Source: Chitinophaga niabensis | GTDB lineage: Bacteria; Bacteroidota; Bacteroidia; Chitinophagales; Chitinophagaceae | DNA: 64,000 bases | Direction: 5' to 3' | Assembly (NCBI RefSeq): GCF_039545795.1 | Contig: NZ_CP154260.1 | Coordinates: 2,981,001-3,045,000, forward strand | In this document: positions 1 to 64,000 of the stretch, piece by piece | How positions within the stretch are numbered: position 1 is the first letter of the stretch | Layout of the letters: the number at the start of each line of letters is the position of its first letter | Notes under the pieces: model-generated | Told to the model about the DNA's origin: nothing | The model's database searches: none | What the model saw: the letters and a program-made list of their open reading frames with translations, nothing else | Position numbers and translations under genes: made by a program

Positions 1-2
1 AG

Positions 3-800
3 AGTAATTACATTTACATGCGGGCCAAAAATCCCACTACCGCCTCTTTAACCGTTCAATTATCCTTATATTGGTCTTCAGGCGGTACTTTGCAGATACC
101 TTCCCAGTGGATCAATCAGCAGATAGGCCAAAGCCAGCAGATCACCATACCCGCCAGCACTGTGAGGGCTGCACCCGAACCTTTTATCTGGACGCCTTTG
201 CAATTACCGGACCTGGGTCACTACTGCCTCATTGCACAGGTCACCTGGAATGGATTCAATGGCATTACCAAAGCCACTACCTTTCCCAATCTCGCAGCCT
301 GGTGGACCTACTGCAGGAATAACAATACCATTGCACAACGGAATATGGAGATGGTGAATGTAAAACCGAACAATCGTGTGGAATGGAACCTGGACCTCCT
401 GAATCCTGATCCGAACCCACTGCTGCATACTGTTGTGGCCGTGTGTAATGTTCCGGAAGGATCTACTGTAGCTTTGTATTGCAGCGCACCACAATTAAAT
501 CCACCCATCAGTACAGGGCCAGTAACCATCCTCGGTACTGATAACAATCAGAATGTGATTGCTTCCACCATGTTCCCTGCTAATTTCCAGGGTACGCTGC
601 AGCTCATCTTTCAGCCACCCGGTAATGCACAACCAGGGCTGTACAGTATTGTAGCACAACAATACGCAGCCAGTAGCAGCGGCAAATATGATTTCCTGGG
701 CTCTTACACTTTTGAGATCACTATCAGCCTGGGCGATGACGAACGCAAAACACTGATCGTAGCACATCAACATCAACTCCTGAAGAAATTATTATCCTGA
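3..800 (+). CDS. C-terminal part of a secreted beta-sandwich protein (5' truncated by window edge)
   Basis: The reading frame is open to the left edge: codons before the first ATG (position 18) read Ser-Asn-Tyr-Ile-Tyr and continue a beta-strand-like stretch, so the ATG at 18 is probably internal. The visible part (about 265 residues) is rich in Asn, Thr, Gln and Pro, with alternating hydrophobic residues typical of Ig-like or CARDB-like beta-sandwich domains. The pattern Tyr-x-Arg-x-Lys-Asn followed by a strand ending in LYWSSGG, then HYCLIAQV and a later IAQRNMEMV, resembles the C-terminal all-beta domain of large secreted bacterial proteins, some of them proteases. No catalytic motif is visible in this fragment. 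Its stop codon overlaps the ATG of the next gene (TGATG), which suggests translational coupling. The full protein's function cannot be read here. Confidence 0.7.
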   Translation, partial: SNYIYMRAKNPTTASLTVQLSLYWSSGGTLQIPSQWINQQIGQSQQITIPASTVRAAPEPFIWTPLQLPDLGHYCLIAQVTWNGFNGITKATTFPNLAAWWTYCRNNNTIAQRNMEMVNVKPNNRVEWNLDLLNPDPNPLLHTVVAVCNVPEGSTVALYCSAPQLNPPISTGPVTILGTDNNQNVIASTMFPANFQGTLQLIFQPPGNAQPGLYSIVAQQYAASSSGKYDFLGSYTFEITISLGDDERKTLIVAHQHQLLKKLLS

Positions 801-1177
801 TGCCGAACACAATAAGCCTGGCCGTACAGGGAGGGGCCACCATCAATAATATTCCCTGGACAAGCGGCATGAATGCACAGCAGGTGATGGAAGCCGCTTA
901 CAACACGTTCGTGAATCCGCCTATGCTACCCAGGCTCTCTTATTGGGTGGAATACTTCGGCGCTTCACTGGGATACTTTGTTAGCATGCTGGACGGCACT
1001 ACCCAGATGGGCAACAAGTACTGGATGCTGTATGTAAATGATGTACTGGCAACCGAAGGAATAGATACCACTATTGTAAACGATGGGGATGCCGTATCTT
1101 TTAAATACCAGGCATATTCCCCGGGGCTGCATGGCCATACACTCATGGCACAGGTACATGCGCTGAAAACGAAATAA
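800..1177 (+). CDS. DUF4430 (transcobalamin C-terminal-like) small protein
   Basis: This 125-residue protein has no signal peptide. The C-terminal half carries the DUF4430 pattern: an aromatic-rich strand ending KYWMLYVNDVLATEG, then an acidic turn DGDAVSFKYQ. The same fold forms the beta-grasp-like C-terminal domain of transcobalamin and intrinsic factor and occurs in many bacterial surface proteins, where it need not bind cobalamin. The start overlaps the stop of the preceding gene by one base, so the two are very likely co-translated. Without a signal peptide it is either cytoplasmic or a detached domain of the upstream protein. The family call comes from motif recognition; the role is unknown. 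Confidence 0.65.
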   Translation: MPNTISLAVQGGATINNIPWTSGMNAQQVMEAAYNTFVNPPMLPRLSYWVEYFGASLGYFVSMLDGTTQMGNKYWMLYVNDVLATEGIDTTIVNDGDAVSFKYQAYSPGLHGHTLMAQVHALKTK

Positions 1178-1207
1178 ACCAGGGAGAACAGGCTGCCATC
1201 CGGTACA

Positions 1208-2215
1208 TCAAACAGAAGTAGATTTCCTTTTCATCAGCAGGGATTTCAAAATAACATGTTTTTCTTTTGGAGCAGACATGCTTTTCTTATTGATGATATG
1301 CAGTAATTCTTTCGCTGCTGCTTCCCCCATATCAAAGGCCGGCTGTGTAATGGTGGTTAAAGAGGGGTTCAGCAGAGAAGCCGTCTGCAGGTTGGAGAAA
1401 CTGATGATCTTTATATCACGCGGGATCCGCAGGTTGATCTTCTCACATACCCTGTAACAGATAACGGCCAGCTTTTCCACAGAGGCAAAGATGCCGTCAG
1501 GTTTTTCCTCCAGCAGCATTTTTTCGATGGTCTCAAAGGTTTCATCATTTTCATTGCTGCATTCAACGATCAGCGGCTGCTGGCGGGTGGAACCCTGCAG
1601 TGCATCCAGGTAACCATTCATCCTGATCTTTCCGATGGAGATATTTTTATGCACCTGCAGATAAGCGATCTTTTTACAACCTGCATCTATCAGGTGGCGG
1701 GTAGCCGTTACCGCGCTTTCATAATTATCAGAAGTAACTTTCACACTGTCCAGGTTATCGCTCACCCGGTCAAACAGCACCAGCGGGATGCCATTTTTAT
1801 TCAATTCCAGTAAATGACTGTTATCATTGTTTTCTCTGGACATGGATAATAATACCCCGTCCACTCTCCCATTTGCCAGTGTATTGATAAAGGATACTTC
1901 CAGTTCATAATCACCGTGCGTAAAATAAAAGAGTAAGTAATAACCCTGTTCCTGGGTTACTTTTTCTATGCCGCCAATTACAAGAGAAAAAAAATCATTC
2001 ACCATTTCAGGGATAACAACAGCAATAGTTTTTGTCTTTTGCCCCCTCAGGCCACTTGCATTGGGATTAGGTTGGTAATTTAATTGTTTCGCTAAGGCAA
2101 ATACCTTCTTTTTGGTGTCAGCACTAATCTCATAACTGTCCCTCAATGCACGTGATACTGTAGAAATGGATAAATTTAACTCCTTGGCCAGTTGTTTGAT
2201 ATTAACTTTACTCAT
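1208..2215 (-). CDS. LacI/GalR-family transcriptional regulator
   Basis: A 335-residue repressor of normal family length. Residues 5-24 form the helix-turn-helix (IKQLAKELNLSISTVSRAL), followed by the hinge region (LNYQPNPNASGLRGQKT) and then a periplasmic-binding-protein-like effector domain starting TKTIAVVIPEMVNDFFS, with VDGVLLSMS, IPLVLFDR and a C-terminal LTTITQPAFDMGEAAAKEL. These features are diagnostic. The effector domain suggests a sugar-type inducer, but its identity cannot be read. The gene is divergent from the SusC/SusD operon that starts at 2569. A perfect palindrome of LacI-operator type lies 66 bp upstream of its start codon, so it probably controls both the operon and itself. 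It converges with the DUF4430 gene, with 30 bp between them and no clear terminator. Confidence 0.93.
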   Translation of the reverse strand: MSKVNIKQLAKELNLSISTVSRALRDSYEISADTKKKVFALAKQLNYQPNPNASGLRGQKTKTIAVVIPEMVNDFFSLVIGGIEKVTQEQGYYLLFYFTHGDYELEVSFINTLANGRVDGVLLSMSRENNDNSHLLELNKNGIPLVLFDRVSDNLDSVKVTSDNYESAVTATRHLIDAGCKKIAYLQVHKNISIGKIRMNGYLDALQGSTRQQPLIVECSNENDETFETIEKMLLEEKPDGIFASVEKLAVICYRVCEKINLRIPRDIKIISFSNLQTASLLNPSLTTITQPAFDMGEAAAKELLHIINKKSMSAPKEKHVILKSLLMKRKSTSV

Positions 2216-2568
2216 GATTTGAATCCACCTATTAATATAAAACTATTAGTTGGAACTACCAATTACCATTCCCTCTTTTCACGGAAACGTTTCCGTAAAT
2301 AAATCCGCGAATTTACAAAAAGCCTGATTCTTTTTTATAACATTACACCTGCGCGTTAATGTTGTCCACGTTACAAGCAAACCAAAATACAAAGAACAAA
2401 TGCCTGCAGTAAGCTGACCATGCCTGTTTAACATACAGTAAAATCACATACCCACTATCCTTTTCCGGCCGGAGAGGATGGTTCTTCGTGTGTTCTGATC
2501 TATACGAGCTATGTGCAATCTGCACAGAGATGGAAATTCCTGTGCCTGCTCATCCCTGATTTTTAATT
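2216..2568. promoter_or_regulatory. Divergent regulatory region between LacI regulator and SusC operon
   Basis: 353 bp without a convincing gene; short ORFs here lack coding character. It holds the palindromic operator at 2281-2296 and, closer to the regulator, a smaller inverted repeat (TTGG at 2250-2253, CCAA at 2259-2262). I found no good match to the Bacteroidota promoter motif TAnnTTTG on either strand. About 270 bp separate the operator from the SusC start, so a long 5' leader is likely if the promoter lies next to the operator. Confidence 0.6.
2281..2296. promoter_or_regulatory. LacI-family operator (perfect 16-bp palindrome)
   Basis: ACGGAAACGTTTCCGT is a perfect inverted repeat with a central CG. 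This is the usual form of LacI/GalR operators, whose central CpG is bent by the hinge helix. It lies between a LacI-family gene and a divergently transcribed operon. No second copy was noticed in this intergenic region. Binding is inferred, not shown. Confidence 0.85.
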
Positions 2569-5500
2569 ATGAATTATTACGTTATGGAAAATTTAAGAAA
2601 GCGGAAAAGAGCCCTCTTCAGCCTGCGGCGCCTCTTTGGGGTTATTTTCTGTCTGTTGTACCTACCCGTCCTGGGCACTCCGGTCAACAACAATGAGATC
2701 ATTACCATTACAGGAACTGTTACTGCATCTGATGGCACTGCCCTTCCCGGCGTGGTGGTACAGCTGAAAGGCAGCGGCACCAATGCCATTACCGGCAAGA
2801 ATGGTCATTTCTCCATTAAGGCTGATAAGGATGCCATACTGATCTTTACACATCCTGAATATGCCAGGCGGGAAGAATCGCTCACAGGCCGCACTAAATT
2901 ATACGTGGTGTTGAACAGCGGCACGGACAAAAACAAAGACAGTGTGTATATCAATACTGTCTATAATGGCCGCCAGCTGAAGCACAACGTAACAGGTGCC
3001 TATTCACAGATCTATGGGCAACCCATAGAAAACAACCCGGTGATCAATAACGACAACAGGATGCAAGGCCTGCTGCCGGGTCTTTTTGTGATGCAGAATA
3101 ATGGAGAGCCGGGAGATGAAGGCGCCTCCCTGCTGGTTCGCGGCAAACGCACTTTCAGGAGTAATTCCCCGATTGTTCTGGTAGATGGATATGAAAGAGG
3201 CATGGACTTCCTGGACCCGAATGAAATAGCCACCATCACTGTGTTGAAAGATGCTGCGGCTACGGCACAGTATGGCTTACGCGGTGGCAATGGCATTATC
3301 CTCGTTACCACTAAACGCGGGGAAGAGGGTAAGATCAGAGTGTCCCTCAATGCCAGGGCCGGTATCAAAGCCCCTACCACCGAACCGAAATTCCTCAACT
3401 CCTTCCAGTACGCAACACTTTATAATGAAGCGCTGACCAATGATGGGGCTGTACCAAAATACAATGCGGCAGACCTTGCCAAATATGAGAAAGCCTCCCA
3501 GGGGATTTATGAAAATGAACTGGACCGCTATCTCTACCCTGATATCAACTGGTACGATCAATACATGAATCCATCCACTGTACAGCAACGCTACAGTTTA
3601 AATATTGAAGGTGGTTCCAAAGTGGCGAAATACTTTATCTCCGCCGGATATACAGATAACTCCGGTTCCTATAAAGTGGATAAAAACGCCAACACGTATA
3701 ACACCAATGCAGATTTCAATATGATCACGCTGCGCTCCAATGTGGACATTACCGTGAACAAACGGTTCTCCCTCTCACTGGACATCGCCGGCAGGCAGGA
3801 ACAACGTACCTATCCCGGCTCAAGAACAGATGCAGCCCTCCGCGTATTCCGCGCCTTATACAAAACACCCCCCAATGCTTTCCCCGTATTTACACCCGGT
3901 GGCCAGTTGGGAGGCACCAAAGACTATAAAGACAATCCATACGGTTTACTCAACAAACAGGGATATTCCCTTTATTATGTGCGCAGCATGTTTGCCACTT
4001 TAAGGGCAAAACATGATCTTGATTTTATCACACCCGGCCTCTCCCTGAGGGCCAATGTGGCTTTTGACAGCTGGTACGATCAGAACACCAACCGCAGCAA
4101 AAGCTTCAAAGTATATGATCTGCGCCAGCCTAACGGCACTGTGGAGTATCTGCCTAATGGTAATATCAAATATGTTGAAACCGGATCCGATTCACAAATG
4201 TCGTCCGGCATAGATTATCCCGGCACCCAGCGTGTCTTTAATACAGATGCCTCTTTGAACTATGACAAGGAGTTCGGACGCCATGCCGTTTCTGCTTATG
4301 TAGCCGTTGCACAGCGGATTATGTCAGATGAGAACGATGGGAACGTTCCCAGGGCATATCTTGGCTCAAACGGAAAAGTTTCCTACAGTTATAATAAACG
4401 TTACCTGGCGGAATTCAATTTCGGTTACCAGGGTTCTGAGCAGTTCCTGGCTACTCATAAATTCGGCTTCTTCCCCGCTGCTTCATTGGGCTGGGTATTG
4501 TCCGAAGAGAATTTCCTGAAGGATAATAAGTGGGTGAATTTCCTGAAACTCAGGGGTTCCTACGGTATCACCGGTAATGATGATGTAGGCGGATATTTCC
4601 TCTGGTATCAGAAATATGCATCTTCCGGCGGCGTGAACTTTGGTTATACTTCTATCTCCTACCCCGGTTGGAACGAAAATGCATTTGCGCTGAATAATGT
4701 TACCTGGGAGAGAGTGAAGAAAACAAACATAGGAATAGACGCTGTGCTGGTAAAGAACAAAGTGAACCTCACATTCGATTATTTCCATGAGCGCAACCAG
4801 GATATCATGATCCAGCCCGCGCTGCCCAATATCATGGGTATCCGCTTCCCGGACTTCCCCATCGGTATCATAGAGAACAAAGGTTTTGATGCCTCCCTGG
4901 GATATACTGACAGGATAGGCGACCTGGAATTCTCTATCAATGGTATGATCTCCAAAGCAAATAACAAAGTAATAGACAGAGGAGAAGAAACACAACGTTT
5001 CGCTTACCAGGCCCGCACCGGCAGGCCGCTGGATGCCATCTTCGGATTACAGGCCCTGGGTCTTTTCCGTGATCAGACAGAGATCGATGCAAGCCCAACA
5101 CAAACATTCGGCGTAGTAAAACCCGGAGACATCAAATATAAAGACCAGAATGGCGATAACCAGATAGATGCTTATGATGAAGTATACCTTGGGCAGAGCA
5201 ATATGCCTGATCTGCAATATGGCGCCGGCCTGGGATTGAAATACAAAGGCTTTGACATGAATGTACTGTTCACCGGGCAACGGGGCACACAGCAAAACCT
5301 GACAGGAGAAGCCATCTGGGAATTCCACGACAATGGTACCGTACGTGAGCATCACCTGGGGAGATTTAATCCCAATGATCCTGCCAGCTGGGAGAATGCC
5401 AGCTATCCGCGTTTATCACTTTCCAATAAGGCCAATAACCAGCGCACTTCCACTTACTGGTTAATCAATGGCGCAATGGTAAGACTGAAGTCCATGGAAC

Positions 5501-5688
5501 TCGGTTATACCCTGCCGGTAAGTCTTACCTCCAGGATGAGGATCGAAAAGATCCGCTTCTATGTGAACGGTTATAATCTGCTCACCTGGTCGTCCACAGA
5601 TCTGATGGACACAGAAGCGCGTTCAAGCCATTATGTGATATACCCGATCCAGCGCATTATTAATGGCGGCTTAAACGTAACATTCTAA
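2569..5688 (+). CDS. SusC/RagA-family TonB-dependent outer-membrane transporter (pair 1)
   Basis: 1039 residues. A signal sequence covers about residues 10-40; the ATG at 2584 (MENLRKRK) is an equally good start, since neither has a Shine-Dalgarno sequence. A carboxypeptidase-regulatory-like domain follows (about 45-120, TITGTVTASDGTALPG), then the plug (about 145-255) with the SusC signature LDPNEIATITVLKDAAATA and YGLRGGNGIILVTTKRG, then the barrel ending in GGLNVTF. There is no STN signalling domain. The usual VVVGYG motif before the plug is replaced by the unlike sequence DSVYINTVYNG. It forms an outer-membrane glycan transporter with the SusD lipoprotein encoded 10 bp downstream. First gene of a seven-gene operon, probably under LacI control. 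Confidence 0.95.
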   Translation: MNYYVMENLRKRKRALFSLRRLFGVIFCLLYLPVLGTPVNNNEIITITGTVTASDGTALPGVVVQLKGSGTNAITGKNGHFSIKADKDAILIFTHPEYARREESLTGRTKLYVVLNSGTDKNKDSVYINTVYNGRQLKHNVTGAYSQIYGQPIENNPVINNDNRMQGLLPGLFVMQNNGEPGDEGASLLVRGKRTFRSNSPIVLVDGYERGMDFLDPNEIATITVLKDAAATAQYGLRGGNGIILVTTKRGEEGKIRVSLNARAGIKAPTTEPKFLNSFQYATLYNEALTNDGAVPKYNAADLAKYEKASQGIYENELDRYLYPDINWYDQYMNPSTVQQRYSLNIEGGSKVAKYFISAGYTDNSGSYKVDKNANTYNTNADFNMITLRSNVDITVNKRFSLSLDIAGRQEQRTYPGSRTDAALRVFRALYKTPPNAFPVFTPGGQLGGTKDYKDNPYGLLNKQGYSLYYVRSMFATLRAKHDLDFITPGLSLRANVAFDSWYDQNTNRSKSFKVYDLRQPNGTVEYLPNGNIKYVETGSDSQMSSGIDYPGTQRVFNTDASLNYDKEFGRHAVSAYVAVAQRIMSDENDGNVPRAYLGSNGKVSYSYNKRYLAEFNFGYQGSEQFLATHKFGFFPAASLGWVLSEENFLKDNKWVNFLKLRGSYGITGNDDVGGYFLWYQKYASSGGVNFGYTSISYPGWNENAFALNNVTWERVKKTNIGIDAVLVKNKVNLTFDYFHERNQDIMIQPALPNIMGIRFPDFPIGIIENKGFDASLGYTDRIGDLEFSINGMISKANNKVIDRGEETQRFAYQARTGRPLDAIFGLQALGLFRDQTEIDASPTQTFGVVKPGDIKYKDQNGDNQIDAYDEVYLGQSNMPDLQYGAGLGLKYKGFDMNVLFTGQRGTQQNLTGEAIWEFHDNGTVREHHLGRFNPNDPASWENASYPRLSLSNKANNQRTSTYWLINGAMVRLKSMELGYTLPVSLTSRMRIEKIRFYVNGYNLLTWSSTDLMDTEARSSHYVIYPIQRIINGGLNVTF

Positions 5689-5698
5689 ACTCATTATC

Positions 5699-7495
5699 AT
5701 GAAGAAGTCCACTTTAATATTTTCAATAGCTGCCTTGTCAGCCGGGGTAATATTCAGTTGCAAACGCCCTTTGTATGTGGTGCCTGTAGAGTTTAAATCG
5801 GCAGAAGATGTATTCTCCGATTCCGCACGCGCTGAATACTTTATCAACAACGCTTATACAGACATGCCGGCGGAAGTATCCGCCAGTTACAACTGGCTGG
5901 ATGGTAATGCCATGCTGGCATCTGCTTCAGATGAAGCGATGCATATCTCTACTAATAAAACCACACCCTCTGCCGCGCAACGGATGAGTGCCGGTAACTG
6001 GAACCCTTCCAATATGCGGTATTACCGCGCCAGTGATGGAGCCGGAGAAATAGGCTCCTGGCTGAAATGGGGAGGTTATCATGGCAACCGTAAAGCCAAT
6101 ACTGCTTTGAAAAATGCACACCTGCTTCCCAGTACTACAAGTGAAAGGTTCAGGAACAGGTTCAAAGGGGAAGCACTGATGATCAGGGCATTTCAACATT
6201 GGTTCATGTTTCAGAAATGGGGTGGCATTCCTATTGTAGATAAATCTTTTGAAGCATCTGATGATGTACTGGTGCCTAGGAGTTCCGTAAAGTCTGTGAT
6301 AGACTTCATCGTCAATTCCTGTGATGAAGCCAGTGCTCTCTTTCCTAATGACCCATATACAGAACCCAATGAAGTAGGCCGTATAGACCGCGGTACCTGC
6401 ATGGCGCTGAAAGCAAAAGCATTACTGTATGCCGCCAGCCCATTGTATAACCGGGCAGGTAACGACAGCCTCACTTCTTATGGAAATGTTGATATCACCC
6501 GCTGGGAGCTTGCTGCCAAAGCAGCGCAGGATGTGGTTGATCTCAACTGGTACCAGTTGTACAAACCTACTGCAAACGGCCAGCAGAACTACCAGACGTT
6601 GTTTACTGCATGGGGTGCAGGCACAGGTAACAAAGAACTTATTTTTGCCCGTTTAAGAACGCCTAACAGGGATACGGAAAACGATAACTTCCCTGCAGGT
6701 TTCACCAATGCAAAAGGCGGCACCTGTCCTTCACAGGACCTGGTGGATGCCTATGAAATGGATAACGGTACTGTTTTCAGCTGGGCAAATGCCGCACAGG
6801 CAAAAGACCCTTATCTGAAAAGAGACCCCCGTTTCTATGCCAGCATTATCTACAACGGCGCTAAATATGCCAAGTTCGCCAACAAAACCAATTACACCTT
6901 CTCCACTTATGACGGTGGCGAAAATGCAACAGGACTGGCAAAAAGTGAAACTTCCTATTACCTGAATAAGTTCATGGACTATGCCAACGTAAACCCGGCA
7001 GGGGCTACAGGTTCTGCTTACCATAACTGGATGTACCTCCGTTATGCGGAAGTATTGCTGAACCTTGCCGAAGCAGGCAATGAAGCTGGCGGGCCAGGTT
7101 ATTCAGCACCCGGAGCTACCAATCCGCTAACACCCGTGGCAGCATTAGACCTTATCAGAGCACGTGCAGGCATGCCCACTGTACAAGCTTCCTTTACCAA
7201 CAGGGGCCTGCCTTTAAACCAAGAAAACCTGCGCGAATTTATCCGCAATGAAAGACGTATAGAACTGGCCTTTGAAGATCACCGGTATTATGATGTGCGC
7301 AGATGGATGATCATTGAGCAATTACCAAAATTCATCAAAGGCTGCCAGATCATCAGGGCTGCTAATGGCACGTTCACTTACAAGCCGGATATAGTAGTGG
7401 AAAACAAAGTGTTTGAAATCAAACATTACTTCTTCCCTATCCCGCAAACAGAAGTGAACCGGAACCCTAACATGAAACAAAATCCGGGCTGGTAA
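5699..7495 (+). CDS. SusD/RagB-family glycan-binding outer-membrane lipoprotein (pair 1)
   Basis: 598 residues. The lipoprotein signal ends at Cys21 (VIFSC), followed by KR rather than acidic residues. SusD features are an N-terminal helical repeat region with ADVFSDSARAEYFINNAYTD, the middle motif GEALMIRAFQHW, and the C-terminal RNERRIELAFEDHRYYDVRRW. The end PNMKQNPGW is typical of the family. It lies 10 bp after its SusC partner and would act as the lid that binds ligand at the cell surface. The ligand is unknown, although the downstream DUF1080 and oxidoreductase genes point to a glycoside. Confidence 0.95.
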   Translation: MKKSTLIFSIAALSAGVIFSCKRPLYVVPVEFKSAEDVFSDSARAEYFINNAYTDMPAEVSASYNWLDGNAMLASASDEAMHISTNKTTPSAAQRMSAGNWNPSNMRYYRASDGAGEIGSWLKWGGYHGNRKANTALKNAHLLPSTTSERFRNRFKGEALMIRAFQHWFMFQKWGGIPIVDKSFEASDDVLVPRSSVKSVIDFIVNSCDEASALFPNDPYTEPNEVGRIDRGTCMALKAKALLYAASPLYNRAGNDSLTSYGNVDITRWELAAKAAQDVVDLNWYQLYKPTANGQQNYQTLFTAWGAGTGNKELIFARLRTPNRDTENDNFPAGFTNAKGGTCPSQDLVDAYEMDNGTVFSWANAAQAKDPYLKRDPRFYASIIYNGAKYAKFANKTNYTFSTYDGGENATGLAKSETSYYLNKFMDYANVNPAGATGSAYHNWMYLRYAEVLLNLAEAGNEAGGPGYSAPGATNPLTPVAALDLIRARAGMPTVQASFTNRGLPLNQENLREFIRNERRIELAFEDHRYYDVRRWMIIEQLPKFIKGCQIIRAANGTFTYKPDIVVENKVFEIKHYFFPIPQTEVNRNPNMKQNPGW

Positions 7496-7527
7496 GCATA
7501 CAGTTCTTACAATTAAAATTCAGAAGG

Positions 7528-10500
7528 ATGAAAAAAATATTATTGATCGCCTTACTTCTTTTCATATCCCTGCCGCAGTTATGGGCACAGGGAAAAGTGA
7601 TCACCGGCAAGGTGATAGATAGTGATGGCGAAATACTGATAGGTGCCAACGTGATGGAAAAAGGCACCACTAACCGGGCCATCACAGATCCCAAAGGAGA
7701 ATTTAAACTGACGCTTACCAGTGCCAGTCCTGTGCTGCAGATCTCCTATGTAGGATATGTAACGCAGGAACTGCCTATCAAAGGTCAGGCAATCGTTCAC
7801 ATCACTTTAAACGCAGACGCTACCAAACTGGGAGAGGCTGTAGTAGTTGGTTACGGCACACAGAAGAAAGCCAGCGTGGTAGGAGCTATTTCACAGGTGA
7901 AAGCGGAAGAGCTGCAACAATCTTCCACACCTAACCTTTCCAATGCCATCGCCGGCCGTGTGTCTGGTGTGGTGACTATTATGGGGAACGGTAAACCCGG
8001 CAGTGATAATGCAGAGATCTTTATCCGCGGTATGGCTACCACCAATACCACTGCACCGCTTGTACTGGTAGATGGCCTGGAGCGGGAATGGCGCCAGATA
8101 GATCCGATAGACATTGAAACATTCTCTGTGCTGAAAGATGCATCTGCCACCGCAGTATATGGTGTAAGGGGTGCAAACGGCGTTATCCTCATTACCACTA
8201 AACGCGGTACAAAAGGAAGACCGGTGTTGAGCATCTCTACACAGGCTGCTGCGCAACAGTCCATCCGCACGCCCAAATACCTGGACTCTTACAACTTTGC
8301 CTTACTGACCAATGAAGCATTGACCAATGAAGGCAAACCGGCAGAATATTCTGCCAGCGACCTGGAACATTACCGGCTGAACAATTCACCCTACACACAT
8401 CCGAACAATGATTATTATAACGACTTTGTAAGGGATGCTTCCTGGCAGCAAATGACGAATGTGAATGTAAGAGGAGGAAATGAAGTACTGGCTTATTTTA
8501 TATCTGCCAACCACCTGCACCAGGAAGGGATCTATAAACAATTCCCCAATACACAATATAACACCAACACCAATTATGAGCGTTTCAGTTTCCGCTCCAA
8601 CCTGGACTTTACAGTAAACCCCACCCTGAAGATCGGTGTGGACCTTACCGGCAGGTTTGAAGTAAGAAAACGGCCCAACTTTGGAGATGATAACGGAGAG
8701 GACCTGTTTGATAAACTCCGCAGGCTGCCGCCCAACTGGGCGCCATACCTCAATCCGGATGGTTCTTTAGGAGGCCGTTCTGATGAATCGCGTCTCTCTC
8801 CTTTCGCCCTGCTTTCTCAGTACGGGAACCGTGAAAGGAATACCAATGTACTGGAAGGTGCATTCACCATCAAACAGGACCTGGGCAAGATCCTGAAAGG
8901 ATTGTCATTCCGCTCGCTCATTGGTTTTAACAGCAGCTACCAAAGCCGCCGTGATATTGTAGAGAAAGCTGCATTGTGGGAATACAACCGCTTTGGCAGT
9001 TACATTCCCAACAGAGCTGCTACTGAAATCTCTATATCAACCGGCAAAGGTCCCGGCAGGAGAAGAGAATCTTTTGAAGGCGCCCTGAACTACAACCGCA
9101 CTTTTGGTGACCATGCCGTTACCGCTATGGTACTCTATCAGCAGAGTCAATATTTTGATGAAGCCAAAGTACCAACCGGGTATTTAGGCTGGGTAGGCCG
9201 TGCTACGTATGCATACAAGAACAAGTATTTATTTGAAGTGAATGCCGGGTACAATGGTTCCAAACAATTTGATCCCAGCAGGCGTTATGGATTTTTCCCC
9301 GCTGTATCAGCAGGTTGGGTACCATCAGAAGAACGCTTCTGGAAGGACAATATCCACTTCATGAATTACCTGAAAATAAGAGGTTCTTATGGAGAGATCG
9401 GGAACGACCAGATCGGGAACTTCAACTATCTGTATGAGCAGCGTTATCTCTACGTACCGGATTCAGATGGCTGGAAATATGTATGGGGTGAAAATGCTTT
9501 CGGTGAACGCGGTATTGTTGAAGGGCAACCAGGCAACGCCAATGTAACCTGGGAAAGAGCCAAGAAATCAAATATTGGTTTCGATGCAAAAATGCTGGAC
9601 AGCAAAATATCTGTTACGGTAGACCTGTTCCACGAAAACCGCAGAGATATCCTGGCAATCCCCTATTCTGTTCCCCTCTTATTTGGCATGAACAATCCCC
9701 AGGGAACTGTCAGAACAGACGGGCAGGGCCTTCCTCCTGAAAACATCGGCAGGGTTACCAATAAAGGGATAGATATGGAACTGGGCTATAGTGATAAGAT
9801 CGGCACCTTCGGTTATTTCATCAAAGGTAATTTCACTTACTCCCGCAACGTAATTGACAGGATAGATGAAGAAGGTAAAAAATACGACTGGCAAAAAATA
9901 GAAGGAAAACAGATCGGTCAGCACTTTGGCCTTACAGATATGGGCCTGTATTCCAGGAACGATTTTCAACTCGATGGAAATGGTGAACTGTTACTGGAAG
10001 GCGGATTCCCTGTGTTGAAAAAAGACATAGCTCTTCCCTCCTATGGTGTGGTATATCCCGGAGATATCCGGTATAAAGACCTCAATGGTGATGGCATCAT
10101 AGACAGTTATGATGTAGGCGCTATCGGTAAAGGCAGAGTACCCCAATACATCTATGGTATCTCCTTCGGCGCTAACTACGCCAACTTTGATATCAGTGTA
10201 TTGTTCCAGGGCGCAGGCGGAGCAGATATGTATTTTAAAGAAGATGCAGTATGGGAATTCTTTGCACTGGGTAAAGTAATGGAGCATCACCTGGGCAGGT
10301 ATAATCCCAACGATCCTTCTTCATGGGATAAAGCAACTTACCCAAGGCTGCACCCCAGCGAGAATACCAATAATCACCAGAAATCTACTTATTGGTTATA
10401 CTCCCGCAACTACATCCGTTTAAAGAATGTGGAAATAGGATACAACCTGCCCAAATCATTGCTCTCCAGGGCGAGGTTTTCCAGCGCACGGTTATTCGTC

Positions 10501-10623
10501 AATGGCACCAACCTCATCTCATGGGACAAGATGATGAACTGGGATCCTGAATCCGGTAGTGAAACAGGTAATTCCTATCCGCAATTCAGAACATGGAACC
10601 TGGGTGCAAGAATTTCCCTGTAA
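7528..10623 (+). CDS. SusC/RagA-family TonB-dependent transporter (pair 2)
   Basis: 1031 residues. Signal peptide is residues 1-20 (MKKILLIALLLFISLPQLWA), then a carboxypeptidase-regulatory-like domain (about 24-100; VITGKVIDSDGEILIGANV, SYVGYVTQEL), the canonical pre-plug motif EAVVVGYGTQKKASVVG (about residue 104), the plug with IDIETFSVLKDASATAVYG, and a barrel ending in NLGARISL. No STN domain. It follows pair-1 SusD by 32 bp in the same operon. It differs clearly from the first SusC, so the two pairs probably take up different ligands or different-sized products. Confidence 0.95.
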   Translation: MKKILLIALLLFISLPQLWAQGKVITGKVIDSDGEILIGANVMEKGTTNRAITDPKGEFKLTLTSASPVLQISYVGYVTQELPIKGQAIVHITLNADATKLGEAVVVGYGTQKKASVVGAISQVKAEELQQSSTPNLSNAIAGRVSGVVTIMGNGKPGSDNAEIFIRGMATTNTTAPLVLVDGLEREWRQIDPIDIETFSVLKDASATAVYGVRGANGVILITTKRGTKGRPVLSISTQAAAQQSIRTPKYLDSYNFALLTNEALTNEGKPAEYSASDLEHYRLNNSPYTHPNNDYYNDFVRDASWQQMTNVNVRGGNEVLAYFISANHLHQEGIYKQFPNTQYNTNTNYERFSFRSNLDFTVNPTLKIGVDLTGRFEVRKRPNFGDDNGEDLFDKLRRLPPNWAPYLNPDGSLGGRSDESRLSPFALLSQYGNRERNTNVLEGAFTIKQDLGKILKGLSFRSLIGFNSSYQSRRDIVEKAALWEYNRFGSYIPNRAATEISISTGKGPGRRRESFEGALNYNRTFGDHAVTAMVLYQQSQYFDEAKVPTGYLGWVGRATYAYKNKYLFEVNAGYNGSKQFDPSRRYGFFPAVSAGWVPSEERFWKDNIHFMNYLKIRGSYGEIGNDQIGNFNYLYEQRYLYVPDSDGWKYVWGENAFGERGIVEGQPGNANVTWERAKKSNIGFDAKMLDSKISVTVDLFHENRRDILAIPYSVPLLFGMNNPQGTVRTDGQGLPPENIGRVTNKGIDMELGYSDKIGTFGYFIKGNFTYSRNVIDRIDEEGKKYDWQKIEGKQIGQHFGLTDMGLYSRNDFQLDGNGELLLEGGFPVLKKDIALPSYGVVYPGDIRYKDLNGDGIIDSYDVGAIGKGRVPQYIYGISFGANYANFDISVLFQGAGGADMYFKEDAVWEFFALGKVMEHHLGRYNPNDPSSWDKATYPRLHPSENTNNHQKSTYWLYSRNYIRLKNVEIGYNLPKSLLSRARFSSARLFVNGTNLISWDKMMNWDPESGSETGNSYPQFRTWNLGARISL

Positions 10624-10645
10624 TGCTTTATTAAAACGAACGATC

Positions 10646-12499
10646 ATGCAACAACTAAAATATATACTCACCATTATTTCATTTTGCGCAGTATTCACTT
10701 CCTGCACAAAAGACGGTGCAGGCCTGCTGGATAAAGCAGAATCAGGCGACCTGAATGAGGAAAGGGTATTTACCAATGCAAAATACACCAAGGAATTCCT
10801 CACGGATATTTACCGCCGTATCCCTTATGGCTGGGACGACAACGTTTATCTTGACGCTTCTACGGATGATGGGGAAGCGCGCCCCTGGTGGGGATGGGTG
10901 AACAACATCCACGTTGGCGCCTACAATCCTACCAGCATGCCAAATAAATTCAAACGCTGGGCAGATTACTATGCTGCTATCAGGGCATGTAATCTCTTCC
11001 TCAGTAAAATTGATGGTGCACCTATAGATGCAGAACAATACATGAACTCTGAAGAAGTAAAAGAGCGCATGAAATACGAAGCAGTTTGCCTGCGTGCTTA
11101 TTACTATACAGAACTGGTCCGCTGGTACGGTGCTGTTCCCATCATCACCAAAGTGCTTACGCGCGATTCTCCGGAACTCTATTCCAAACGCGCCAGCCTT
11201 GCTGAAATGCAGGAGTTCATCATCAAAGATTGTGATTCCGCTGCAGCCCATTTGCCTGCAAGGCAAACAGGTGTAGACTACATGCGTGTTACCAGTGGTG
11301 TGGCCAAAGCCATTAAAGCACGTTTGCTGCTACACCTGGCAAGCCCGCTGTTTAACAGTACCACAGCTGGCCCTGCCAGTCCATGGTCCTGGGGAAATTA
11401 TGATGCCAACCGCTGGAAGGATGCCGCAAATGCAGCAAAGGCCGTGATGGACCATAAAGATGAATTAGGCGCACCTGTTTACAGCCTGGTTGTAAAAACA
11501 GAAGCTGCCAATTATTTCGGGGCAAAGGTTACCTATCCCGGCTCTCTTAAAGCCATGGGTTGGTTCAATGTATTCATTACAAGGGTGAATACAGAAATGA
11601 TGCTGGCTTATGGTAAAAAAGGAACTACCAATGAATTGGATAAGTGGCAACTACCCGGCGCTATGCAAAAAGCCGGTGACGCCTCTTATACCCTGCCTAC
11701 TTATAACTATGCCGCCTGTTTTGAAACCAAAGACGGCAGACCCGTTTATGTAACTGATGAATACGGCGTACCTGTAATAGATGCCAATGGACAGTTCACC
11801 GTAAACTCTGCTTCCGGTTTCGATCCGCAGAAGCCTTACCTCAACAGGGATTCCCGGTTCTACCATTCCATCTGGTATAACGGCTCCATGTTTGGCGGCA
11901 CCACCTTTAATCCATGGCGCGGTGAGGATGGTACCTTCGGACCTGAATTCCTCAGCGGTTATGCACATACCGGCCTCTTCCTCCGTAAGTTTATGGACCC
12001 CAAGAACATTTCCCTCAGTAATGGTGTAACCGGGCAAACCAATCACAACTTCCCTTTATACCGCTATGTGGAAATGCTGTTAAACTATGCAGAAGCCCTC
12101 AATGAGTTCCTGCCTGACGGGGCAGCCCGCGTGGAAGTGATCCAGACCCTGGACCAGATCAGGCTCCGGGCAGATATGCCGAATGTGAACACCACCTTTA
12201 CCACCAATGGCTGGAATGTGAACGATCAGAAACAAATGCGCAAATTCATCCGTAACGAACGCCGGATAGAACTCGCCTTTGAAGAACACCGTTTCTTTGA
12301 TATCCGCCGCTGGCTGATCGGTGAACAAACACAAAAGGTGGTATATGAACACGATATCTTCAAAAAACTGGATGGTTCCTTTGTGTACACTATTAAGGTT
12401 TGGGAAAGAAGGGTATTCCAACCCAAACACAACCTGTTGCCTTTACCGCAGTCAGAAGTGAACAACAATCCTAATATGCAGCAAAACCCGGGTTGGTAA
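10646..12499 (+). CDS. SusD/RagB-family outer-membrane lipoprotein (pair 2)
   Basis: 617 residues from the ATG at 10646. An open frame extends up to 10559, but only the downstream start gives a lipoprotein signal ending at Cys20 (CAVFTSC-TKDG), and it leaves 22 bp after the SusC stop instead of an overlap. SusD hallmarks are YEAVCLRAYYYTELVRWYG, the C-terminal RNERRIELAFEEHRFFDIRRW, and the end PNMQQNPGW. Partner of the SusC just upstream; it binds ligand at the cell surface. Its product would reach the periplasmic enzymes encoded by the next genes. Confidence 0.95.
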   Translation: MQQLKYILTIISFCAVFTSCTKDGAGLLDKAESGDLNEERVFTNAKYTKEFLTDIYRRIPYGWDDNVYLDASTDDGEARPWWGWVNNIHVGAYNPTSMPNKFKRWADYYAAIRACNLFLSKIDGAPIDAEQYMNSEEVKERMKYEAVCLRAYYYTELVRWYGAVPIITKVLTRDSPELYSKRASLAEMQEFIIKDCDSAAAHLPARQTGVDYMRVTSGVAKAIKARLLLHLASPLFNSTTAGPASPWSWGNYDANRWKDAANAAKAVMDHKDELGAPVYSLVVKTEAANYFGAKVTYPGSLKAMGWFNVFITRVNTEMMLAYGKKGTTNELDKWQLPGAMQKAGDASYTLPTYNYAACFETKDGRPVYVTDEYGVPVIDANGQFTVNSASGFDPQKPYLNRDSRFYHSIWYNGSMFGGTTFNPWRGEDGTFGPEFLSGYAHTGLFLRKFMDPKNISLSNGVTGQTNHNFPLYRYVEMLLNYAEALNEFLPDGAARVEVIQTLDQIRLRADMPNVNTTFTTNGWNVNDQKQMRKFIRNERRIELAFEEHRFFDIRRWLIGEQTQKVVYEHDIFKKLDGSFVYTIKVWERRVFQPKHNLLPLPQSEVNNNPNMQQNPGW

Positions 12500-12517
12500 A
12501 ATTAAATTGTATTGATC

Positions 12518-12907
12518 ATGAAAAAAGTATTTGTAATTTTCATACTGGCACTCACCGCTTTCAGCAGTTGTAAAAAGGATGACTTTTATGCGAAGTTTGT
12601 TCCTGAAGTGTTGTTCTACGAAAAAGATAAAGTGGAGAACGCGGATTTTGTTTCCACCACACTGCCCGCCGGCACCACAGAATGGACCGTAAAAGCAAGG
12701 GTGAGCGCTCCCATGAAGCTGAAGGAAATAAAACTGTATAAAGGGCAGGACCTCCTGGAAACTTATAAGGACTTTCAGCTAACACCCACTGTATTCAACG
12801 TGCAGCGGGTGGTAACAGGTATCACGGCAGAAACCACCATGAAGATAGTGGCGGTGGATGCAGATAATAAAAGCACTACCAGAACTTTTATCATTAAAGT
12901 AAACTAA
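12518..12907 (+). CDS. Small surface lipoprotein with one Ig-like domain (SusE/F-position)
   Basis: 129 residues from the ATG at 12518 (a TTG six bases upstream would add only two residues). The lipobox ends at Cys18 (LTAFSSC) and is followed by KKDD, matching the Cys-X-Lys-(Asp/Glu)2 export signal that sends Bacteroidota lipoproteins to the cell surface. The rest looks like a single beta-sandwich, with alternating hydrophobics and the pattern VKARVSAPMKLKEIKLYKG. It sits where SusE/SusF-type glycan-binding lipoproteins usually lie, 18 bp after SusD and 4 bp before the DUF1080 gene. An accessory ligand-binding role is inferred from position; I recognise no named family. Confidence 0.7.
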   Translation: MKKVFVIFILALTAFSSCKKDDFYAKFVPEVLFYEKDKVENADFVSTTLPAGTTEWTVKARVSAPMKLKEIKLYKGQDLLETYKDFQLTPTVFNVQRVVTGITAETTMKIVAVDADNKSTTRTFIIKVN

Positions 12908-12911
12908 TCAC

Positions 12912-13613
12912 ATGAAAAAGCCGCTTTGCTTAATAGTGAGCTGTACATTACTTTCCCTTGCAGGATTTTCGCAGGAGAACACGCTCACGGCAAAAGAGAA
13001 AAAACAAGGCTGGACGCTGCTTTTTGATGGCACCAGCACGAATGGATTTACAACACCCGGCGGTAAACCCGTTCCGGCAGGATGGCAGGTGAAAGATGGC
13101 AGCATCACTGCCATTAAAGGCGGCAAAGGCGGCGATATTATCACCACCGGTGAGTACAGCGACTTTGAGTTGTCCGTGGATTATAACATTGAACCCGGCT
13201 GCAACAGCGGCGTGAAGTACTTCTTTACCAAGTATGAAAAGGGTGGCAACCTGGGCATGGAATTCCAGATCCTGGATGATGCACTGGCAGAAGATAATAA
13301 GCTGGAAAATCACCGCGTAGGTTCTTTTTATGATGTAATGCCTGTGACTGCATCTGATAAAAAAATAAACCCGCCCGGACAATGGAACACCATCCGCATT
13401 GTATCTAAAAAAGGCAAAGTGGAACACTGGCTGAACGGAAAAAAGATCCTTTCCTTCACGCGAGGTGATGCTGCATTTTCAGCCGCGGTGGCCAAAAGCA
13501 AATTCAGCAAAGCAGAGCCGGCATTCGGTACCGTGGAAAAAGGTCACATCCTGTTACAGGAACATGGCGGACAGGTATCTTTCAGAAACATTAAGATCTT
13601 ATCATTAAAATAG
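12912..13613 (+). CDS. DUF1080 family protein, 3-keto-glycoside hydrolase/lyase-like
   Basis: 233 residues with a signal peptide (about 1-20, MKKPLCLIVSCTLLSLAGFS) and a single concanavalin-like jelly-roll domain of the DUF1080 family (PF06439). Family landmarks are GWTLLFDGTSTNGF, YSDFELSVDYNIEPGCNSGVK, the central MEFQILDD, and the end GGQVSFRNIKILSL. Members of this family in Bacteroidota act on 3-keto-glycosides made by Gfo/Idh/MocA dehydrogenases and open the glycosidic bond without ordinary hydrolase chemistry. The next gene, 4 bp away, is exactly such an oxidoreductase, which supports the role. Substrate and exact mechanism (hydrolysis or elimination) are not visible. Probably periplasmic. 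Confidence 0.9.
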   Translation: MKKPLCLIVSCTLLSLAGFSQENTLTAKEKKQGWTLLFDGTSTNGFTTPGGKPVPAGWQVKDGSITAIKGGKGGDIITTGEYSDFELSVDYNIEPGCNSGVKYFFTKYEKGGNLGMEFQILDDALAEDNKLENHRVGSFYDVMPVTASDKKINPPGQWNTIRIVSKKGKVEHWLNGKKILSFTRGDAAFSAAVAKSKFSKAEPAFGTVEKGHILLQEHGGQVSFRNIKILSLK

Positions 13614-13617
13614 CACC

Positions 13618-14964
13618 ATGGAAAAAAGACGCGATTTTATTAAGAAGCTCGCATTAAGTTCCGCAGGTTTCGCCATTGGCAATTCAGCACTTGGTTTTAG
13701 TGCAAAGAGTTATAAAAATATCATAGGCGCCAATAACAGGATCAGGGTATCCATTATTGGCGTGAACGGGCGTGGCAATGGCATGGCCGGTGTTTTCGCA
13801 AAACAGAAGGATACGGAAATAGCTTCTATCTGTGATGTGGACAGCAGGGCCATTCCCAAAGCCATTAAAACAGTGATGGCCACCGGGCATACCAATACCC
13901 CCAAAGGAGAAAAAGATCTCCGCAAGGTATTGGAAGATAAATCCGTTGATGCCATCTACACAGCCACACCGGATCACTGGCATGCACCTTTAACTATTAT
14001 GGGATGCCAGACAGGCAAACATGTATACGTTGAAAAACCCTTAAGCCACAATCCTCACGAAGGTGAAATGGCGGTTGCAGCAGCGCGGAAATACAACCGC
14101 GTAGTGCAAATGGGTGCGCAACGCCGCTCTGCTCCCATCCTTACAAAAGGGATTGAAGAATTGCATAACGGAGTTATCGGAAGAGTATACTTCGCAAAAG
14201 CATGGTATACCAATACCCGCAAATCAAACGTACTCAAACCCGCAGAAGTTCCGGATTGGCTGGATTATGATCTTTGGCAGGGACCTGCTCCCCGCACCCC
14301 CTACAAGGATGGACTGATCCATTACAACTGGCATTGGTTCTGGCATTGGGGTACAGGCGAAGCCCTCAACAACGGCACACATGAAGTAGATGTGGCACGC
14401 TGGGGACTGGGTGTTGATTTCCCTACCCGCGTAAGTTCTGTGGGAGGCCGTTACCAGTTTTCAGATGATTGGGAAACACCGGATACACAGATCGTTACCA
14501 TGGATTATCCCGGCCGTGTTTCCCTGATGTGGGAGAACAGAAGTTCCAATGGAAGGAAAATTGAAGGACTTGACAGAGGTGTTATTTTCTATGGAGAAAA
14601 AGGCAGCCTGGATACCGGCGGAGACAACTACAAAGTATATGATCTCGATGGCAAGCTGATCAAAGAAGGAAAAACCGCCATGAAGGAAAGTGAGTTAGAT
14701 GGACGTAATACTTCCAGCCCAAGCATTGGCCTTGACAACCTGCATGTAATGGACTTCCTGGATGCAATGAGGAATAACCGCAAGCCTAATTGTGATGTTG
14801 AGTCAGGGCATAAGAGTACCGTTGCTATGCAGCTGGGTAATATATCCTGGCGTGTTGGCCGTGATCTGAAAGTAGACCCTAAGAACGGGCATATCATTGG
14901 CGATAAGGATGCGGAGAAGTTATGGCGCAGGAGTTATGAGAAAGGTTGGGAACCGAAGATATAA
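13618..14964 (+). CDS. Tat-exported Gfo/Idh/MocA-family oxidoreductase (putative glycoside 3-dehydrogenase)
   Basis: 448 residues. The N-terminus has a twin-arginine signal (KRRDFIKKLALSSAGF), which implies export folded with its cofactor already bound. The Rossmann motif IGVNGRGNG is followed by the acidic CDVDS, and the family motif VEKPLSHN contains Lys140, the conserved EKP lysine. A C-terminal substrate domain includes WHWFWHWGTGEALNNGTHEVD and HVMDFLDAMRNNRKP. Enzymes of this subgroup oxidise sugar ring hydroxyls using tightly held NAD(H); with DUF1080 proteins they form 3-keto-glycoside pathways. It is the last gene of the operon: 4 bp after DUF1080 and closed by a strong terminator. 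Specific activity is inferred. Confidence 0.9.
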   Translation: MEKRRDFIKKLALSSAGFAIGNSALGFSAKSYKNIIGANNRIRVSIIGVNGRGNGMAGVFAKQKDTEIASICDVDSRAIPKAIKTVMATGHTNTPKGEKDLRKVLEDKSVDAIYTATPDHWHAPLTIMGCQTGKHVYVEKPLSHNPHEGEMAVAAARKYNRVVQMGAQRRSAPILTKGIEELHNGVIGRVYFAKAWYTNTRKSNVLKPAEVPDWLDYDLWQGPAPRTPYKDGLIHYNWHWFWHWGTGEALNNGTHEVDVARWGLGVDFPTRVSSVGGRYQFSDDWETPDTQIVTMDYPGRVSLMWENRSSNGRKIEGLDRGVIFYGEKGSLDTGGDNYKVYDLDGKLIKEGKTAMKESELDGRNTSSPSIGLDNLHVMDFLDAMRNNRKPNCDVESGHKSTVAMQLGNISWRVGRDLKVDPKNGHIIGDKDAEKLWRRSYEKGWEPKI

Positions 14965-14970
14965 GATGTA

Positions 14971-15007
14971 AAAAGGGGCTGAGTAGAAAATACTCAACCC
15001 TTTTTTT
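14971..15007 (+). terminator. Rho-independent terminator of the SusCD/DUF1080 operon
   Basis: The stem is formed by 14971-14985 and 14991-15005 with loop GAAAA; it has one C-A mismatch and one G-U pair, and ends in a run of seven T. It starts 6 bp after the oxidoreductase stop codon. Confidence 0.9.
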
Positions 15008-15040
15008 ATGTTTATGAACTACTCATAAAATGAAACAAAT

Positions 15041-15074
15041 AAAAAAGCCGCGACAGCATCTGTATCGCGGCTTT
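15041..15074 (-). terminator. Rho-independent terminator of the OmpA/PorP/giant-protein cluster
   Basis: A perfect 10-bp stem (AAAGCCGCGA at 15044-15053, TCGCGGCTTT at 15065-15074). On the minus strand it is followed by a T run (15041-15046 are A on the plus strand). It lies 20 bp after the stop of the OmpA-family gene. Together with the terminator at 14971 it separates two convergent operons. Confidence 0.88.
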
Positions 15075-15093
15075 CCTCCTATAAAACGCTCTC

Positions 15094-16923
15094 CTACCAT
15101 ATTACCCGTAATTCTGATCTCCTGTTCTCTCTTTGCTGTTCCTCTGTACAAGGTGCAGCTTCGCTACAAGGATTTATGAGGTGCTGCTCTCCCATATTCT
15201 TATAAAATAGCCGTTTAGGCGAGATGCCCTTTTTTACGAGGTAATCGATCACAGCATAACAACGCAGTGCAGAAAGATCTACGTTATACTGATCTGTACC
15301 ACGGCTATCTGTAAATGAATGTACCATTAACTTCCAGTCTGGATGTTGTTGTAAGGTGCCTGCTACTTCATCAAGTATTTTACGGGATTCACTTAATAGT
15401 TCAGCACTGTTGAAATCGTAGAGGAATTTGTGTTTTTCGATGTTTCGTTTTATTTCCAACTCATCCGCAGTATGCGTTACTTTGGAAGGTATGGTTGCAG
15501 CCGTGTTATTACCTGTTGCAGAAGGATTGCCCGCTGCAACATTTTTATCCACGGCAGTGCCCCGGATACCATTAGTAAACCAGCCGGAATATGCCGGATC
15601 CATAAAATGGTATACATCATCAGAACCTGCACCACCTGCACGGTTGGATGCAAAATAACCTTCGTAACCATTTAGCCCGAGGATAAAGCTCATATCATCT
15701 GCCCCGGAATTAAAGGGTGGCTGAAGGTTGAATGGCATAGTCCATTCTGCTTTATTGCCGGTTACCCGAAAAATGTCGTAGCCGCCCATGCCGGGATGAC
15801 CTTTACTGGAAAAGTACAGCGTACCTTCTGCATTAAAGGAGGGAAAAGTTTCAGCAGCTACTGTATTTATACGGGGGCCACAGTTTACCGGCTTGCCCCA
15901 GTTACTGTCTGCCAGTTTTTCACTATACCAGATGTCCGTCTGCCCATAACCTCCCGGCCTGTCGGACACAAAGTAAAGCAAATCTCCAGCACTGTTCAAT
16001 ACAGGATGGCTGGAAGAGAAGCCGTCCATATTAAGGCCGGCCAATATTTCAAGGGGTGTCCATTTATTATCTTTCTTTACAGAGCGGTATAATGTAAGCA
16101 GGCGCCTGCCGTTCAGAGGTCCGCGTTTCTGAATGATTTCAGGCCTTTCCTGTTCATTCACGGTCACATACAGCGTGTCTTCCGTTTTATTAAAACAGGC
16201 CGGCCCGATGTGATAATCATATTTTCCCAGGATCTTCGGTAACATATCTTCGAGGTACATATTGGAATTAGTACCCTGGTATTGCTGGTACACATATGCT
16301 TTATAATAAGGCTGAAAGGTACGTTTATCAGAAGCAGGATTGGCTCCTCCTCCATCCCCCTGTATCATCTTACGGTAACCATTACCTGTAATGAGCAAGC
16401 CCTGCTGCATCATGCCGCTGATCCATTCGGAATAAGGTGTGTTCAGTTCTTTCAGCCCTTTAAGATGATCTGTATTCACTTTGTGCGATTGCCATAATAC
16501 GGCACTGTCACATCCTTGCAGCGCAACCGCTTTAAAAACAAGACTATCGGGCTGTGCAGATTCGAAGAGGTTATATTGTTTGCGGGCGGAATCATATTGT
16601 TCCATGTTCCGCAATACTTCTCCATAAGCAAAATAAGCGCCTGAAGCATGATCGGGCCGCCTGATCACTTCTGCATACCAGCCTGCAGCCTGGTAGAAAT
16701 TGCCTGTTTCACGATGGCAAACTGCCAGTTTCATCATCAGGTCTGTAGGCGTACGACTGCCCTTATTTTTCGCTATCCTGTTAAAAAGGCTTCCGGCCAA
16801 TGCATATTCCTGCCTGGCATAAGCTTCCTCCGCCAGGCGGAGTTCACTTTTCTGTTCCTGTGCGGAAAGCTGCTGGCTGAACAAGACGAGCCATGCAAGA
16901 AAAAGAAAGTAATACTGCTTCAA
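15094..16923 (-). CDS. OmpA-family protein with TPR and PD40 repeats (T9SS/gliding-associated PorE-like)
   Basis: 609 residues with a signal peptide (about 1-21, ending QQLSAQ). Order of parts: TPR-like helices (about 25-150; LRLAEEAYARQEYALAGSLF, YFAYGEVLRNMEQYDSARKQ), a PD40/WD40-like beta-propeller (about 250-430; LLYFVSDRPGGYGQTDIW, LYFSSKGHPGMGGYDIF, GYFASNRAGGAGSDDVY), and a C-terminal OmpA peptidoglycan-binding domain (about 490-609; HSFTDSRGTDQYNVDLSALR, ENRRSELRV). This TPR-PD40-OmpA order is typical of PorE-like envelope proteins found with PorP/SprF genes. The gene lies 17 bp after the PorP-family gene and is last in the cluster. A role in anchoring or stabilising the secretion and attachment complex of the giant protein is inferred. 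Confidence 0.88.
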   Translation of the reverse strand: MKQYYFLFLAWLVLFSQQLSAQEQKSELRLAEEAYARQEYALAGSLFNRIAKNKGSRTPTDLMMKLAVCHRETGNFYQAAGWYAEVIRRPDHASGAYFAYGEVLRNMEQYDSARKQYNLFESAQPDSLVFKAVALQGCDSAVLWQSHKVNTDHLKGLKELNTPYSEWISGMMQQGLLITGNGYRKMIQGDGGGANPASDKRTFQPYYKAYVYQQYQGTNSNMYLEDMLPKILGKYDYHIGPACFNKTEDTLYVTVNEQERPEIIQKRGPLNGRRLLTLYRSVKKDNKWTPLEILAGLNMDGFSSSHPVLNSAGDLLYFVSDRPGGYGQTDIWYSEKLADSNWGKPVNCGPRINTVAAETFPSFNAEGTLYFSSKGHPGMGGYDIFRVTGNKAEWTMPFNLQPPFNSGADDMSFILGLNGYEGYFASNRAGGAGSDDVYHFMDPAYSGWFTNGIRGTAVDKNVAAGNPSATGNNTAATIPSKVTHTADELEIKRNIEKHKFLYDFNSAELLSESRKILDEVAGTLQQHPDWKLMVHSFTDSRGTDQYNVDLSALRCYAVIDYLVKKGISPKRLFYKNMGEQHLINPCSEAAPCTEEQQRENRRSELRVIW

Positions 16924-16940
16924 GGTCAGAAGGTTTAAGT

Positions 16941-17945
16941 TTAGAAATAGCGCGGATTGGTAAGTGAATATTTTTTAGAAGGGAAAAGTAATCCGATTGA
17001 GATCTCATGTGATCCACCCTGTGTGCCGGCCATTTTATTCACATTAAGATCGTAGGCATATCCGATCCGCAGTTTTTCATTCACATAATACTCAAGCATA
17101 ATACTGGCTGCGTTGGCAGGAGTAAGATCCCTGGAAAGGTTCTCTTTGTTCCAGAGTTTCATATTCGTACGATAAGAACCACCGATCCATATCTTTTCAT
17201 CGATGAGCAGGAAGGCATTAAGATCCACACTGGTGGGACCTTTGAAATCTTCCTTGATCATAAGGGAAGGCTTCAGGATCAGGTTGGGAGACAATGTCAA
17301 AGCAGTGCCTGTGGTGAGGTACATGTGCTGCGTTTTACGGATCGCCGCGTAATTGTTCCCTTTCCAGGAATAGCGGGTAGCATCGCTGTACAGCGAAAAA
17401 AGGTCCATCACAGATACGCCGGCATAAAACCTTGAGCTGTAATAATAAACGCCAAAGCGTGCATCCGGCACCCATGTGCTGGTTTTGCCGGTGGGAATTG
17501 CCTGGTCGTCATTATCCACATACTGCAACGCAGCGCCGTCAATAGCATATTGCGATACGCCGGCTCCTATGCCCAGGCATAAACGCCTTGTGTCTTCATC
17601 ATCCAGCGGAATGCGGTATGCATAGGAAGCGTACAATGACAATGACTCCTGAGGCCCCAGCCTGTCAAACATTGCCTGTAACCCAATGCCCACTTTACTT
17701 TCAGGCGCATTGGTCAACCCATCAATAGAAATGCCTCCTGTACGGGGAGCACCGGGAAACCCTGCCCATTGATGCCGGTAGATGGAATTGAGGTACCAAT
17801 CCTGCTTGTAACCTGCATATGCGGGATTCACTGCCAGCCCGTTAAATACATACTGGCTGAACTGTATGTTCTGCTGCGCTTTGCCGGATATGATGGCTGC
17901 CGTTAACAACAGAAGGGTCAAGTAAATGGTTTTTCTACACTGCAT
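16941..17945 (-). CDS. PorP/SprF-family type IX secretion outer-membrane protein
   Basis: 334 residues from the start at 17945, which gives a clean signal peptide (MQCRKTIYLTLLLLTAAII...AQ). A longer frame to 18035 would overlap the giant gene and spoil the signal. Family hallmarks follow the signal at once: FSQYVFNGLAVNPAYAG, then WAGFPGAPRTGGISIDG, and a C-terminal IGYAYDLNVNKMAGTQGGSHEISIG. PorP/SprF proteins are beta-barrels needed for secretion or surface attachment of T9SS cargo with type B CTDs; SprF serves SprB in Flavobacterium in this way. The gene lies directly downstream of just such a cargo, so it is probably its dedicated partner. Confidence 0.93.
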   Translation of the reverse strand: MQCRKTIYLTLLLLTAAIISGKAQQNIQFSQYVFNGLAVNPAYAGYKQDWYLNSIYRHQWAGFPGAPRTGGISIDGLTNAPESKVGIGLQAMFDRLGPQESLSLYASYAYRIPLDDEDTRRLCLGIGAGVSQYAIDGAALQYVDNDDQAIPTGKTSTWVPDARFGVYYYSSRFYAGVSVMDLFSLYSDATRYSWKGNNYAAIRKTQHMYLTTGTALTLSPNLILKPSLMIKEDFKGPTSVDLNAFLLIDEKIWIGGSYRTNMKLWNKENLSRDLTPANAASIMLEYYVNEKLRIGYAYDLNVNKMAGTQGGSHEISIGLLFPSKKYSLTNPRYF

Positions 17946-17966
17946 AACCGCTTTTTTAAGCTGATG

Positions 17967-17997
17967 CCGGACACTGTACAAAAGATACAGCGTCCGG
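17967..17997 (-). other. Intercistronic RNA hairpin between giant-protein and PorP genes
   Basis: Two 12-base arms (17967-17978 and 17986-17997) pair fully in the minus-strand RNA, with one G-U pair and a 7-base loop. In plus-strand RNA the same position would be an A-C mismatch, so the structure favours the minus transcript. No T run follows, so it is not a classical terminator; an RNA stability or processing element that sets the ratio of giant protein to PorP is possible. Confidence 0.55.
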
Positions 17998-18013
17998 TGA
18001 TCCGCGTCTGTTT

Positions 18014-18273
18014 TTATCTCAGTATTTCTATCCACCCTTTATAGGCACTTGTGCCTTCGGGGCGTTTCACTTCCAGGATATAGTAATAGGTTCCTTCGTT
18101 CAAACCTGAACCATTCCAGTCGTTCCGGTAATCCTTGTTTTGGTATACCATGCCGCCCCAGCGGTTATAGATATAGATCTTCGATCCCGGGTATTTTTCC
18201 AGGCCTGCGATGATGAACCGTTCGTTCTTGCCATCGCCGTTCGGCGTGAATACATTCGGGAAATTCAGGTCTT
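18014..18273 (-). other. Type B T9SS C-terminal sorting domain of the giant protein
   Basis: The last ~85 residues match the gliding-motility-associated C-terminal domain (TIGR04131/CHU_C type): [14 protein letters not shown], then [34 protein letters not shown], and a final strand GWIEILR. This domain directs export through T9SS and, unlike type A CTDs, generally needs a PorP/SprF-type partner. It is the same type of domain as in the partial gene at the right window edge. Confidence 0.92.
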
Positions 18274-21200
18274 TCACTTCTATCGGTATGCTGGTAGATG
18301 GTGCGCCTGCCTGTGGCGAAGGATGCGGCTGGTCAGGGTTAGCCGGATCTGCAGGCAGTGTTGGCTGCGGTCCGTTCCCATTGTCTACCATCGCGGTATT
18401 CTCAATGCTGGTGATACCCGTCAGGCTGCTGGCCATAGCTACTGTTACAGTAAAGCTCACGGTTTCTGTTGCGCCTACGGCTACAGCAGGGATCGTCCAG
18501 GAAAGATCATTACCATTCCTTATGCCATTATTGTTGATGCTTTCGAATACGGTACCATTTGGCAGTACGTCTTTTACCTGGATATTGGTCACTGCTATAC
18601 TGCCCGTATTACGTACATGCATGGTGTAAGTGATCCTGCTGCCGGAGCGTACGGAACCATTGCTGCCAACCGCTGTGTAAGCTGCGCTCTTCCAGCTGAT
18701 GGTTACCGGGCCGCCGCCATCCACCGGTATTTGCGTGGAAGGTTTGGACGGATCAGGGTTCGGCATTGGATTACCAGGGTTTGCAGGATCTTCCGGGCGG
18801 GTAGGTTTCATACCGCCACCGCCATCAGTTTGTGCCGTGTTGGTGATATTAGTGATACCGGTAAGATCTGTAGCTACCTGCGCAACAAAACTTACGCTCT
18901 GTGTAGCTCCGATCTGAATTGCAGGAATGGTCCAGCTAAGGTTCCTGTTCGTTTGTACACCACCGTTAGCAATGCTTACGAAGTTGGTACCTGCCGGCAC
19001 AACGTCTGCCACTTTCACATTGGAGAGGGTAACATTACCATTGTTCCGCACATGGATCGTATAGGTGATCTGGTTGCCCGGGCGTACCGCACCATTGCTG
19101 CCGGTACCAGTATAACTCACCGTTTTCCAGCTGATGGAACCATCTCCGCCATTGTCTACCGGTATGCTGGTAGAAGGTGTATTCGGACCCGGATTCGGAT
19201 GCGGATTGCCCGGGTTGTTCGGATCTTCCGGAACTGTGTTCTCAGGTCCGGTACCCTTGCCGTCATCCACCTGTGCAGTATTGGTGATAGCAGATGCGCC
19301 TGTCAGATCATTGGCTACTTTTACCCTAAAGCTGCGGGTGACAGTAGTGCCCACCGCTACTTCAGGAATAGTCCAGGTGAGGCGGCGGCCTGCTGGGGTG
19401 ATATTTTCATCCGCATTTACAAAGTCTGTATAAAGCGGCACATTATCAGTTATCACTACCTGGTCCAGTTTTACATTACCGGTATTACGCACATGAATAG
19501 TGTAGGTAATTTGATCACCTGCTTTCACACTGCCACTTGCACCGGTGCCGGTATAACCTACACTCTTCCATTTTACAGAACCTTTGAAATCATTATCCGC
19601 AATGGTCACTGTTGCGCCGGTAGTTGTGGCCGGCGTAAAGCTGCCCAGTGTAGCCGTGCTTCCATTCACGATGGATACTGTTACCGTTCTGCTGCCATCT
19701 ACAAGGATATCATCGATCACTTTCACCGGTACACTTACCTCATTACTGCCTGCCGGTATGATCACAGTAGCTGAAAGCGTTTCGTAATCACTACCTGCCA
19801 ATGCGTTTCCGCTAACAGCCAGGTTCAGGGTAATGTCTTCAGCAGCCGTAATGTTCAGCGGCAGCCTGATGGTATATGCTCCGTTTACAGGCCCCGTTTC
19901 GTGTGCATTGGCAACTGATGCAGTAATACTCACTGTGCGGTTAGCTGCAGTGTTGTCATTATCCGCAATATTCACAGTTGCGGCAGCTGTTGCACCAGAT
20001 GTAAAGTTGATACCTGCGCCATTCACAGTGGCTGTGCCGTTTGTGATCGTTACTATTACTGTGCGGTTACCGTCTATGATACTGTTATTGATCACATCTA
20101 CCGGTATAGTCACCGCGTTTGAATTGGCAGGTATAGTTACCGTACCACTGAGTTGCACATAATCCATAGTGATTGCACCGGCATCTGCACCTGGTTTAGC
20201 TGTGCCACCTATGCTATAGGTTACTGTCACTGGCACAGCCGCAGTTACACCCTGTGGCAGGCTGATGGTGAACTCTCCGTCTCTGGCAGGTTCTGCAGCA
20301 TCCGGGATGCTGGCGGTGATGGCCAGCACCTGGTTAGCTGCTGTGGCATCATTATCCGTGATCAAAACAGTAGCCGTATTAGCAGTTCCGGCAGTGAAGG
20401 CGCCTGCTTCAGATGAAGAAGCATTCGGATCGATGGTGAGCAACACTGTTTCATCGTTTTCAATGATCCTGTCGTCTTTCACTTTCACTTCGACGATCAC
20501 ACTGCTATTGGCTGCAGGCAGGATAATGCCTATGCCCAGGGCCTCGTAATCTGTTGCCTGTACGGCAGTACCACTGGCGGCAAATACTACGTTGATGTTT
20601 TTGGCCGTAGTATATCGTATGCCAGGAGCCGCTTCAGGCAGCCTGATCTCAAAATGTCCATTATCGGCAGGTTCTACTGCATCATCCAGTCTTACCACTT
20701 CAAGTGTGCGGTTGGCTGGTGTATTATCATCATCTGCAATGTCCATCGCCGCAGTATGATCAACAGGATGCGCCGGGAAATAAACATCTGCATTCGTATT
20801 ATCCTTGCCGTTACCTCCCAGTATTTGCAGGCTGATAGTTTCAGTGGCCTCAATGATATAGTCATCTGTTACATTCACATCTATCTCTGCATCATTGGCG
20901 CCTGCCGGTATCACTGCTGTGCCAACAGTGTAATCAAGACCTGCAGTAGCAGAGCCGGAGAGATTATACATCACGGTGATGTCTCTTGCAGCAGCGATGC
21001 CAGGTGGCAGGCTGATCCTGAATTTACCGGTAGTGGCAGGCTCTGCGGCATGACTAACCCATGTTACAGAGATTGGATTATCCGCGGCGGCATTTACATC
21101 CACAATATTCACCGTGGCGCTGGTGCGTGCCGGATCAAGTGTAAATGGTATAGCCGAGGTAACGCCGGTAAGCATCATCACCACATCTTCAGGCCCTTCT

Positions 21201-24200
21201 ATGTTACCATCGTTATATGCTTCAACATCTACCAGTATTTCATTGGAACCGGCAGGAATAGTGAGCGTATTACTGCTGAGTACGGCGCCACCAGGTACCT
21301 GCAACAGCTGGTAATCTGTGATGGTGTTCCGTATCGCTGCACCGCTCATGTTAAAGGTTACGGTTACATCTTCAGCGCTGGTGTAACCCGCAGGTAATGC
21401 CAGGCGGAATCGTCCACGTGCAGCGCCTTCAATAGCATCAGATACTTTGGTGAGCAATACCACTCTTGCACCTGTGCCGGCATCATCGTCCATGATGGGC
21501 ACCGTAGCGCTGCCTGTTGCACCTGCGGTATAAGTGAACTGGCCATCGTTGCCGCCGCTGATATTCATGATCACCGTTTCTGTGGCTTCTATGATCTGGT
21601 CGTTCAGCACATTTACGGGAACGGTTACACTTTGCTGGTAGGCTGGAATAGTAACCGGTACGCTGATACTGCTGTAATCTGCACCTGTAAGTGCTGTGCT
21701 GGTATTACCGATCGTGAAGTTCACCGTTACCGGCCTTGCGGATGTAATGCCTGCAGGCAGGCTGATCTCAAACTCCCCGCTGGTAAAAGGTTCTGCACCA
21801 TCTTTCTTTTTAATGATGGTCAACTGCAGGTTGGCAGGAGTATTATCATTGTCTGCAATGGTCACCGTAGCCGGTGTACCTGCAGGTGTTAAATCATATC
21901 CTGTTGTACCTATGGTCACCGCTCCGCTGCTGATGGAGAGTATAACCGTGCGGTCACCGTCTATTATTGTATTGTTGATCACATTCACCGGGATGGTCAC
22001 ACTATTGGTATTGGCTGCAATCGTTGCAGTACCACTCATCTGCACGTAATCTTTATTCATCACCGTAAGGTCAGCACCAGGTTGCGCAGTGCCTCCTAAA
22101 GTATAAGTAACTGTAACAGGCGCTGCTATAGTAATACCCGCAGGAAGGCTGATGGTGAATTCACCATTCACCGGCCCTGTTTCGTGCGCATTGGCAATAG
22201 TGGCAGTAGCTTCCAGTTGCAGGTTTGCCGGAATGAGGTCATCGTCTGCAATGTTCACTGTGGCTGCGCTGCCGGATGGAGCGTAAACATCACCACCGGT
22301 TGCCGTTGAATTGGCCAGTGTAAGTATTACCGTTTCAGTACCTTCCAGCACTTTGTCGTCTTTCACGGTCACCGGTACAAATACACTGCTGCTTCCCGCA
22401 GGCAGAACAATGCCTGTGCCTGTTGATATGTAATCAATATCTGATGCAGCAGTACCGCTGGCGGCAAATACTACATTGATATTTTCTGCTACGGTATAAC
22501 GTGTGCCTGGCACAGCTTCCGGCAGCCTGATCTCGAACCGTCCATTGGTGGCTGGTTCCGCAGCATCAGTTACCTTCACTACTTCGAGGATGCGGTTAGC
22601 CGTTGTGTTATCGTTGTCTGTAATATTGATCGTTGCGGTGTGGTCTGTAGCATGTGCAGGGAACAACAGGTTGTTACCATTAATATCCTGCCCATTACCA
22701 CCCAGTACTTTCAGGATCACTGTTTCTGTGCTTTCCAGGATATAATCATCTGTCACTGTTACATCCACATCTACACCATTCGCACCAGCCGGTATGATCA
22801 CTGTGCCTGTTGTAAAGTCAGTACCCGCCAATGCAGTACCGCTGAGTGCATAAGACACTGTAATGGCTCCTGCAGACGTGATGCCTGTTGGCAGGGTTAT
22901 CCTGAACCGGCCATTGGTAGCTGGCTCTGCGGCGTCCGTTACTTTTGCAATGGAAAGCTGACCGCTGGCCGCTCCGTTCACATCCACAATATTCACCGTG
23001 GCAGCTGCCTGTGCGGGATCTATGGTGAAAGGCAATGAAGAAGTAATGCCATTCAGGGTAAGTACTACCTGCTCCTGCCCTTCTATCACACCATCATCAG
23101 GTGCATCCACATCGATCAGTACTTCATTGGCACCGGCGGGAATAGTAACAGAATTACCACTGATAACAGCGCCGCCAGGTACGTTAGTAAGTTGATAATC
23201 GCCACTGCGTGCCGCATTACCACTGAGTGCGAAAGTCAGGGTAATATCCTGCGATGAGGTAATACCAGGTTGCAATGCAATACGGTATTGGCCTTTAGCC
23301 CCTCCTTCCACGGCGTCAGATACTTTGGTGATCTGTACCGCACCTGTGGCCGGAGTAAGGTCGTTATCAATAATGTCAACAGTAGCCTGTGCGATGGCTG
23401 CAGTAAAGCTGATAGCAGTACTACCATCCGCTTCAAGGCCTGTGCCTCCGGTGATATTCATGATCACGGTTTCAGTGAGTTCAATCACCTGGTCGTTCAG
23501 CACATTCACAGGTACTGTTACACCCGGCTGGCCTGCTGGTATTATTACCGTGCCGGTGATGGCCTGGTAATCTGTACCTGCACCTGCCGTACCTGATGCA
23601 TCTATGTTATAGTTTACAAAGATATCTTTCAACGCAGTCAGTCCGTCAGGCAGTTTGATGGTGAAGGAGCCGGAGCTGGCTGGTTCTGCGCCATCCGCTG
23701 TTTTGAGGATGCTTAGTTGAAGTTTGTCTGCTGTATTGTCGTTATCTGCGATCGTTACAGTAGCAATATGTGCCGGAGCTGTGGCAGGCGTGAAAAGCCC
23801 CAGGCCGGACGTACCGCTCACAGTAGTCAGTACTACTGTACGGCTCCCATCGATGATGTTGTTATCGATCACATTCACCGGCACTGTCACGCTCTTATCA
23901 CCTGCTTTCAGGATAACCGTGCGTTGCATAGGTTGGAAATCCACACCTTCAGCTGCGGTACCACTTACGGTGTAAGTGATCTCCACATCTTCTGCTGCGG
24001 TGATATTCGGATCCGGGAAACTGAATGTAACAGCCCCGTTCACCGGCCCGGTTTCGGATGCATTGGCTACCGTAGCTGTAGCTGTCAGCACACGATAAGT
24101 GATATCATTATCGTCATCTGCAATGTTCACCACCGCTTCATCCGGTGTACCAATGGGCACAGTTACACCACCCAGGTCAGCACTTTGTAATTTTAAAGAT

Positions 24201-27200
24201 GCGGTTTCTGACAACTCAATGATCTTGTCGTCAGTCACTTTCACCGTTACCTGTACTTCGCCGCTGCCCGCCGGGATCCTTACGGTATTACCGCTGATCA
24301 GGGCGCCGCCTGCATCTGTTAATGTATAATCCGTTCCGTTCACTGCTGTACCTGCAATACTGTAGGTAACATCAATGGCGGCCGTGGTAGTTTGGTTATT
24401 GGCCAGGCGGATGGTAAATGTACCATTCGTAGCAGGCTCTGCTGCATTTGCATTGGAAGCCACTACTTCCACTTTCGCGTTACCCAGGTCATCATCTGCA
24501 ATCGTTACAGTGGCTACAGCTTCTGTTGTGTTCACACCAATGCTGCCTACGGTAGCAGTTGTACCGCCGGTGATAGTGATCACCACATTACGGGACCCAT
24601 CTATAATATTGTTGTCTATCACATCAACAGGAACCGTTACGGAAGAAGCTCCCGCAGGTATCACAACGGTGCCTGTGAGGTTGGCATAGTGCGTACCGTT
24701 CACCGCCGTGCCAGTCATATTATAAGCCACCGTAACAGGCTCTGTTGCTGTTACGCCGTTTGGCAGACTGATGGTGAATAAACCGTCTGTTCCCGGTTCT
24801 GCTGCATTAGGTGTTGTAGCCGTAACAGACAAGCGGGCAATACCAGCATCATCATCCGCAATATTTACCTGCGCAGTACCTTCTCCTGCTTTCACACCTA
24901 TGGTACCAATGGTAGTAGTTGTACCATTAGTAAGGGTGAGTATCACAGTGCGTGTACCATCAATGATCAGATTATTGATCACATCCACCGGAACATCCAC
25001 GGAAGGAGCACCGGCAGGGATGATAGCCGTACTGCCTAACAACGTATAATCTGTACCGTTAGCTGCAGTGCCGGTGATCGTATATCCAACTGTTACAGGT
25101 TCCGTAGCGGTTACGCCCGCTGGCAGGCTGATGGTAAAGCTTCCGTCTGTGGAAGGTTCGCCCGCATTAGGTGTACCTGCTGTGATGGACAGTTCTGCCA
25201 AAGCGGCGTCATTATCTGCAATGGTAACTGTAGCATCGTCTGCAACAGCATCCACGCCAACATTTACCAGCTTGCCATTGATAGTGGCCTCACCACGGTT
25301 CAGGGTCACTATCACTGTTCTGTTACCATCAATAATTGTGTTATCTATAACAGTTACCGGGATCGTTGCATTTGAAGAAGATGCAGGAATGATCATGGAA
25401 CCGCTTATTGTGATATAGTCTTTATTTACTTCAGCTGCGCTTGCACCTGGTACGGCCGTGCCAGTGATCTGGTAGTATACGGTGAGCGGCTGTGTTGCAG
25501 TAATACCTCCCGGCAGGCTCAGGGTGAATTCACCTGGTGTGCCCGGCTCTGCTGCATTTGGTATGCTGGCCGTGATCTGCAGTTTAACATTGGCCGCATC
25601 ATCATCATGGATCGTCAGCGTTGCTTCATTACCTGGCGCCGGCGCCGTAAATGCACCTAGTGTGCTGCCAACAGGCAGATCAATGCCGGTAATGCTCATC
25701 ACAACACTTCTGTCCCCATCTATCAGCGAATTGTTGATTGGCCTGATCGTAACGGTAGCTGAAGGCTGGCCTGCAGGAATAGTTACAGAGAGCGGAATGG
25801 TTTGATAGTCTGTGCCATTTACCGCCTGGCTGCCTGTAAGCGCCAGGTTCACTGTGAGCGGTTCCGCTACAGTGATGCCATTAGGCAGGCTAATGGTAAA
25901 TGTTCCATTTACCGGCGTAACACCTTCCTGCGCATCAGGTTGGGTAGCCGTAATGATGAGTGTGCGGTTAGCCGCTGTGTTATCATCATCATGAATGGTG
26001 AGTGTAGTATTGGTTGGGTTCACCGTAAATGGCGTGCCATATGGGTTACCACCAAAAACGCTCACTGCACCTGCTGTGAGGATCACCGGACGGTCGCCGT
26101 CTATGATGTTGTTGTTAACAGGGATGATGTTAACATCCACAGCAGTCTGACCGGCCGGAATAGTTGCGGTCAGCAAACTGATGGTCTGGTAATCCGTTCC
26201 ATTCACTGCTTTACCGCTGAGTGTATAACTGATGGTCAGATCGCGGGATGCTTTCACGCCGTTGGGCAGGCTGAACGTAAATACGCCATTCACCGGTGTG
26301 ATATTTTCCTGTGCATCTGGTACCGTAGCCGCCAGTGTCAGCACAAAGTTAGCCGCTATATTGTCGTTATCGGCAATGTTGAAATTAGCGGTGTTCTCTG
26401 TAGCGTGTGCTGTAAATACTGCGCCGCTCACAGTGCTGATGCCGGTATTGCTGATTGTTACGGTAACGTTGCGCGTACCATCAATGATGTTATTATCAAT
26501 CACGTTCACCGGTACATCAATGTATCCTGCACCGGCAGGAATGATCACCTGTCCGCTGAGTTGTACATAATCCATATCGGTTGCGCCGGTATTTGTGCCA
26601 GGTTTGGCTGTACCAGCAATCGTATAATTGATGGTAACTGCTTCATTGGTCAGTACCAGGTCCGCACCGCCAGCTGTACCCGGCAGCTTGAAGCGGAAGT
26701 TTCCGTTCACAGGACCAGTTTCATCACCGTCCGCACTTGTTTTTAATACGCTCACCACACGGTTCTCCGGTTTATTGTCATCGTCAGAAATGGTCATATC
26801 TGCGGATGCTGTAGCCGATGGTGTGAATGGCCCTACCGGAGAAGTACCGCCGGTGATGCGCAGCACTATATTCTCGTTTAACTCTATGTTATAATCGTCC
26901 AATACGGTAACAGGTACATCCACATAAGCCTGGCCTGCTGCAATAGTGGCCGTGCCGGTATTGGTTCCCTGAATGTAATCGGCCAGTGTGAAATCAGCGC
27001 CATAGGTAGCTGTACCGGCATCCAGTACATAGTTGACCGTAATAGCTCCTGCCACCGTCATACCGGTGGGGAGACTAATGCGGAACACGCCGTTATTAGC
27101 GCCACCGCCTGGTTCTGTAGCCTGACGTTGTACAGCTGCGCTCAATTCCTTGACACCACCGTCTTCGTCTATGATATCCAGAGACACATCTGCCGTGCTG

Positions 27201-30200
27201 GCAACAAATGGCAGTGTACCTGCCGTTGCGTTCTGCAGGCGGATCACCACATTCTCTGTTGGTTCAATAATGTTATCATTCAGCACCGGTAAGGTGATAT
27301 CTGCATAATTGTTGCCCTGGGTGATCACCACTGTACCGCTCAGGTTGGTGTAGTCTACACCTGCGGTAGCAGTACTACCCGGTTGTACGGTATAGGTTAC
27401 CGTAATATCCTTGCCGGCTTTTAATGTACCTGCCAGGTGTACGCGGTAAGTACCTGCAGCGGTTGGTTCTGCACCGTTGGTAAGGACGGTTGCAGCTACC
27501 GTCATGTCATAACCCGGATCATCCTGGATGAACACGGTGCGTTCAGCAGTACCTTGTACAGGTATTGCCTGGCTGCCGGACGACAACACGGCTGTTGCTC
27601 CGTTCAGGCGGATGTTTACGGATTCTTCCCCTTCTATCAGATCGTCAGTTAACGCCCTGATGGGGAGATCCACTGATGGCTGTCCTGCAGGTATTTTTAC
27701 CGTGCCTGCTCCTGTTCCCGGGTCATAAGTGCCGGTGAGCGCACCGAAATCGATCACATAGTCTGATGTAACCGCGGTGCCGGTGGGTAATACGTTGAAG
27801 CTAACAGTCAGATCATTACCGGCCACCGCTGAATTGGTCAGTGCAAAACGGATGTAACCATTTGCCGCTCCTTCAAAGGCATCATTCACTCCGGTTGTGC
27901 TGATGCTGGCAGTTATTTCATTATCTGTGATATTCACTGTTGCGGTTTCTCCTGGTGACGGGGCAGCAGTGAAGGACACTACTGTAGCACCATAGGTAGC
28001 TGTGGCAGGTGTAGCCGGCAATGTGAGAATTACGGTTTCGGTACCTTCCAGTATAAAGTCGTCTTGCACGGTCACTGTCACTTGTTTGCTGCCTTCATTT
28101 GCCGGCAGCGTAACCGTAGTGCCGATATTACTATAGTCGCTGCCTTCAGTTGCTGTACCCGTGATGCCGAATGTAATATTCAGCGGTATGGAAGAAGTAT
28201 AACGTAAACCAGCTGCGTATTCAGGCAAGCGTATTTCAAACAGGCCGTTAGCGCCAGGTTCTGTGCCATCGTTCAGTTTCACTACTTCCAATACATGTGC
28301 TGCTGCATTTAAAATATCATCATCAAGAATATCTATTGTACTCACATTAGCAGCAGGATCTGCGGGGAATGAAACCGTTTGTCCCGGGGTTGCAGCATCG
28401 TCTGCATTTCCGCCCAAAACGGTGATCACAATATTCTCCAGCCCTTCGATGATATGATCGTCCAGCATACTTACCGTTACCGGGGCAGATGCCTGCCCTC
28501 CAGGAATAACAACCGGCAGGATCGTCTGATAATCCACACCCTGTGCGCCAGTGCCAGTGATGGCAATAGACACGGATATCGGGTTTGGATATGCAAAGCC
28601 GGTTTTGGTACCCACCGTGAGATTTACGGTACCGCCCGCTTCACCGGCGCTTGCAGTAGCCGGACTGATCACCAGTTCATTAGCCACACTACCATTTACA
28701 TCCAGGATATTCACGGTAGCGCTGGCAGGGTTCAATGTGAATGGATCGCCATTTCCATTCACAGCGTTTGACAGGGTGAGTATAACTGTTTGAGTAGGTT
28801 CTATCAGCAAATCTCCGAATGCATTTACTTCCACGATTATGGAGTTCTGGCCTGCAGGGATCGTCAGCGTGTTAGTGCCTGTGTTGATGTGCGCAGCCGG
28901 TACCAGATCATACCCGTTTGGATCGTTGTAGGTGGCAGTACCTGAAAGCGCATAAGTTACTGTGATTGGTGTAGAGCTGGTAATGCCGGGAGGAAGTGCA
29001 ATTTCAAACCTTCCTTTTGCACCGGCTTCTACTGCATCGGACACACGGGTGAGCAACAGCACATCCGAGTTCGCATTGTAGTCTTCATCTGTAATATTTA
29101 CAGTGGCAGTAGCAGTACCCGGAGTGTAGGCATGTATCCCATCGTCTCCGGCGGTTACATCCACTTTAACTGTACGCGTGCCATCAATAACAAAGTTGTT
29201 GATCACATTCACATTCACCCTAACCCCGTTGTCGCCTGCTTTTATCACCGCTGTACCTGTCAGTGCGGCAAAATCTATTCCCGGTACTGCACTGGAATTA
29301 GGATCATCAAATGAATAAGTCACATTAATATCGCGGGAAGCGGTTACGTTCAGCGGAAGGCTGATCGTAAAGTAACCGTTTGTAGCAGGTTCTGCTGCAT
29401 GTTGTGTTGCATCAATGTTCAGTACCAGGTTAGCGGGTACAGCATCATCATCACCAATGTTAACTGTAGCCGGAACAGATGAAGCGGTTAGCGTCAATCC
29501 TGTGGCTGTAACATTGGTCATCGTGAGGATGGCCGTTTCGCTGCCTTCTATGATCAGATCATGCAACACGCGCAGAGTTACAGGTACGCTGGTCTGACCT
29601 GCAGGGATGGTTATAGTATTGCCAGTGATAATGGCATTGGTTGCATCGCGCAGTTCATAATCCACACCACGTACACCGGTACCACTTTCGCCAAACGTTA
29701 CAGTAATATCGTTCGCCGCAGTAAAGGTGGCTGGCAGGCTGATAACAAAAGTGCCATCGTCCCCAACCGGAGGTTCTGTAGAAGTATTATCAGTAGCGGT
29801 GATCGTCACCAGTGTTTTGGCGGGATCTGTGCGCTCATCATCAAAAATGCTCAGGGTGGTGGTACGCATCGCTGCGTCCAGCGGATGAGCCGGATACAAG
29901 CCGCCATTGCCATCACCCAGGTCCAGAACAATCGTTTCATCTGTTTCGATGATATTATCATCTGTTACAGGGATTGTAACGATCACTTCGCTTTGGCCGG
30001 ACAGGATAGTAGCTGTGCCAGTAGCAGGATACGTATAGTCCGTACCGTTTGCCGCCGTACTGCTTACATTAATTGCATAATTAAATGTGATATCCTCAGA
30101 AGAGCGCACACCCGCAGGCAGGCTTACTTTGTACTGGGCGTTTTGCGGCACCGTATTACCCGGTGCTTTCTCATAACCATCCTGTACTTTGGTGATACTG

Positions 30201-33200
30201 AGGTAGCGGGCAGAAGGAGGATTATTGTCTTCAATCACCACCGTAGCCGTGGCCGCAGTTGGGCTGTTGGTAAAGGTAAAGCTCGTAGAACCGGCGGAAA
30301 CCTGGTTGAGGACCACGGTTTCATTTGCTTCCAGCAGATCGTCCGTTTGAACGGTCACTTCCAGCGTAGCGCTGTTCTGACCGGCAGGGATGATGAGCGT
30401 GCCGGTGCCTGTACCTGCATTATAATTGAGCAGCGTATAGTCCGTTGCATAAACGGCCGTTCCTGCACCCAGGTTATAAGTGACAGTGATATCTTCCGAA
30501 CTGGAATATCCTGATGGCAGGCTGAAGGTGAACTGGCCATGTACCGGCCCGTCTTCTTTGGCTGGTGTAATAGTGGCTGTTACGCCTACTACCGTATTGG
30601 CAGGAATATTATCGTTGTCGTTGATATTTGCTGTTGCTTCAAATTCAGTTGTATGTAAACCGTAAGGAGATGAGCCACTGGCACTGGTAAGTGTGAGCTT
30701 AACTGTTTCAGTCAGCTCTATTACCTGGTCATTCACTACGGGCACATCTACATCCACACCGTTGCTGCCGGCAGGTATTACCGCAACACCTGTAAGCGCA
30801 ACAGCATCCAGGCCGGCAATCGTATAATCATTTATGTTAGCGGCGGTTCCGCTGATGAGGTATTGAACGGTAACATCTTCGGTAGCAGCCAAAGTACCCG
30901 GCAGTTTGATCCTGAACTTACCATCTGTGGCGCCTTCGGTGCCATCTGTAGTTTTCAGTACGCTTATTACGCCGGTAGCTGATGTTAGCCCTCCAAAAGT
31001 AGAGAAGCTCTGGATATTGCTGAACTCAACATATTTCACACCATTCTCTTCACCATTTCCGGTAGGTGTTATTTCTGTCATATTATTCAGGCCGGTTTCC
31101 GTCAGGTCAGTGATCACATTCGCTACTGTACCGGAATGTTTAAACCATTTCCAGTTTTGTGGAGTTGTAACACCACGGTCGTTAGCCAGGTAATTTTCTG
31201 CCGCCGTTCTTTCCGCATCATTCCATAAGAAACGGACTTTCACCCCACCATTCACTGTGAGCGGTGTACCGGTGTAAGTGATCTGCAGCATGCGGCGCAT
31301 CAATTGTGTTCCATAATCTGTACCACTGGCTTTGCCCAGTTCTGTGGCCATATCCCTGTTTACGGAAATGTAAGCTGAGAACTGAGCAGGGTTGATCGTA
31401 TTACCATTTGGATCTATTGCGGCGATGTATTTATCAGGGTCCGCAGGGTCTTTGAAGTACAACATGCCATTGGCATCCAGGCATACACTGGCTGTTGTGG
31501 CATCTGCAGCGTCTGGCACCAGGAAGGCTGCGGGAGCTGCCACATTACGCGTTACCAGTGTAAATACAGCACCATTGGTGAGGCTTCCCACGTTATCGAA
31601 TTTCACTTTATCAACATCCAGTTCGCTGGCAGGGATCAGTGTATAATCCGCAGGCGCCAGGGATGCGAAATTGCCGCTGCCGGTCTTATCTATCAGCAGC
31701 GCATAATGTTCCGGCAAAGTACCGGTACGGGTAATACCGGTAAGATCAAATTCAAGATCTACCGGTGCTGTAGAATTATCAAAGTTTGAAAACTGTACTT
31801 TCCATTCACGGGTCAGCCTTTCTTTGATACAACCTGGCAGGTCTGCACTATTTGCAGTTACTGCACCGGCGTTGCTGCCCCAGGTCAGATAACTTTTATC
31901 TGTTGTGAAGCTGGCGCTGTTGGAAATATTATCAAGCGCAATATTGCCCAGGCCTATTGTTAGGATGGCACCGGCATTTATACTGCGGCTTTGTTTCTGA
32001 TTCAATGCTGTTGCATCATCGCGTCCGATACCGGCTATATTCACATTATAAGTGCCATTAATTGCGGCTTCCCATGTTTTGGTAGTGCCGTCTGTAGCCA
32101 GGTAGTCCTGCGGTGTAGTTTGGTTAAGTGTAATACCATATTTAATACCCAGGTAAGATTCGATCTGCCTTGCCTGTGTGGAGTTGAGCACTGATTTGTA
32201 TACGATCACCTCAGGGATCTTACCATTGAAAACGCGGCCATCAAATGAGGCGGCCCCTGAAGTGCGTCCTCCCACCTCAAAGAATGAGCCGGCAGAAGTA
32301 CCGCAGCCTGGTCCTGAAGCAACTTCAGTTCTGCCATCAATCGTCATCGAACCACCCAGCCCAGTACCAATAGTTGTATAAACGCCACGAACTACCCTTG
32401 GTATTGTGTTACCCGATGTACTTGTTGCTCCGAAGCAACCGCTTCCGTCAAGTGTATAAGCTGCCCCTACTGCGTTCAGGCCAATACCACCGGATCCAGA
32501 TCCACCATCAACTGTCCAGTTTGCTAACCCGGAAAATACACCCGCCATGTTAGTGGGGCCTGCCAGTGGTCCTTCCACTACGCTGGTTGAAAAAATCGAC
32601 AATTGTGTAGCATCCCAGTCCGTAGTAGAATTTCCCTTTAATGACTTACTAACAGCACCCGTAAAATCTACAGCGGGGTTAAAGTTAAGACCAACCGGCA
32701 CTTTGATGATATCCGCTGATGCCGCAACAGGATCAGTATGGGTCGTAGCTGCTGCTCGTAGCTCAGTGGTAACAATGCCGCTACCGCTCTGATCGGCCCA
32801 CTGCTCAACTTGGTCGCTGCCGTTCACCGTCAGGCCTGCGTTCGCCTTCACCCATAGGGAACTTCCTATAACTCCGCCAGGCGCTGTTATAAACGCGGCA
32901 AAAGTGAAATACTGTCCATTTGTAAGATTAGCCGAAGCAGCATAATGGTCCGTTCCATTCAGGGCTAATTCAGACAATTCATAAAACTGATCAGCCGCAT
33001 CGAATACAGCATCATTACTTACCACAAGATAAGGCGTAGTGCCATTAACCGGCAATACGCTTTTAGGAACAGCTATCTGTACATCGCCTGCCGCACCAGT
33101 ACGCTGTGTTTTCCACACACGCGACATGCGGTAATTCACATTGGAACTACCGGTGATAGCTGTATTAAATGTTGTGCTGCCATTATCATCCCCCCATACG

Positions 33201-36200
33201 AGGTAAGACAAATTGCTGCCGAAAGTATTGGTATTTGAAAGATTCTCTTCTGCCAGTGTGCCAAGGCCCACGGCTATTTGCAGACCGGTATTAACACTAC
33301 GGGATTGTTTCTGATCTAACCCTTCCACATCATCCCGGCCAATACCGGCTATATTGTTCTTATAAGTTGTATTCGCAGTGGCATCCCATACTTTAGTAGT
33401 CCCATCCGTAGCGATATAATCCGTTGCGCCATTATTCAGTGTAATACCATATTTGATCGAGAGATAGGTATTTACCTGCTGCTGCTGGGCGGCTGTGAGC
33501 GCAGAAGTATAGATGATCAATTCACCGAAACGGCCGTTGTAGGGAACATTAGCTGCCGTATTTCTGCCCAGCAGGAAGGGACTGTTATTACCTGTAAAGA
33601 GATCCGCACCACCTCCGGAACCACCTCCGGTAGCCACGGTCACACCATTCTTGTAAATGGCCTTCCGGTTGGCGAGAGGCAATGTAATATTACTGGTGGT
33701 AGTCCAAAGATTTGTCTGATTGTTGATCCCTCCTGTATTAAAAGTGAGTCGGTTTGTAGCCGGAGCATCCCAGGAAACAATATTATCTGACCAGGTAGCA
33801 TGCAGGGTAAAATAGTTAGCAGCCGCACCGGTGAGAGCTGACTCCGTAAAAATTACGGCGTTATTGGCAGTTGCTTGGTTACCCACAAAGAATGCGGCAG
33901 CGGCGTTATAAGTACCTGTTTTCAGAATAGAGCCTCCCGTCATGCCTGAATTGACACCATCATATTTCACTACCGGATTAAAGTTGATGTTGCCGGCAGT
34001 ATTGTTGAGATACAGGGGTTGATTAAGCGCAGTTGCCTGCGTAACGTTATTCAGATCAGACGCATAATCTATCCATCCATTAATAGCGGTATTATCCGTA
34101 TTACTGGAAGTACCTTTATCAGCACGTAACCAGATGGTAGTTCCCACTATGCCGCCGGGCGCCTTGATGGAAGATGCAAAACTGAAATACTGCCCGGTTG
34201 TAAGATCCGCTGCAGCAGCATAATGCTTCACACCTTTCAGGGTAATTTCAGTTAAGGGGATGAACTGGTCTGTTCCATCCAAAGTGGCGTCGCTACTTAC
34301 TACGAGATAGGTTTCCATTGAGTTAGGCAACACATCATAGGGTACTGCTATCTGCACATTACCAACGGTACCGCTCTCCTGAACTTTCCATACGCGGGCC
34401 ATGCGGTAGTTCACCGCCGGGTTACCGGTTATGACAGTTTTGAACAGTGTGCTGGCGTTATCATCGCCCCAGGTGAGGTATGATTTATCTGTTGCAAAAA
34501 TATTAGCGTTCAGTTCATTTGTTTCAGCGATATCCCCCAGGCCAACAGTTACCTGTAAACCAGTGTTCACGCTACGGGATTGTTTCTGGTTCAGGTCTTC
34601 CATATTATCCCAACCTATACCTGCAATGTTGTTCTTGTAAGCAGCATTGGCTGTACCATCCCAGATCACGGTACCATCTGTTGCCAGGTAGTTGGCAGCA
34701 ACCGACTGGTTCAATGTAACACCGTATTTTATAGCAAGGTAGGAACTGACACGCTGAAACTCATCATTAGTAATATCCCTGTTGTAAAGGATGACTTCAC
34801 CGATACGGCCATTCCACTGGCGGTTTTCTCCTACAAATTTACCTACCTGTGCGCCTTCAGCAGTGAGAATGGTATTCCAGTTCCTGGCTGCGTTGGCAAG
34901 GGAAGTAATACCATTCGCATACACACGGGCATCCCCCGTGGCTCCTCCTGCGTACCGGCCACTGATAATTGTAGCCATGTTTATAGGGAAGGAATTCGCA
35001 GGGCCTATAATATTGCTGGGATTTCCATTTGCTTCAAATATAGCCTCTCCGGTTACCGATCTCCTGAAACCGGAAGACTGGTTACCTACGAAGGCGCCAT
35101 AAGTGAAGAGGGCCTGGTCTGTAGCATTTGAGTTGGTGACCGCAACTCCCATGATGGTTCTCGCAGCATTGCCCACAGGGAATTTCCCGGTGATGGAGGC
35201 TTGTGAAATCTTCAGAAAATCATTTATGCCATCAAACTTCAGGGCGCGGTTAAAATTAAGATACCCCAGCTCCAGCACCGGCTGGCTGGCAACAGTCAGC
35301 TGCTCTGCGATTAAGCCAGAACCTGCATAATCTATCCATTGGGTAACGTTATTACTGCCATCGTCTAAAGTATTGGCATCAGCACGTAACCACAAACTGG
35401 TAGCAGCTACATTACCCGGGTATTTTACAATAGCCCCGTAAGTAAAGTAAACTCCCTGCGGCAGCAGGTTTGAATTAAGCGTAACAGTACCCTTGCTGTC
35501 TAAAGGCAGTTCCTGATCAACCGTAGCAAAGGTGGGATCAGTACTGATCAGGAGGTATTTATCACCGCCAACAATATTGGCGGCCAGTGTAATATTCTGA
35601 TCTGCCCAGTTGGTTTTCTCCACTTTCCAAACCCTTTCCATATGGCGGGTTGAACTAACGCCAGGCAGTGGGGCCTGCACCACACTATAACCAACAGCGG
35701 ACAAGCCATTATCAGCAAACGTCAAGAAAGAAAGATCGTTTGTAATGGTTTCAGAGATCAACTCATTTGTCAGCGCTATTTTTGAACCCAGGGCTATGGT
35801 AACAAAACCCGCATCTGCGTTCAGAGATTGTTTGGTATTAAGACTGGTCTCATCATCACGGCCAATACCGGTGATGCGATGCCTGTAAGTGGCATCGGCT
35901 GTCCAGTATGTGCTGCCATTCGTAGCCAGGTAATTGGTAGGTATAGTCTGGTCCAGCGTGATACCATATTTCAATGCCAGGTAAGAAGAAACCTGCTGGC
36001 GTTCCACAGTGCTCAACACCCGGTTGTACGCTACTACTTCAGCCATGTCCCCCCTCCAGTACGCACCGCGTCCGGCAGTTGTTCGGGAACCGATAGACAC
36101 AAGATTGGTTGTGGTGGGGCTGAGTGTGTTATTGGCCTGGGCTTCCAGTTTATTATTACCGTATAATTTGAAGCCATTCGCTGCGTTCGTTTGGGTAGCA

Positions 36201-39200
36201 CCGAAAAGATAAGGCCTGTTCTCCAGGAAAGTTGTGGTAGTTGTTGCCGCCTCTATTGCGGCAGCGTTTTCCAGGGTTTGTAACTGGGCAGTACCGGTGA
36301 TCCGGAATTCCATCCCCTGATTACCGCCCACTAAACCGGAGCCCACCAGTTCCCTGACAGCGTTATAACCTGTGCCTTTCGCTACGGCAAATATGGTGGA
36401 ATTGACAGGATCGATCCTGGTTGTATTGATATCAAAGAAATCATCCGTACCATCAAACCGGAAGGTATAATTGAAGTTGATGCCGCGTGCATCCATGATA
36501 GGTTTGCTTGCCAGAACGGTCTGAGCGGCGTCATTGCCTAATCCGCCATAGTCCTGCCATTCTGCTGCGTCAGACACCATATCATCGGCACGTAACCAGA
36601 AGGTCATACCATTCTTAATGGCATTTGGCCCGCGTACATAATGGGCAAGGGTAAAGAAAGAACCATTTGGCATCTCGCTGCTGTTCAAAGTAACGGAGCC
36701 ATCAGCGTTCAATTGTTTCCAAACCGGTGTTCCCGTGGTGAAGTTTGCACTGTTATGCAACAGCAGATAAGTATCATCATTCCCTCCTGTTATTTTCAAC
36801 GTAATGTCTGCATCTGCCCAGGTGGCGGATTTCTCCACTTTGAAAATGCGGCTCATATGGGAAGCCAGACCGGCCCCGCCCACAATAGATATACGGTAGG
36901 AAGCAGCGGCATTATTATCCGCAAAAGTGAAGAAAGAAAGATCGTTAGTAATGGTGCTTGTATTCGCTTCGTTGGTTGGCTGCACAGTGCTGCCCATGGC
37001 AATAGTCACCAATGCGCCGGCCGCTACGGAACGGGATTGTTTTTGATATAATATAGACCCATCGTCACGGCCAATGCCGGTGATTCGCCTGTTATAACCG
37101 GTATTGTTTGCAGCCGTCCACATCATCGTGGTGCCATCGCTGGCCACATAATTGGTAGGTGTAGCCTGGTTGAGCGTAACGCCGTATTTGAGCGCCAGGT
37201 AAGCGTTTATTCGCAGTATCTCTGCAGCCGTGGGCGCTTTGCTGTACACGATCACTTCTCCCATGTTCATGCCTGTTCCATCACCATTGTCTACTACATC
37301 ACCTACATTGTACCCGCCTGTTGCAGCTGCAATTGTTCCCGGTGTTTGCCCGGTACCAGCCAAACCGTTGAGGTAACCTGTGCCGGTGCCGGCATTGGCT
37401 ACAAAGCCCGCGATATGCGGTTTATCTGTAAAGGCATTTCCTGCGGTAAGTCCGGAATTATTGGTGATCAGCTGGTAACCTCCACCAGCAACAGCGGTAG
37501 TATATTCTACCCGGGCGGAATTAGTACCTTCTGCTATCACAAAAATGTCCGTTGCATTGGTACCCTTCAGCGGCTCCAAAGCAAAGAACAGGGCATAACT
37601 GCCACTGCCTCCCATTTTCAGGTCCGTGCCGTTAAAGGCATCTTTGGTCATGTCTGAGAACTGCAAAGAAGGATTGAAGTTCATGATACCCGGCAGGTAT
37701 TCAATAGTGCCGGCCACTCCGCTGGTATGATTACGCTGACCGGAGAAATCATTCCATGCTGTTGCATTTGCGCCGGTAACTATAACGTCCTTGTCTGAAC
37801 GAAGCCAGAGTTTGATAGACGTTGCCACAGCACCCGGCCCCTGGATGTTCCTCGCAAATGTGAAATAGGCGCCATCCGGCAACAGGTCACTGTTAATAGT
37901 TACCTGGCCATTATCATCCAAAGGATAAGTAACATCGCCTGCACCGAAAGTATTGTCGTTGCTGACCAGTAAGTGGATATAACCTTCTCCTCCGTCCAAT
38001 ACCAGCGTGACATTTCCACTTGCCCAGTTGGTTTTGTCTACTTTATAGATGCGTGGCATGCGATAAGTAACACCTGGCACACCGGTCACCCGTTGTGTGT
38101 AGGTAAGCACTCCGCCGTTATCACTGAATGTGAGGAAAGAGAGATCGTTGGTTATTATATTATTATTGACGAGGTTGGAAGCGGGCACATCATTGCCAAT
38201 GGCAATGGTAACATTTGCCCCCGCTCCTTCTGAGCGGCTTTGTTTCTGATACAGCGTTCCGTTGTCGTCACGACCGATACCCGTGATCCGTTGACCATAG
38301 CCGGTATTTTTAGAAACCGTCCACATATTGGTGGTGCCGTTGCTGGCAATATAATCTGTGGCAGTACCAGCAGCGTTCAGCATAGTCAATCCATATTTCA
38401 GGGAGAGATAGCTGTTCACGCGGGTGCGTTCCGGATCAGTCAGTTTCCTGTTATAAAGCACAAGCTCAGACATCCGGCCGTTGAAAACGGAACTATGCCC
38501 TGCAAAAATGGCGTTGTTGATACCCGTTCCCCGGCTAAAGCTAACGGGGAATGTGGTGCTGCTCGTGGCCAGCTTTCCATCAAAATTCACTGCCCAGCTT
38601 GCGGGAGCGCTCCAGTTATTCAACAGGTGAGGGATCTGCATATTGATCCCGCCGAATGAAAAATTTCTGCGGGCGTTAGTACCAAAGGACGTATAGTGCT
38701 GCCCGTTACTATAGTGATAATAGGTCAGCGTAAAAGTGGCATCTCCCCCGAATTCAAAGGGAAAACTTGCCGTAGTGGAAGTAGAAGGCAGATTGGAATA
38801 CTGTACAGAAAACACTTCCCCCTGTGTGAACCCTTCCGCAAATTTAGGGACGCTAAAATAGCTGACACCTGTAGAATTAATGGCGGGATTAAAGTTAATG
38901 GCTGTGTTCTCCCAGGCTAATGTCTCTGTGCCTATCTTGGCCCATACTCTGTCCACCGGCGCCTGGTCCACCCACCTTGTAGCATCACTGCCAACAGTCA
39001 CTACATCCTGATCTGCTTTTACCCATGATTGCAAACCATTGTTTACACCGCCGGGATATTTTTGTACTCTTCCAAAGGTAAAGAATGCACCGTCCGGCAG
39101 GTCTGAGCCTTTTACTGTGGCCATCCCCCCGTTGTTCAACGGCACTTCTTTAGTGACTGTGCCAAAAGCTCCATCCGTGCTGATCAACAGGTAATTGTTA

Positions 39201-42200
39201 GTACTGCCTCCTTTGAGTTGCAGCGTTACATCCTGCATATCATCCCAGCTGGCGGTCTTTTGCACACGCCATACACGCGCCGAACGCTCAGTGGCTATAA
39301 CGCCTGGTAAAGCAACCGGCATAGTGTAGGCAACACTACCATTGTTATCGCTAACAACAAGGAAAGCGAGGTTGTTGGTAATGTTATTATTATTGAGGCG
39401 GTTAGCGGCAGCAACGGTTGCGCCTATTGCAAGGGTAACGCTACCGGCCACCTGATTGATAGATTGTTTTTGGTGCAGCCAGGAAACATTGTCTTTGCCG
39501 ATACCAGTAATGCGTTTGCCAAAACCTGCATTCGCGGTTTTGCTGAAGATCACCGAACCATTGCTGGCCAGGTAGTCGGTTGTATCCAGTGTAACGCCGT
39601 ATTTGATCGCCAGGTAGCTTTCAATTTTCAGGCGGTCGTCATTAGTGAGAGCGGTAATATCTTTATAAATGATCACCTCCGGAATTTCACCCGCGAAATA
39701 ATCCTGGCCTGCATATACGCCGATAAGGGAACCATTATTCCCCCCATTGCCTGCGAATGCATAGTTTGCCGACTGACTCTTCAATATATTATGATCACGG
39801 AAAACGCTCATATTGGTCAGCGTTTTGGTAAAGCTCCATACATTGGGGAGCTTCAGGGTACCACCCCAGGCCACCCCAGTAAGGCGAAAACCGTAAGGCG
39901 CATCCCACAGCACATTTCCGTTGCTCCAACTGGGTGACGCAGCTACGTAGTAGTTATTGCTTGTCAACTGGTTAAACAAGGCTCCATTTTTCAGTGCAGA
40001 CGAAGATGAAACGCCAAACACTGCGATCTTCTCCATATTACCATTGCCAAGTACAGAAAAGGCAGGATCTACTACACCGCTTTTACCGAAGTATTGCGCG
40101 GTGCCTGAAAATGTGGCTGTAGTATTAAAGTTGATACCAGTCACACTGTCCACTCCCGGCGCGCCAACCCTTGGAAGGTTCTTGGCATTTCCGCTGATAT
40201 CATTCCACTGGGCGCCGCTCAATCCCATATCGCCCCGGTACCATGCAGCAATGCCGGCGTTTACGCCGGCAGGTCCTGAGATGTTCACGGGCACCGCATC
40301 ACTGAATTCTGAAGTGCCTTTGGCGGAGGTAAGTGTGGCGGTCCAGAAGCCGCCCGGCGTACCATTGTAAGTAGCTGTTTGTATGGCTGTGCCTGCTGGT
40401 ACGTTGTTGTAGGTAGCCACCAGTTCACGGCCGCTGTTGGGAGTAGTACCCGCTTCATTTGCATAAAGGTGTACTGTATAAACAGGCCCGGCGCCATCCG
40501 CAGCAATCACCGGGATGCGTATACCCACATTGTAAGTACCGCCACTACCGGAAGATGAAGTGATAACCGGGCGGTTGGCCCCTTTATAACTGCCATTGGC
40601 AGCCGCTGCGATGAAAATACCATTTGTAACGTTATTATATATACTGTTACCGGTGATGATCGTACCCTGTGTATTATCGTTGGTGTTAAAATAAACACCA
40701 TGGCCGCGGTTATCATGTATCCTGTTGCCGGTGATACTTATATTCCGTGTGCCGCTTGCGCCTGCATGCAGCCAGATACCGTGGAGCGTATCGTTCCGTA
40801 TATCATTTCCGGTTATATCGATCTGTGCTGTTGCATGCACCTGGTTGATCACGATACCTGCCCGGCCACATCTTTCAATAATATTGTTCGTGATCTTCAC
40901 ATTGGATTTGGGAAAGGTTCCGGCAAACTCTATCCCATCGCTCTGTGCACCACCTGCTTTGCTGATGGTAGAATTTTTCAGTTCAAAAGTATTCACGGCC
41001 CCGGCTATGGTCATCCCCTGTGCAATGTCATCTATGACCAGGTTATCCATTACCACATTTGTAAGACCATTGCGGAAGTTGATCCCATCGGCACGCAAGT
41101 GTGAGATACTCACCGTTTTCAGGCTGGCATTAGTAACCAGGCCATCAAAGTAGATACCCAGCGCTACCTTGTCCAGCGGGTCCCCGCCTATCAATACATC
41201 ATCCATCGTAAGGCCGGTAACAGCTCCCCTGAACCGTATGGAGGTATCGCTGGCGTTATGCGCCAGATTGGCATTGGTGAATTCAGAAGCGGTGATCGTA
41301 ATATTATTCGCCGCTGCACGAAAATGAAGATTGTTAAAACCACCCTGCAATACTTTTGTATTATGGATCAACAGGGTATTTACCGCTCCCATAAAGTCAA
41401 TCCCGTAATCCGCCTCCGGATTAGCAGTGATCGTTGGCGCGGCAAGATCAAAATAAGAATTTCGGAATTCCACCTTTTCGGTGGTGGCACCTGCACGGAA
41501 TGCATAGTCCGTTCCATTCGTCCAACCTGAAAAATTAATATTATCAAACGTTGCATTCTTAAGGCTGCCCAGCACCTGGATACCTCTGGCAAGCGGAGAC
41601 ATCTCTACATCTTTTATCAGCGCAGTATCCAGGGACGCGGTGCCCATGAATTCCATGAACATAGCCCCGGTAGCTGTACCTCCTGAATTGCGGGCATTGA
41701 TATTTACATCTTCAATTGTCAGGGATGCGTGCCGGCCGGCTGTAAATGCAAAAGCCCGGCCTGACGGGTTTGTATTGACTGCTTCCAGCCCCATTTCTGA
41801 TATAATGTTCCGGATGGTCAAACGCCGGGATGCCCCGGCCACTGTCACGATATTGTTCAGCAGGTCCGCTACAGTACCTGTTGTGTTCACCTTTAACCCC
41901 TCAATGGTTACATCCTCCGTATTGGCATTTACCAACACTCCACTTCCTCTTGTATTGAGCAGTTCAAAATTTTTAATGGTAACAAAATTGGAGTTGACGG
42001 TAAAGAAAGCAAGTGCAGCGCCATTATTGGCGTTGATCGAAACCCTGTTTTCCCCGTCAATAGTGAGGTTTGCCACCGTTATTGCGGGCAGGTTGCTGGC
42101 AATATTAATGACACCATGAACGTTGAATACGATACTATGCGGTCCTACCCCTCCTGCGTTTGCATCAAGGATGGCCTGCCTCAATGAACCAAGACCGGCA

Positions 42201-42328
42201 TCATTGGTGTTGGTGACCGGGAATGAAGCCGCTTTGGCACACATTGCCCCTAACAAACAAGGGATCAATAAAAGATATCTCGAACACGCAGCAGTGCGCA
42301 CCCACATAGGTTGTAGAAATTTCTTCAT
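18014..42328 (-). CDS. Giant T9SS-secreted multidomain surface protein (8104 residues, SprB-like adhesin class)
   Basis: One uninterrupted 24.3-kb frame. A signal peptide (about 1-34, ending MCAKAAS) is followed by [18 protein letters not shown], a start common to large beta-helix surface proteins. Order: right-handed parallel beta-helix (about 35-620); seven tandem ~400-residue modules (about 690-3600); a linker region; about 30 Calx-beta repeats (about 3785-7580); three DUF11-like repeats (about 7580-8015); and a type B T9SS C-terminal domain (about 8020-8104, [35 protein letters not shown]). No sortase motif, protease or glycosidase motif was seen. Cysteines are rare. The CTD, and the PorP and OmpA genes behind it, indicate secretion through T9SS and display at the surface; adhesion, gliding or filament functions are inferred from the class. 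It has its own transcription unit, since a terminator lies upstream at 42602-42636. Confidence 0.95.
18290..19585 (-). repeat. Three tandem DUF11-like (conserved-repeat) domains in the giant protein
   Basis: Three repeats with a period of about 435 bp (145 residues). Each opens with a strand like [15 protein letters not shown], then [16 protein letters not shown], a D-x-(V/L)-P turn, [11 protein letters not shown], and an INNTAQVD-like end followed by a Pro/Asn/Gly-rich linker ([15 protein letters not shown]). They probably form a rigid stalk between the Calx-beta array and the CTD. Confidence 0.85.
19585..30975 (-). repeat. Array of about 30 Calx-beta repeats in the giant protein
   Basis: I count 30 copies of a ~105-135-residue Calx-beta-type unit. 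Each opens with a strand such as [18 protein letters not shown], continues with DYTL...VIPAG, and ends with an acidic loop and a strand before the next linker (INDNDN-like). Calx-beta domains form calcium-stabilised beta-sandwiches. Nineteen copies keep the expected E-x-x-E pattern after the DD-like turn (for example IIEATETV). Eleven have NN or DN followed by IDG-x-R (for example IIDGTRTV), which removes ligand positions. Near-repeated DNA over 11 kb would also make this region prone to recombination and assembly error. Confidence 0.9.
31100..40260 (-). repeat. Seven tandem ~400-residue modules in the giant protein, with a distinct end piece
   Basis: Copies start near 40255, 39050, 37840, 36630, 35420, 34160 and 32880, a period of about 1205-1280 bp. 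Each has (a) a concanavalin/LamG-like part beginning with a W-(L/V)-(R/K)-A-D pattern and a W-x-D turn; (b) the constant motif YL-x-x-KYG-x-TL followed by DY(L/I)A(S/T)(N/D)G; (c) I(T/A)GIG-x-D-(N/D) and a QKQS motif; and (d) a strand-rich end, RVWKVEK ... LP-x-G-x-FTFA. The seventh copy passes into a unique end piece (about 31100-31820) with [16 protein letters not shown] recognise no named function; glycan or surface binding is suggested by the LamG-like part. Confidence 0.8.
40460..42229 (-). other. N-terminal right-handed parallel beta-helix of the giant protein
   Basis: About 590 residues of short repeating strands with Asn and Gly at turns: [83 protein letters not shown]. This PbH1-type pattern is typical of pectate-lyase-like helices. 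No lyase active-site residues could be picked out, so a structural or binding role is more likely than an enzyme. Confidence 0.8.
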
Positions 42329-42640
42329 AGGAGTACTATGGTTAAAAGGAATATGGTATTGCCCTACTTGACTGTTCTCGGTAAAGGTTTGGGTTTCAAA
42401 ACGCTAAGGTAACTGTAGCAGGAAGAAGGGGATGTAGCAGAAAAACTAACAAGTTGTAGTATCTGCACTACACACATATTGCATTTTGCGTAAAAGAGAT
42501 TCCGGATTATTATAATATCTTGGATCAGGAATACCGGAATCCTGGCGGCCCGGCCCGGAAGCAGCTGAATTCCCTGGCGAGTGTTGCTTTTAAATTCTAA
42601 ATAAAAATGACCAGTCATCTAACCGGCCATTTTTACTACA
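42329..42640 (-). other. Intergenic region upstream of the giant-protein gene
   Basis: 312 bp holding the terminator of the preceding operon (42602-42636) and, presumably, the promoter of the giant gene. No exact TAnnTTTG match was found on the minus strand. A weak 84-codon frame here lacks a signal or any family resemblance. Otherwise nothing recognisable. Confidence 0.5.
42602..42636 (-). terminator. Terminator of the sigma/FecR/receptor/lipoprotein operon
   Basis: In the minus-strand RNA a 12-bp stem (with three G-U pairs) closes a short loop and is followed by a T run. It lies a few bases after the stop codon of the lipoprotein gene that ends at 42641, and it separates that operon from the giant gene. 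Confidence 0.82.
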
Positions 42641-43402
42641 TTAATATTCCCTTGGAATGGGAAACAACGGTACTTCCTCTGCCCCCCAGCCCTGGGGTTG
42701 CGGTAAGATAAAGTAAGGTTGTACTTTGTTCAGGTTGAATTTTTCGTATGGGAGATACCAGCTGAATGCGGTGGTCTTGCTGAGATTTTCGTCATTGTTA
42801 AAGGCCCACTGATCCAGTGTTCCGGCTTTTAAGAAATAAATAGTGCTGCTGCCCACATCATTTTTATCCATAAACCCTTCCACAGGTAAGTAATCCGTAT
42901 ACACCCAGGTCTGAGGGATCACATTTTGCGCCAGGTAAACCTGCTGGCCTGTATTTGGATTATACATTAGAATATCGATCGGGTCATTGCTTTCAGGATA
43001 ATAGATATAAAAACCCAGTTTATTGGTGGCAGGATCTGGCTTGGGAGGTGTTACCTCTATAAGGCTGCCGTTAATGTTTATTAAAGGAAAGAAATACTCC
43101 AGCTGGCTGGTGGACAAAGGCAGCGCTTTCTGTAAGAGTTCTTTTCCGCTTACCGGATCTTTAACATGCAGGATGGCTTCTTTTTTATTTCCAAAATAGG
43201 GATATACCTTGCTGAAACCGATCCTTTTATTCTCCTGCAGTACATCTTTATCAAACACCACTGTATCCACCGCTACTTCCAGCTTCATATCGCTGATGTT
43301 ATACCCGTGAATGGTAACGCTGATCGCTTTTTTTGTTTCTATTTCCTTGTTGCAGGCTACCAGCGCCAATATGGCTAATGCCTGTATATATCTTCTTATC
43401 AT
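42641..43402 (-). CDS. Lipoprotein of unknown function (paralogue of neighbour)
   Basis: 253 residues. The lipobox ends at Cys17 (LALVAC) followed by NKEIE, a near match to the surface-export signal. The N-terminal ~110 residues share a pattern with the next upstream protein: VTIHGYNISDMKLEVAVDTVVF here, against a similar SGFNG...LELTIDTLRFD there, then a conserved K-E-x-x-x-(H/M) strand with a GKEL/GKSI turn. The second half is Pro-, Tyr- and Trp-rich. It lies 9 bp after the neighbour and is last in the operon. No family is recognised. A surface partner of the TonB-dependent receptor in the same operon is the most reasonable guess. Confidence 0.75.
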   Translation of the reverse strand: MIRRYIQALAILALVACNKEIETKKAISVTIHGYNISDMKLEVAVDTVVFDKDVLQENKRIGFSKVYPYFGNKKEAILHVKDPVSGKELLQKALPLSTSQLEYFFPLININGSLIEVTPPKPDPATNKLGFYIYYPESNDPIDILMYNPNTGQQVYLAQNVIPQTWVYTDYLPVEGFMDKNDVGSSTIYFLKAGTLDQWAFNNDENLSKTTAFSWYLPYEKFNLNKVQPYFILPQPQGWGAEEVPLFPIPREY

Positions 43403-43411
43403 AAAATCAAT

Positions 43412-44209
43412 TTAAAAGTTTATCCTCTGGTAGTTATTAATAACCGTGCTATTACCTCCGTCTCCCAGTTCTGCTATACCAACTACCTGTGGTTTAACAC
43501 TATTCGGAAGAGGTAAATTGGCACCCTGGCGAAGGGTGAATCCTGCATCTTCGTAATAGCGGATATTGGTGCCTGATCTGAAGGCCCTTACATCCGGATT
43601 TATAAAATAGACTTTCCCATCTATTTCATGCCGGCCACCCTGGAAAATAGCTGCTTTCATAAATTCAGAGAATACATAAGGCTTTATAGTGATCCTTGTG
43701 AGTTCTTCTTCCTTTTCACGTACCAGCCTTCCGTTTTCTACCACATCGTAATATTTAATGTAAACAATGTCTATATCTCCTGTGTAACCGGTAACGTTAG
43801 GCAGGAACAGGTAACTCACGAGCCGGAAACCTTCCGGATTAGCAGCCGGTGCAGCTGGCTTTTCGATCAGCTTGCCGCCCACATAGATCAACTGGAGCGT
43901 TACGCTGTACTCGCCTCTCTTTACCTGTTTTTCATAAATGGACTTACCGGTTTCTTTTTCTTTAATGGTCATCTTTACACTGTCCTTTCCCGGAGGAAAG
44001 GTGTATTTATCAGTACGGTTAAAACTTTCGCCGGCTGCAATAAGGTAGTCAAATCGCAATGTGTCTATCGTTAGCTCCAGGGGGCTGCTGCTGCCATTGA
44101 AGCCACTGGTTGTAACGGCAAATGCTTCATCTTTTACAAAAAAATTGTCGTCCTTCTGGCAGGCAGACAGCAGGATCAAGGCGGTAATACATGTATATAT
44201 AAATTTCAT
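43412..44209 (-). CDS. Surface lipoprotein of unknown function (paralogue of neighbour)
   Basis: 265 residues. The lipobox ends at Cys17 (LILLSAC) and is followed by QKDDN, an excellent match to the Bacteroidota lipoprotein surface-export signal. It is probably a beta-rich protein: TTSGFNGSSSPLELTIDTL, DSVKMTIKEKETGKSIYEKQ. It has the same N-terminal domain as the next gene downstream. It lies 10 bp after the receptor gene. It is likely to sit beside the receptor at the cell surface and bind its ligand, in the way SusD-, HmuY- or other receptor-partner lipoproteins do, but it resembles none of these by sequence. Confidence 0.77.
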   Translation of the reverse strand: MKFIYTCITALILLSACQKDDNFFVKDEAFAVTTSGFNGSSSPLELTIDTLRFDYLIAAGESFNRTDKYTFPPGKDSVKMTIKEKETGKSIYEKQVKRGEYSVTLQLIYVGGKLIEKPAAPAANPEGFRLVSYLFLPNVTGYTGDIDIVYIKYYDVVENGRLVREKEEELTRITIKPYVFSEFMKAAIFQGGRHEIDGKVYFINPDVRAFRSGTNIRYYEDAGFTLRQGANLPLPNSVKPQVVGIAELGDGGNSTVINNYQRINF

Positions 44210-44219
44210 GTTGCTGGTT

Positions 44220-47200
44220 TTAAAATGAATAAGAAACAGAGAAACTGAAAGAACGGCCCACCCTCCTTTTAAAGGTGTCTATATCCCCGATACGGGTCTT
44301 CGTTTTTCCATCTGCAGAAGTTTCATAATATCCTTCTTCATACTTTTCAGAAAAACCAAATTTCCATTCGTAGCGCTCGGACCACTCTGTGAAACCATAC
44401 ACATTCTGCATATTATCCTTCTCTTTATAGGTGCTGCCGGAATTGATATAAAAACGATAAGGATTATCAAACAGGTTACTCATGTTCAGTTTCACTTTTA
44501 ATGCCCGGCTTTTGAGGAAAGTATAACTGATCTGTGCATCCGTCTGGCTACGCGGGCGTTCATATTCCACATATTCCGGCTTCATACCCACTGTAAAGGT
44601 TTTATAGCCCATGTGATTGAATACCACATTCAAACTTAACCGGCTATCATTGTACAATAAACCTACATTATACAGAACGGGCACCTGGCCGTACAGCGGA
44701 CGTTTTTCTTTCAGCAGTGTTTTTTTACGGTATGCATAGTTTAATTCTTCTTTATCATAACCACCTTCACCGAAGGTATTATACTCGAACCTGCTGGCCT
44801 GCACTTCTGAATTCTGCAGTGTAAGGTTACCGCTCAGATATATGTTTTGCAGCGGTTTCCATCCGGGATATAAAAAGCCGAGGCTTTTGCGAATGTCGAA
44901 TTCGAAACCTTTAATTTTAGCCCAGTCTGAGTTACCCGTGATGGCATCAATCGACTGGCTTGAGTTGGTAACATCCAGGTATAATTCCACGGGGTTCTTA
45001 AAATATTTGTAGAAATACCCTATTGATATTACTTCTCCTGCAGCAGGATACCATTCCAGTTTTGTATCATAGTGATCAATAACAGTGGTTAATACGCCTA
45101 TATTATGCTGAATGCGGCCGATGGTTGGATTAAGGCGGGAGAAACCGGAGTTCTCGATCAGCGAAGGCCTTACAACGGACTGCGCATAGGAAACCCGGAT
45201 GTTAAGGTCCTGCAGGGGTGTGATGGTAAGGTTTGCGGAAGGAAGGTATCGCCATTTTTGCTCTTCGGTAGCAGCATTCAGGTACTTGTGTACAATCTCC
45301 CCTGTTTCAGGGTCCACGTAACGTCTTTTTGCTTCTGCCTGCTGTTCCAGCGATTGGCTGACAGTACTGGTGGCGTCCTTTATTTCTTCATATACATATG
45401 ATTCAACCCTCATTCCCCATACCAGCCGTAACCATTTGCGGATACGATTGTCCACCATCCCAAAAAATGCTGTATTGGTGTTTTTCCCCTCGTAATTGTT
45501 CAGAGAAAAACTTCCGGGATAATAATAGATGTCGTTTAAAGGATCTTTAAATTCGAAAAACTTAGACCATTGATGTATAGGGATGCCACTGAAGCGGTTG
45601 GGGTTCAATGAACCAATTGGCAGAATGTCCCACTCATATTTACCATGGCGCTCCAGGTATTGGTAACCACCTTTGATCTTTTGCTCCTGGTTGCCTACTT
45701 TGAACTGATAGCTGAGTGCAGCGTCTGCCATCAGGTTATCCTCATCATACAGGTACTGTGCCCTGTTAAAAGATCCTACACCCGGATCGGTAACGCTATT
45801 GGGACCATGTGTATACACCGTGGAGTTAGCTGTTTTTACAGGTCCTAACCATGCTTCAACCGCATCGTACTCGTAATTGGCAATCTTGTTCTTCGCCAGG
45901 TTCCAGTCTATTACAAAACGTCCGAATCTGTGCTCACCGGTGAGTTTGTTCTGCAGCAGTTCTATAAACTTGGGGCTGTCGTTTTCCAGTACAGCGGGAT
46001 CCTCTCCGTAGCCGATATCGTTACCCCAGCCTACGGTACGGATGAAACGGCTTTGAAATCCGCGGGAATAAAAATTCCGGGTAATGATCTTATGGTTTTT
46101 AGTCTGCCAGCCACCATTCACCAACGCTGCCCAGGTAGTATTAAAATTGTATTGTTTGCTTACAGTTTCATGGATCTCATTCCCTGTTTTGGCATCGTAA
46201 GTATTGTTTCCTTTTATCCAGTTGCCTCTTTCGAAATGGGAGATATTATCAATATTCTGTTCGTTGCGGTAGCTCACTGAGCCAACAAAACCAAGCCGGC
46301 CTTTACCCAGGTTATAGGTCCTTCCAAGACTGAACTGGTAGTTCTGCGATGGGCGGGTTTTATAAATACGCGTACCCAGGCGTTCCGTGCCGCCGATCTT
46401 TTCATTCTGCGCTGCAATCATTTCAGGTGTGATCGGCGTAAGACCTGATCCCGGAGGCGTTACATCTTCATACGGCCTGCCCGGGCTATAGCGGTCAAGC
46501 TGAAAGTAAAACAGGTCATCAGGAAAGCGATCTTTTCTTCCTCCATCATCAAATCCAAGATAATCCTGCTTTCCCCGCTTGTACCCGAGGAATTCTTTTC
46601 CGGTGCTGGCATCGTTGTATTTAGCCCCAAAGTTGATATTGGTGAAATTCTTAGTGGGGATGGTGAGCGTGTTGATCTGCACCAATCCTCCACCAAAGCC
46701 AAAGCTCATATCTGGTGTATACCCTTTTGACACCACGATATTATCTACCAGGTTGCTGGGAATAATGTCGAACTCAAAATCACGCACCTGTACATCCGTA
46801 CTGGGGAGCGTAACACCATCCAGCATCGCTACATTATAACGCTCTGCAATTCCGCGGATCACTACCCGGCGGTTATCGTTGGTGCTTACTCCTGAGATCC
46901 GCTTCAGCACATCGCCTACGTTTTTATCTGGTGTGGCAGAGATCTGTTCCGCCGAAATGCCATTCGAAATTTCTGCTGTGTTCTTCTGGCGTGCGTATAA
47001 AGCGGCCACCCCTTCTTTCCTGGCGGAAGACATTACCGTAACACCAGCCAGCTGCCCTTTTTTCCTTTTGATCACTACATTCAGCTCAAAGGTTTTATTT
47101 TCATCCACCTCTACTCCGCTCACCTCTTTGGAGCCATAACCAATATTGCTCACAGTGGCGGTATAAGTTCCTTTTGGCAGGGAAATAGTGAAAGAACCGT

Positions 47201-47636
47201 CTATACCTGTAGTAGTTCCTGTGTTACCAATACGGATGGTAGCACCAAATACCGGTTGCCCGTTCTCTTCATCAACAATCTTTCCGCTTACCTTACCTTC
47301 TTTCACCTGCGCGGCTTGTACAGTTCCTTTTTGTACGGATACGATGCTGCCGGATTGTTTAAACTGAAGACCGGTACGTTTTGTTATCTCATTAAGTATT
47401 CCCGGTAAAGACCTGTCCGTTCCTTTAAGGCTGAACTTCTCTTCCAGTTTATCTTTTATTTCCCGGCTATTGTATGCGAACGTATAACCCGTTTGTTGTT
47501 CCAGTGAACGAAAAATGCTTTCCAATGGTTGATTGTCTGCCTGCAGGTTCACTTTCAGTCTGCCTGTGTCCTGTGCATTTAACTGCTCACATAGTAGTAA
47601 CAGGCAAAATAGCATCCTGTAGATCTTTTTTTTCAT
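44220..47636 (-). CDS. TonB-dependent receptor with N-terminal STN signalling domain
   Basis: 1138 residues. After the signal peptide (about 1-21) comes an STN (secretin/TonB short N-terminal) domain (about 30-105; PLESIFRSLEQQTGYTFAYN, LPGILNEITKRTGLQFK), a carboxypeptidase-regulatory-like domain (about 115-195; VSGKIVDEENGQPVFGATI), and a plug (about 215-330) with VGDVLKRISGVSTNDN, VVIRGIAERYN and GFGGGLVQINT. The barrel ends FSFSVSYSF. It is not a SusC: the SusC signature and any SusD partner are absent. An STN domain interacts with FecR-type anti-sigma factors; such a gene and an ECF sigma gene lie directly upstream. The operon is therefore a cell-surface signalling system that senses its own transport substrate. 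The substrate is unknown. Confidence 0.94.
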   Translation of the reverse strand: MKKKIYRMLFCLLLLCEQLNAQDTGRLKVNLQADNQPLESIFRSLEQQTGYTFAYNSREIKDKLEEKFSLKGTDRSLPGILNEITKRTGLQFKQSGSIVSVQKGTVQAAQVKEGKVSGKIVDEENGQPVFGATIRIGNTGTTTGIDGSFTISLPKGTYTATVSNIGYGSKEVSGVEVDENKTFELNVVIKRKKGQLAGVTVMSSARKEGVAALYARQKNTAEISNGISAEQISATPDKNVGDVLKRISGVSTNDNRRVVIRGIAERYNVAMLDGVTLPSTDVQVRDFEFDIIPSNLVDNIVVSKGYTPDMSFGFGGGLVQINTLTIPTKNFTNINFGAKYNDASTGKEFLGYKRGKQDYLGFDDGGRKDRFPDDLFYFQLDRYSPGRPYEDVTPPGSGLTPITPEMIAAQNEKIGGTERLGTRIYKTRPSQNYQFSLGRTYNLGKGRLGFVGSVSYRNEQNIDNISHFERGNWIKGNNTYDAKTGNEIHETVSKQYNFNTTWAALVNGGWQTKNHKIITRNFYSRGFQSRFIRTVGWGNDIGYGEDPAVLENDSPKFIELLQNKLTGEHRFGRFVIDWNLAKNKIANYEYDAVEAWLGPVKTANSTVYTHGPNSVTDPGVGSFNRAQYLYDEDNLMADAALSYQFKVGNQEQKIKGGYQYLERHGKYEWDILPIGSLNPNRFSGIPIHQWSKFFEFKDPLNDIYYYPGSFSLNNYEGKNTNTAFFGMVDNRIRKWLRLVWGMRVESYVYEEIKDATSTVSQSLEQQAEAKRRYVDPETGEIVHKYLNAATEEQKWRYLPSANLTITPLQDLNIRVSYAQSVVRPSLIENSGFSRLNPTIGRIQHNIGVLTTVIDHYDTKLEWYPAAGEVISIGYFYKYFKNPVELYLDVTNSSQSIDAITGNSDWAKIKGFEFDIRKSLGFLYPGWKPLQNIYLSGNLTLQNSEVQASRFEYNTFGEGGYDKEELNYAYRKKTLLKEKRPLYGQVPVLYNVGLLYNDSRLSLNVVFNHMGYKTFTVGMKPEYVEYERPRSQTDAQISYTFLKSRALKVKLNMSNLFDNPYRFYINSGSTYKEKDNMQNVYGFTEWSERYEWKFGFSEKYEEGYYETSADGKTKTRIGDIDTFKRRVGRSFSFSVSYSF

Positions 47637-47702
47637 ACTTTTGAATTGATTTTATTTGAATGAATGCCCGGTAATGTCATTTGGCGATGCGTACCGGGTG
47701 TT

Positions 47703-48671
47703 TTATTTTTTCTTTGGTTGAATGAAGATGGCGCCTTCTTTCCGGGTGATTGTTAATCCGTAGATATGATGTAGGCTTTCCAGGATGTTATCAAGAGATT
47801 CCCCGGCAGCAAACTTAGCTGTGCAGTATTGGTCCTTCCCTATTACCCCGGTTACTTTCATAGGTACATTAAACCTGCGTTCCAGTGTGGCAATCACTTT
47901 TAGCAATGGGTCGTCATTGAACTGCAATACACCTTGCCGCCATCCATTATACAGGGAAGCATCCGTTCCGGTGGTTTGAAATGCCCCTGCTATCCATATA
48001 GCGCGTTGATTTTGCGTGAGGGTAATGGATTGGCCGTTTTTATTGGAAAACTGCACCTTACCAGTTGCTACCGTTACTGCAACAGGGGCCTGGTTATAAG
48101 CTTCTATATTAAAAGAAGTTCCCAGTACATGAACTGTGGCTTCCGGGGTATGCACTATGAAAGGATGGGAAGCATCTTCCCGCACTTCAAAAAAGCCTTC
48201 TCCTTCCAAATAGATCTCCCGGGAAGGGGCTTCAGCCGGCACTTTAACTAATGAGCCTGCATTGATCCAGATCTGCGTGCTATCTGGCAGTGTAATAAGT
48301 TTTCTCTGACCGTTAGGAACAGTATAAGTGAGCAGTGCAGTAGCTGTTTTTTCGGGTGCAGGATATAACCACCAGCCCAAACTGAAGATGAGCGCAACCG
48401 CTGCCGCGATGGCTGCTGCTTTTGGCCATAAATAGAAGACAGGTTGTTTGGCGGGGAGTTTCGTTTTGAAATTCTCCCAAGCATCCATGGCATAATAAGG
48501 AGAGTTTTTATCCTGCTGCTCTTCCTGTACACGGCGCAGCCAGGGGATCAATGCAGCATATGCTGCCTGTTGGCGGGTAAGCGCCTCCCATCTTAAAGAT
48601 TCCTCCTGTGTGGCGGTTCCTTCCTGTATTTTAGAGATCAGGTCCCAATCCAGTTCTTTTTCCTTTGACAT
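47703..48671 (-). CDS. FecR-family anti-sigma factor
   Basis: 322 residues. A cytoplasmic N-terminus (about 1-80) that binds the sigma factor is followed by one membrane helix (about 85-105, AAAIAAAVALIFSLGWWLY), the FecR domain (about 115-215; RKLITLPDSTQIWINAGS, REIYLEGEGFFEV, VLGTSFNIEAY), and a C-terminal DUF4974-type domain ending LTITRKEGAIFIQP. It would relay the signal from the STN domain of the downstream receptor to the sigma factor encoded upstream. Spacing is 50 bp from the sigma gene and 66 bp to the receptor gene. Confidence 0.95.
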   Translation of the reverse strand: MSKEKELDWDLISKIQEGTATQEESLRWEALTRQQAAYAALIPWLRRVQEEQQDKNSPYYAMDAWENFKTKLPAKQPVFYLWPKAAAIAAAVALIFSLGWWLYPAPEKTATALLTYTVPNGQRKLITLPDSTQIWINAGSLVKVPAEAPSREIYLEGEGFFEVREDASHPFIVHTPEATVHVLGTSFNIEAYNQAPVAVTVATGKVQFSNKNGQSITLTQNQRAIWIAGAFQTTGTDASLYNGWRQGVLQFNDDPLLKVIATLERRFNVPMKVTGVIGKDQYCTAKFAAGESLDNILESLHHIYGLTITRKEGAIFIQPKKK

Positions 48672-48721
48672 ATAGATAAAGAGACATCAAAGGGGTCCTG
48701 CGGCTCACTCGCCTATATTAA

Positions 48722-49282
48722 CTAAATGTTATCTCTCGAATAAAGGAGGAAAAGCACTACAGATAGTTCCTTTAACTGCAGCATGGCACGGTATACATGG
48801 TTCTTAACTGTTTTTTCTGAAATGCCCAGCCTTTGGGCAATCTCGGGGTAAGAAAGCCCTTCTATTTTATTTAGCCGGAAGATATGTCTTCTTTGCGGGG
48901 GAAGTTGATTGATATAGGCGGTCAGGTGATCCGTGCTAACAGGGGTTTCTTCCTCTGGTTCGGCATTGATCTCGTATTCTTTAGTGAGTTCCAGCGAAGC
49001 CGGCACACGGTCCTTTGCTTTCAGGAGGCGCAGGGCACGATGGCGGGTCATGGCGAACAGATATTGCCGCAGGCTTTCTTTCACTTCTATGGATTGCCGT
49101 TTTTCCCAGAAGGTCAAAAAAACATCAGCAGCCACTTCCTGCCCGTCCGCTTCACTTTTGAGTAACCTTGCCGCATAACGGCTTAAAAGGTTGTAATAAC
49201 GTAAGAACACCATCTCCAGGGCTTTTTCGTCACCCTGGCGGATAGCATGCAATAAAAGTGATTCTGCGCCGGTATCCTGCAT
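48722..49282 (-). CDS. ECF RNA polymerase sigma factor (FecI-like)
   Basis: 186 residues, usual length for Bacteroidota FecI-type sigma factors. Region 2 is about 20-90 (VFLRYYNLLSRYAARLL, EVAADVFLTFWEKRQ, QYLFAMTRHRALRLLKA) and region 4 about 120-175 (INQLPPQRRHIFRLNKIEGL, SYPEIAQRLGISEKTVKNHV). First gene of the minus-strand signalling operon. A good -7 element (TAATTTTG) lies just upstream at 49305-49312. It is divergent from a second, different ECF sigma gene, with only 122 bp between the start codons. Confidence 0.96.
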   Translation of the reverse strand: MQDTGAESLLLHAIRQGDEKALEMVFLRYYNLLSRYAARLLKSEADGQEVAADVFLTFWEKRQSIEVKESLRQYLFAMTRHRALRLLKAKDRVPASLELTKEYEINAEPEEETPVSTDHLTAYINQLPPQRRHIFRLNKIEGLSYPEIAQRLGISEKTVKNHVYRAMLQLKELSVVLFLLYSRDNI

Positions 49283-49404
49283 GTAGTTTGAAAATAGATC
49301 CGGGCAAAATTAGAAGGATTCCTCCTTTATCGATAATAAATTATTGTAACCTATAACCCAAATAATTTATAATTTGCCCAGGAATCTAACTATAACCTCT
49401 CACC
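49283..49404. promoter_or_regulatory. Shared divergent promoter region of two sigma/anti-sigma operons
   Basis: 122 AT-rich base pairs between two head-to-head ECF sigma genes. On the minus strand 49312-49305 reads TAATTTTG, an exact match to the Bacteroidota -7 consensus TAnnTTTG, about 23 bp from the start codon; no clear -33 element was seen. On the plus strand the nearest match (ATAATTTG, ending 49376) is imperfect, with a TTG about 22 bp upstream. Confidence 0.5.
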
Positions 49405-49968
49405 GTGAGCAGTTACGACACGATCATTTCATTGAAAAACGGCGATGAAGTTGTATTCAAGGCTGTTTTTTTTGAACACCACCAGCGGGTGTATAATTAT
49501 GTGCTGAAAAAGACCAACTCTACCTTCCTGGCTGAAGAAACCAGGCAGTTGAGTTTTCTCAAGCTATGGAACTATCGCCATACGCTGGATGAGAACATCC
49601 CCCTGCTCACCCAGCTCTTCCGGATCGTACGCACCACCATGATAGACCAGATCCGGAAAGAACAAACCAAGATCCTTTCCCTCGAAAACCTCAAAGCTGC
49701 CGCCCCCGGTGAGGATGGGTTCAACCCGGTCAGCGAACAGGTGGAAGAAAACGACCTGAAACGGTCACTGGCAGCCGTGCTCAACAAAATGCCCGTTATG
49801 CAGAAAAAGGTGTTTGAAATGAACCGTTTCCAGGGAATGAGCTACCGCGAAATATCCCTGAGCCTCTCTATTTCTGTTAAAACTGTGGAAACACATATCT
49901 CCCGGGCACTCAAATTCCTGAAGCAGCACCTCTCCTTCATTGTTTTTTTCCTGCTTTTTCAAAAATAA
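49405..49968 (+). CDS. ECF RNA polymerase sigma factor (second FecI-like)
   Basis: 187 residues from a GTG start at 49405; an in-frame stop 10 bp upstream and no early ATG make this start the only reasonable one. Region 2 includes AVFFEHHQRVYNYVLKKTN, TFLAEETRQLSFLKLWNY and TMIDQIRKEQ. Region 4 includes LNKMPVMQKKVFEMNRFQGM and SYREISLSLSISVKTVETH. The C-terminus (LSFIVFFLLFQK) is unusually hydrophobic, a feature also seen in the neighbouring sigma factor. It would drive the downstream FecR-SusC-SusD-GH116 genes. Confidence 0.94.
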   Translation: MSSYDTIISLKNGDEVVFKAVFFEHHQRVYNYVLKKTNSTFLAEETRQLSFLKLWNYRHTLDENIPLLTQLFRIVRTTMIDQIRKEQTKILSLENLKAAAPGEDGFNPVSEQVEENDLKRSLAAVLNKMPVMQKKVFEMNRFQGMSYREISLSLSISVKTVETHISRALKFLKQHLSFIVFFLLFQK

Positions 49969-50029
49969 TTTAATGCCTTGTCAGGGTACCGGGTATTATC
50001 AAACGTATACATTATAACATCCGTATTAA

Positions 50030-51055
50030 ATGATCACACAAGCGTTACTGGAACGTTTCCTGAAAAATGAATGCACGGCGGCAGAACGGCAGCTTATACT
50101 CCGGTATATAGAAGAACATCCCGGAGCGGTTGAACAACTGCTTCCCGAACATGAATTTGAAGCGGAACACAGTGAACCGGATATCGCTCAATCCGAACAT
50201 TTATACAGATCGTTACATCATACTCTCTTCCGCCGGAAAACCATCATCCGCAGGCTGAAATGGGGCGTTGCTGCTGCAGCATGCATCGCTTTGGTGATCA
50301 GCCTCTTCCTGATCGGGGCTCCCGGCAAAAAAGCCACACAATTGGCTGTTTCGGAAGAAGGGAATGGCATGCTCAAAATGCTCAACACAGGCACTGGGAA
50401 AATGATGTTCACCTTACCGGATTCATCTACTGTTGAGTTAAACCCCGGAAGTTCCGTTGAATACCGGAACCAGTTCATGTCAACCAAAAACCGTATAGTG
50501 TATTTAAAAGGAACAGGTCTTTTTAACGTCAGCCAGAATGCTTCACATCCTTTCACGGTAATGAGCGATGCACTCGCTACCACCGTGCTGGGTACTTCCT
50601 TTATCGTTACTGCAGAAGAGCAGGCGGATGTGATCAAAGTACATCTCCTTACGGGTAAAGTGGTGGTACAGTCTTCAGACAGCAGAAAAGATTATTATCT
50701 GCAGCCCGGAGACCTGCTGACCTATAACAAACACACATTCCTGGCGAGCGTCAGATCAACCACCGCTCCTGAATTTGCGGAAGCCTCCGTTACTACCGGC
50801 AGCAAAGGCAAGGCCAGCCTGAAGCCCGACTGGTACAATTTCGGAGGTCAGCCGCTCACACAGGTATTTGAACAGCTCAGCAGCTACTACGGCATTGAGA
50901 TCAACTACCTGGCGTCTGAAGTAAGCAACCGCTATTTCACGGGGAAATTCTCTGATCAGGATTCTGTAGATGTAATTCTGAAAGACATTTCGCTGATGCA
51001 CGACCTGAGCCTGAAAAAAGTACAAGGCGTTTACATTATGAGAAAGAAGAAATAA
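50030..51055 (+). CDS. FecR-family anti-sigma factor (second)
   Basis: 341 residues. The N-terminal sigma-binding part is about 1-75 (ALLERFLKNECTAAERQLIL), followed by one membrane helix (about 80-100, GVAAAACIALVISLFLIG), the FecR domain (about 120-220; TLPDSSTVELNPGSSVEY, RIVYLKGTGLFNVSQNASHP, VLGTSFIVTAEE), and a C-terminal DUF4974-type domain (about 265-340; YNFGGQPLTQVFEQLSSYYG) ending VQGVYIMRKKK. Partner of the sigma factor 61 bp upstream. It would be expected to sense the following SusC, but that SusC lacks the STN domain that normally makes the contact. Confidence 0.94.
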   Translation: MITQALLERFLKNECTAAERQLILRYIEEHPGAVEQLLPEHEFEAEHSEPDIAQSEHLYRSLHHTLFRRKTIIRRLKWGVAAAACIALVISLFLIGAPGKKATQLAVSEEGNGMLKMLNTGTGKMMFTLPDSSTVELNPGSSVEYRNQFMSTKNRIVYLKGTGLFNVSQNASHPFTVMSDALATTVLGTSFIVTAEEQADVIKVHLLTGKVVVQSSDSRKDYYLQPGDLLTYNKHTFLASVRSTTAPEFAEASVTTGSKGKASLKPDWYNFGGQPLTQVFEQLSSYYGIEINYLASEVSNRYFTGKFSDQDSVDVILKDISLMHDLSLKKVQGVYIMRKKK

Positions 51056-51148
51056 CATCCCGTTAATTTCCATCAACCAGACAGTATTGCGTATTCCTCC
51101 ACAGGAATAAGGCCTGGGGATGCTTTGCACCTAACAAACAATTCACGT

Positions 51149-54100
51149 ATGAGAAAGAACAAATTTACCTATTCCTCATTTTTCTGCCTCCTCATCGGCC
51201 TGCTGATGCCGGTAACATTATGGGCACAAAGCGGGAAGACGGATGTGGCCGGCATTGTTAAGAATACTTTCGGCGCGCCACTCTCCAATGTTACCGTAAC
51301 GGTAGCCAACTTACAAACCAATTATACTGCGGGCACGCAGACAGATAGCAATGGTGTATTCCGGTTCTCCAGCCTTCAGGCTGGTACCGACTATACCTTC
51401 ACCTTTTCCAGCGTCGGATTTACACGCCAGGTAATAGAGCACAACGTGCTCAAAGGAGGTACTGTTTTCTCCCTCTCCGTTAAAATGATGGAAGCTACTT
51501 TTTCATTGAACGATGTAGTGGTGGTAGGTTACGGCAGACAGAATAAAACTTCTGCCACAGGCGCCATTTCCACGGTAAAAGGAAGTGAGATCATTAAAGC
51601 ACCTGTTCCCAATATCACTGCTGCCCTCGCTGGCCGCGTTGCAGGTATCAGTGCAAGACCAAATGGTGGTGTACCCGGGCAGGACAATCCGGATATCCGT
51701 GTACGCGGTATTGCCACTACAGGCAGTAATGGTGCATTGATTGTGATCGATGGTATTATCAGGAATAATATCAACCAGGTAGATCCCAACGCCATTGAAT
51801 CCGTTACCGTATTGAAAGATGCTGCTGCTGTTGCGCCTTATGGCCTCGGTGGTGCAAACGGTGTAATACTCATCACTACCAAACGCGGAAAAAGTGGAGC
51901 CCCCAGGTTATCACTCGGCAGTTATTATGGCTGGCAAAGACCAACCCAACCGCCACACATGCTGAATGCAAAGGATTACATGATTCTCAAGAACGAAGGC
52001 AATGTCAACTCCGGCCTGCAGCCTGAATTTGCAGCTGACCTGATCGCCGACTACGATAAACTTCATGCGGAAAATCCTGACCGGTATCCCAGCAGCAATG
52101 CACAAAAGGAACTGGTAAGGTTAAACACACCGCAACAGAATCATAACCTGCAGTTATCCGGTGGTAATGATAAAATACAGTATTATGCCGGGCTGAACTA
52201 TTATAATCAGAAGGGTATTGCAGCACCACTGGACTATACGCGTTACAGTTACAACATTTCACTGGATGTAAACGCAACCAACACTACCAAAGTAAGCCTT
52301 TCGCTGAATGGTGCTGAAGAAACAAACCAAACGAGCCCCAATCCACAGGGTATCTCTTACATCCCCACCAAAGCCATTTATTACAGCAATGGATTGTGGG
52401 GTGAATCTGGTGGTTACTCTCCTGCAGGTGATCTGAACAGCGGTTCCTACAACAGGATCTATACCAGCACACTGCTGAGCATCCTGTCCATCGAGCAACA
52501 ATTGCCTTTTATAAAAGGATTAAGCATTAAGGGTACTTTCAGCTATGACCCTACCCATTCATCAGGCAAAACATGGAGCCGCCCATCTTATTATTATCTG
52601 TACAATCCTGCCACAACACCGGCTTCGTATACAAAAACATTACTGGGCGATGGTATTACCTCTCTCAGCCAAAGCTATAACCGCGGCCAGAATTTCACCT
52701 ACCAGGGTTATCTGAATTACAAGAACAGCTTCGGGAATCACAGCGTTACCGGTTTGCTGGTAGCGGAAGCACGCAATAATAAAGGCAGCAGTCTTTCTGC
52801 ATCCAGGCGTGGTTTCAGTGTGAATGTAGATGAGCTTGACCTGGGTACTTCCAACCGCCTGAACTTCAACAATGGCGGATCATCCGGTACCGGCAGCCAG
52901 ATTGGTTATGTGTATCGTTTGAACTATGCCTATGCCGATAAATATTTACTGGAAGCTACCGGCAGATACGATGGCCATTACTTCTTTGCACCGGGTAAAC
53001 GCTGGGCTTACTTCCCTGCTTTCTCAGCAGGATGGCGGCTTTCTGAAGAACGTTTTATCAGAGACAATATCACCTGGGTAGACAATCTTAAACTCCGCGG
53101 CAGTTGGGGTAAATCCGGTAACCTTGCCGGCCAGGCTTTCCAATACCTGCCTGCGTATAACCTGTTCGGCAATGCCTATGCGTTTGGTACCGGCAACCTG
53201 GTACAAGGCTCTGCCGTTCCAAGAGAATCCAATCCCAACATTACCTGGGAAAAATCCACCAAAACAGATATCGGCCTGGAAGCTTCTCTGTGGAAGGGCA
53301 AGCTGAACTTTGAACTGGATGTGTTCCGGGAAAAGAGAACTGGCATGTTATTACCGCCTGCTATTACCGTTCCGGTGGAATATGGTTTGAGCCTTGCGCA
53401 GGAGAATGCCGGTGCAATGGAGAACAAGGGTATTGAAGTGGTATTGGGTACCACCCGTACATTAAGGAACGGCCTCCAACTGGGTGTGAATGGTAACTTC
53501 AGTTATGCCAAAAACAAACTGCTGCAGGTATTTGAAACAAATGCTACTTACAACAATCCCGAACGCAGAAGAACAGGCCGCCAGTTGAATACACCTTTCG
53601 GTTATAAAGCCCTGGGGCTTTTCACCACAGCGGAGGATGTAAATAAAGACGGCGTTATCAATGCACAGGATGGTTATACCATCACACAGTTCGGCACACT
53701 GCGCCCGGGTGATGTGAAGTATGCGGATATCAACGGCGATGGCAGAATTGATGGTAATGATGAAACAGTGGTGGGTTATCCTGTTTATCCACAGATCACT
53801 TACGGTATCAACTTCATTGCAAGCTGGAAAGGTTTTGATATGACCTTGTTCTTCCAGGGAGCAGCACTGGCCAGTCTCAACACCCAGGGTTACCAAACCG
53901 TGCCTTTCCGCATCAATAACACCAATACTTCCTACGAGTATTATAACAACCGCTGGACACCGGATAATCAGGATGCAAGGTACCCGCGTGCCTATGCCTC
54001 CAAGAATACCAACAATACCACCAATCCTTTGAATGGTGATGGTTTTGGCCCGATGTCTTCCTCCATATGGATGAAGAACACCGGCTTCCTCCGGTTAAAA

Positions 54101-54301
54101 ACAGGCGTACTGGGTTATACCTTACCTTCTTCCCTCTCTAACAGGATCCATATGCAATCTTTGCGGTTCTATGTTTCCGGGCAGAACCTGTTCACCATCA
54201 GCGACCTGAAGTTCATGGATCCCGAAACCGGTTACTCACAACGTGAGGAAGCTTACCCGGTACAGAAGACACTCATTTTCGGCCTGAACGTTAATTTCTA
54301 A
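51149..54301 (+). CDS. SusC/RagA-family TonB-dependent transporter (pair 3, no STN domain)
   Basis: 1050 residues from the ATG at 51149, which gives a proper signal peptide (MRKNKF...LMPVTLWAQ); an upstream TTG would only add eight residues. The carboxypeptidase-regulatory-like domain starts right after the signal (about 30-115; DVAGIVKNTFGAPLSNVTV), followed by DVVVVGYGRQNKTSATG (about residue 122), the plug with VDPNAIESVTVLKDAAAVA, and a barrel ending FGLNVNF. It lies downstream of an ECF sigma/FecR pair, a setting in which SusC proteins usually carry an extra N-terminal STN-type domain; none is present. Partner of the SusD encoded 18 bp downstream. Confidence 0.95.
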   Translation: MRKNKFTYSSFFCLLIGLLMPVTLWAQSGKTDVAGIVKNTFGAPLSNVTVTVANLQTNYTAGTQTDSNGVFRFSSLQAGTDYTFTFSSVGFTRQVIEHNVLKGGTVFSLSVKMMEATFSLNDVVVVGYGRQNKTSATGAISTVKGSEIIKAPVPNITAALAGRVAGISARPNGGVPGQDNPDIRVRGIATTGSNGALIVIDGIIRNNINQVDPNAIESVTVLKDAAAVAPYGLGGANGVILITTKRGKSGAPRLSLGSYYGWQRPTQPPHMLNAKDYMILKNEGNVNSGLQPEFAADLIADYDKLHAENPDRYPSSNAQKELVRLNTPQQNHNLQLSGGNDKIQYYAGLNYYNQKGIAAPLDYTRYSYNISLDVNATNTTKVSLSLNGAEETNQTSPNPQGISYIPTKAIYYSNGLWGESGGYSPAGDLNSGSYNRIYTSTLLSILSIEQQLPFIKGLSIKGTFSYDPTHSSGKTWSRPSYYYLYNPATTPASYTKTLLGDGITSLSQSYNRGQNFTYQGYLNYKNSFGNHSVTGLLVAEARNNKGSSLSASRRGFSVNVDELDLGTSNRLNFNNGGSSGTGSQIGYVYRLNYAYADKYLLEATGRYDGHYFFAPGKRWAYFPAFSAGWRLSEERFIRDNITWVDNLKLRGSWGKSGNLAGQAFQYLPAYNLFGNAYAFGTGNLVQGSAVPRESNPNITWEKSTKTDIGLEASLWKGKLNFELDVFREKRTGMLLPPAITVPVEYGLSLAQENAGAMENKGIEVVLGTTRTLRNGLQLGVNGNFSYAKNKLLQVFETNATYNNPERRRTGRQLNTPFGYKALGLFTTAEDVNKDGVINAQDGYTITQFGTLRPGDVKYADINGDGRIDGNDETVVGYPVYPQITYGINFIASWKGFDMTLFFQGAALASLNTQGYQTVPFRINNTNTSYEYYNNRWTPDNQDARYPRAYASKNTNNTTNPLNGDGFGPMSSSIWMKNTGFLRLKTGVLGYTLPSSLSNRIHMQSLRFYVSGQNLFTISDLKFMDPETGYSQREEAYPVQKTLIFGLNVNF

Positions 54302-54319
54302 TTCCTGAATTTCTCTGTT

Positions 54320-56128
54320 ATGAATAAACATCATATCAAATCACTGCTGCTTTTCACGGCCTTGCTTTTTTCCGCTTCCTGCCAGAAGGACTTCCTGGAT
54401 AATGAATCCAAAAGTGCCATCACCGGCGATACGCAGTGGAAAGATGAATCAGCTGCTGATCTTTTCCTGAATGATATTTACCAGCAGGTGAATAACCTTT
54501 GCAATACACCTGATCCGCTGGATAGCTATACGGATGATAACGATGGCGGCCCTTACTGGAAATCATGGCGCTGGCGCCAGGGTATTATAGGGCCTACTGT
54601 AGAAGGCGGCACTCCCATGAACAATGATGGTGATGCCTCCAATTATACGGATTGGGGCGCTGTATATGGAAAGATCAGACGCTGCAATACTTTCATCATG
54701 GAAGTAAATGCGCATGCTGCCAATTTCACCCCGGCATGGAAAAACAAACGCCTGGATGAAGCACGCTTTCTGAGGGCTTTCTTCTACAGTTATCTGTGGA
54801 TGCATATAGGCGGCCTTCCCATTATCACCGAACCACAGAACCGCACAACCAATACACCTGAGCAATTGTACAGATCAAGGAACACCTTTGCGGAAACATT
54901 TGATTTTATTGACGCGGAGCTGGACAGTGTGGTAACACATCAATATCTCCCGGCTAAATACAGTACCGGCCATACAGATGCCGGCAGGGCTACCCTGGGT
55001 GCTGCATTGGCTTTGAAAGGATGGATAGAATTATATGCTGCGAGCCCTGCATTCAACACAGGTTCTCCTGTTGTGGGAAGCGATCCCGAACATTTTGTAA
55101 GTTTCGCCGGTGCTGATCTTACGCGGTACGCAAAAGCTGCCGCTACCAACAAAAAGTTCATCACAGAATTAGGCAATAGTGCATACACGCTTTATCCCAA
55201 TCTGGCCACCTTCTGGTCAGAAGCAAATGAATACAATTCCGAAGTGATCTGGGACAGGCAAACAGTGGGTAATACCGGAGGCACCATAGGTAGTGATTTT
55301 CTCCTGTTTGGCGGGCCTGTGTTCATTCAGGGGCAATACTTCACCTGGGGCAACTACAATCCCACACAGGAGCTGGTAGATCAGTTCCGCATGGCTAACG
55401 GCCTGCCCATCAGCGATCCTGCTTCCGGCTACGATCCGCAAAAGCCTTATGTGAACAGGGAAAAACGTTTCTATGATTTCATTGTATACGATGGTGCGCC
55501 TTACAAAATGAACTGGATGACCAGTACCGATACCATTTACACACGGATAGATAAAGTAAGTCCTTCTAAAAACGAGATCGACTTCGGCTCTTCCGATGTA
55601 ACCAATACCGGTTATTATTTCAAAAAGCGTATCAATCCGGACAGAAGGCCGAGTGGTAACCGTTCAGACGGTTTGAACTATGTTTTCTTCCGTTATGCTG
55701 AAGTGCTGCTGAACTATGCAGAAGCACAGAATGAAGCCGTTGGCCCGGATAATAGTGTGTACAGTGCCATCAATGAAGTGAGAAAACGTTCCAACCTTCC
55801 CACACTGGAAGTTACTTACGGCGGGCAGGTACTCACGCAACAGCAGATGCGCGATGTGGTACGCAATGAAAGAAGAGTGGAATTGTGCTTCGAGAACAAA
55901 CGGTTCTACGATATCGTTCGCTGGCGCATTGCATTGGATGTTTTAAGCAAAGACTTCCACGGCATGAAGATCTCCAACACTGTACCTGCGAACAACAGCG
56001 GTGTATGGAAATACGAACCCGTAGCATTGAACCATCCGCACATATTCACACAGAAGATGTACATGAATCCTATTCCGCAGAACGTGATTGACCAGAACAG
56101 CAAAATAAAACAGAACCCGAATTATTGA
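54320..56128 (+). CDS. SusD/RagB-family outer-membrane lipoprotein (pair 3)
   Basis: 602 residues. The lipobox ends at Cys21 (LLFSASC), followed by QKD, a partial surface-export signal. SusD landmarks are NTFIMEVNAH, LDEARFLRAFFYSYLWMHIG, GLNYVFFRYAEVLLNYAEAQ and RNERRVELCFENKRFYDIVRW, with the end NSKIKQNPNY. The stop codon overlaps the start of the GH116-type gene (TGATG), so the transport and enzyme genes are translationally coupled. Confidence 0.95.
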   Translation: MNKHHIKSLLLFTALLFSASCQKDFLDNESKSAITGDTQWKDESAADLFLNDIYQQVNNLCNTPDPLDSYTDDNDGGPYWKSWRWRQGIIGPTVEGGTPMNNDGDASNYTDWGAVYGKIRRCNTFIMEVNAHAANFTPAWKNKRLDEARFLRAFFYSYLWMHIGGLPIITEPQNRTTNTPEQLYRSRNTFAETFDFIDAELDSVVTHQYLPAKYSTGHTDAGRATLGAALALKGWIELYAASPAFNTGSPVVGSDPEHFVSFAGADLTRYAKAAATNKKFITELGNSAYTLYPNLATFWSEANEYNSEVIWDRQTVGNTGGTIGSDFLLFGGPVFIQGQYFTWGNYNPTQELVDQFRMANGLPISDPASGYDPQKPYVNREKRFYDFIVYDGAPYKMNWMTSTDTIYTRIDKVSPSKNEIDFGSSDVTNTGYYFKKRINPDRRPSGNRSDGLNYVFFRYAEVLLNYAEAQNEAVGPDNSVYSAINEVRKRSNLPTLEVTYGGQVLTQQQMRDVVRNERRVELCFENKRFYDIVRWRIALDVLSKDFHGMKISNTVPANNSGVWKYEPVALNHPHIFTQKMYMNPIPQNVIDQNSKIKQNPNY

Positions 56129-58779
56129 TGCGCTTACTTCATTTATTAGTATTAGGCCTTTTATCTTTTCCTGCATTTGCACAGAACGATAATTATGGCG
56201 CTGACAAAGCCAACAAGAGGAATATCCCCGGCAGCAACATGCTGGGTGGTAAAGAAGATTTCGAATACCTGGCACTGAAAGACCATCCCTCCCGCAGCGG
56301 TGTGCCGCTGGGAGGGATCGGCGCCGGGAATGTACAATTTGCACCTGATGGCAGGTTTGTACGCATTGGGCTGAATAATATACACCAACCTATTGCCAAC
56401 AGTAAAAACTGCTTTTTTGCTTTATGGACGTCCTCTGAAAGCAGAAGGCTCGTAAGGGATAACGACAGCAGTTGGGGCATGAAAGGGCTGGAACATACTT
56501 CCTACACCGGTCTGTTTCCCCGGGCCACATTACAGGCAGCAACCGGACATGTCAAAGTGAATATCCATGCATGGTCTTCCCTGGTGCCGCATGATGTTAA
56601 AAACTCTTCTTTACCTGTTGCTTATTTTGATGTAGAGCTGGAAGCCACAGAAAACACAGAAACGGCTATCGCTTTTTCATGGGAAGATTTTATCGGTAAA
56701 GGCATCAAGGACCCCTTATCAGTTGAGGGAATGGATGGGCAGGTGCTTTCCCGTGGCGAGTTGATGAATGGGGAAGAATGGCCGGAACGCAAACCTATTG
56801 CTACTTTCTCGGAAGCTTTTAATGGCATGGGTTTCAAAGGTATCCGCCAATTTGCTGCTGCTCCTATTGTTCCCGTAAAAGCCACCTTCCAGAACTATGT
56901 ACAGGAAGTAGCATTGATGGCTGTTCAAACACCGGGCACTTCCATCAGTATACTACCTGCTTATGAGCAGAACGGTTGGGAAAGTTTCGTGAAAAACGGT
57001 GCCTTCCCGGTCTATGGAAATAAGCACCAGTCATTAAGCACTCCTGGTAGTACCGCAGGCAGTGCAGTAGCTGTAAAAACATCGCTGAAGAAAGGAGAAA
57101 AGAAAACCATCCGTTTTATGCTCGTATGGTTCTTTCCTGAATTAAAGATCGATAAAGAAAATGCAGTGCCTGGTTCTTATTGGGTAGGTGGAAGCGATTA
57201 CGGACGTTACTTTCACAATTACTTCTCCAATCTTTCATCATTAGCTGCCTATGCCTTAACGCATCGTAATGAACTGCTGGCGAAAACCATGGAATGGCAG
57301 CAACCTGTATTGCAATCCACCCTGCCGGACTGGTATAAGTTCAAGCTCATCAACAGCGGATATGTTATTTACACCAACATGATCCTGAACAAAAAGGGGG
57401 ATGTTACCGTGAATGAAGGTGGCATGGGGGGCCTTGCCGGTACAATGGACCAGCGTATCAGCGCCCACCCTTTCTACCAGAAATTCTTTACGCAGCTGGA
57501 CCGTTCCGAGATGCAGATCTTTGGTGATGCACAGGCATTTGACGGAAGTATCAATCACTTCATCGGTCATTATTATGTGGGAATGGGCACTGTGGGGGGC
57601 CGCGTACCTACTGAAAATCACTGGATGTTAGATAATACAGAAGGCTGGATCATACAGATCGTGAAGGATTATGAACAAACCGGCGACCTGCATTATCTGC
57701 GGAAATTCGCGGGCCGCATGAAGGACGGGATGAAATTCCTCAAGAGCAAAATGCCCGCAGGTGTTCCTATCCCTGTTGGCCCTACCACCTACGATGACTT
57801 TACGCATCCGCCAATCTATAGTTATGGTGCAGGTATGTATCTTTCGGCGCTGAAAGCTGCTTCCAAAGCAGCGAAGGCACTGAAGGATACCGCCTGGGCC
57901 AATGAATCTGACCAGCAGTTAAATTCGTCACGAAAAGCAGTCCTGCAAATGTTATGGAACGGCCGCTTTTTTTCTTATGGTTGCCAGGTTGATGGCACCG
58001 GGCGTCTCGATAATATCCTGTTCACCGGCCAGCTTGCCGGTTCTTTCGTAAGCCGCTATGCGGGTTGGGGAGATGTGATCCCCCTGCCCTATGTGCAGGC
58101 ATCGCTGGTATCACAGTTCAAGATCTCTTTGTCCAAAACGCCGGATTACTACGCTAACAAAGTGTGGGACATGCAGCTGGGAAAAGGAATTGACCAGCGC
58201 GGCTCACAATGCTGGCCTTTCTACCTTGAAAGTTATACCGCCTACCCCGCAATCCAGGCAGGCTTTGTAGCAGATGGCATGGATATCATGAAACATATTC
58301 AGCTCGTACATCTGCGCAGAGGCCTTACCTGGAGCCAAAACCTCTGGAACCCCGGAAACATCACTTACATGACGGCACCTGTTACATGGTTCTCCACGGA
58401 TGTGCTTGCTGGCGCAGGGGTGAATTTACCTGCCCGGGAAATAAGGCTGGCTCCGGTTTTCAAAGACAGCGCTGTTGCCACCTACCCATTGTATTTCCCT
58501 ACATTCTGGGCTACCCTGCAAATGGACCATGTGCGCAAAACAGCTTCCCTCAAGATCATCAAAACGTTCGGGGATACTACGTTTACACTGAGCAAACTGG
58601 TGGTGGAAGCGGCGGGTACACCTGCTGATCAAAAGAAAACTTTTTCACTGCCTGCTTTCTCTATCGTAAAAGGCAGTTCGCTGGACCTGAGTAAGTGGTA
58701 TACAGCGCTGAATGGTGCTGTTACTACTGAAGCTGTACTTCCCCGTGCGGATGAAGTGGAGTTCCTGCAAGTGCAATAA
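56128..58779 (+). CDS. GH116/DUF608-type glycoside hydrolase (GBA2-like)
   Basis: 883 residues from the ATG at 56128. Signal peptide about 1-19 (LLGLLSFPAFA-type). The N-terminal beta-domain begins with SRSGVPLGGIGAGNVQF, the hallmark of GBA2-like GH116 proteins. The C-terminal (alpha/alpha)6 part includes TYDDF (about 554-558), LWNGRFFSYGC (about 609-619) and FTGQLAGSF (about 632-640). By alignment to GH116 motifs from memory, Glu430 (TVNEGG) is the candidate nucleophile and Asp556 the candidate acid/base. Family members cleave beta-glucosides or beta-xylosides, including glucosylceramide. As the only enzyme coupled to this SusC/D pair, it probably acts in the periplasm on the imported glycoside; the natural substrate is open. 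Last gene of the operon. Confidence 0.87.
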   Translation: MRLLHLLVLGLLSFPAFAQNDNYGADKANKRNIPGSNMLGGKEDFEYLALKDHPSRSGVPLGGIGAGNVQFAPDGRFVRIGLNNIHQPIANSKNCFFALWTSSESRRLVRDNDSSWGMKGLEHTSYTGLFPRATLQAATGHVKVNIHAWSSLVPHDVKNSSLPVAYFDVELEATENTETAIAFSWEDFIGKGIKDPLSVEGMDGQVLSRGELMNGEEWPERKPIATFSEAFNGMGFKGIRQFAAAPIVPVKATFQNYVQEVALMAVQTPGTSISILPAYEQNGWESFVKNGAFPVYGNKHQSLSTPGSTAGSAVAVKTSLKKGEKKTIRFMLVWFFPELKIDKENAVPGSYWVGGSDYGRYFHNYFSNLSSLAAYALTHRNELLAKTMEWQQPVLQSTLPDWYKFKLINSGYVIYTNMILNKKGDVTVNEGGMGGLAGTMDQRISAHPFYQKFFTQLDRSEMQIFGDAQAFDGSINHFIGHYYVGMGTVGGRVPTENHWMLDNTEGWIIQIVKDYEQTGDLHYLRKFAGRMKDGMKFLKSKMPAGVPIPVGPTTYDDFTHPPIYSYGAGMYLSALKAASKAAKALKDTAWANESDQQLNSSRKAVLQMLWNGRFFSYGCQVDGTGRLDNILFTGQLAGSFVSRYAGWGDVIPLPYVQASLVSQFKISLSKTPDYYANKVWDMQLGKGIDQRGSQCWPFYLESYTAYPAIQAGFVADGMDIMKHIQLVHLRRGLTWSQNLWNPGNITYMTAPVTWFSTDVLAGAGVNLPAREIRLAPVFKDSAVATYPLYFPTFWATLQMDHVRKTASLKIIKTFGDTTFTLSKLVVEAAGTPADQKKTFSLPAFSIVKGSSLDLSKWYTALNGAVTTEAVLPRADEVEFLQVQ

Positions 58780-58810
58780 AAAAGGCCGATCAGATGATCG
58801 GCCTTTTTTA
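58778..58810. terminator. Bidirectional terminator between GH116 and bestrophin genes
   Basis: An A run, a strong GGCCGAT/ATCGGCC stem and a T run form a symmetrical structure that can stop transcription from both sides. It overlaps the last codons of the minus-strand bestrophin gene and the stop of the plus-strand GH116 gene. Confidence 0.9.
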
Positions 58811-59809
58811 CATTAAAACGCCATTAACGGGCGTGAGTCTTTCCGGTATATCTTTATCATCCATCATTTCCCGCAGATCAATTTCAATATTCCGGCAGAT
58901 GGAACTCATTGGGATATCCGTCAATGCATTTTCAAAAGGATTCTCACTCAGGTCACCCACTGCTTCCATGGCATTAAATACCCAGTTCACTATGATACAA
59001 ACCGGAAATAAAAGCCATTGTGCATGGGGCGTATGACGGGCAATTTCTGCAATTAGTCCGAATGGCAAAAGCATAATAAAGATATCCACGAACAGGCGGC
59101 TAAAAACAGCGTACTGCCTCGGGAAGGGATAATTCTTTATACGCTCGCAGCCACCCTGCTGGTTGTAGAGGTCCGTAATAACATTGGTCAGATTGGCATG
59201 TTCAATATTATCAATTACGCCCTGTTCTTTCAAGCTTTTTATATCTCTGCTTTGCAGGTGTAACAGGTGGGTAGCGGGATTCACCTTACTGAGTGCATAT
59301 TCCCTTTCAGCGGCGCCGCAAAACTTATCCAATGTTTCCTGCATCAAAGCCGGATAGTCCTGGTCACCCTTATATTGTATACTGGAGATATAGCTCTGAT
59401 AATACTTTTGTGTCCATACCTTATTACGCCTTAGTTGCAGCCTGAGGGCGTTACACCAGCCAATCTGCCTTAATACCATATGCCGTGCCATGGCCCGAAC
59501 CTCTTCATTGGAATTATTACCGGCAAGATCAAGCACCATGGCAGCCCATACCCTGCTGGCATTGGTAATACTTCCCCATAACCTGCGGCCCTCCCACATC
59601 CTGTCGTATGATGAGTTGTTTTTAAAACCCACGTAAAAGGCAACTGCTGTGCCTATGACACCAATAGGCAAAAGGGGAATGATTGCTTCTTTAAAACCAC
59701 ATACCACGTACAGCACGTAGGCTATGACCATAGGCGTGACGTGTATCAGCAATTGGATGTAAGAGCGTGGCAGAACATACTGTAACTTCAGGGTCCGGTT
59801 AGTGTACAT
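58808..59809 (-). CDS. Bestrophin-family (PF01062) membrane channel protein
   Basis: 333 residues. N-terminal membrane helices (about 20-75; SYIQLLIHVTPMVIAYVLYV, IIPLLPIGVIGTAVAFYVGF) are followed by the family motif FKNNSSYDRMWEGRRLWGSI (about 63-82), a cytosolic helical region, and a second membrane pair (about 240-285; RLFVDIFIMLLPFGLIAEIA, WLLFPVCIIVNWVFNAMEAV) with ENPFENALTDIPM. Bacterial bestrophins form pentameric ion channels, with cation or anion selectivity depending on the member. It faces the GH116 gene across a shared terminator and has no functional link to its neighbours that I can see. Confidence 0.92.
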   Translation of the reverse strand: MYTNRTLKLQYVLPRSYIQLLIHVTPMVIAYVLYVVCGFKEAIIPLLPIGVIGTAVAFYVGFKNNSSYDRMWEGRRLWGSITNASRVWAAMVLDLAGNNSNEEVRAMARHMVLRQIGWCNALRLQLRRNKVWTQKYYQSYISSIQYKGDQDYPALMQETLDKFCGAAEREYALSKVNPATHLLHLQSRDIKSLKEQGVIDNIEHANLTNVITDLYNQQGGCERIKNYPFPRQYAVFSRLFVDIFIMLLPFGLIAEIARHTPHAQWLLFPVCIIVNWVFNAMEAVGDLSENPFENALTDIPMSSICRNIEIDLREMMDDKDIPERLTPVNGVLM

Positions 59810-59950
59810 ATTGAAAGGTTTAATATCCCAATGAAGATATTAATTTTCAATGATTCATAGCCTGCTCTTTGGCAGGTAAGTGTTGATGACTATTCCTGAG
59901 GTATCTTTAGCTTTCTCATGTGGCTATCGCACGAAAACTATACCAAGGCA

Positions 59951-61417
59951 CTACTGCTGTTTATTATCAATGCTGAAGAAAGAAAACTCCGCTTTATCTT
60001 CTTCACTCCCCCTGTAATGCAATCCCGGTCGGGGGCTTCTATCCCATTGCGGCAGGAACTTAATATCAATATCTGAAGCCAGTTTAATCCATGTCGTTTT
60101 TCCTGTTTCGTAGAAAAAGCTGCAGGTCTTGTCTGGCGACATTTTTATTTTCAGCCGGACGTTAAGTGGCGGCACCCGTACGCCTTTAATAATTATTCTT
60201 TCATTCTTCTCAACCTTCCATACTTTAACACTATCCCCTTCAACACCAATTCCAATCGCAGCATTAGCATCGCCGTAAATGGTCAATCCTTTGAGTGCTT
60301 TGTTGCGGTTAACAACAGCGGTGATCATTTCAAAGTTATCTGAAGTGGGCCTTACCGTTAATGCAATGCCGCAGAGGTTATCCTTTGTTTGCTTTCCGGA
60401 TAAAAGAAGGCGGCCATTCTGCAGTTTGTACGAAGGGGTAGCATGCCGGAAATCCCATTGCCAATAGCGGTCAAAACTATTTTCTTCTGTTTTGACTGCA
60501 GTATTATTTGGAAGTAATTTAAGTAAAGGCCAGCCTGTGTACTCCTGGTAGATCATTTGCGAAATAAGTGCTTCGCGACCTGTAAATACATTGCTCTTTT
60601 TATTGTAAGCATGGTGCAGGTAATACATGGTGCCGTCTTCCGAAGAAACGAAAGTTCCGTGGCCCATGCATTTCCATGCATCATTCTCACTGAGAATTGG
60701 ATTGCCATTAAAGTTTTGATAAGGGCCTTTGAAGTTCGCAGAACGGGCTACGCTAACGTTATAGCTGCATCCCTGCCCGCAGCAATTACCACCTGAGTAG
60801 AACAGGTAATAGTAATTATTCATTTTCAATATGCTTTGCCCTTCCATACCAGCACGGCTGGTATCCTTCAGCAAAGTAAAAAACTCCCCTTCTGTTTTAA
60901 GTCCGTCTGCCGATAACCTGGCGCCTAACAACTCAATTGGCCTGTCGTCCAGACCATAGGCTTTAAAGGTGATGTAAAGCTGCCCGCCATCGTTAAATAC
61001 GAAGGCATCGATCGCTTCCTTTCCGTGTTCAATGATTATACCGTGGTCTGTAAATCCGCGGTCCGGGTATTTTGAAGTTGCTACCCCTATGTAAGAGCGG
61101 TTATCAGACTTTCGCCTGGCCGTATAATAAATGTAATAAGTGTCTCCTATCTTATAATACTCAGGCGCCCAGAAAGAGCCGGTTGTCCATTCCGGGGCTT
61201 TATCGAAAACATAACCCGTTTGATGCCAGTCTCTGAGGTTGGATGATTTGTAAATGGGGAAATAAGGCGCCCATTCTGAAGAGGTGCCTGTTGCGTAATA
61301 AACACTATCCACCCTTATGATAGAAGGGTCGGCCAGATCACCGGCGATAATTTGTGCGTCAAGCAGGGTGCATTTTAACAGGCAGATAATAGAGAACAGG
61401 ATCTTAGTCCGGTGCAT
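59951..61417 (-). CDS. Secreted GH43-family glycoside hydrolase
   Basis: 488 residues from the start at 61417, chosen because it begins a signal peptide (MHRTKILFSIICLLKCTLLDAQ); the frame is open to 61492, but that would overlap the next gene. A five-bladed beta-propeller of GH43 type shows the three acidic residues in context: Asp30 (LADPSII, base), Asp137 (EAIDAFVF, pKa modulator) and Glu192 (GMEGQSILK, acid). A C-terminal beta-sandwich (about 320-488) ends HYRGSEEDKAEFSFFSID. Such enzymes are mostly arabinofuranosidases or xylosidases. No SusC/D pair is adjacent, so it seems to work alone. A 19-bp gap separates it from the small membrane protein gene upstream, which may share its promoter. 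Confidence 0.9.
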   Translation of the reverse strand: MHRTKILFSIICLLKCTLLDAQIIAGDLADPSIIRVDSVYYATGTSSEWAPYFPIYKSSNLRDWHQTGYVFDKAPEWTTGSFWAPEYYKIGDTYYIYYTARRKSDNRSYIGVATSKYPDRGFTDHGIIIEHGKEAIDAFVFNDGGQLYITFKAYGLDDRPIELLGARLSADGLKTEGEFFTLLKDTSRAGMEGQSILKMNNYYYLFYSGGNCCGQGCSYNVSVARSANFKGPYQNFNGNPILSENDAWKCMGHGTFVSSEDGTMYYLHHAYNKKSNVFTGREALISQMIYQEYTGWPLLKLLPNNTAVKTEENSFDRYWQWDFRHATPSYKLQNGRLLLSGKQTKDNLCGIALTVRPTSDNFEMITAVVNRNKALKGLTIYGDANAAIGIGVEGDSVKVWKVEKNERIIIKGVRVPPLNVRLKIKMSPDKTCSFFYETGKTTWIKLASDIDIKFLPQWDRSPRPGLHYRGSEEDKAEFSFFSIDNKQQ

Positions 61418-61436
61418 GTGGTTCCTATTTACAGGT

Positions 61437-61781
61437 TTAAATACTATATCCCAATTCCCCCACACGGTGTTTGAACCACAGGAATGTACCAATTGCTAAT
61501 ACAAGAGACAGTCCAACCATCACCCAATATATTACACGCTGCCCCTGGGACATCTGGGCGGGCTTTAAAACGGCCGGCCGCATGATCAGCAGATAAAGAC
61601 CAAACACTACAAAAAATGGTCCTATGCCCACTCCTTTATATGAATAGCTTATGTTATCCTGCTTCTGGGCCATGGCCTCCAGGGGACGCCAGATAAAGTA
61701 ATAGATGAAACCAATGCCGCCTGCAAGGCTTAAAAGCCCGTAAAGAATGGATCTGTTCGGGCTGGGTTGCGGAGTGTTCAT
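61437..61781 (-). CDS. Small membrane protein of unknown function
   Basis: 114 residues with three probable membrane helices (about 12-30, ILYGLLSLAGGIGFIYYFIW; 50-68, GIGPFFVVFGLYLLIMRPAV; 82-101, VIYWVMVGLSLVLAIGTFLW). I recognise no family. Same strand and 19 bp upstream of the GH43 gene. Only 21 bp separate its start from the divergent gene at 61803, so the two probably have overlapping promoters, or the neighbour starts further downstream. Confidence 0.72.
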   Translation of the reverse strand: MNTPQPSPNRSILYGLLSLAGGIGFIYYFIWRPLEAMAQKQDNISYSYKGVGIGPFFVVFGLYLLIMRPAVLKPAQMSQGQRVIYWVMVGLSLVLAIGTFLWFKHRVGELGYSI

Positions 61782-61802
61782 AGTTTAACTAATTGATTTA
61801 TA

Positions 61803-62624
61803 ATGCCAGCAATATACGCAGCTAAGTATGTAAAAACAACATTTCTGCATCTCATTATAAATGGCCTTATGCATTTCCTTTTTTTCCTCTTATCCACCTT
61901 TGGCAACTACACCCCTCCTGTGACCATCCATGTGCTGGTAGCGCTTTGCGACAACAAATACCAGGGCATTGTTCCCGTACCTGCTAAAATTGGCAACGGG
62001 CAGGACCCCGCCAATAATCTATACTGGGGATGTGGTTATGGCGTTAAAACCTTCCTGAAAAAGCAGCCTGAATGGCAGCTCACAAAGCTGATCAAACAGC
62101 CTGCACCCTATATTCATGAACGCCTTGTTTTCAAACACCGTACGCTTCAGAACGTTTACCTGGTTGCCGATGCTTATGATGGCGCCCGTATGAAAGAGAC
62201 GATCACTTCCTTTTTACAGTATGCCTCAGGGCGTAATGCTTTTGATATCCAATTAGATAAAGATACCCTGCCTGCAGGCGGAAATGCCCGTTTGATCTGT
62301 TTTGTAGGGCACAATGGCCTTATGGATGCAGCCTTGCCCTCTTATCCTGAAAAGTCGGATAACCGTGCCCGTGATGTAGCCATCTTTGCCTGTGCCAGTA
62401 AGCAATACTTCTCGGCACCTATTCGCAGAACAGGTGCCAATCCCTTGATCTGGACCACACACCTGATGTCTCCGGAGGCATATACCCTGGATGCGATGAT
62501 AGACAGCTGGCTGCAAAAGGAAAAGCCTGCTATTACCCATGAAAAGGTAGCCCAGGCTTATCATCAATACCAGCGTTGTGGGTTGAAGGGGGCAAGGAGG
62601 CTTTTTGCTACGGGGTATAATTGA
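61803..62624 (+). CDS. Secreted protein of unknown function with a possible clan-CD-like His/Cys pair
   Basis: 273 residues; a hydrophobic N-terminus (about 13-33) suggests export. The ATG at 61869 (MHFLFFLLSTFG) is an alternative start and would widen the 21-bp gap to the divergent gene. The N-terminal motif HVLVALCDNKYQGIVPVP and IGNGQDPANNLYWGCGYG are striking and resemble uncharacterised proteins of several bacterial phyla. Two hydrophobic strands end in VGHNG (His170) and FACAS (Cys197), the pattern of the His and Cys strands in caspase-like (clan CD) peptidases, although the usual His-Gly is His-Asn-Gly here. Then come WTTHLMSPEAYTLDAMI and YHQYQRCG. Peptidase activity is only a hypothesis. 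Confidence 0.72.
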   Translation: MPAIYAAKYVKTTFLHLIINGLMHFLFFLLSTFGNYTPPVTIHVLVALCDNKYQGIVPVPAKIGNGQDPANNLYWGCGYGVKTFLKKQPEWQLTKLIKQPAPYIHERLVFKHRTLQNVYLVADAYDGARMKETITSFLQYASGRNAFDIQLDKDTLPAGGNARLICFVGHNGLMDAALPSYPEKSDNRARDVAIFACASKQYFSAPIRRTGANPLIWTTHLMSPEAYTLDAMIDSWLQKEKPAITHEKVAQAYHQYQRCGLKGARRLFATGYN

Positions 62625-63080
62625 TCAGGAGTTTTTCTTTGTTATGTTATTATAGCGTTGAAAAGCCTGAGCGTAGGTATATTTAAACGAAGTTTGAGGC
62701 GCCGTGAGGGGCTAAAGTGATAAAGGTTTTTTGTTTATGCAAAGCAGAGCAATCCCGTACCAATCCCGTATCAATCCCGTATCAATCCCGTATCCATCCC
62801 GTATTAACCCGGGGTACCTGACAAAAAAACATGCTCAAATCTCCTCAAATGACACCAATTCCATCATAAACCCTCTATTCCCGCAAAACACATCAATTCC
62901 TGCAAAATCCACTTAAAAACCTCAAAAACCACCCGCTGATTTTTCCTGCTTGTATTCCCAATTTACTTTTGTTCTATCGGCACCGAATACATGTAAACCG
63001 GGAAGTCATTCTTTGTAACAAAGCGAAAGGAATTAGTTTTCGCAATAGCTCTTTGAAACGAAAACAATTTTAAATCCCCC
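62625..63080. other. Intergenic region between two convergent genes, with short tandem repeat
   Basis: 456 bp without a convincing gene. It contains five 11-bp tandem repeats (62750-62804), an A/C-rich stretch after them, and a loose inverted repeat (GTTTTCG at 63037-63043, CGAAAAC at 63060-63066) that could be part of the terminator region of the minus-strand gene ending at 63081, though no T run follows. No promoter, RNA gene or family-like ORF was seen. Confidence 0.6.
62750..62804. repeat. 11-bp tandem repeat, five copies
   Basis: Units of CAATCCCGTAT: the first ends in AC, the next three are exact, and the last starts CC instead of CA. A related but diverged unit (TAACCCGGGG) follows. 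Such short direct repeats change copy number easily by slippage. A short open frame across it encodes only the repeat and is not credible as a gene. Confidence 0.93.
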
Positions 63081-64000
63081 CTACTTAATCAACGTCACCG
63101 TCCCCCTAAACAGAAAACTAGTCCCATCCTCACAAATCGTCTCAATAGCATACACATAATTCCCCATAGGCGCTATCGAACCCTTCCAGTTCCCATCCCA
63201 CCCTGCACTCGCAATGTTCATCTGGAAATGCGTTTTCTCAAACACCAAACTCCCCCATCTATCATAAATGCGCAATGACGCTACTTCTTTAATCCCACGC
63301 CCTTTAGGATAGAACCATTCATTCGTCCCATCCCTGTTAGGTGTAAAGGCAGTCGGCAGGAACACCGCTCCCCTGTCACAGGTCACCATCACCACTACTT
63401 CATCCGTAGCCTTACAACCATAGCGGTTCTCCACCTCTACTTTGTACTTAGTGGACAAGTTTGGTGAGGCCAAAGGTTTAGGACAAGTAGCACAGTCCAA
63501 CTGATCCGGTGGTGACCATTTCCATTTTACAATATCCGGACTCCCCTGTCCCTGCAAGGTCACAGGCATTCCCGTCATTCTTATACGATCCGGCCCCGCA
63601 CTAACGAAAGGTGCCGGGTAAACACTTGCTATCAGCGATGTATCATGCGTAAAGCAACCATCAGCATCATAACCTGTTACAGTATAGGTATAGAAACCCT
63701 GCGTTTTAATAGTAGCCCGCGGATTAGGAATGTTAGCAGCATCCAGCCCCTCTCCCTTCCATACATAATGATCTGCGCCTTTTACCCACAGTGGTAATAC
63801 ATACCCTAAGCACATGGTAGTATCCGGCGTGGCTTGTATCCTGAATGGCTCTGCCACGCGGATACTTACGTTATCTGTATTACTGCAGCCATTAGCATCA
63901 GTAACGGCCACCTGGTAAGTAGTACTTACCCTGGGAGCCGCAACAGGATCCGGCGCTTGTGGATTGCTTAAATCCAGCGCCGGTGACCATAGATAAGTAA
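63081..64000 (-). CDS. C-terminal part of a T9SS type B CTD protein with PKD-like domains (5' truncated)
   Basis: The frame is open to the right edge: upstream of the GTG at 63911 it reads on through a PKD-like strand ending STTYQVAVTDANGC, so the gene starts outside the window. About 306 residues are visible: two PKD/Ig-like domains (VTDANGCSNTDNVSI; YTVTGYDADGCFTHD), a third with KWKWSPPDQLDCATCPKP and YKVEVENRYGCKATDEV, then a type B C-terminal domain with LPTAFTPNRDGTNEWFYP, LRIYDRWGSLVFEK, GWDGNWKGSIAPMGNYVYAI and a last strand FRGTVTLIK. It is therefore another surface or secreted protein exported by T9SS. No PorP-type gene is seen beside it in the window. Confidence 0.9.
   Translation of the reverse strand, partial: TYLWSPALDLSNPQAPDPVAAPRVSTTYQVAVTDANGCSNTDNVSIRVAEPFRIQATPDTTMCLGYVLPLWVKGADHYVWKGEGLDAANIPNPRATIKTQGFYTYTVTGYDADGCFTHDTSLIASVYPAPFVSAGPDRIRMTGMPVTLQGQGSPDIVKWKWSPPDQLDCATCPKPLASPNLSTKYKVEVENRYGCKATDEVVVMVTCDRGAVFLPTAFTPNRDGTNEWFYPKGRGIKEVASLRIYDRWGSLVFEKTHFQMNIASAGWDGNWKGSIAPMGNYVYAIETICEDGTSFLFRGTVTLIK

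Follow-up and report, generated by a model that had tools for sequence, protein, structure and literature searches.

A giant Chitinophaga niabensis protein with a seven-module head on a Calx-beta stalk: a probable static type B T9SS adhesin whose head may contain exchanged parts

In Flavobacterium johnsoniae, the very large gliding cargo SprB has a type B C-terminal domain and an SprF-family gene directly downstream, and the same source in part also describes a static type B operon, Fjoh_3952/3951/3950 (PMC12618676). Parts of two accounts of this species link PorE-bearing operons, and partners without a Cys-X-Cys tail, with static cargo (PMC12618676; PMC12635249), and a section of the latter reports that SprF requires its Cys-X-Cys tail for sustained movement (PMC12635249). 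In Porphyromonas gingivalis, the PG1035-PorP-PorE set likewise joins a type B cargo to a PorP and a PorE (PMC9143113, in part). Fibrillar adhesins (PMC8286594) and CshA-like proteins (PMC10952558) carry adhesive domains on tandem stalk repeats, and portions of both sources describe domain shuffling and CHU_C anchors; within those portions no position-conserved scaffold with exchanged jelly-rolls was found, and neither "Calx-beta" nor "DUF11" occurs in the main text of PMC8286594. T9SS motility is known from other Chitinophaga pinensis strains (PMC13070061, in part). We found no literature joining Chitinophaga with Calx-beta, and among the matches listed for SprB/SprF, giant adhesins and Chitinophaga adhesins no title (titles only) names the architecture described here.

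The locus described here shares with SprB-SprF the giant type B cargo followed by an SprF-family gene, and differs in having a PorE-like gene and a partner without the Cys-X-Cys tail; the SprB comparison drawn in a preliminary description of this DNA needs to be limited to that extent. The gene order is that of the Fjoh_3952 operon, and the cargo, PorP and PorE-like trio recalls PG1035; unlike in those two operons, the cargo is an 8104-residue head and stalk, and the PorE-like gene scores under the PorE cut-off.

The window, by which we mean the whole 64,000-nt stretch analysed, is positions 2,981,001-3,045,000 of C. niabensis contig NZ_CP154260.1 (GCF_039545795.1). The giant gene lies on its reverse strand at 18014-42328, as do all features given below with window coordinates and a minus sign; it starts with ATG and encodes 8104 residues in one frame with no internal stop. 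The preliminary description had seen this 24.3-kb frame and raised the possibility of an assembly artefact, which we reject as very unlikely because the genome is a single contig and frames of like make-up are found in other genomes. No Rfam family was found in the window.

Residues 1-33 (42230..42328, -) resemble a Sec signal peptide, as judged from the translation. The head follows, beginning with a right-handed beta-helix (residues 34-682; 40283..42229, -; PF13229, E 2.4e-19 in a Pfam search of residues 1-680) and continuing through residues 683-3566 with seven modules of about 400 residues: M1 (683-1089; 39062..40282, -), M2 (1090-1496; 37841..39061, -), M3 (1497-1898; 36635..37840, -), M4 (1899-2302; 35423..36634, -), M5 (2303-2722; 34163..35422, -, with its jelly-roll half at 34826-35422 and its second half at 34163-34825), M6 (2723-3148; 32885..34162, -) and M7 (3149-3566; 31631..32884, -). 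The stalk is formed by 30 contiguous Calx-beta repeats (residues 3780-7577; 19598..30991, -), each of which exceeds 86 bits against a profile derived from the protein's own repeats; a candidate 31st row (7640-7698, -0.8 bits) was left out of the count. The Pfam Calx-beta model recognises 21 separate stretches (E 1.5e-141 over the whole protein), and a permissive regular expression written for the Calx-beta loop skipped some repeats, so that no counts rest on it. Three DUF11 repeats (residues ~7578-8020; 18269..19597, -; three stretches, E 1.2e-44) complete the tandem stalk repeats typical of a fibrillar adhesin, and the protein ends in a CHU_C domain (residues 8021-8104; 18017..18268, -), assigned to the type B T9SS class by PF13585 (E 6.6e-26; 90.7 bits, cut-off 27) and TIGR04131 (54.7 bits, cut-off 35). 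The five kinds of domain in fixed order, the seven modules and the approximately 30 Calx-beta repeats of the preliminary description were all recovered, the beta-helix, Calx-beta, DUF11 and type B domains by Pfam, NCBIfam and own-profile searches. Its list did not include a linker domain between head and stalk (residues 3567-3779; 30992..31630, -), which is common to relatives; this has no Pfam or NCBIfam match, and its best match to a solved structure, at E 0.16, is among none that convince.

Directly downstream, and adjoining the giant gene, is a PorP/SprF-family gene (16941..18035, -; PF11751, E 2.1e-65; TIGR03519, 233.8 bits, cut-off 90.55). Its coordinates count from a GTG; translation more probably begins at a codon deeper in the frame, so the apparent overlap of 22 bases with the giant gene may be spurious. 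Beyond it is the gene for an OmpA/PD40 protein (15094..16923, -; PF00691, E 3.2e-16), which we call PorE-like only, as its 248.9 bits with PorE model NF052230 fall below the cut-off of 600. A PorP gene comes next in all 30 CHU_C frames read. All 28 Calx-stalked frames have both partner genes next to them, which sets these operons apart from the SprB type, whose pattern in F. johnsoniae is an operon with no PorE-like gene; in the two CHU_C frames that lack Calx-beta, the downstream genes read include the PorP but nothing PorE-like. Among the downstream genes read, none of the 18 frames lacking CHU_C has a PorP (one of these, G296, has no downstream gene within the stretch read). Two proteins encoded at 42641-44209 have no Pfam or NCBIfam matches.

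The preliminary description did not recognise this combination of domains, but it is not singular: a unique architecture is ruled out by a paralogue in the same genome, by the module's presence in 28 of 60 congeneric genomes, and by deposited relatives. The 28 Calx-stalked frames read have stalks of 26-40 Calx-beta repeats, with a beta-helix in 25 and seven modules in 23, and the linker recurs in relatives. Three Calx-beta/PF26628 proteins of Chitinophaga and Parapedobacter (P0006, P0008 and P0012) have, like the window protein, a beta-helix, seven modules, the linker and 27-33 Calx-beta repeats; P0006 and P0008 share its CHU_C domain, whereas none was found in P0010 and P0012, whose records are both marked partial. 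The architecture was thus already deposited, but no characterised protein with it was seen, and no characterisation was found for proteins of the P0006/P0008/P0012 type. Relatives are deposited as "Calx-beta domain-containing protein" or, in two cases, "gliding motility-associated-like protein", names that reflect the stalk repeat or gliding and not what is held out. PF26628, which we take to be DUF8202, corresponds to the second half of the module and appears in precomputed annotations of 29/29 and 39/40 relatives; our own second-half profile matches 40/40, three of the proteins with PF26628 lack a jelly-roll match, and no literature was found under DUF8202 alone.

Head and stalk also occur apart. 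Six relatives are stalkless heads, with a beta-helix and seven modules and neither Calx-beta nor CHU_C (in two of them, Pfam and NCBIfam match nothing in the C-terminal stretches of 285 and 327 residues), and a 3901-residue protein of the same genome has a stalk of 19 Calx-beta repeats without modules. The earlier proposal of a head carried on a long stalk is supported because of these stalkless heads, this module-less stalk, and a Calx-beta number that varies while the seven modules hold steady (23/28); binding by the head is a prediction.

The comparison separates head, stalk and anchor, and allows each head position to be traced across species. Within the genus, second halves keep their position in 3410 of 3542 comparisons and jelly-roll halves in 3213 of 3542, and the seven positions appear largely orthologous across the genus, an observation that is new here. 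Against the stalkless heads of other genera, position is kept in 688/966 second-half and 433/966 jelly-roll comparisons. M4 is the position with the best-kept identity, and the second halves at both position 4 and position 7 retain theirs in 138/138 comparisons each with other genera; together with the 28-46% pairwise identity among the window protein's modules, this rules out recent tandem amplification. Jelly-roll halves diverge on average more than second halves at all seven positions.

Ten displaced cells were found in total, confined to three of 23 proteins and all in one lineage, and of these only the ones at M5 and M6 indicate a different position. M5 of the window protein has a foreign-type jelly-roll half on a second half of M5/M6 type. 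This jelly-roll shares 54% identity, across 189 residues, with position 4 of a six-module frame from another genus, as against ~27% with the position-5 jelly-roll of G032, and it groups with jelly-rolls from other frames (98); the remaining jelly-rolls of position-5 type come together as a clade (100), and placement of the window M5 inside it is rejected (p-AU 0.0065). Grouping of its second half with the two six-module partners is rejected (p-AU 3.3e-56), and a strict M5-only clade weakly so (p-AU 0.044), the second half fitting the M5/M6 type; the donor test for this module is the three-row version. The M6 jelly-roll belongs to a type that most relatives carry at position 5, and in three proteins the jelly-roll of M6 is of this type. 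The M3 jelly-roll half has one close match, at position 3 of G032 (77%). By these comparisons the M5 jelly-roll is from elsewhere, which suggests that parts of the head are traded between related species and gives named candidates for exchanged pieces; because the ten displaced cells sit in 3/23 proteins, exchange is not established as general. In GC content the exchanged halves do not stand out.

Two relatives, G033 and G053, have a head and a base that appear to follow different trees, in AU tests whose groups, like those above, were picked after the trees were seen. The second halves of M1, M2 and M4 put G033 (p-AU 3.7e-4) and G053 (p-AU 0.0069) inside lineage A; the base puts G053 (p-AU 3.7e-4) and G033 (p-AU 0.017) outside it. 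One tree for the whole gene is ruled out for both, with the beta-helix tests not decisive for G053. With G027 in the constrained group these tests give no rejection (p-AU 0.53 and 0.73), the values of 1.5e-43 and 5.5e-4 obtained with G027 left out being overstated, and the beta-helix alone is compatible with G053 outside lineage A.

Taken as a whole, we think it fairly probable that this is a giant, static fibrillar adhesin belonging to the type B T9SS cargo, with exchanged pieces in its head. It would be exported by Sec, pass the outer membrane by the T9SS through its type B domain, and be received by the PorP/SprF protein of the adjacent gene, which would hold it on the surface, tied to the cell wall via the PorE-like OmpA protein. 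Static display is predicted from the presence of a PorE-like gene beside a partner that lacks the Cys-X-Cys tail: the partner terminates in NPRYF, none of the 30 cognate PorPs has a cysteine within its final 45 residues, and none of the 12 full PorP matches of this genome (a fragmentary 13th being left out) has a Cys-X-Cys tail. The adhesin is therefore probably held still, and we regard its being driven along a gliding track in the manner of SprB as unlikely, despite its giant type B make-up and SprF-family partner, a GldJ-like gene in the genome (351 bits, cut-off 458.2), the T9SS motility known from C. pinensis strains and the gliding-related names of two relatives; the adjoining PorE-like gene follows the static cargo pattern of F. 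johnsoniae in the relevant part of PMC12618676. The combination of a PorE-like gene with no Cys-X-Cys tail can now be tested as a predictor of static display across Bacteroidota. On the stationary adhesin, the 30 Calx-beta and three DUF11 repeats would space from the cell a head whose modules each place a concanavalin-type jelly-roll on a conserved second domain, a fold taken from one module. The module-by-module structure prediction proposed earlier was run for M4, and the model (mean pLDDT 87.7, pTM 0.91) has a concanavalin A-like (LamG-type) jelly-roll, for which an adhesive role is predicted; rows among the matches listed hardly extend into the second half, and a sequence search of the module alignment against solved structures matched on the flanks, except for one match at E 0.94. 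The best fold match of M4 is the domain 4 region of a GH43 arabinanase (one entry has a title reading, as listed, "in complex with arabinot..."), the beta-helix has profile matches to mannuronan C5-epimerases, SusC and SusD genes flank the operon on both sides, and GH116 and GH43 genes lie on the right. These could point to a multi-site scaffold for polysaccharide capture and processing, with binding jelly-rolls and an enzymatic beta-helix feeding the nearby SusC/SusD loci; we consider this improbable, since the epimerase matches are weak (E 3.3e-4 at best, to 9e-4) and a stalk of 3798 residues seems longer than feeding needs. Jelly-rolls may bind protein, or nothing at all.

The exchange signal might instead reflect rate variation or deep retained variants, in a long adhesin of the ordinary kind whose head is stable. 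The greater divergence of jelly-roll halves at every position, the post hoc tests, the single lineage of the displaced cells and the indecisive beta-helix tests are compatible with this, as are M3, M5 and M7 of G021, for which some of the best matches are equally numbered modules of stalkless or six-module frames, a pattern that old retained variants would also produce. We nevertheless judge a stable head to be distinctly improbable: fast evolution would not make the window M5 jelly-roll resemble position 4 elsewhere more closely than position 5 of G032, nor place three M6 jelly-rolls within the position-5 type, and in G033 and G053 the second halves of the modules disagree with the base. By comparison, the seven positions keep their identity in most proteins of the genus and partly across genera, while single jelly-rolls, and head and base in two relatives, have separate histories; the adhesin's ligand range could change with the display machinery kept. 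A stronger version, of which we are doubtful, makes the head a seven-slot address plate of position-specific scaffolds with exchangeable lectin-like cartridges, whole heads being swapped between stalk-and-anchor lineages; if so, the glycans gripped would change with export, anchoring and reach untouched. Whether the set of jelly-rolls decides the attachment targets of these bacteria can now be tested. An earlier linker test took in a further relative, G050, whose own linker diverges from lineage A, the baseline being rejected at p-AU 1.1e-4.

The giant protein is encoded in a single stop-free frame of 8,104 residues on the reverse strand (window 18014–42328) of a genome assembled as one contig of 7,201,998 bases. 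The protein is real and the boundaries in the preliminary description are right; its overall plan had also been guessed well. An N-terminal right-handed beta-helix (residues 34–682; PF13229) is followed by seven modules of 402–426 residues each (residues 683–3566), a linker common to the relatives (residues 3567–3779), 30 Calx-beta repeats (residues 3780–7577), three DUF11 repeats, and a type B T9SS domain (CHU_C). The linker has no Pfam or NCBIfam match and a mean identity of 72% across 23 proteins. We assign the protein to the type B T9SS fibrillar adhesins, as a variant of that class, its predicted function following from comparisons of fold and operon; what is distinctive, more than the list of domains, is that the seven positions of the head are conserved and yet bear signs of exchange at two scales.

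A 7,042-residue paralogue in the same genome contains a beta-helix, seven modules, 26 Calx-beta repeats, one DUF11 repeat and CHU_C, as assigned with profiles built from these giant proteins themselves. The module profile matches 28 of 60 genomes of the genus, the window's own counted, at E ≤ 1e-20. At the same threshold, and with up to seven candidates per genome scored, it matches at least 47 of 244 genomes sampled from the family; for the phylum, with a threshold of E ≤ 1e-30 and up to six candidates scored, at least 14 of 296 sampled genomes match. Named relatives are mostly Chitinophaga, with the genus name on 19 among the 80 loci kept, including most full-length matches. CHU_C is present in 30 of the 48 giant frames read, and Calx-beta in 28 of those 30; these 28 have seven modules in 23 cases, six in two, four in two, and three in one, with a beta-helix in 25, and carry 26 to 40 Calx-beta and one to three DUF11 repeats. 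Two relatives, P0003 and P0009, have the same beta-helix with 16 or 11 modules, and neither Calx-beta nor CHU_C was found in them. Four further giant frames of the window's genome carry CHU_C matches (loci L003, L004, L005 and L006; 3,901, 6,045, 3,526 and 3,338 residues); in total this genome contains 23 matches to CHU_C and 12 full ones to PorP/SprF.

Comparison of these sequences shows head, stalk and anchor to be separable. Six frames from other genera of the family have the beta-helix and seven modules in 3,761–3,816 residues, without Calx-beta or CHU_C; in four others the beta-helix match is fragmented and is accompanied by six modules and the linker, and the one of these checked ends in a type A sorting domain. 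Two frames within the genus lack Calx-beta but combine three modules with three or four DUF11 matches and CHU_C, and the 3,901-residue protein encoded in the window's genome lacks modules but has 19 Calx-beta repeats. All six stalkless seven-module heads (L068–L072 and L074) have directly downstream, at spacings from a 4-base overlap up to 57 bases, a gene for a protein of 378–404 residues; these proteins are alike in N-terminal sequence, and a type A T9SS domain forms the C-terminus of both of those scanned. The heads themselves finish in a similar tail, which has no family match in the two heads scanned.

The seven modules have positional identities. Among 23 seven-module proteins of the genus, a second half finds its best match in another protein at its own position in 3,410 of 3,542 comparisons, and a jelly-roll in 3,213 of 3,542; one in seven is expected without positional identity, and the relatedness of the proteins makes the comparisons non-independent. 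Against the six stalkless heads the positions agree for 688/966 second halves and 433/966 jelly-rolls; position 4 keeps its identity in both halves (138/138), and position 7 in 138/138 second halves and 31/138 jelly-rolls.

Ten of 161 genome-position cells keep positional identity with under half of the other proteins in at least one half. The displacement affects the jelly-roll only in eight, both halves in two, and the second half only in none, and is confined to the window protein and the frames G032 and G021. Window M5, together with M6 of all three proteins, matches a different position. Within this lineage, position 1 of G021 has same-position matches, as does position 3 in both the window protein and G032. 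Of the best matches (44–55%) of positions 3, 5 and 7 of G021, some have the same position number in six-module or stalkless frames; these may be old variants, not exchanges. The clearest candidate for jelly-roll exchange is window M5, which is 68% identical to G032 in the second half and 27% in the jelly-roll, the other six jelly-rolls being 55–77% identical. Identity falls over about 30 residues at the module start and returns at about residue 2525, some 24 residues into the second half as cut here. This jelly-roll is closest, with 54% identity over 189 residues, to the one at position 4 in a stalkless six-module frame from another genus. The remaining position-5-type jelly-rolls form one clade (support 100), inclusion of window M5 is rejected (p-AU 0.0065), and window M5 groups with the other-frame set (98). 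For its second half, grouping with the two six-module partners is rejected (p-AU 3.3e-56), membership of an M5/M6-type group is not (p-AU 0.14), and a clade restricted to M5 meets weak rejection (p-AU 0.044).

At the larger scale, head and base trees were compared by quick tree searches, with test groups chosen after the first trees had been seen. When linker, C-terminal domain and PorP are combined, G033 and G053 fall into one group with G021, G032 and the window protein. With C-terminal domain and PorP, these five receive support of 95 and the 18 lineage-A proteins 97, and addition to lineage A is rejected for G053 (p-AU 3.7e-4) and G033 (0.017). The linker likewise rejects G033 in lineage A (p-AU 6.9e-7), G050 being excluded because its own linker departs from that lineage. 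The second halves of M1, M2 and M4 give the opposite placement, with lineage A, G033 and G053 together on one side of a branch (100); leaving out G033 (3.7e-4), G053 (0.0069) or both (1.2e-5) is rejected. For the beta-helix, leaving out both is rejected (7.8e-17), G033 alone weakly (0.034) and G053 alone not; grouping of G033 or G053 with window-type heads and G027 is not rejected (p-AU 0.53 and 0.73). Judged by identity, G033 changes over in or near M7, and G053 after its linker, which shares 85% identity with a lineage-A linker. For the linker of G050 the lineage-A baseline is rejected (p-AU 1.1e-4), although the base of G050 stays with lineage A; this linker is perhaps another exchange.

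Partner genes go with the base. Scanning up to three downstream genes of at least 200 residues per frame, PorP/SprF is the next gene in 30/30 CHU_C frames and in 0/18 without CHU_C (for one of which, G296, the stretch read contained no downstream gene); a PorE-like gene is present in 28/28 Calx-stalked frames and 0/2 CHU_C frames without Calx-beta. This is an association rather than proof, since all 18 frames without CHU_C come from other genera. The second downstream gene of one of these, G233, has an OmpA-like match (E 1.2e-9).

Type B cargo is reported to need an adjacent PorP/SprF, which binds it at the surface, for export (PMC12618676; PMC9143113), and the same export and surface binding would apply here. 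In Flavobacterium johnsoniae, SprF is reported to be bonded to GldK through a Cys-X-Cys tail, on which sustained movement depends (PMC12635249). This tail occurs in none of the 30 cognate partners and none of the 12 full PorP/SprF matches of the window's genome. A PorE-like gene is shared with F. johnsoniae operons whose cargo was seen or suggested to be static (PMC12618676). Because the PorE-like gene is present and the tail absent, we expect the window protein to be a statically anchored adhesin; it may still move on the cell, given a GldJ-like gene in the genome, scoring under its cut-off, and a report (PMC13070061) of motility in other strains of C. pinensis.

Just upstream of the giant gene, on the same strand (window 42641–49282), are genes for an ECF sigma factor, a FecR-type protein, a TonB-dependent receptor and two proteins that match nothing in Pfam or NCBIfam. 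SusC/SusD pairs flank the giant operon (window 2569–10623 and 51125–61492). The left-hand region also has a gene of the 3-keto-disaccharide hydrolase family, the right-hand one GH116 and GH43 genes, and both have the look of polysaccharide utilisation loci. A short tandem array of about five copies of an 11-base unit lies at window 62750–62811. In the TonB-dependent receptor at window 51125–54301, residues 837–880 match the type I dockerin family (PF00404; E 2.6e-6), which is odd for this type of protein.
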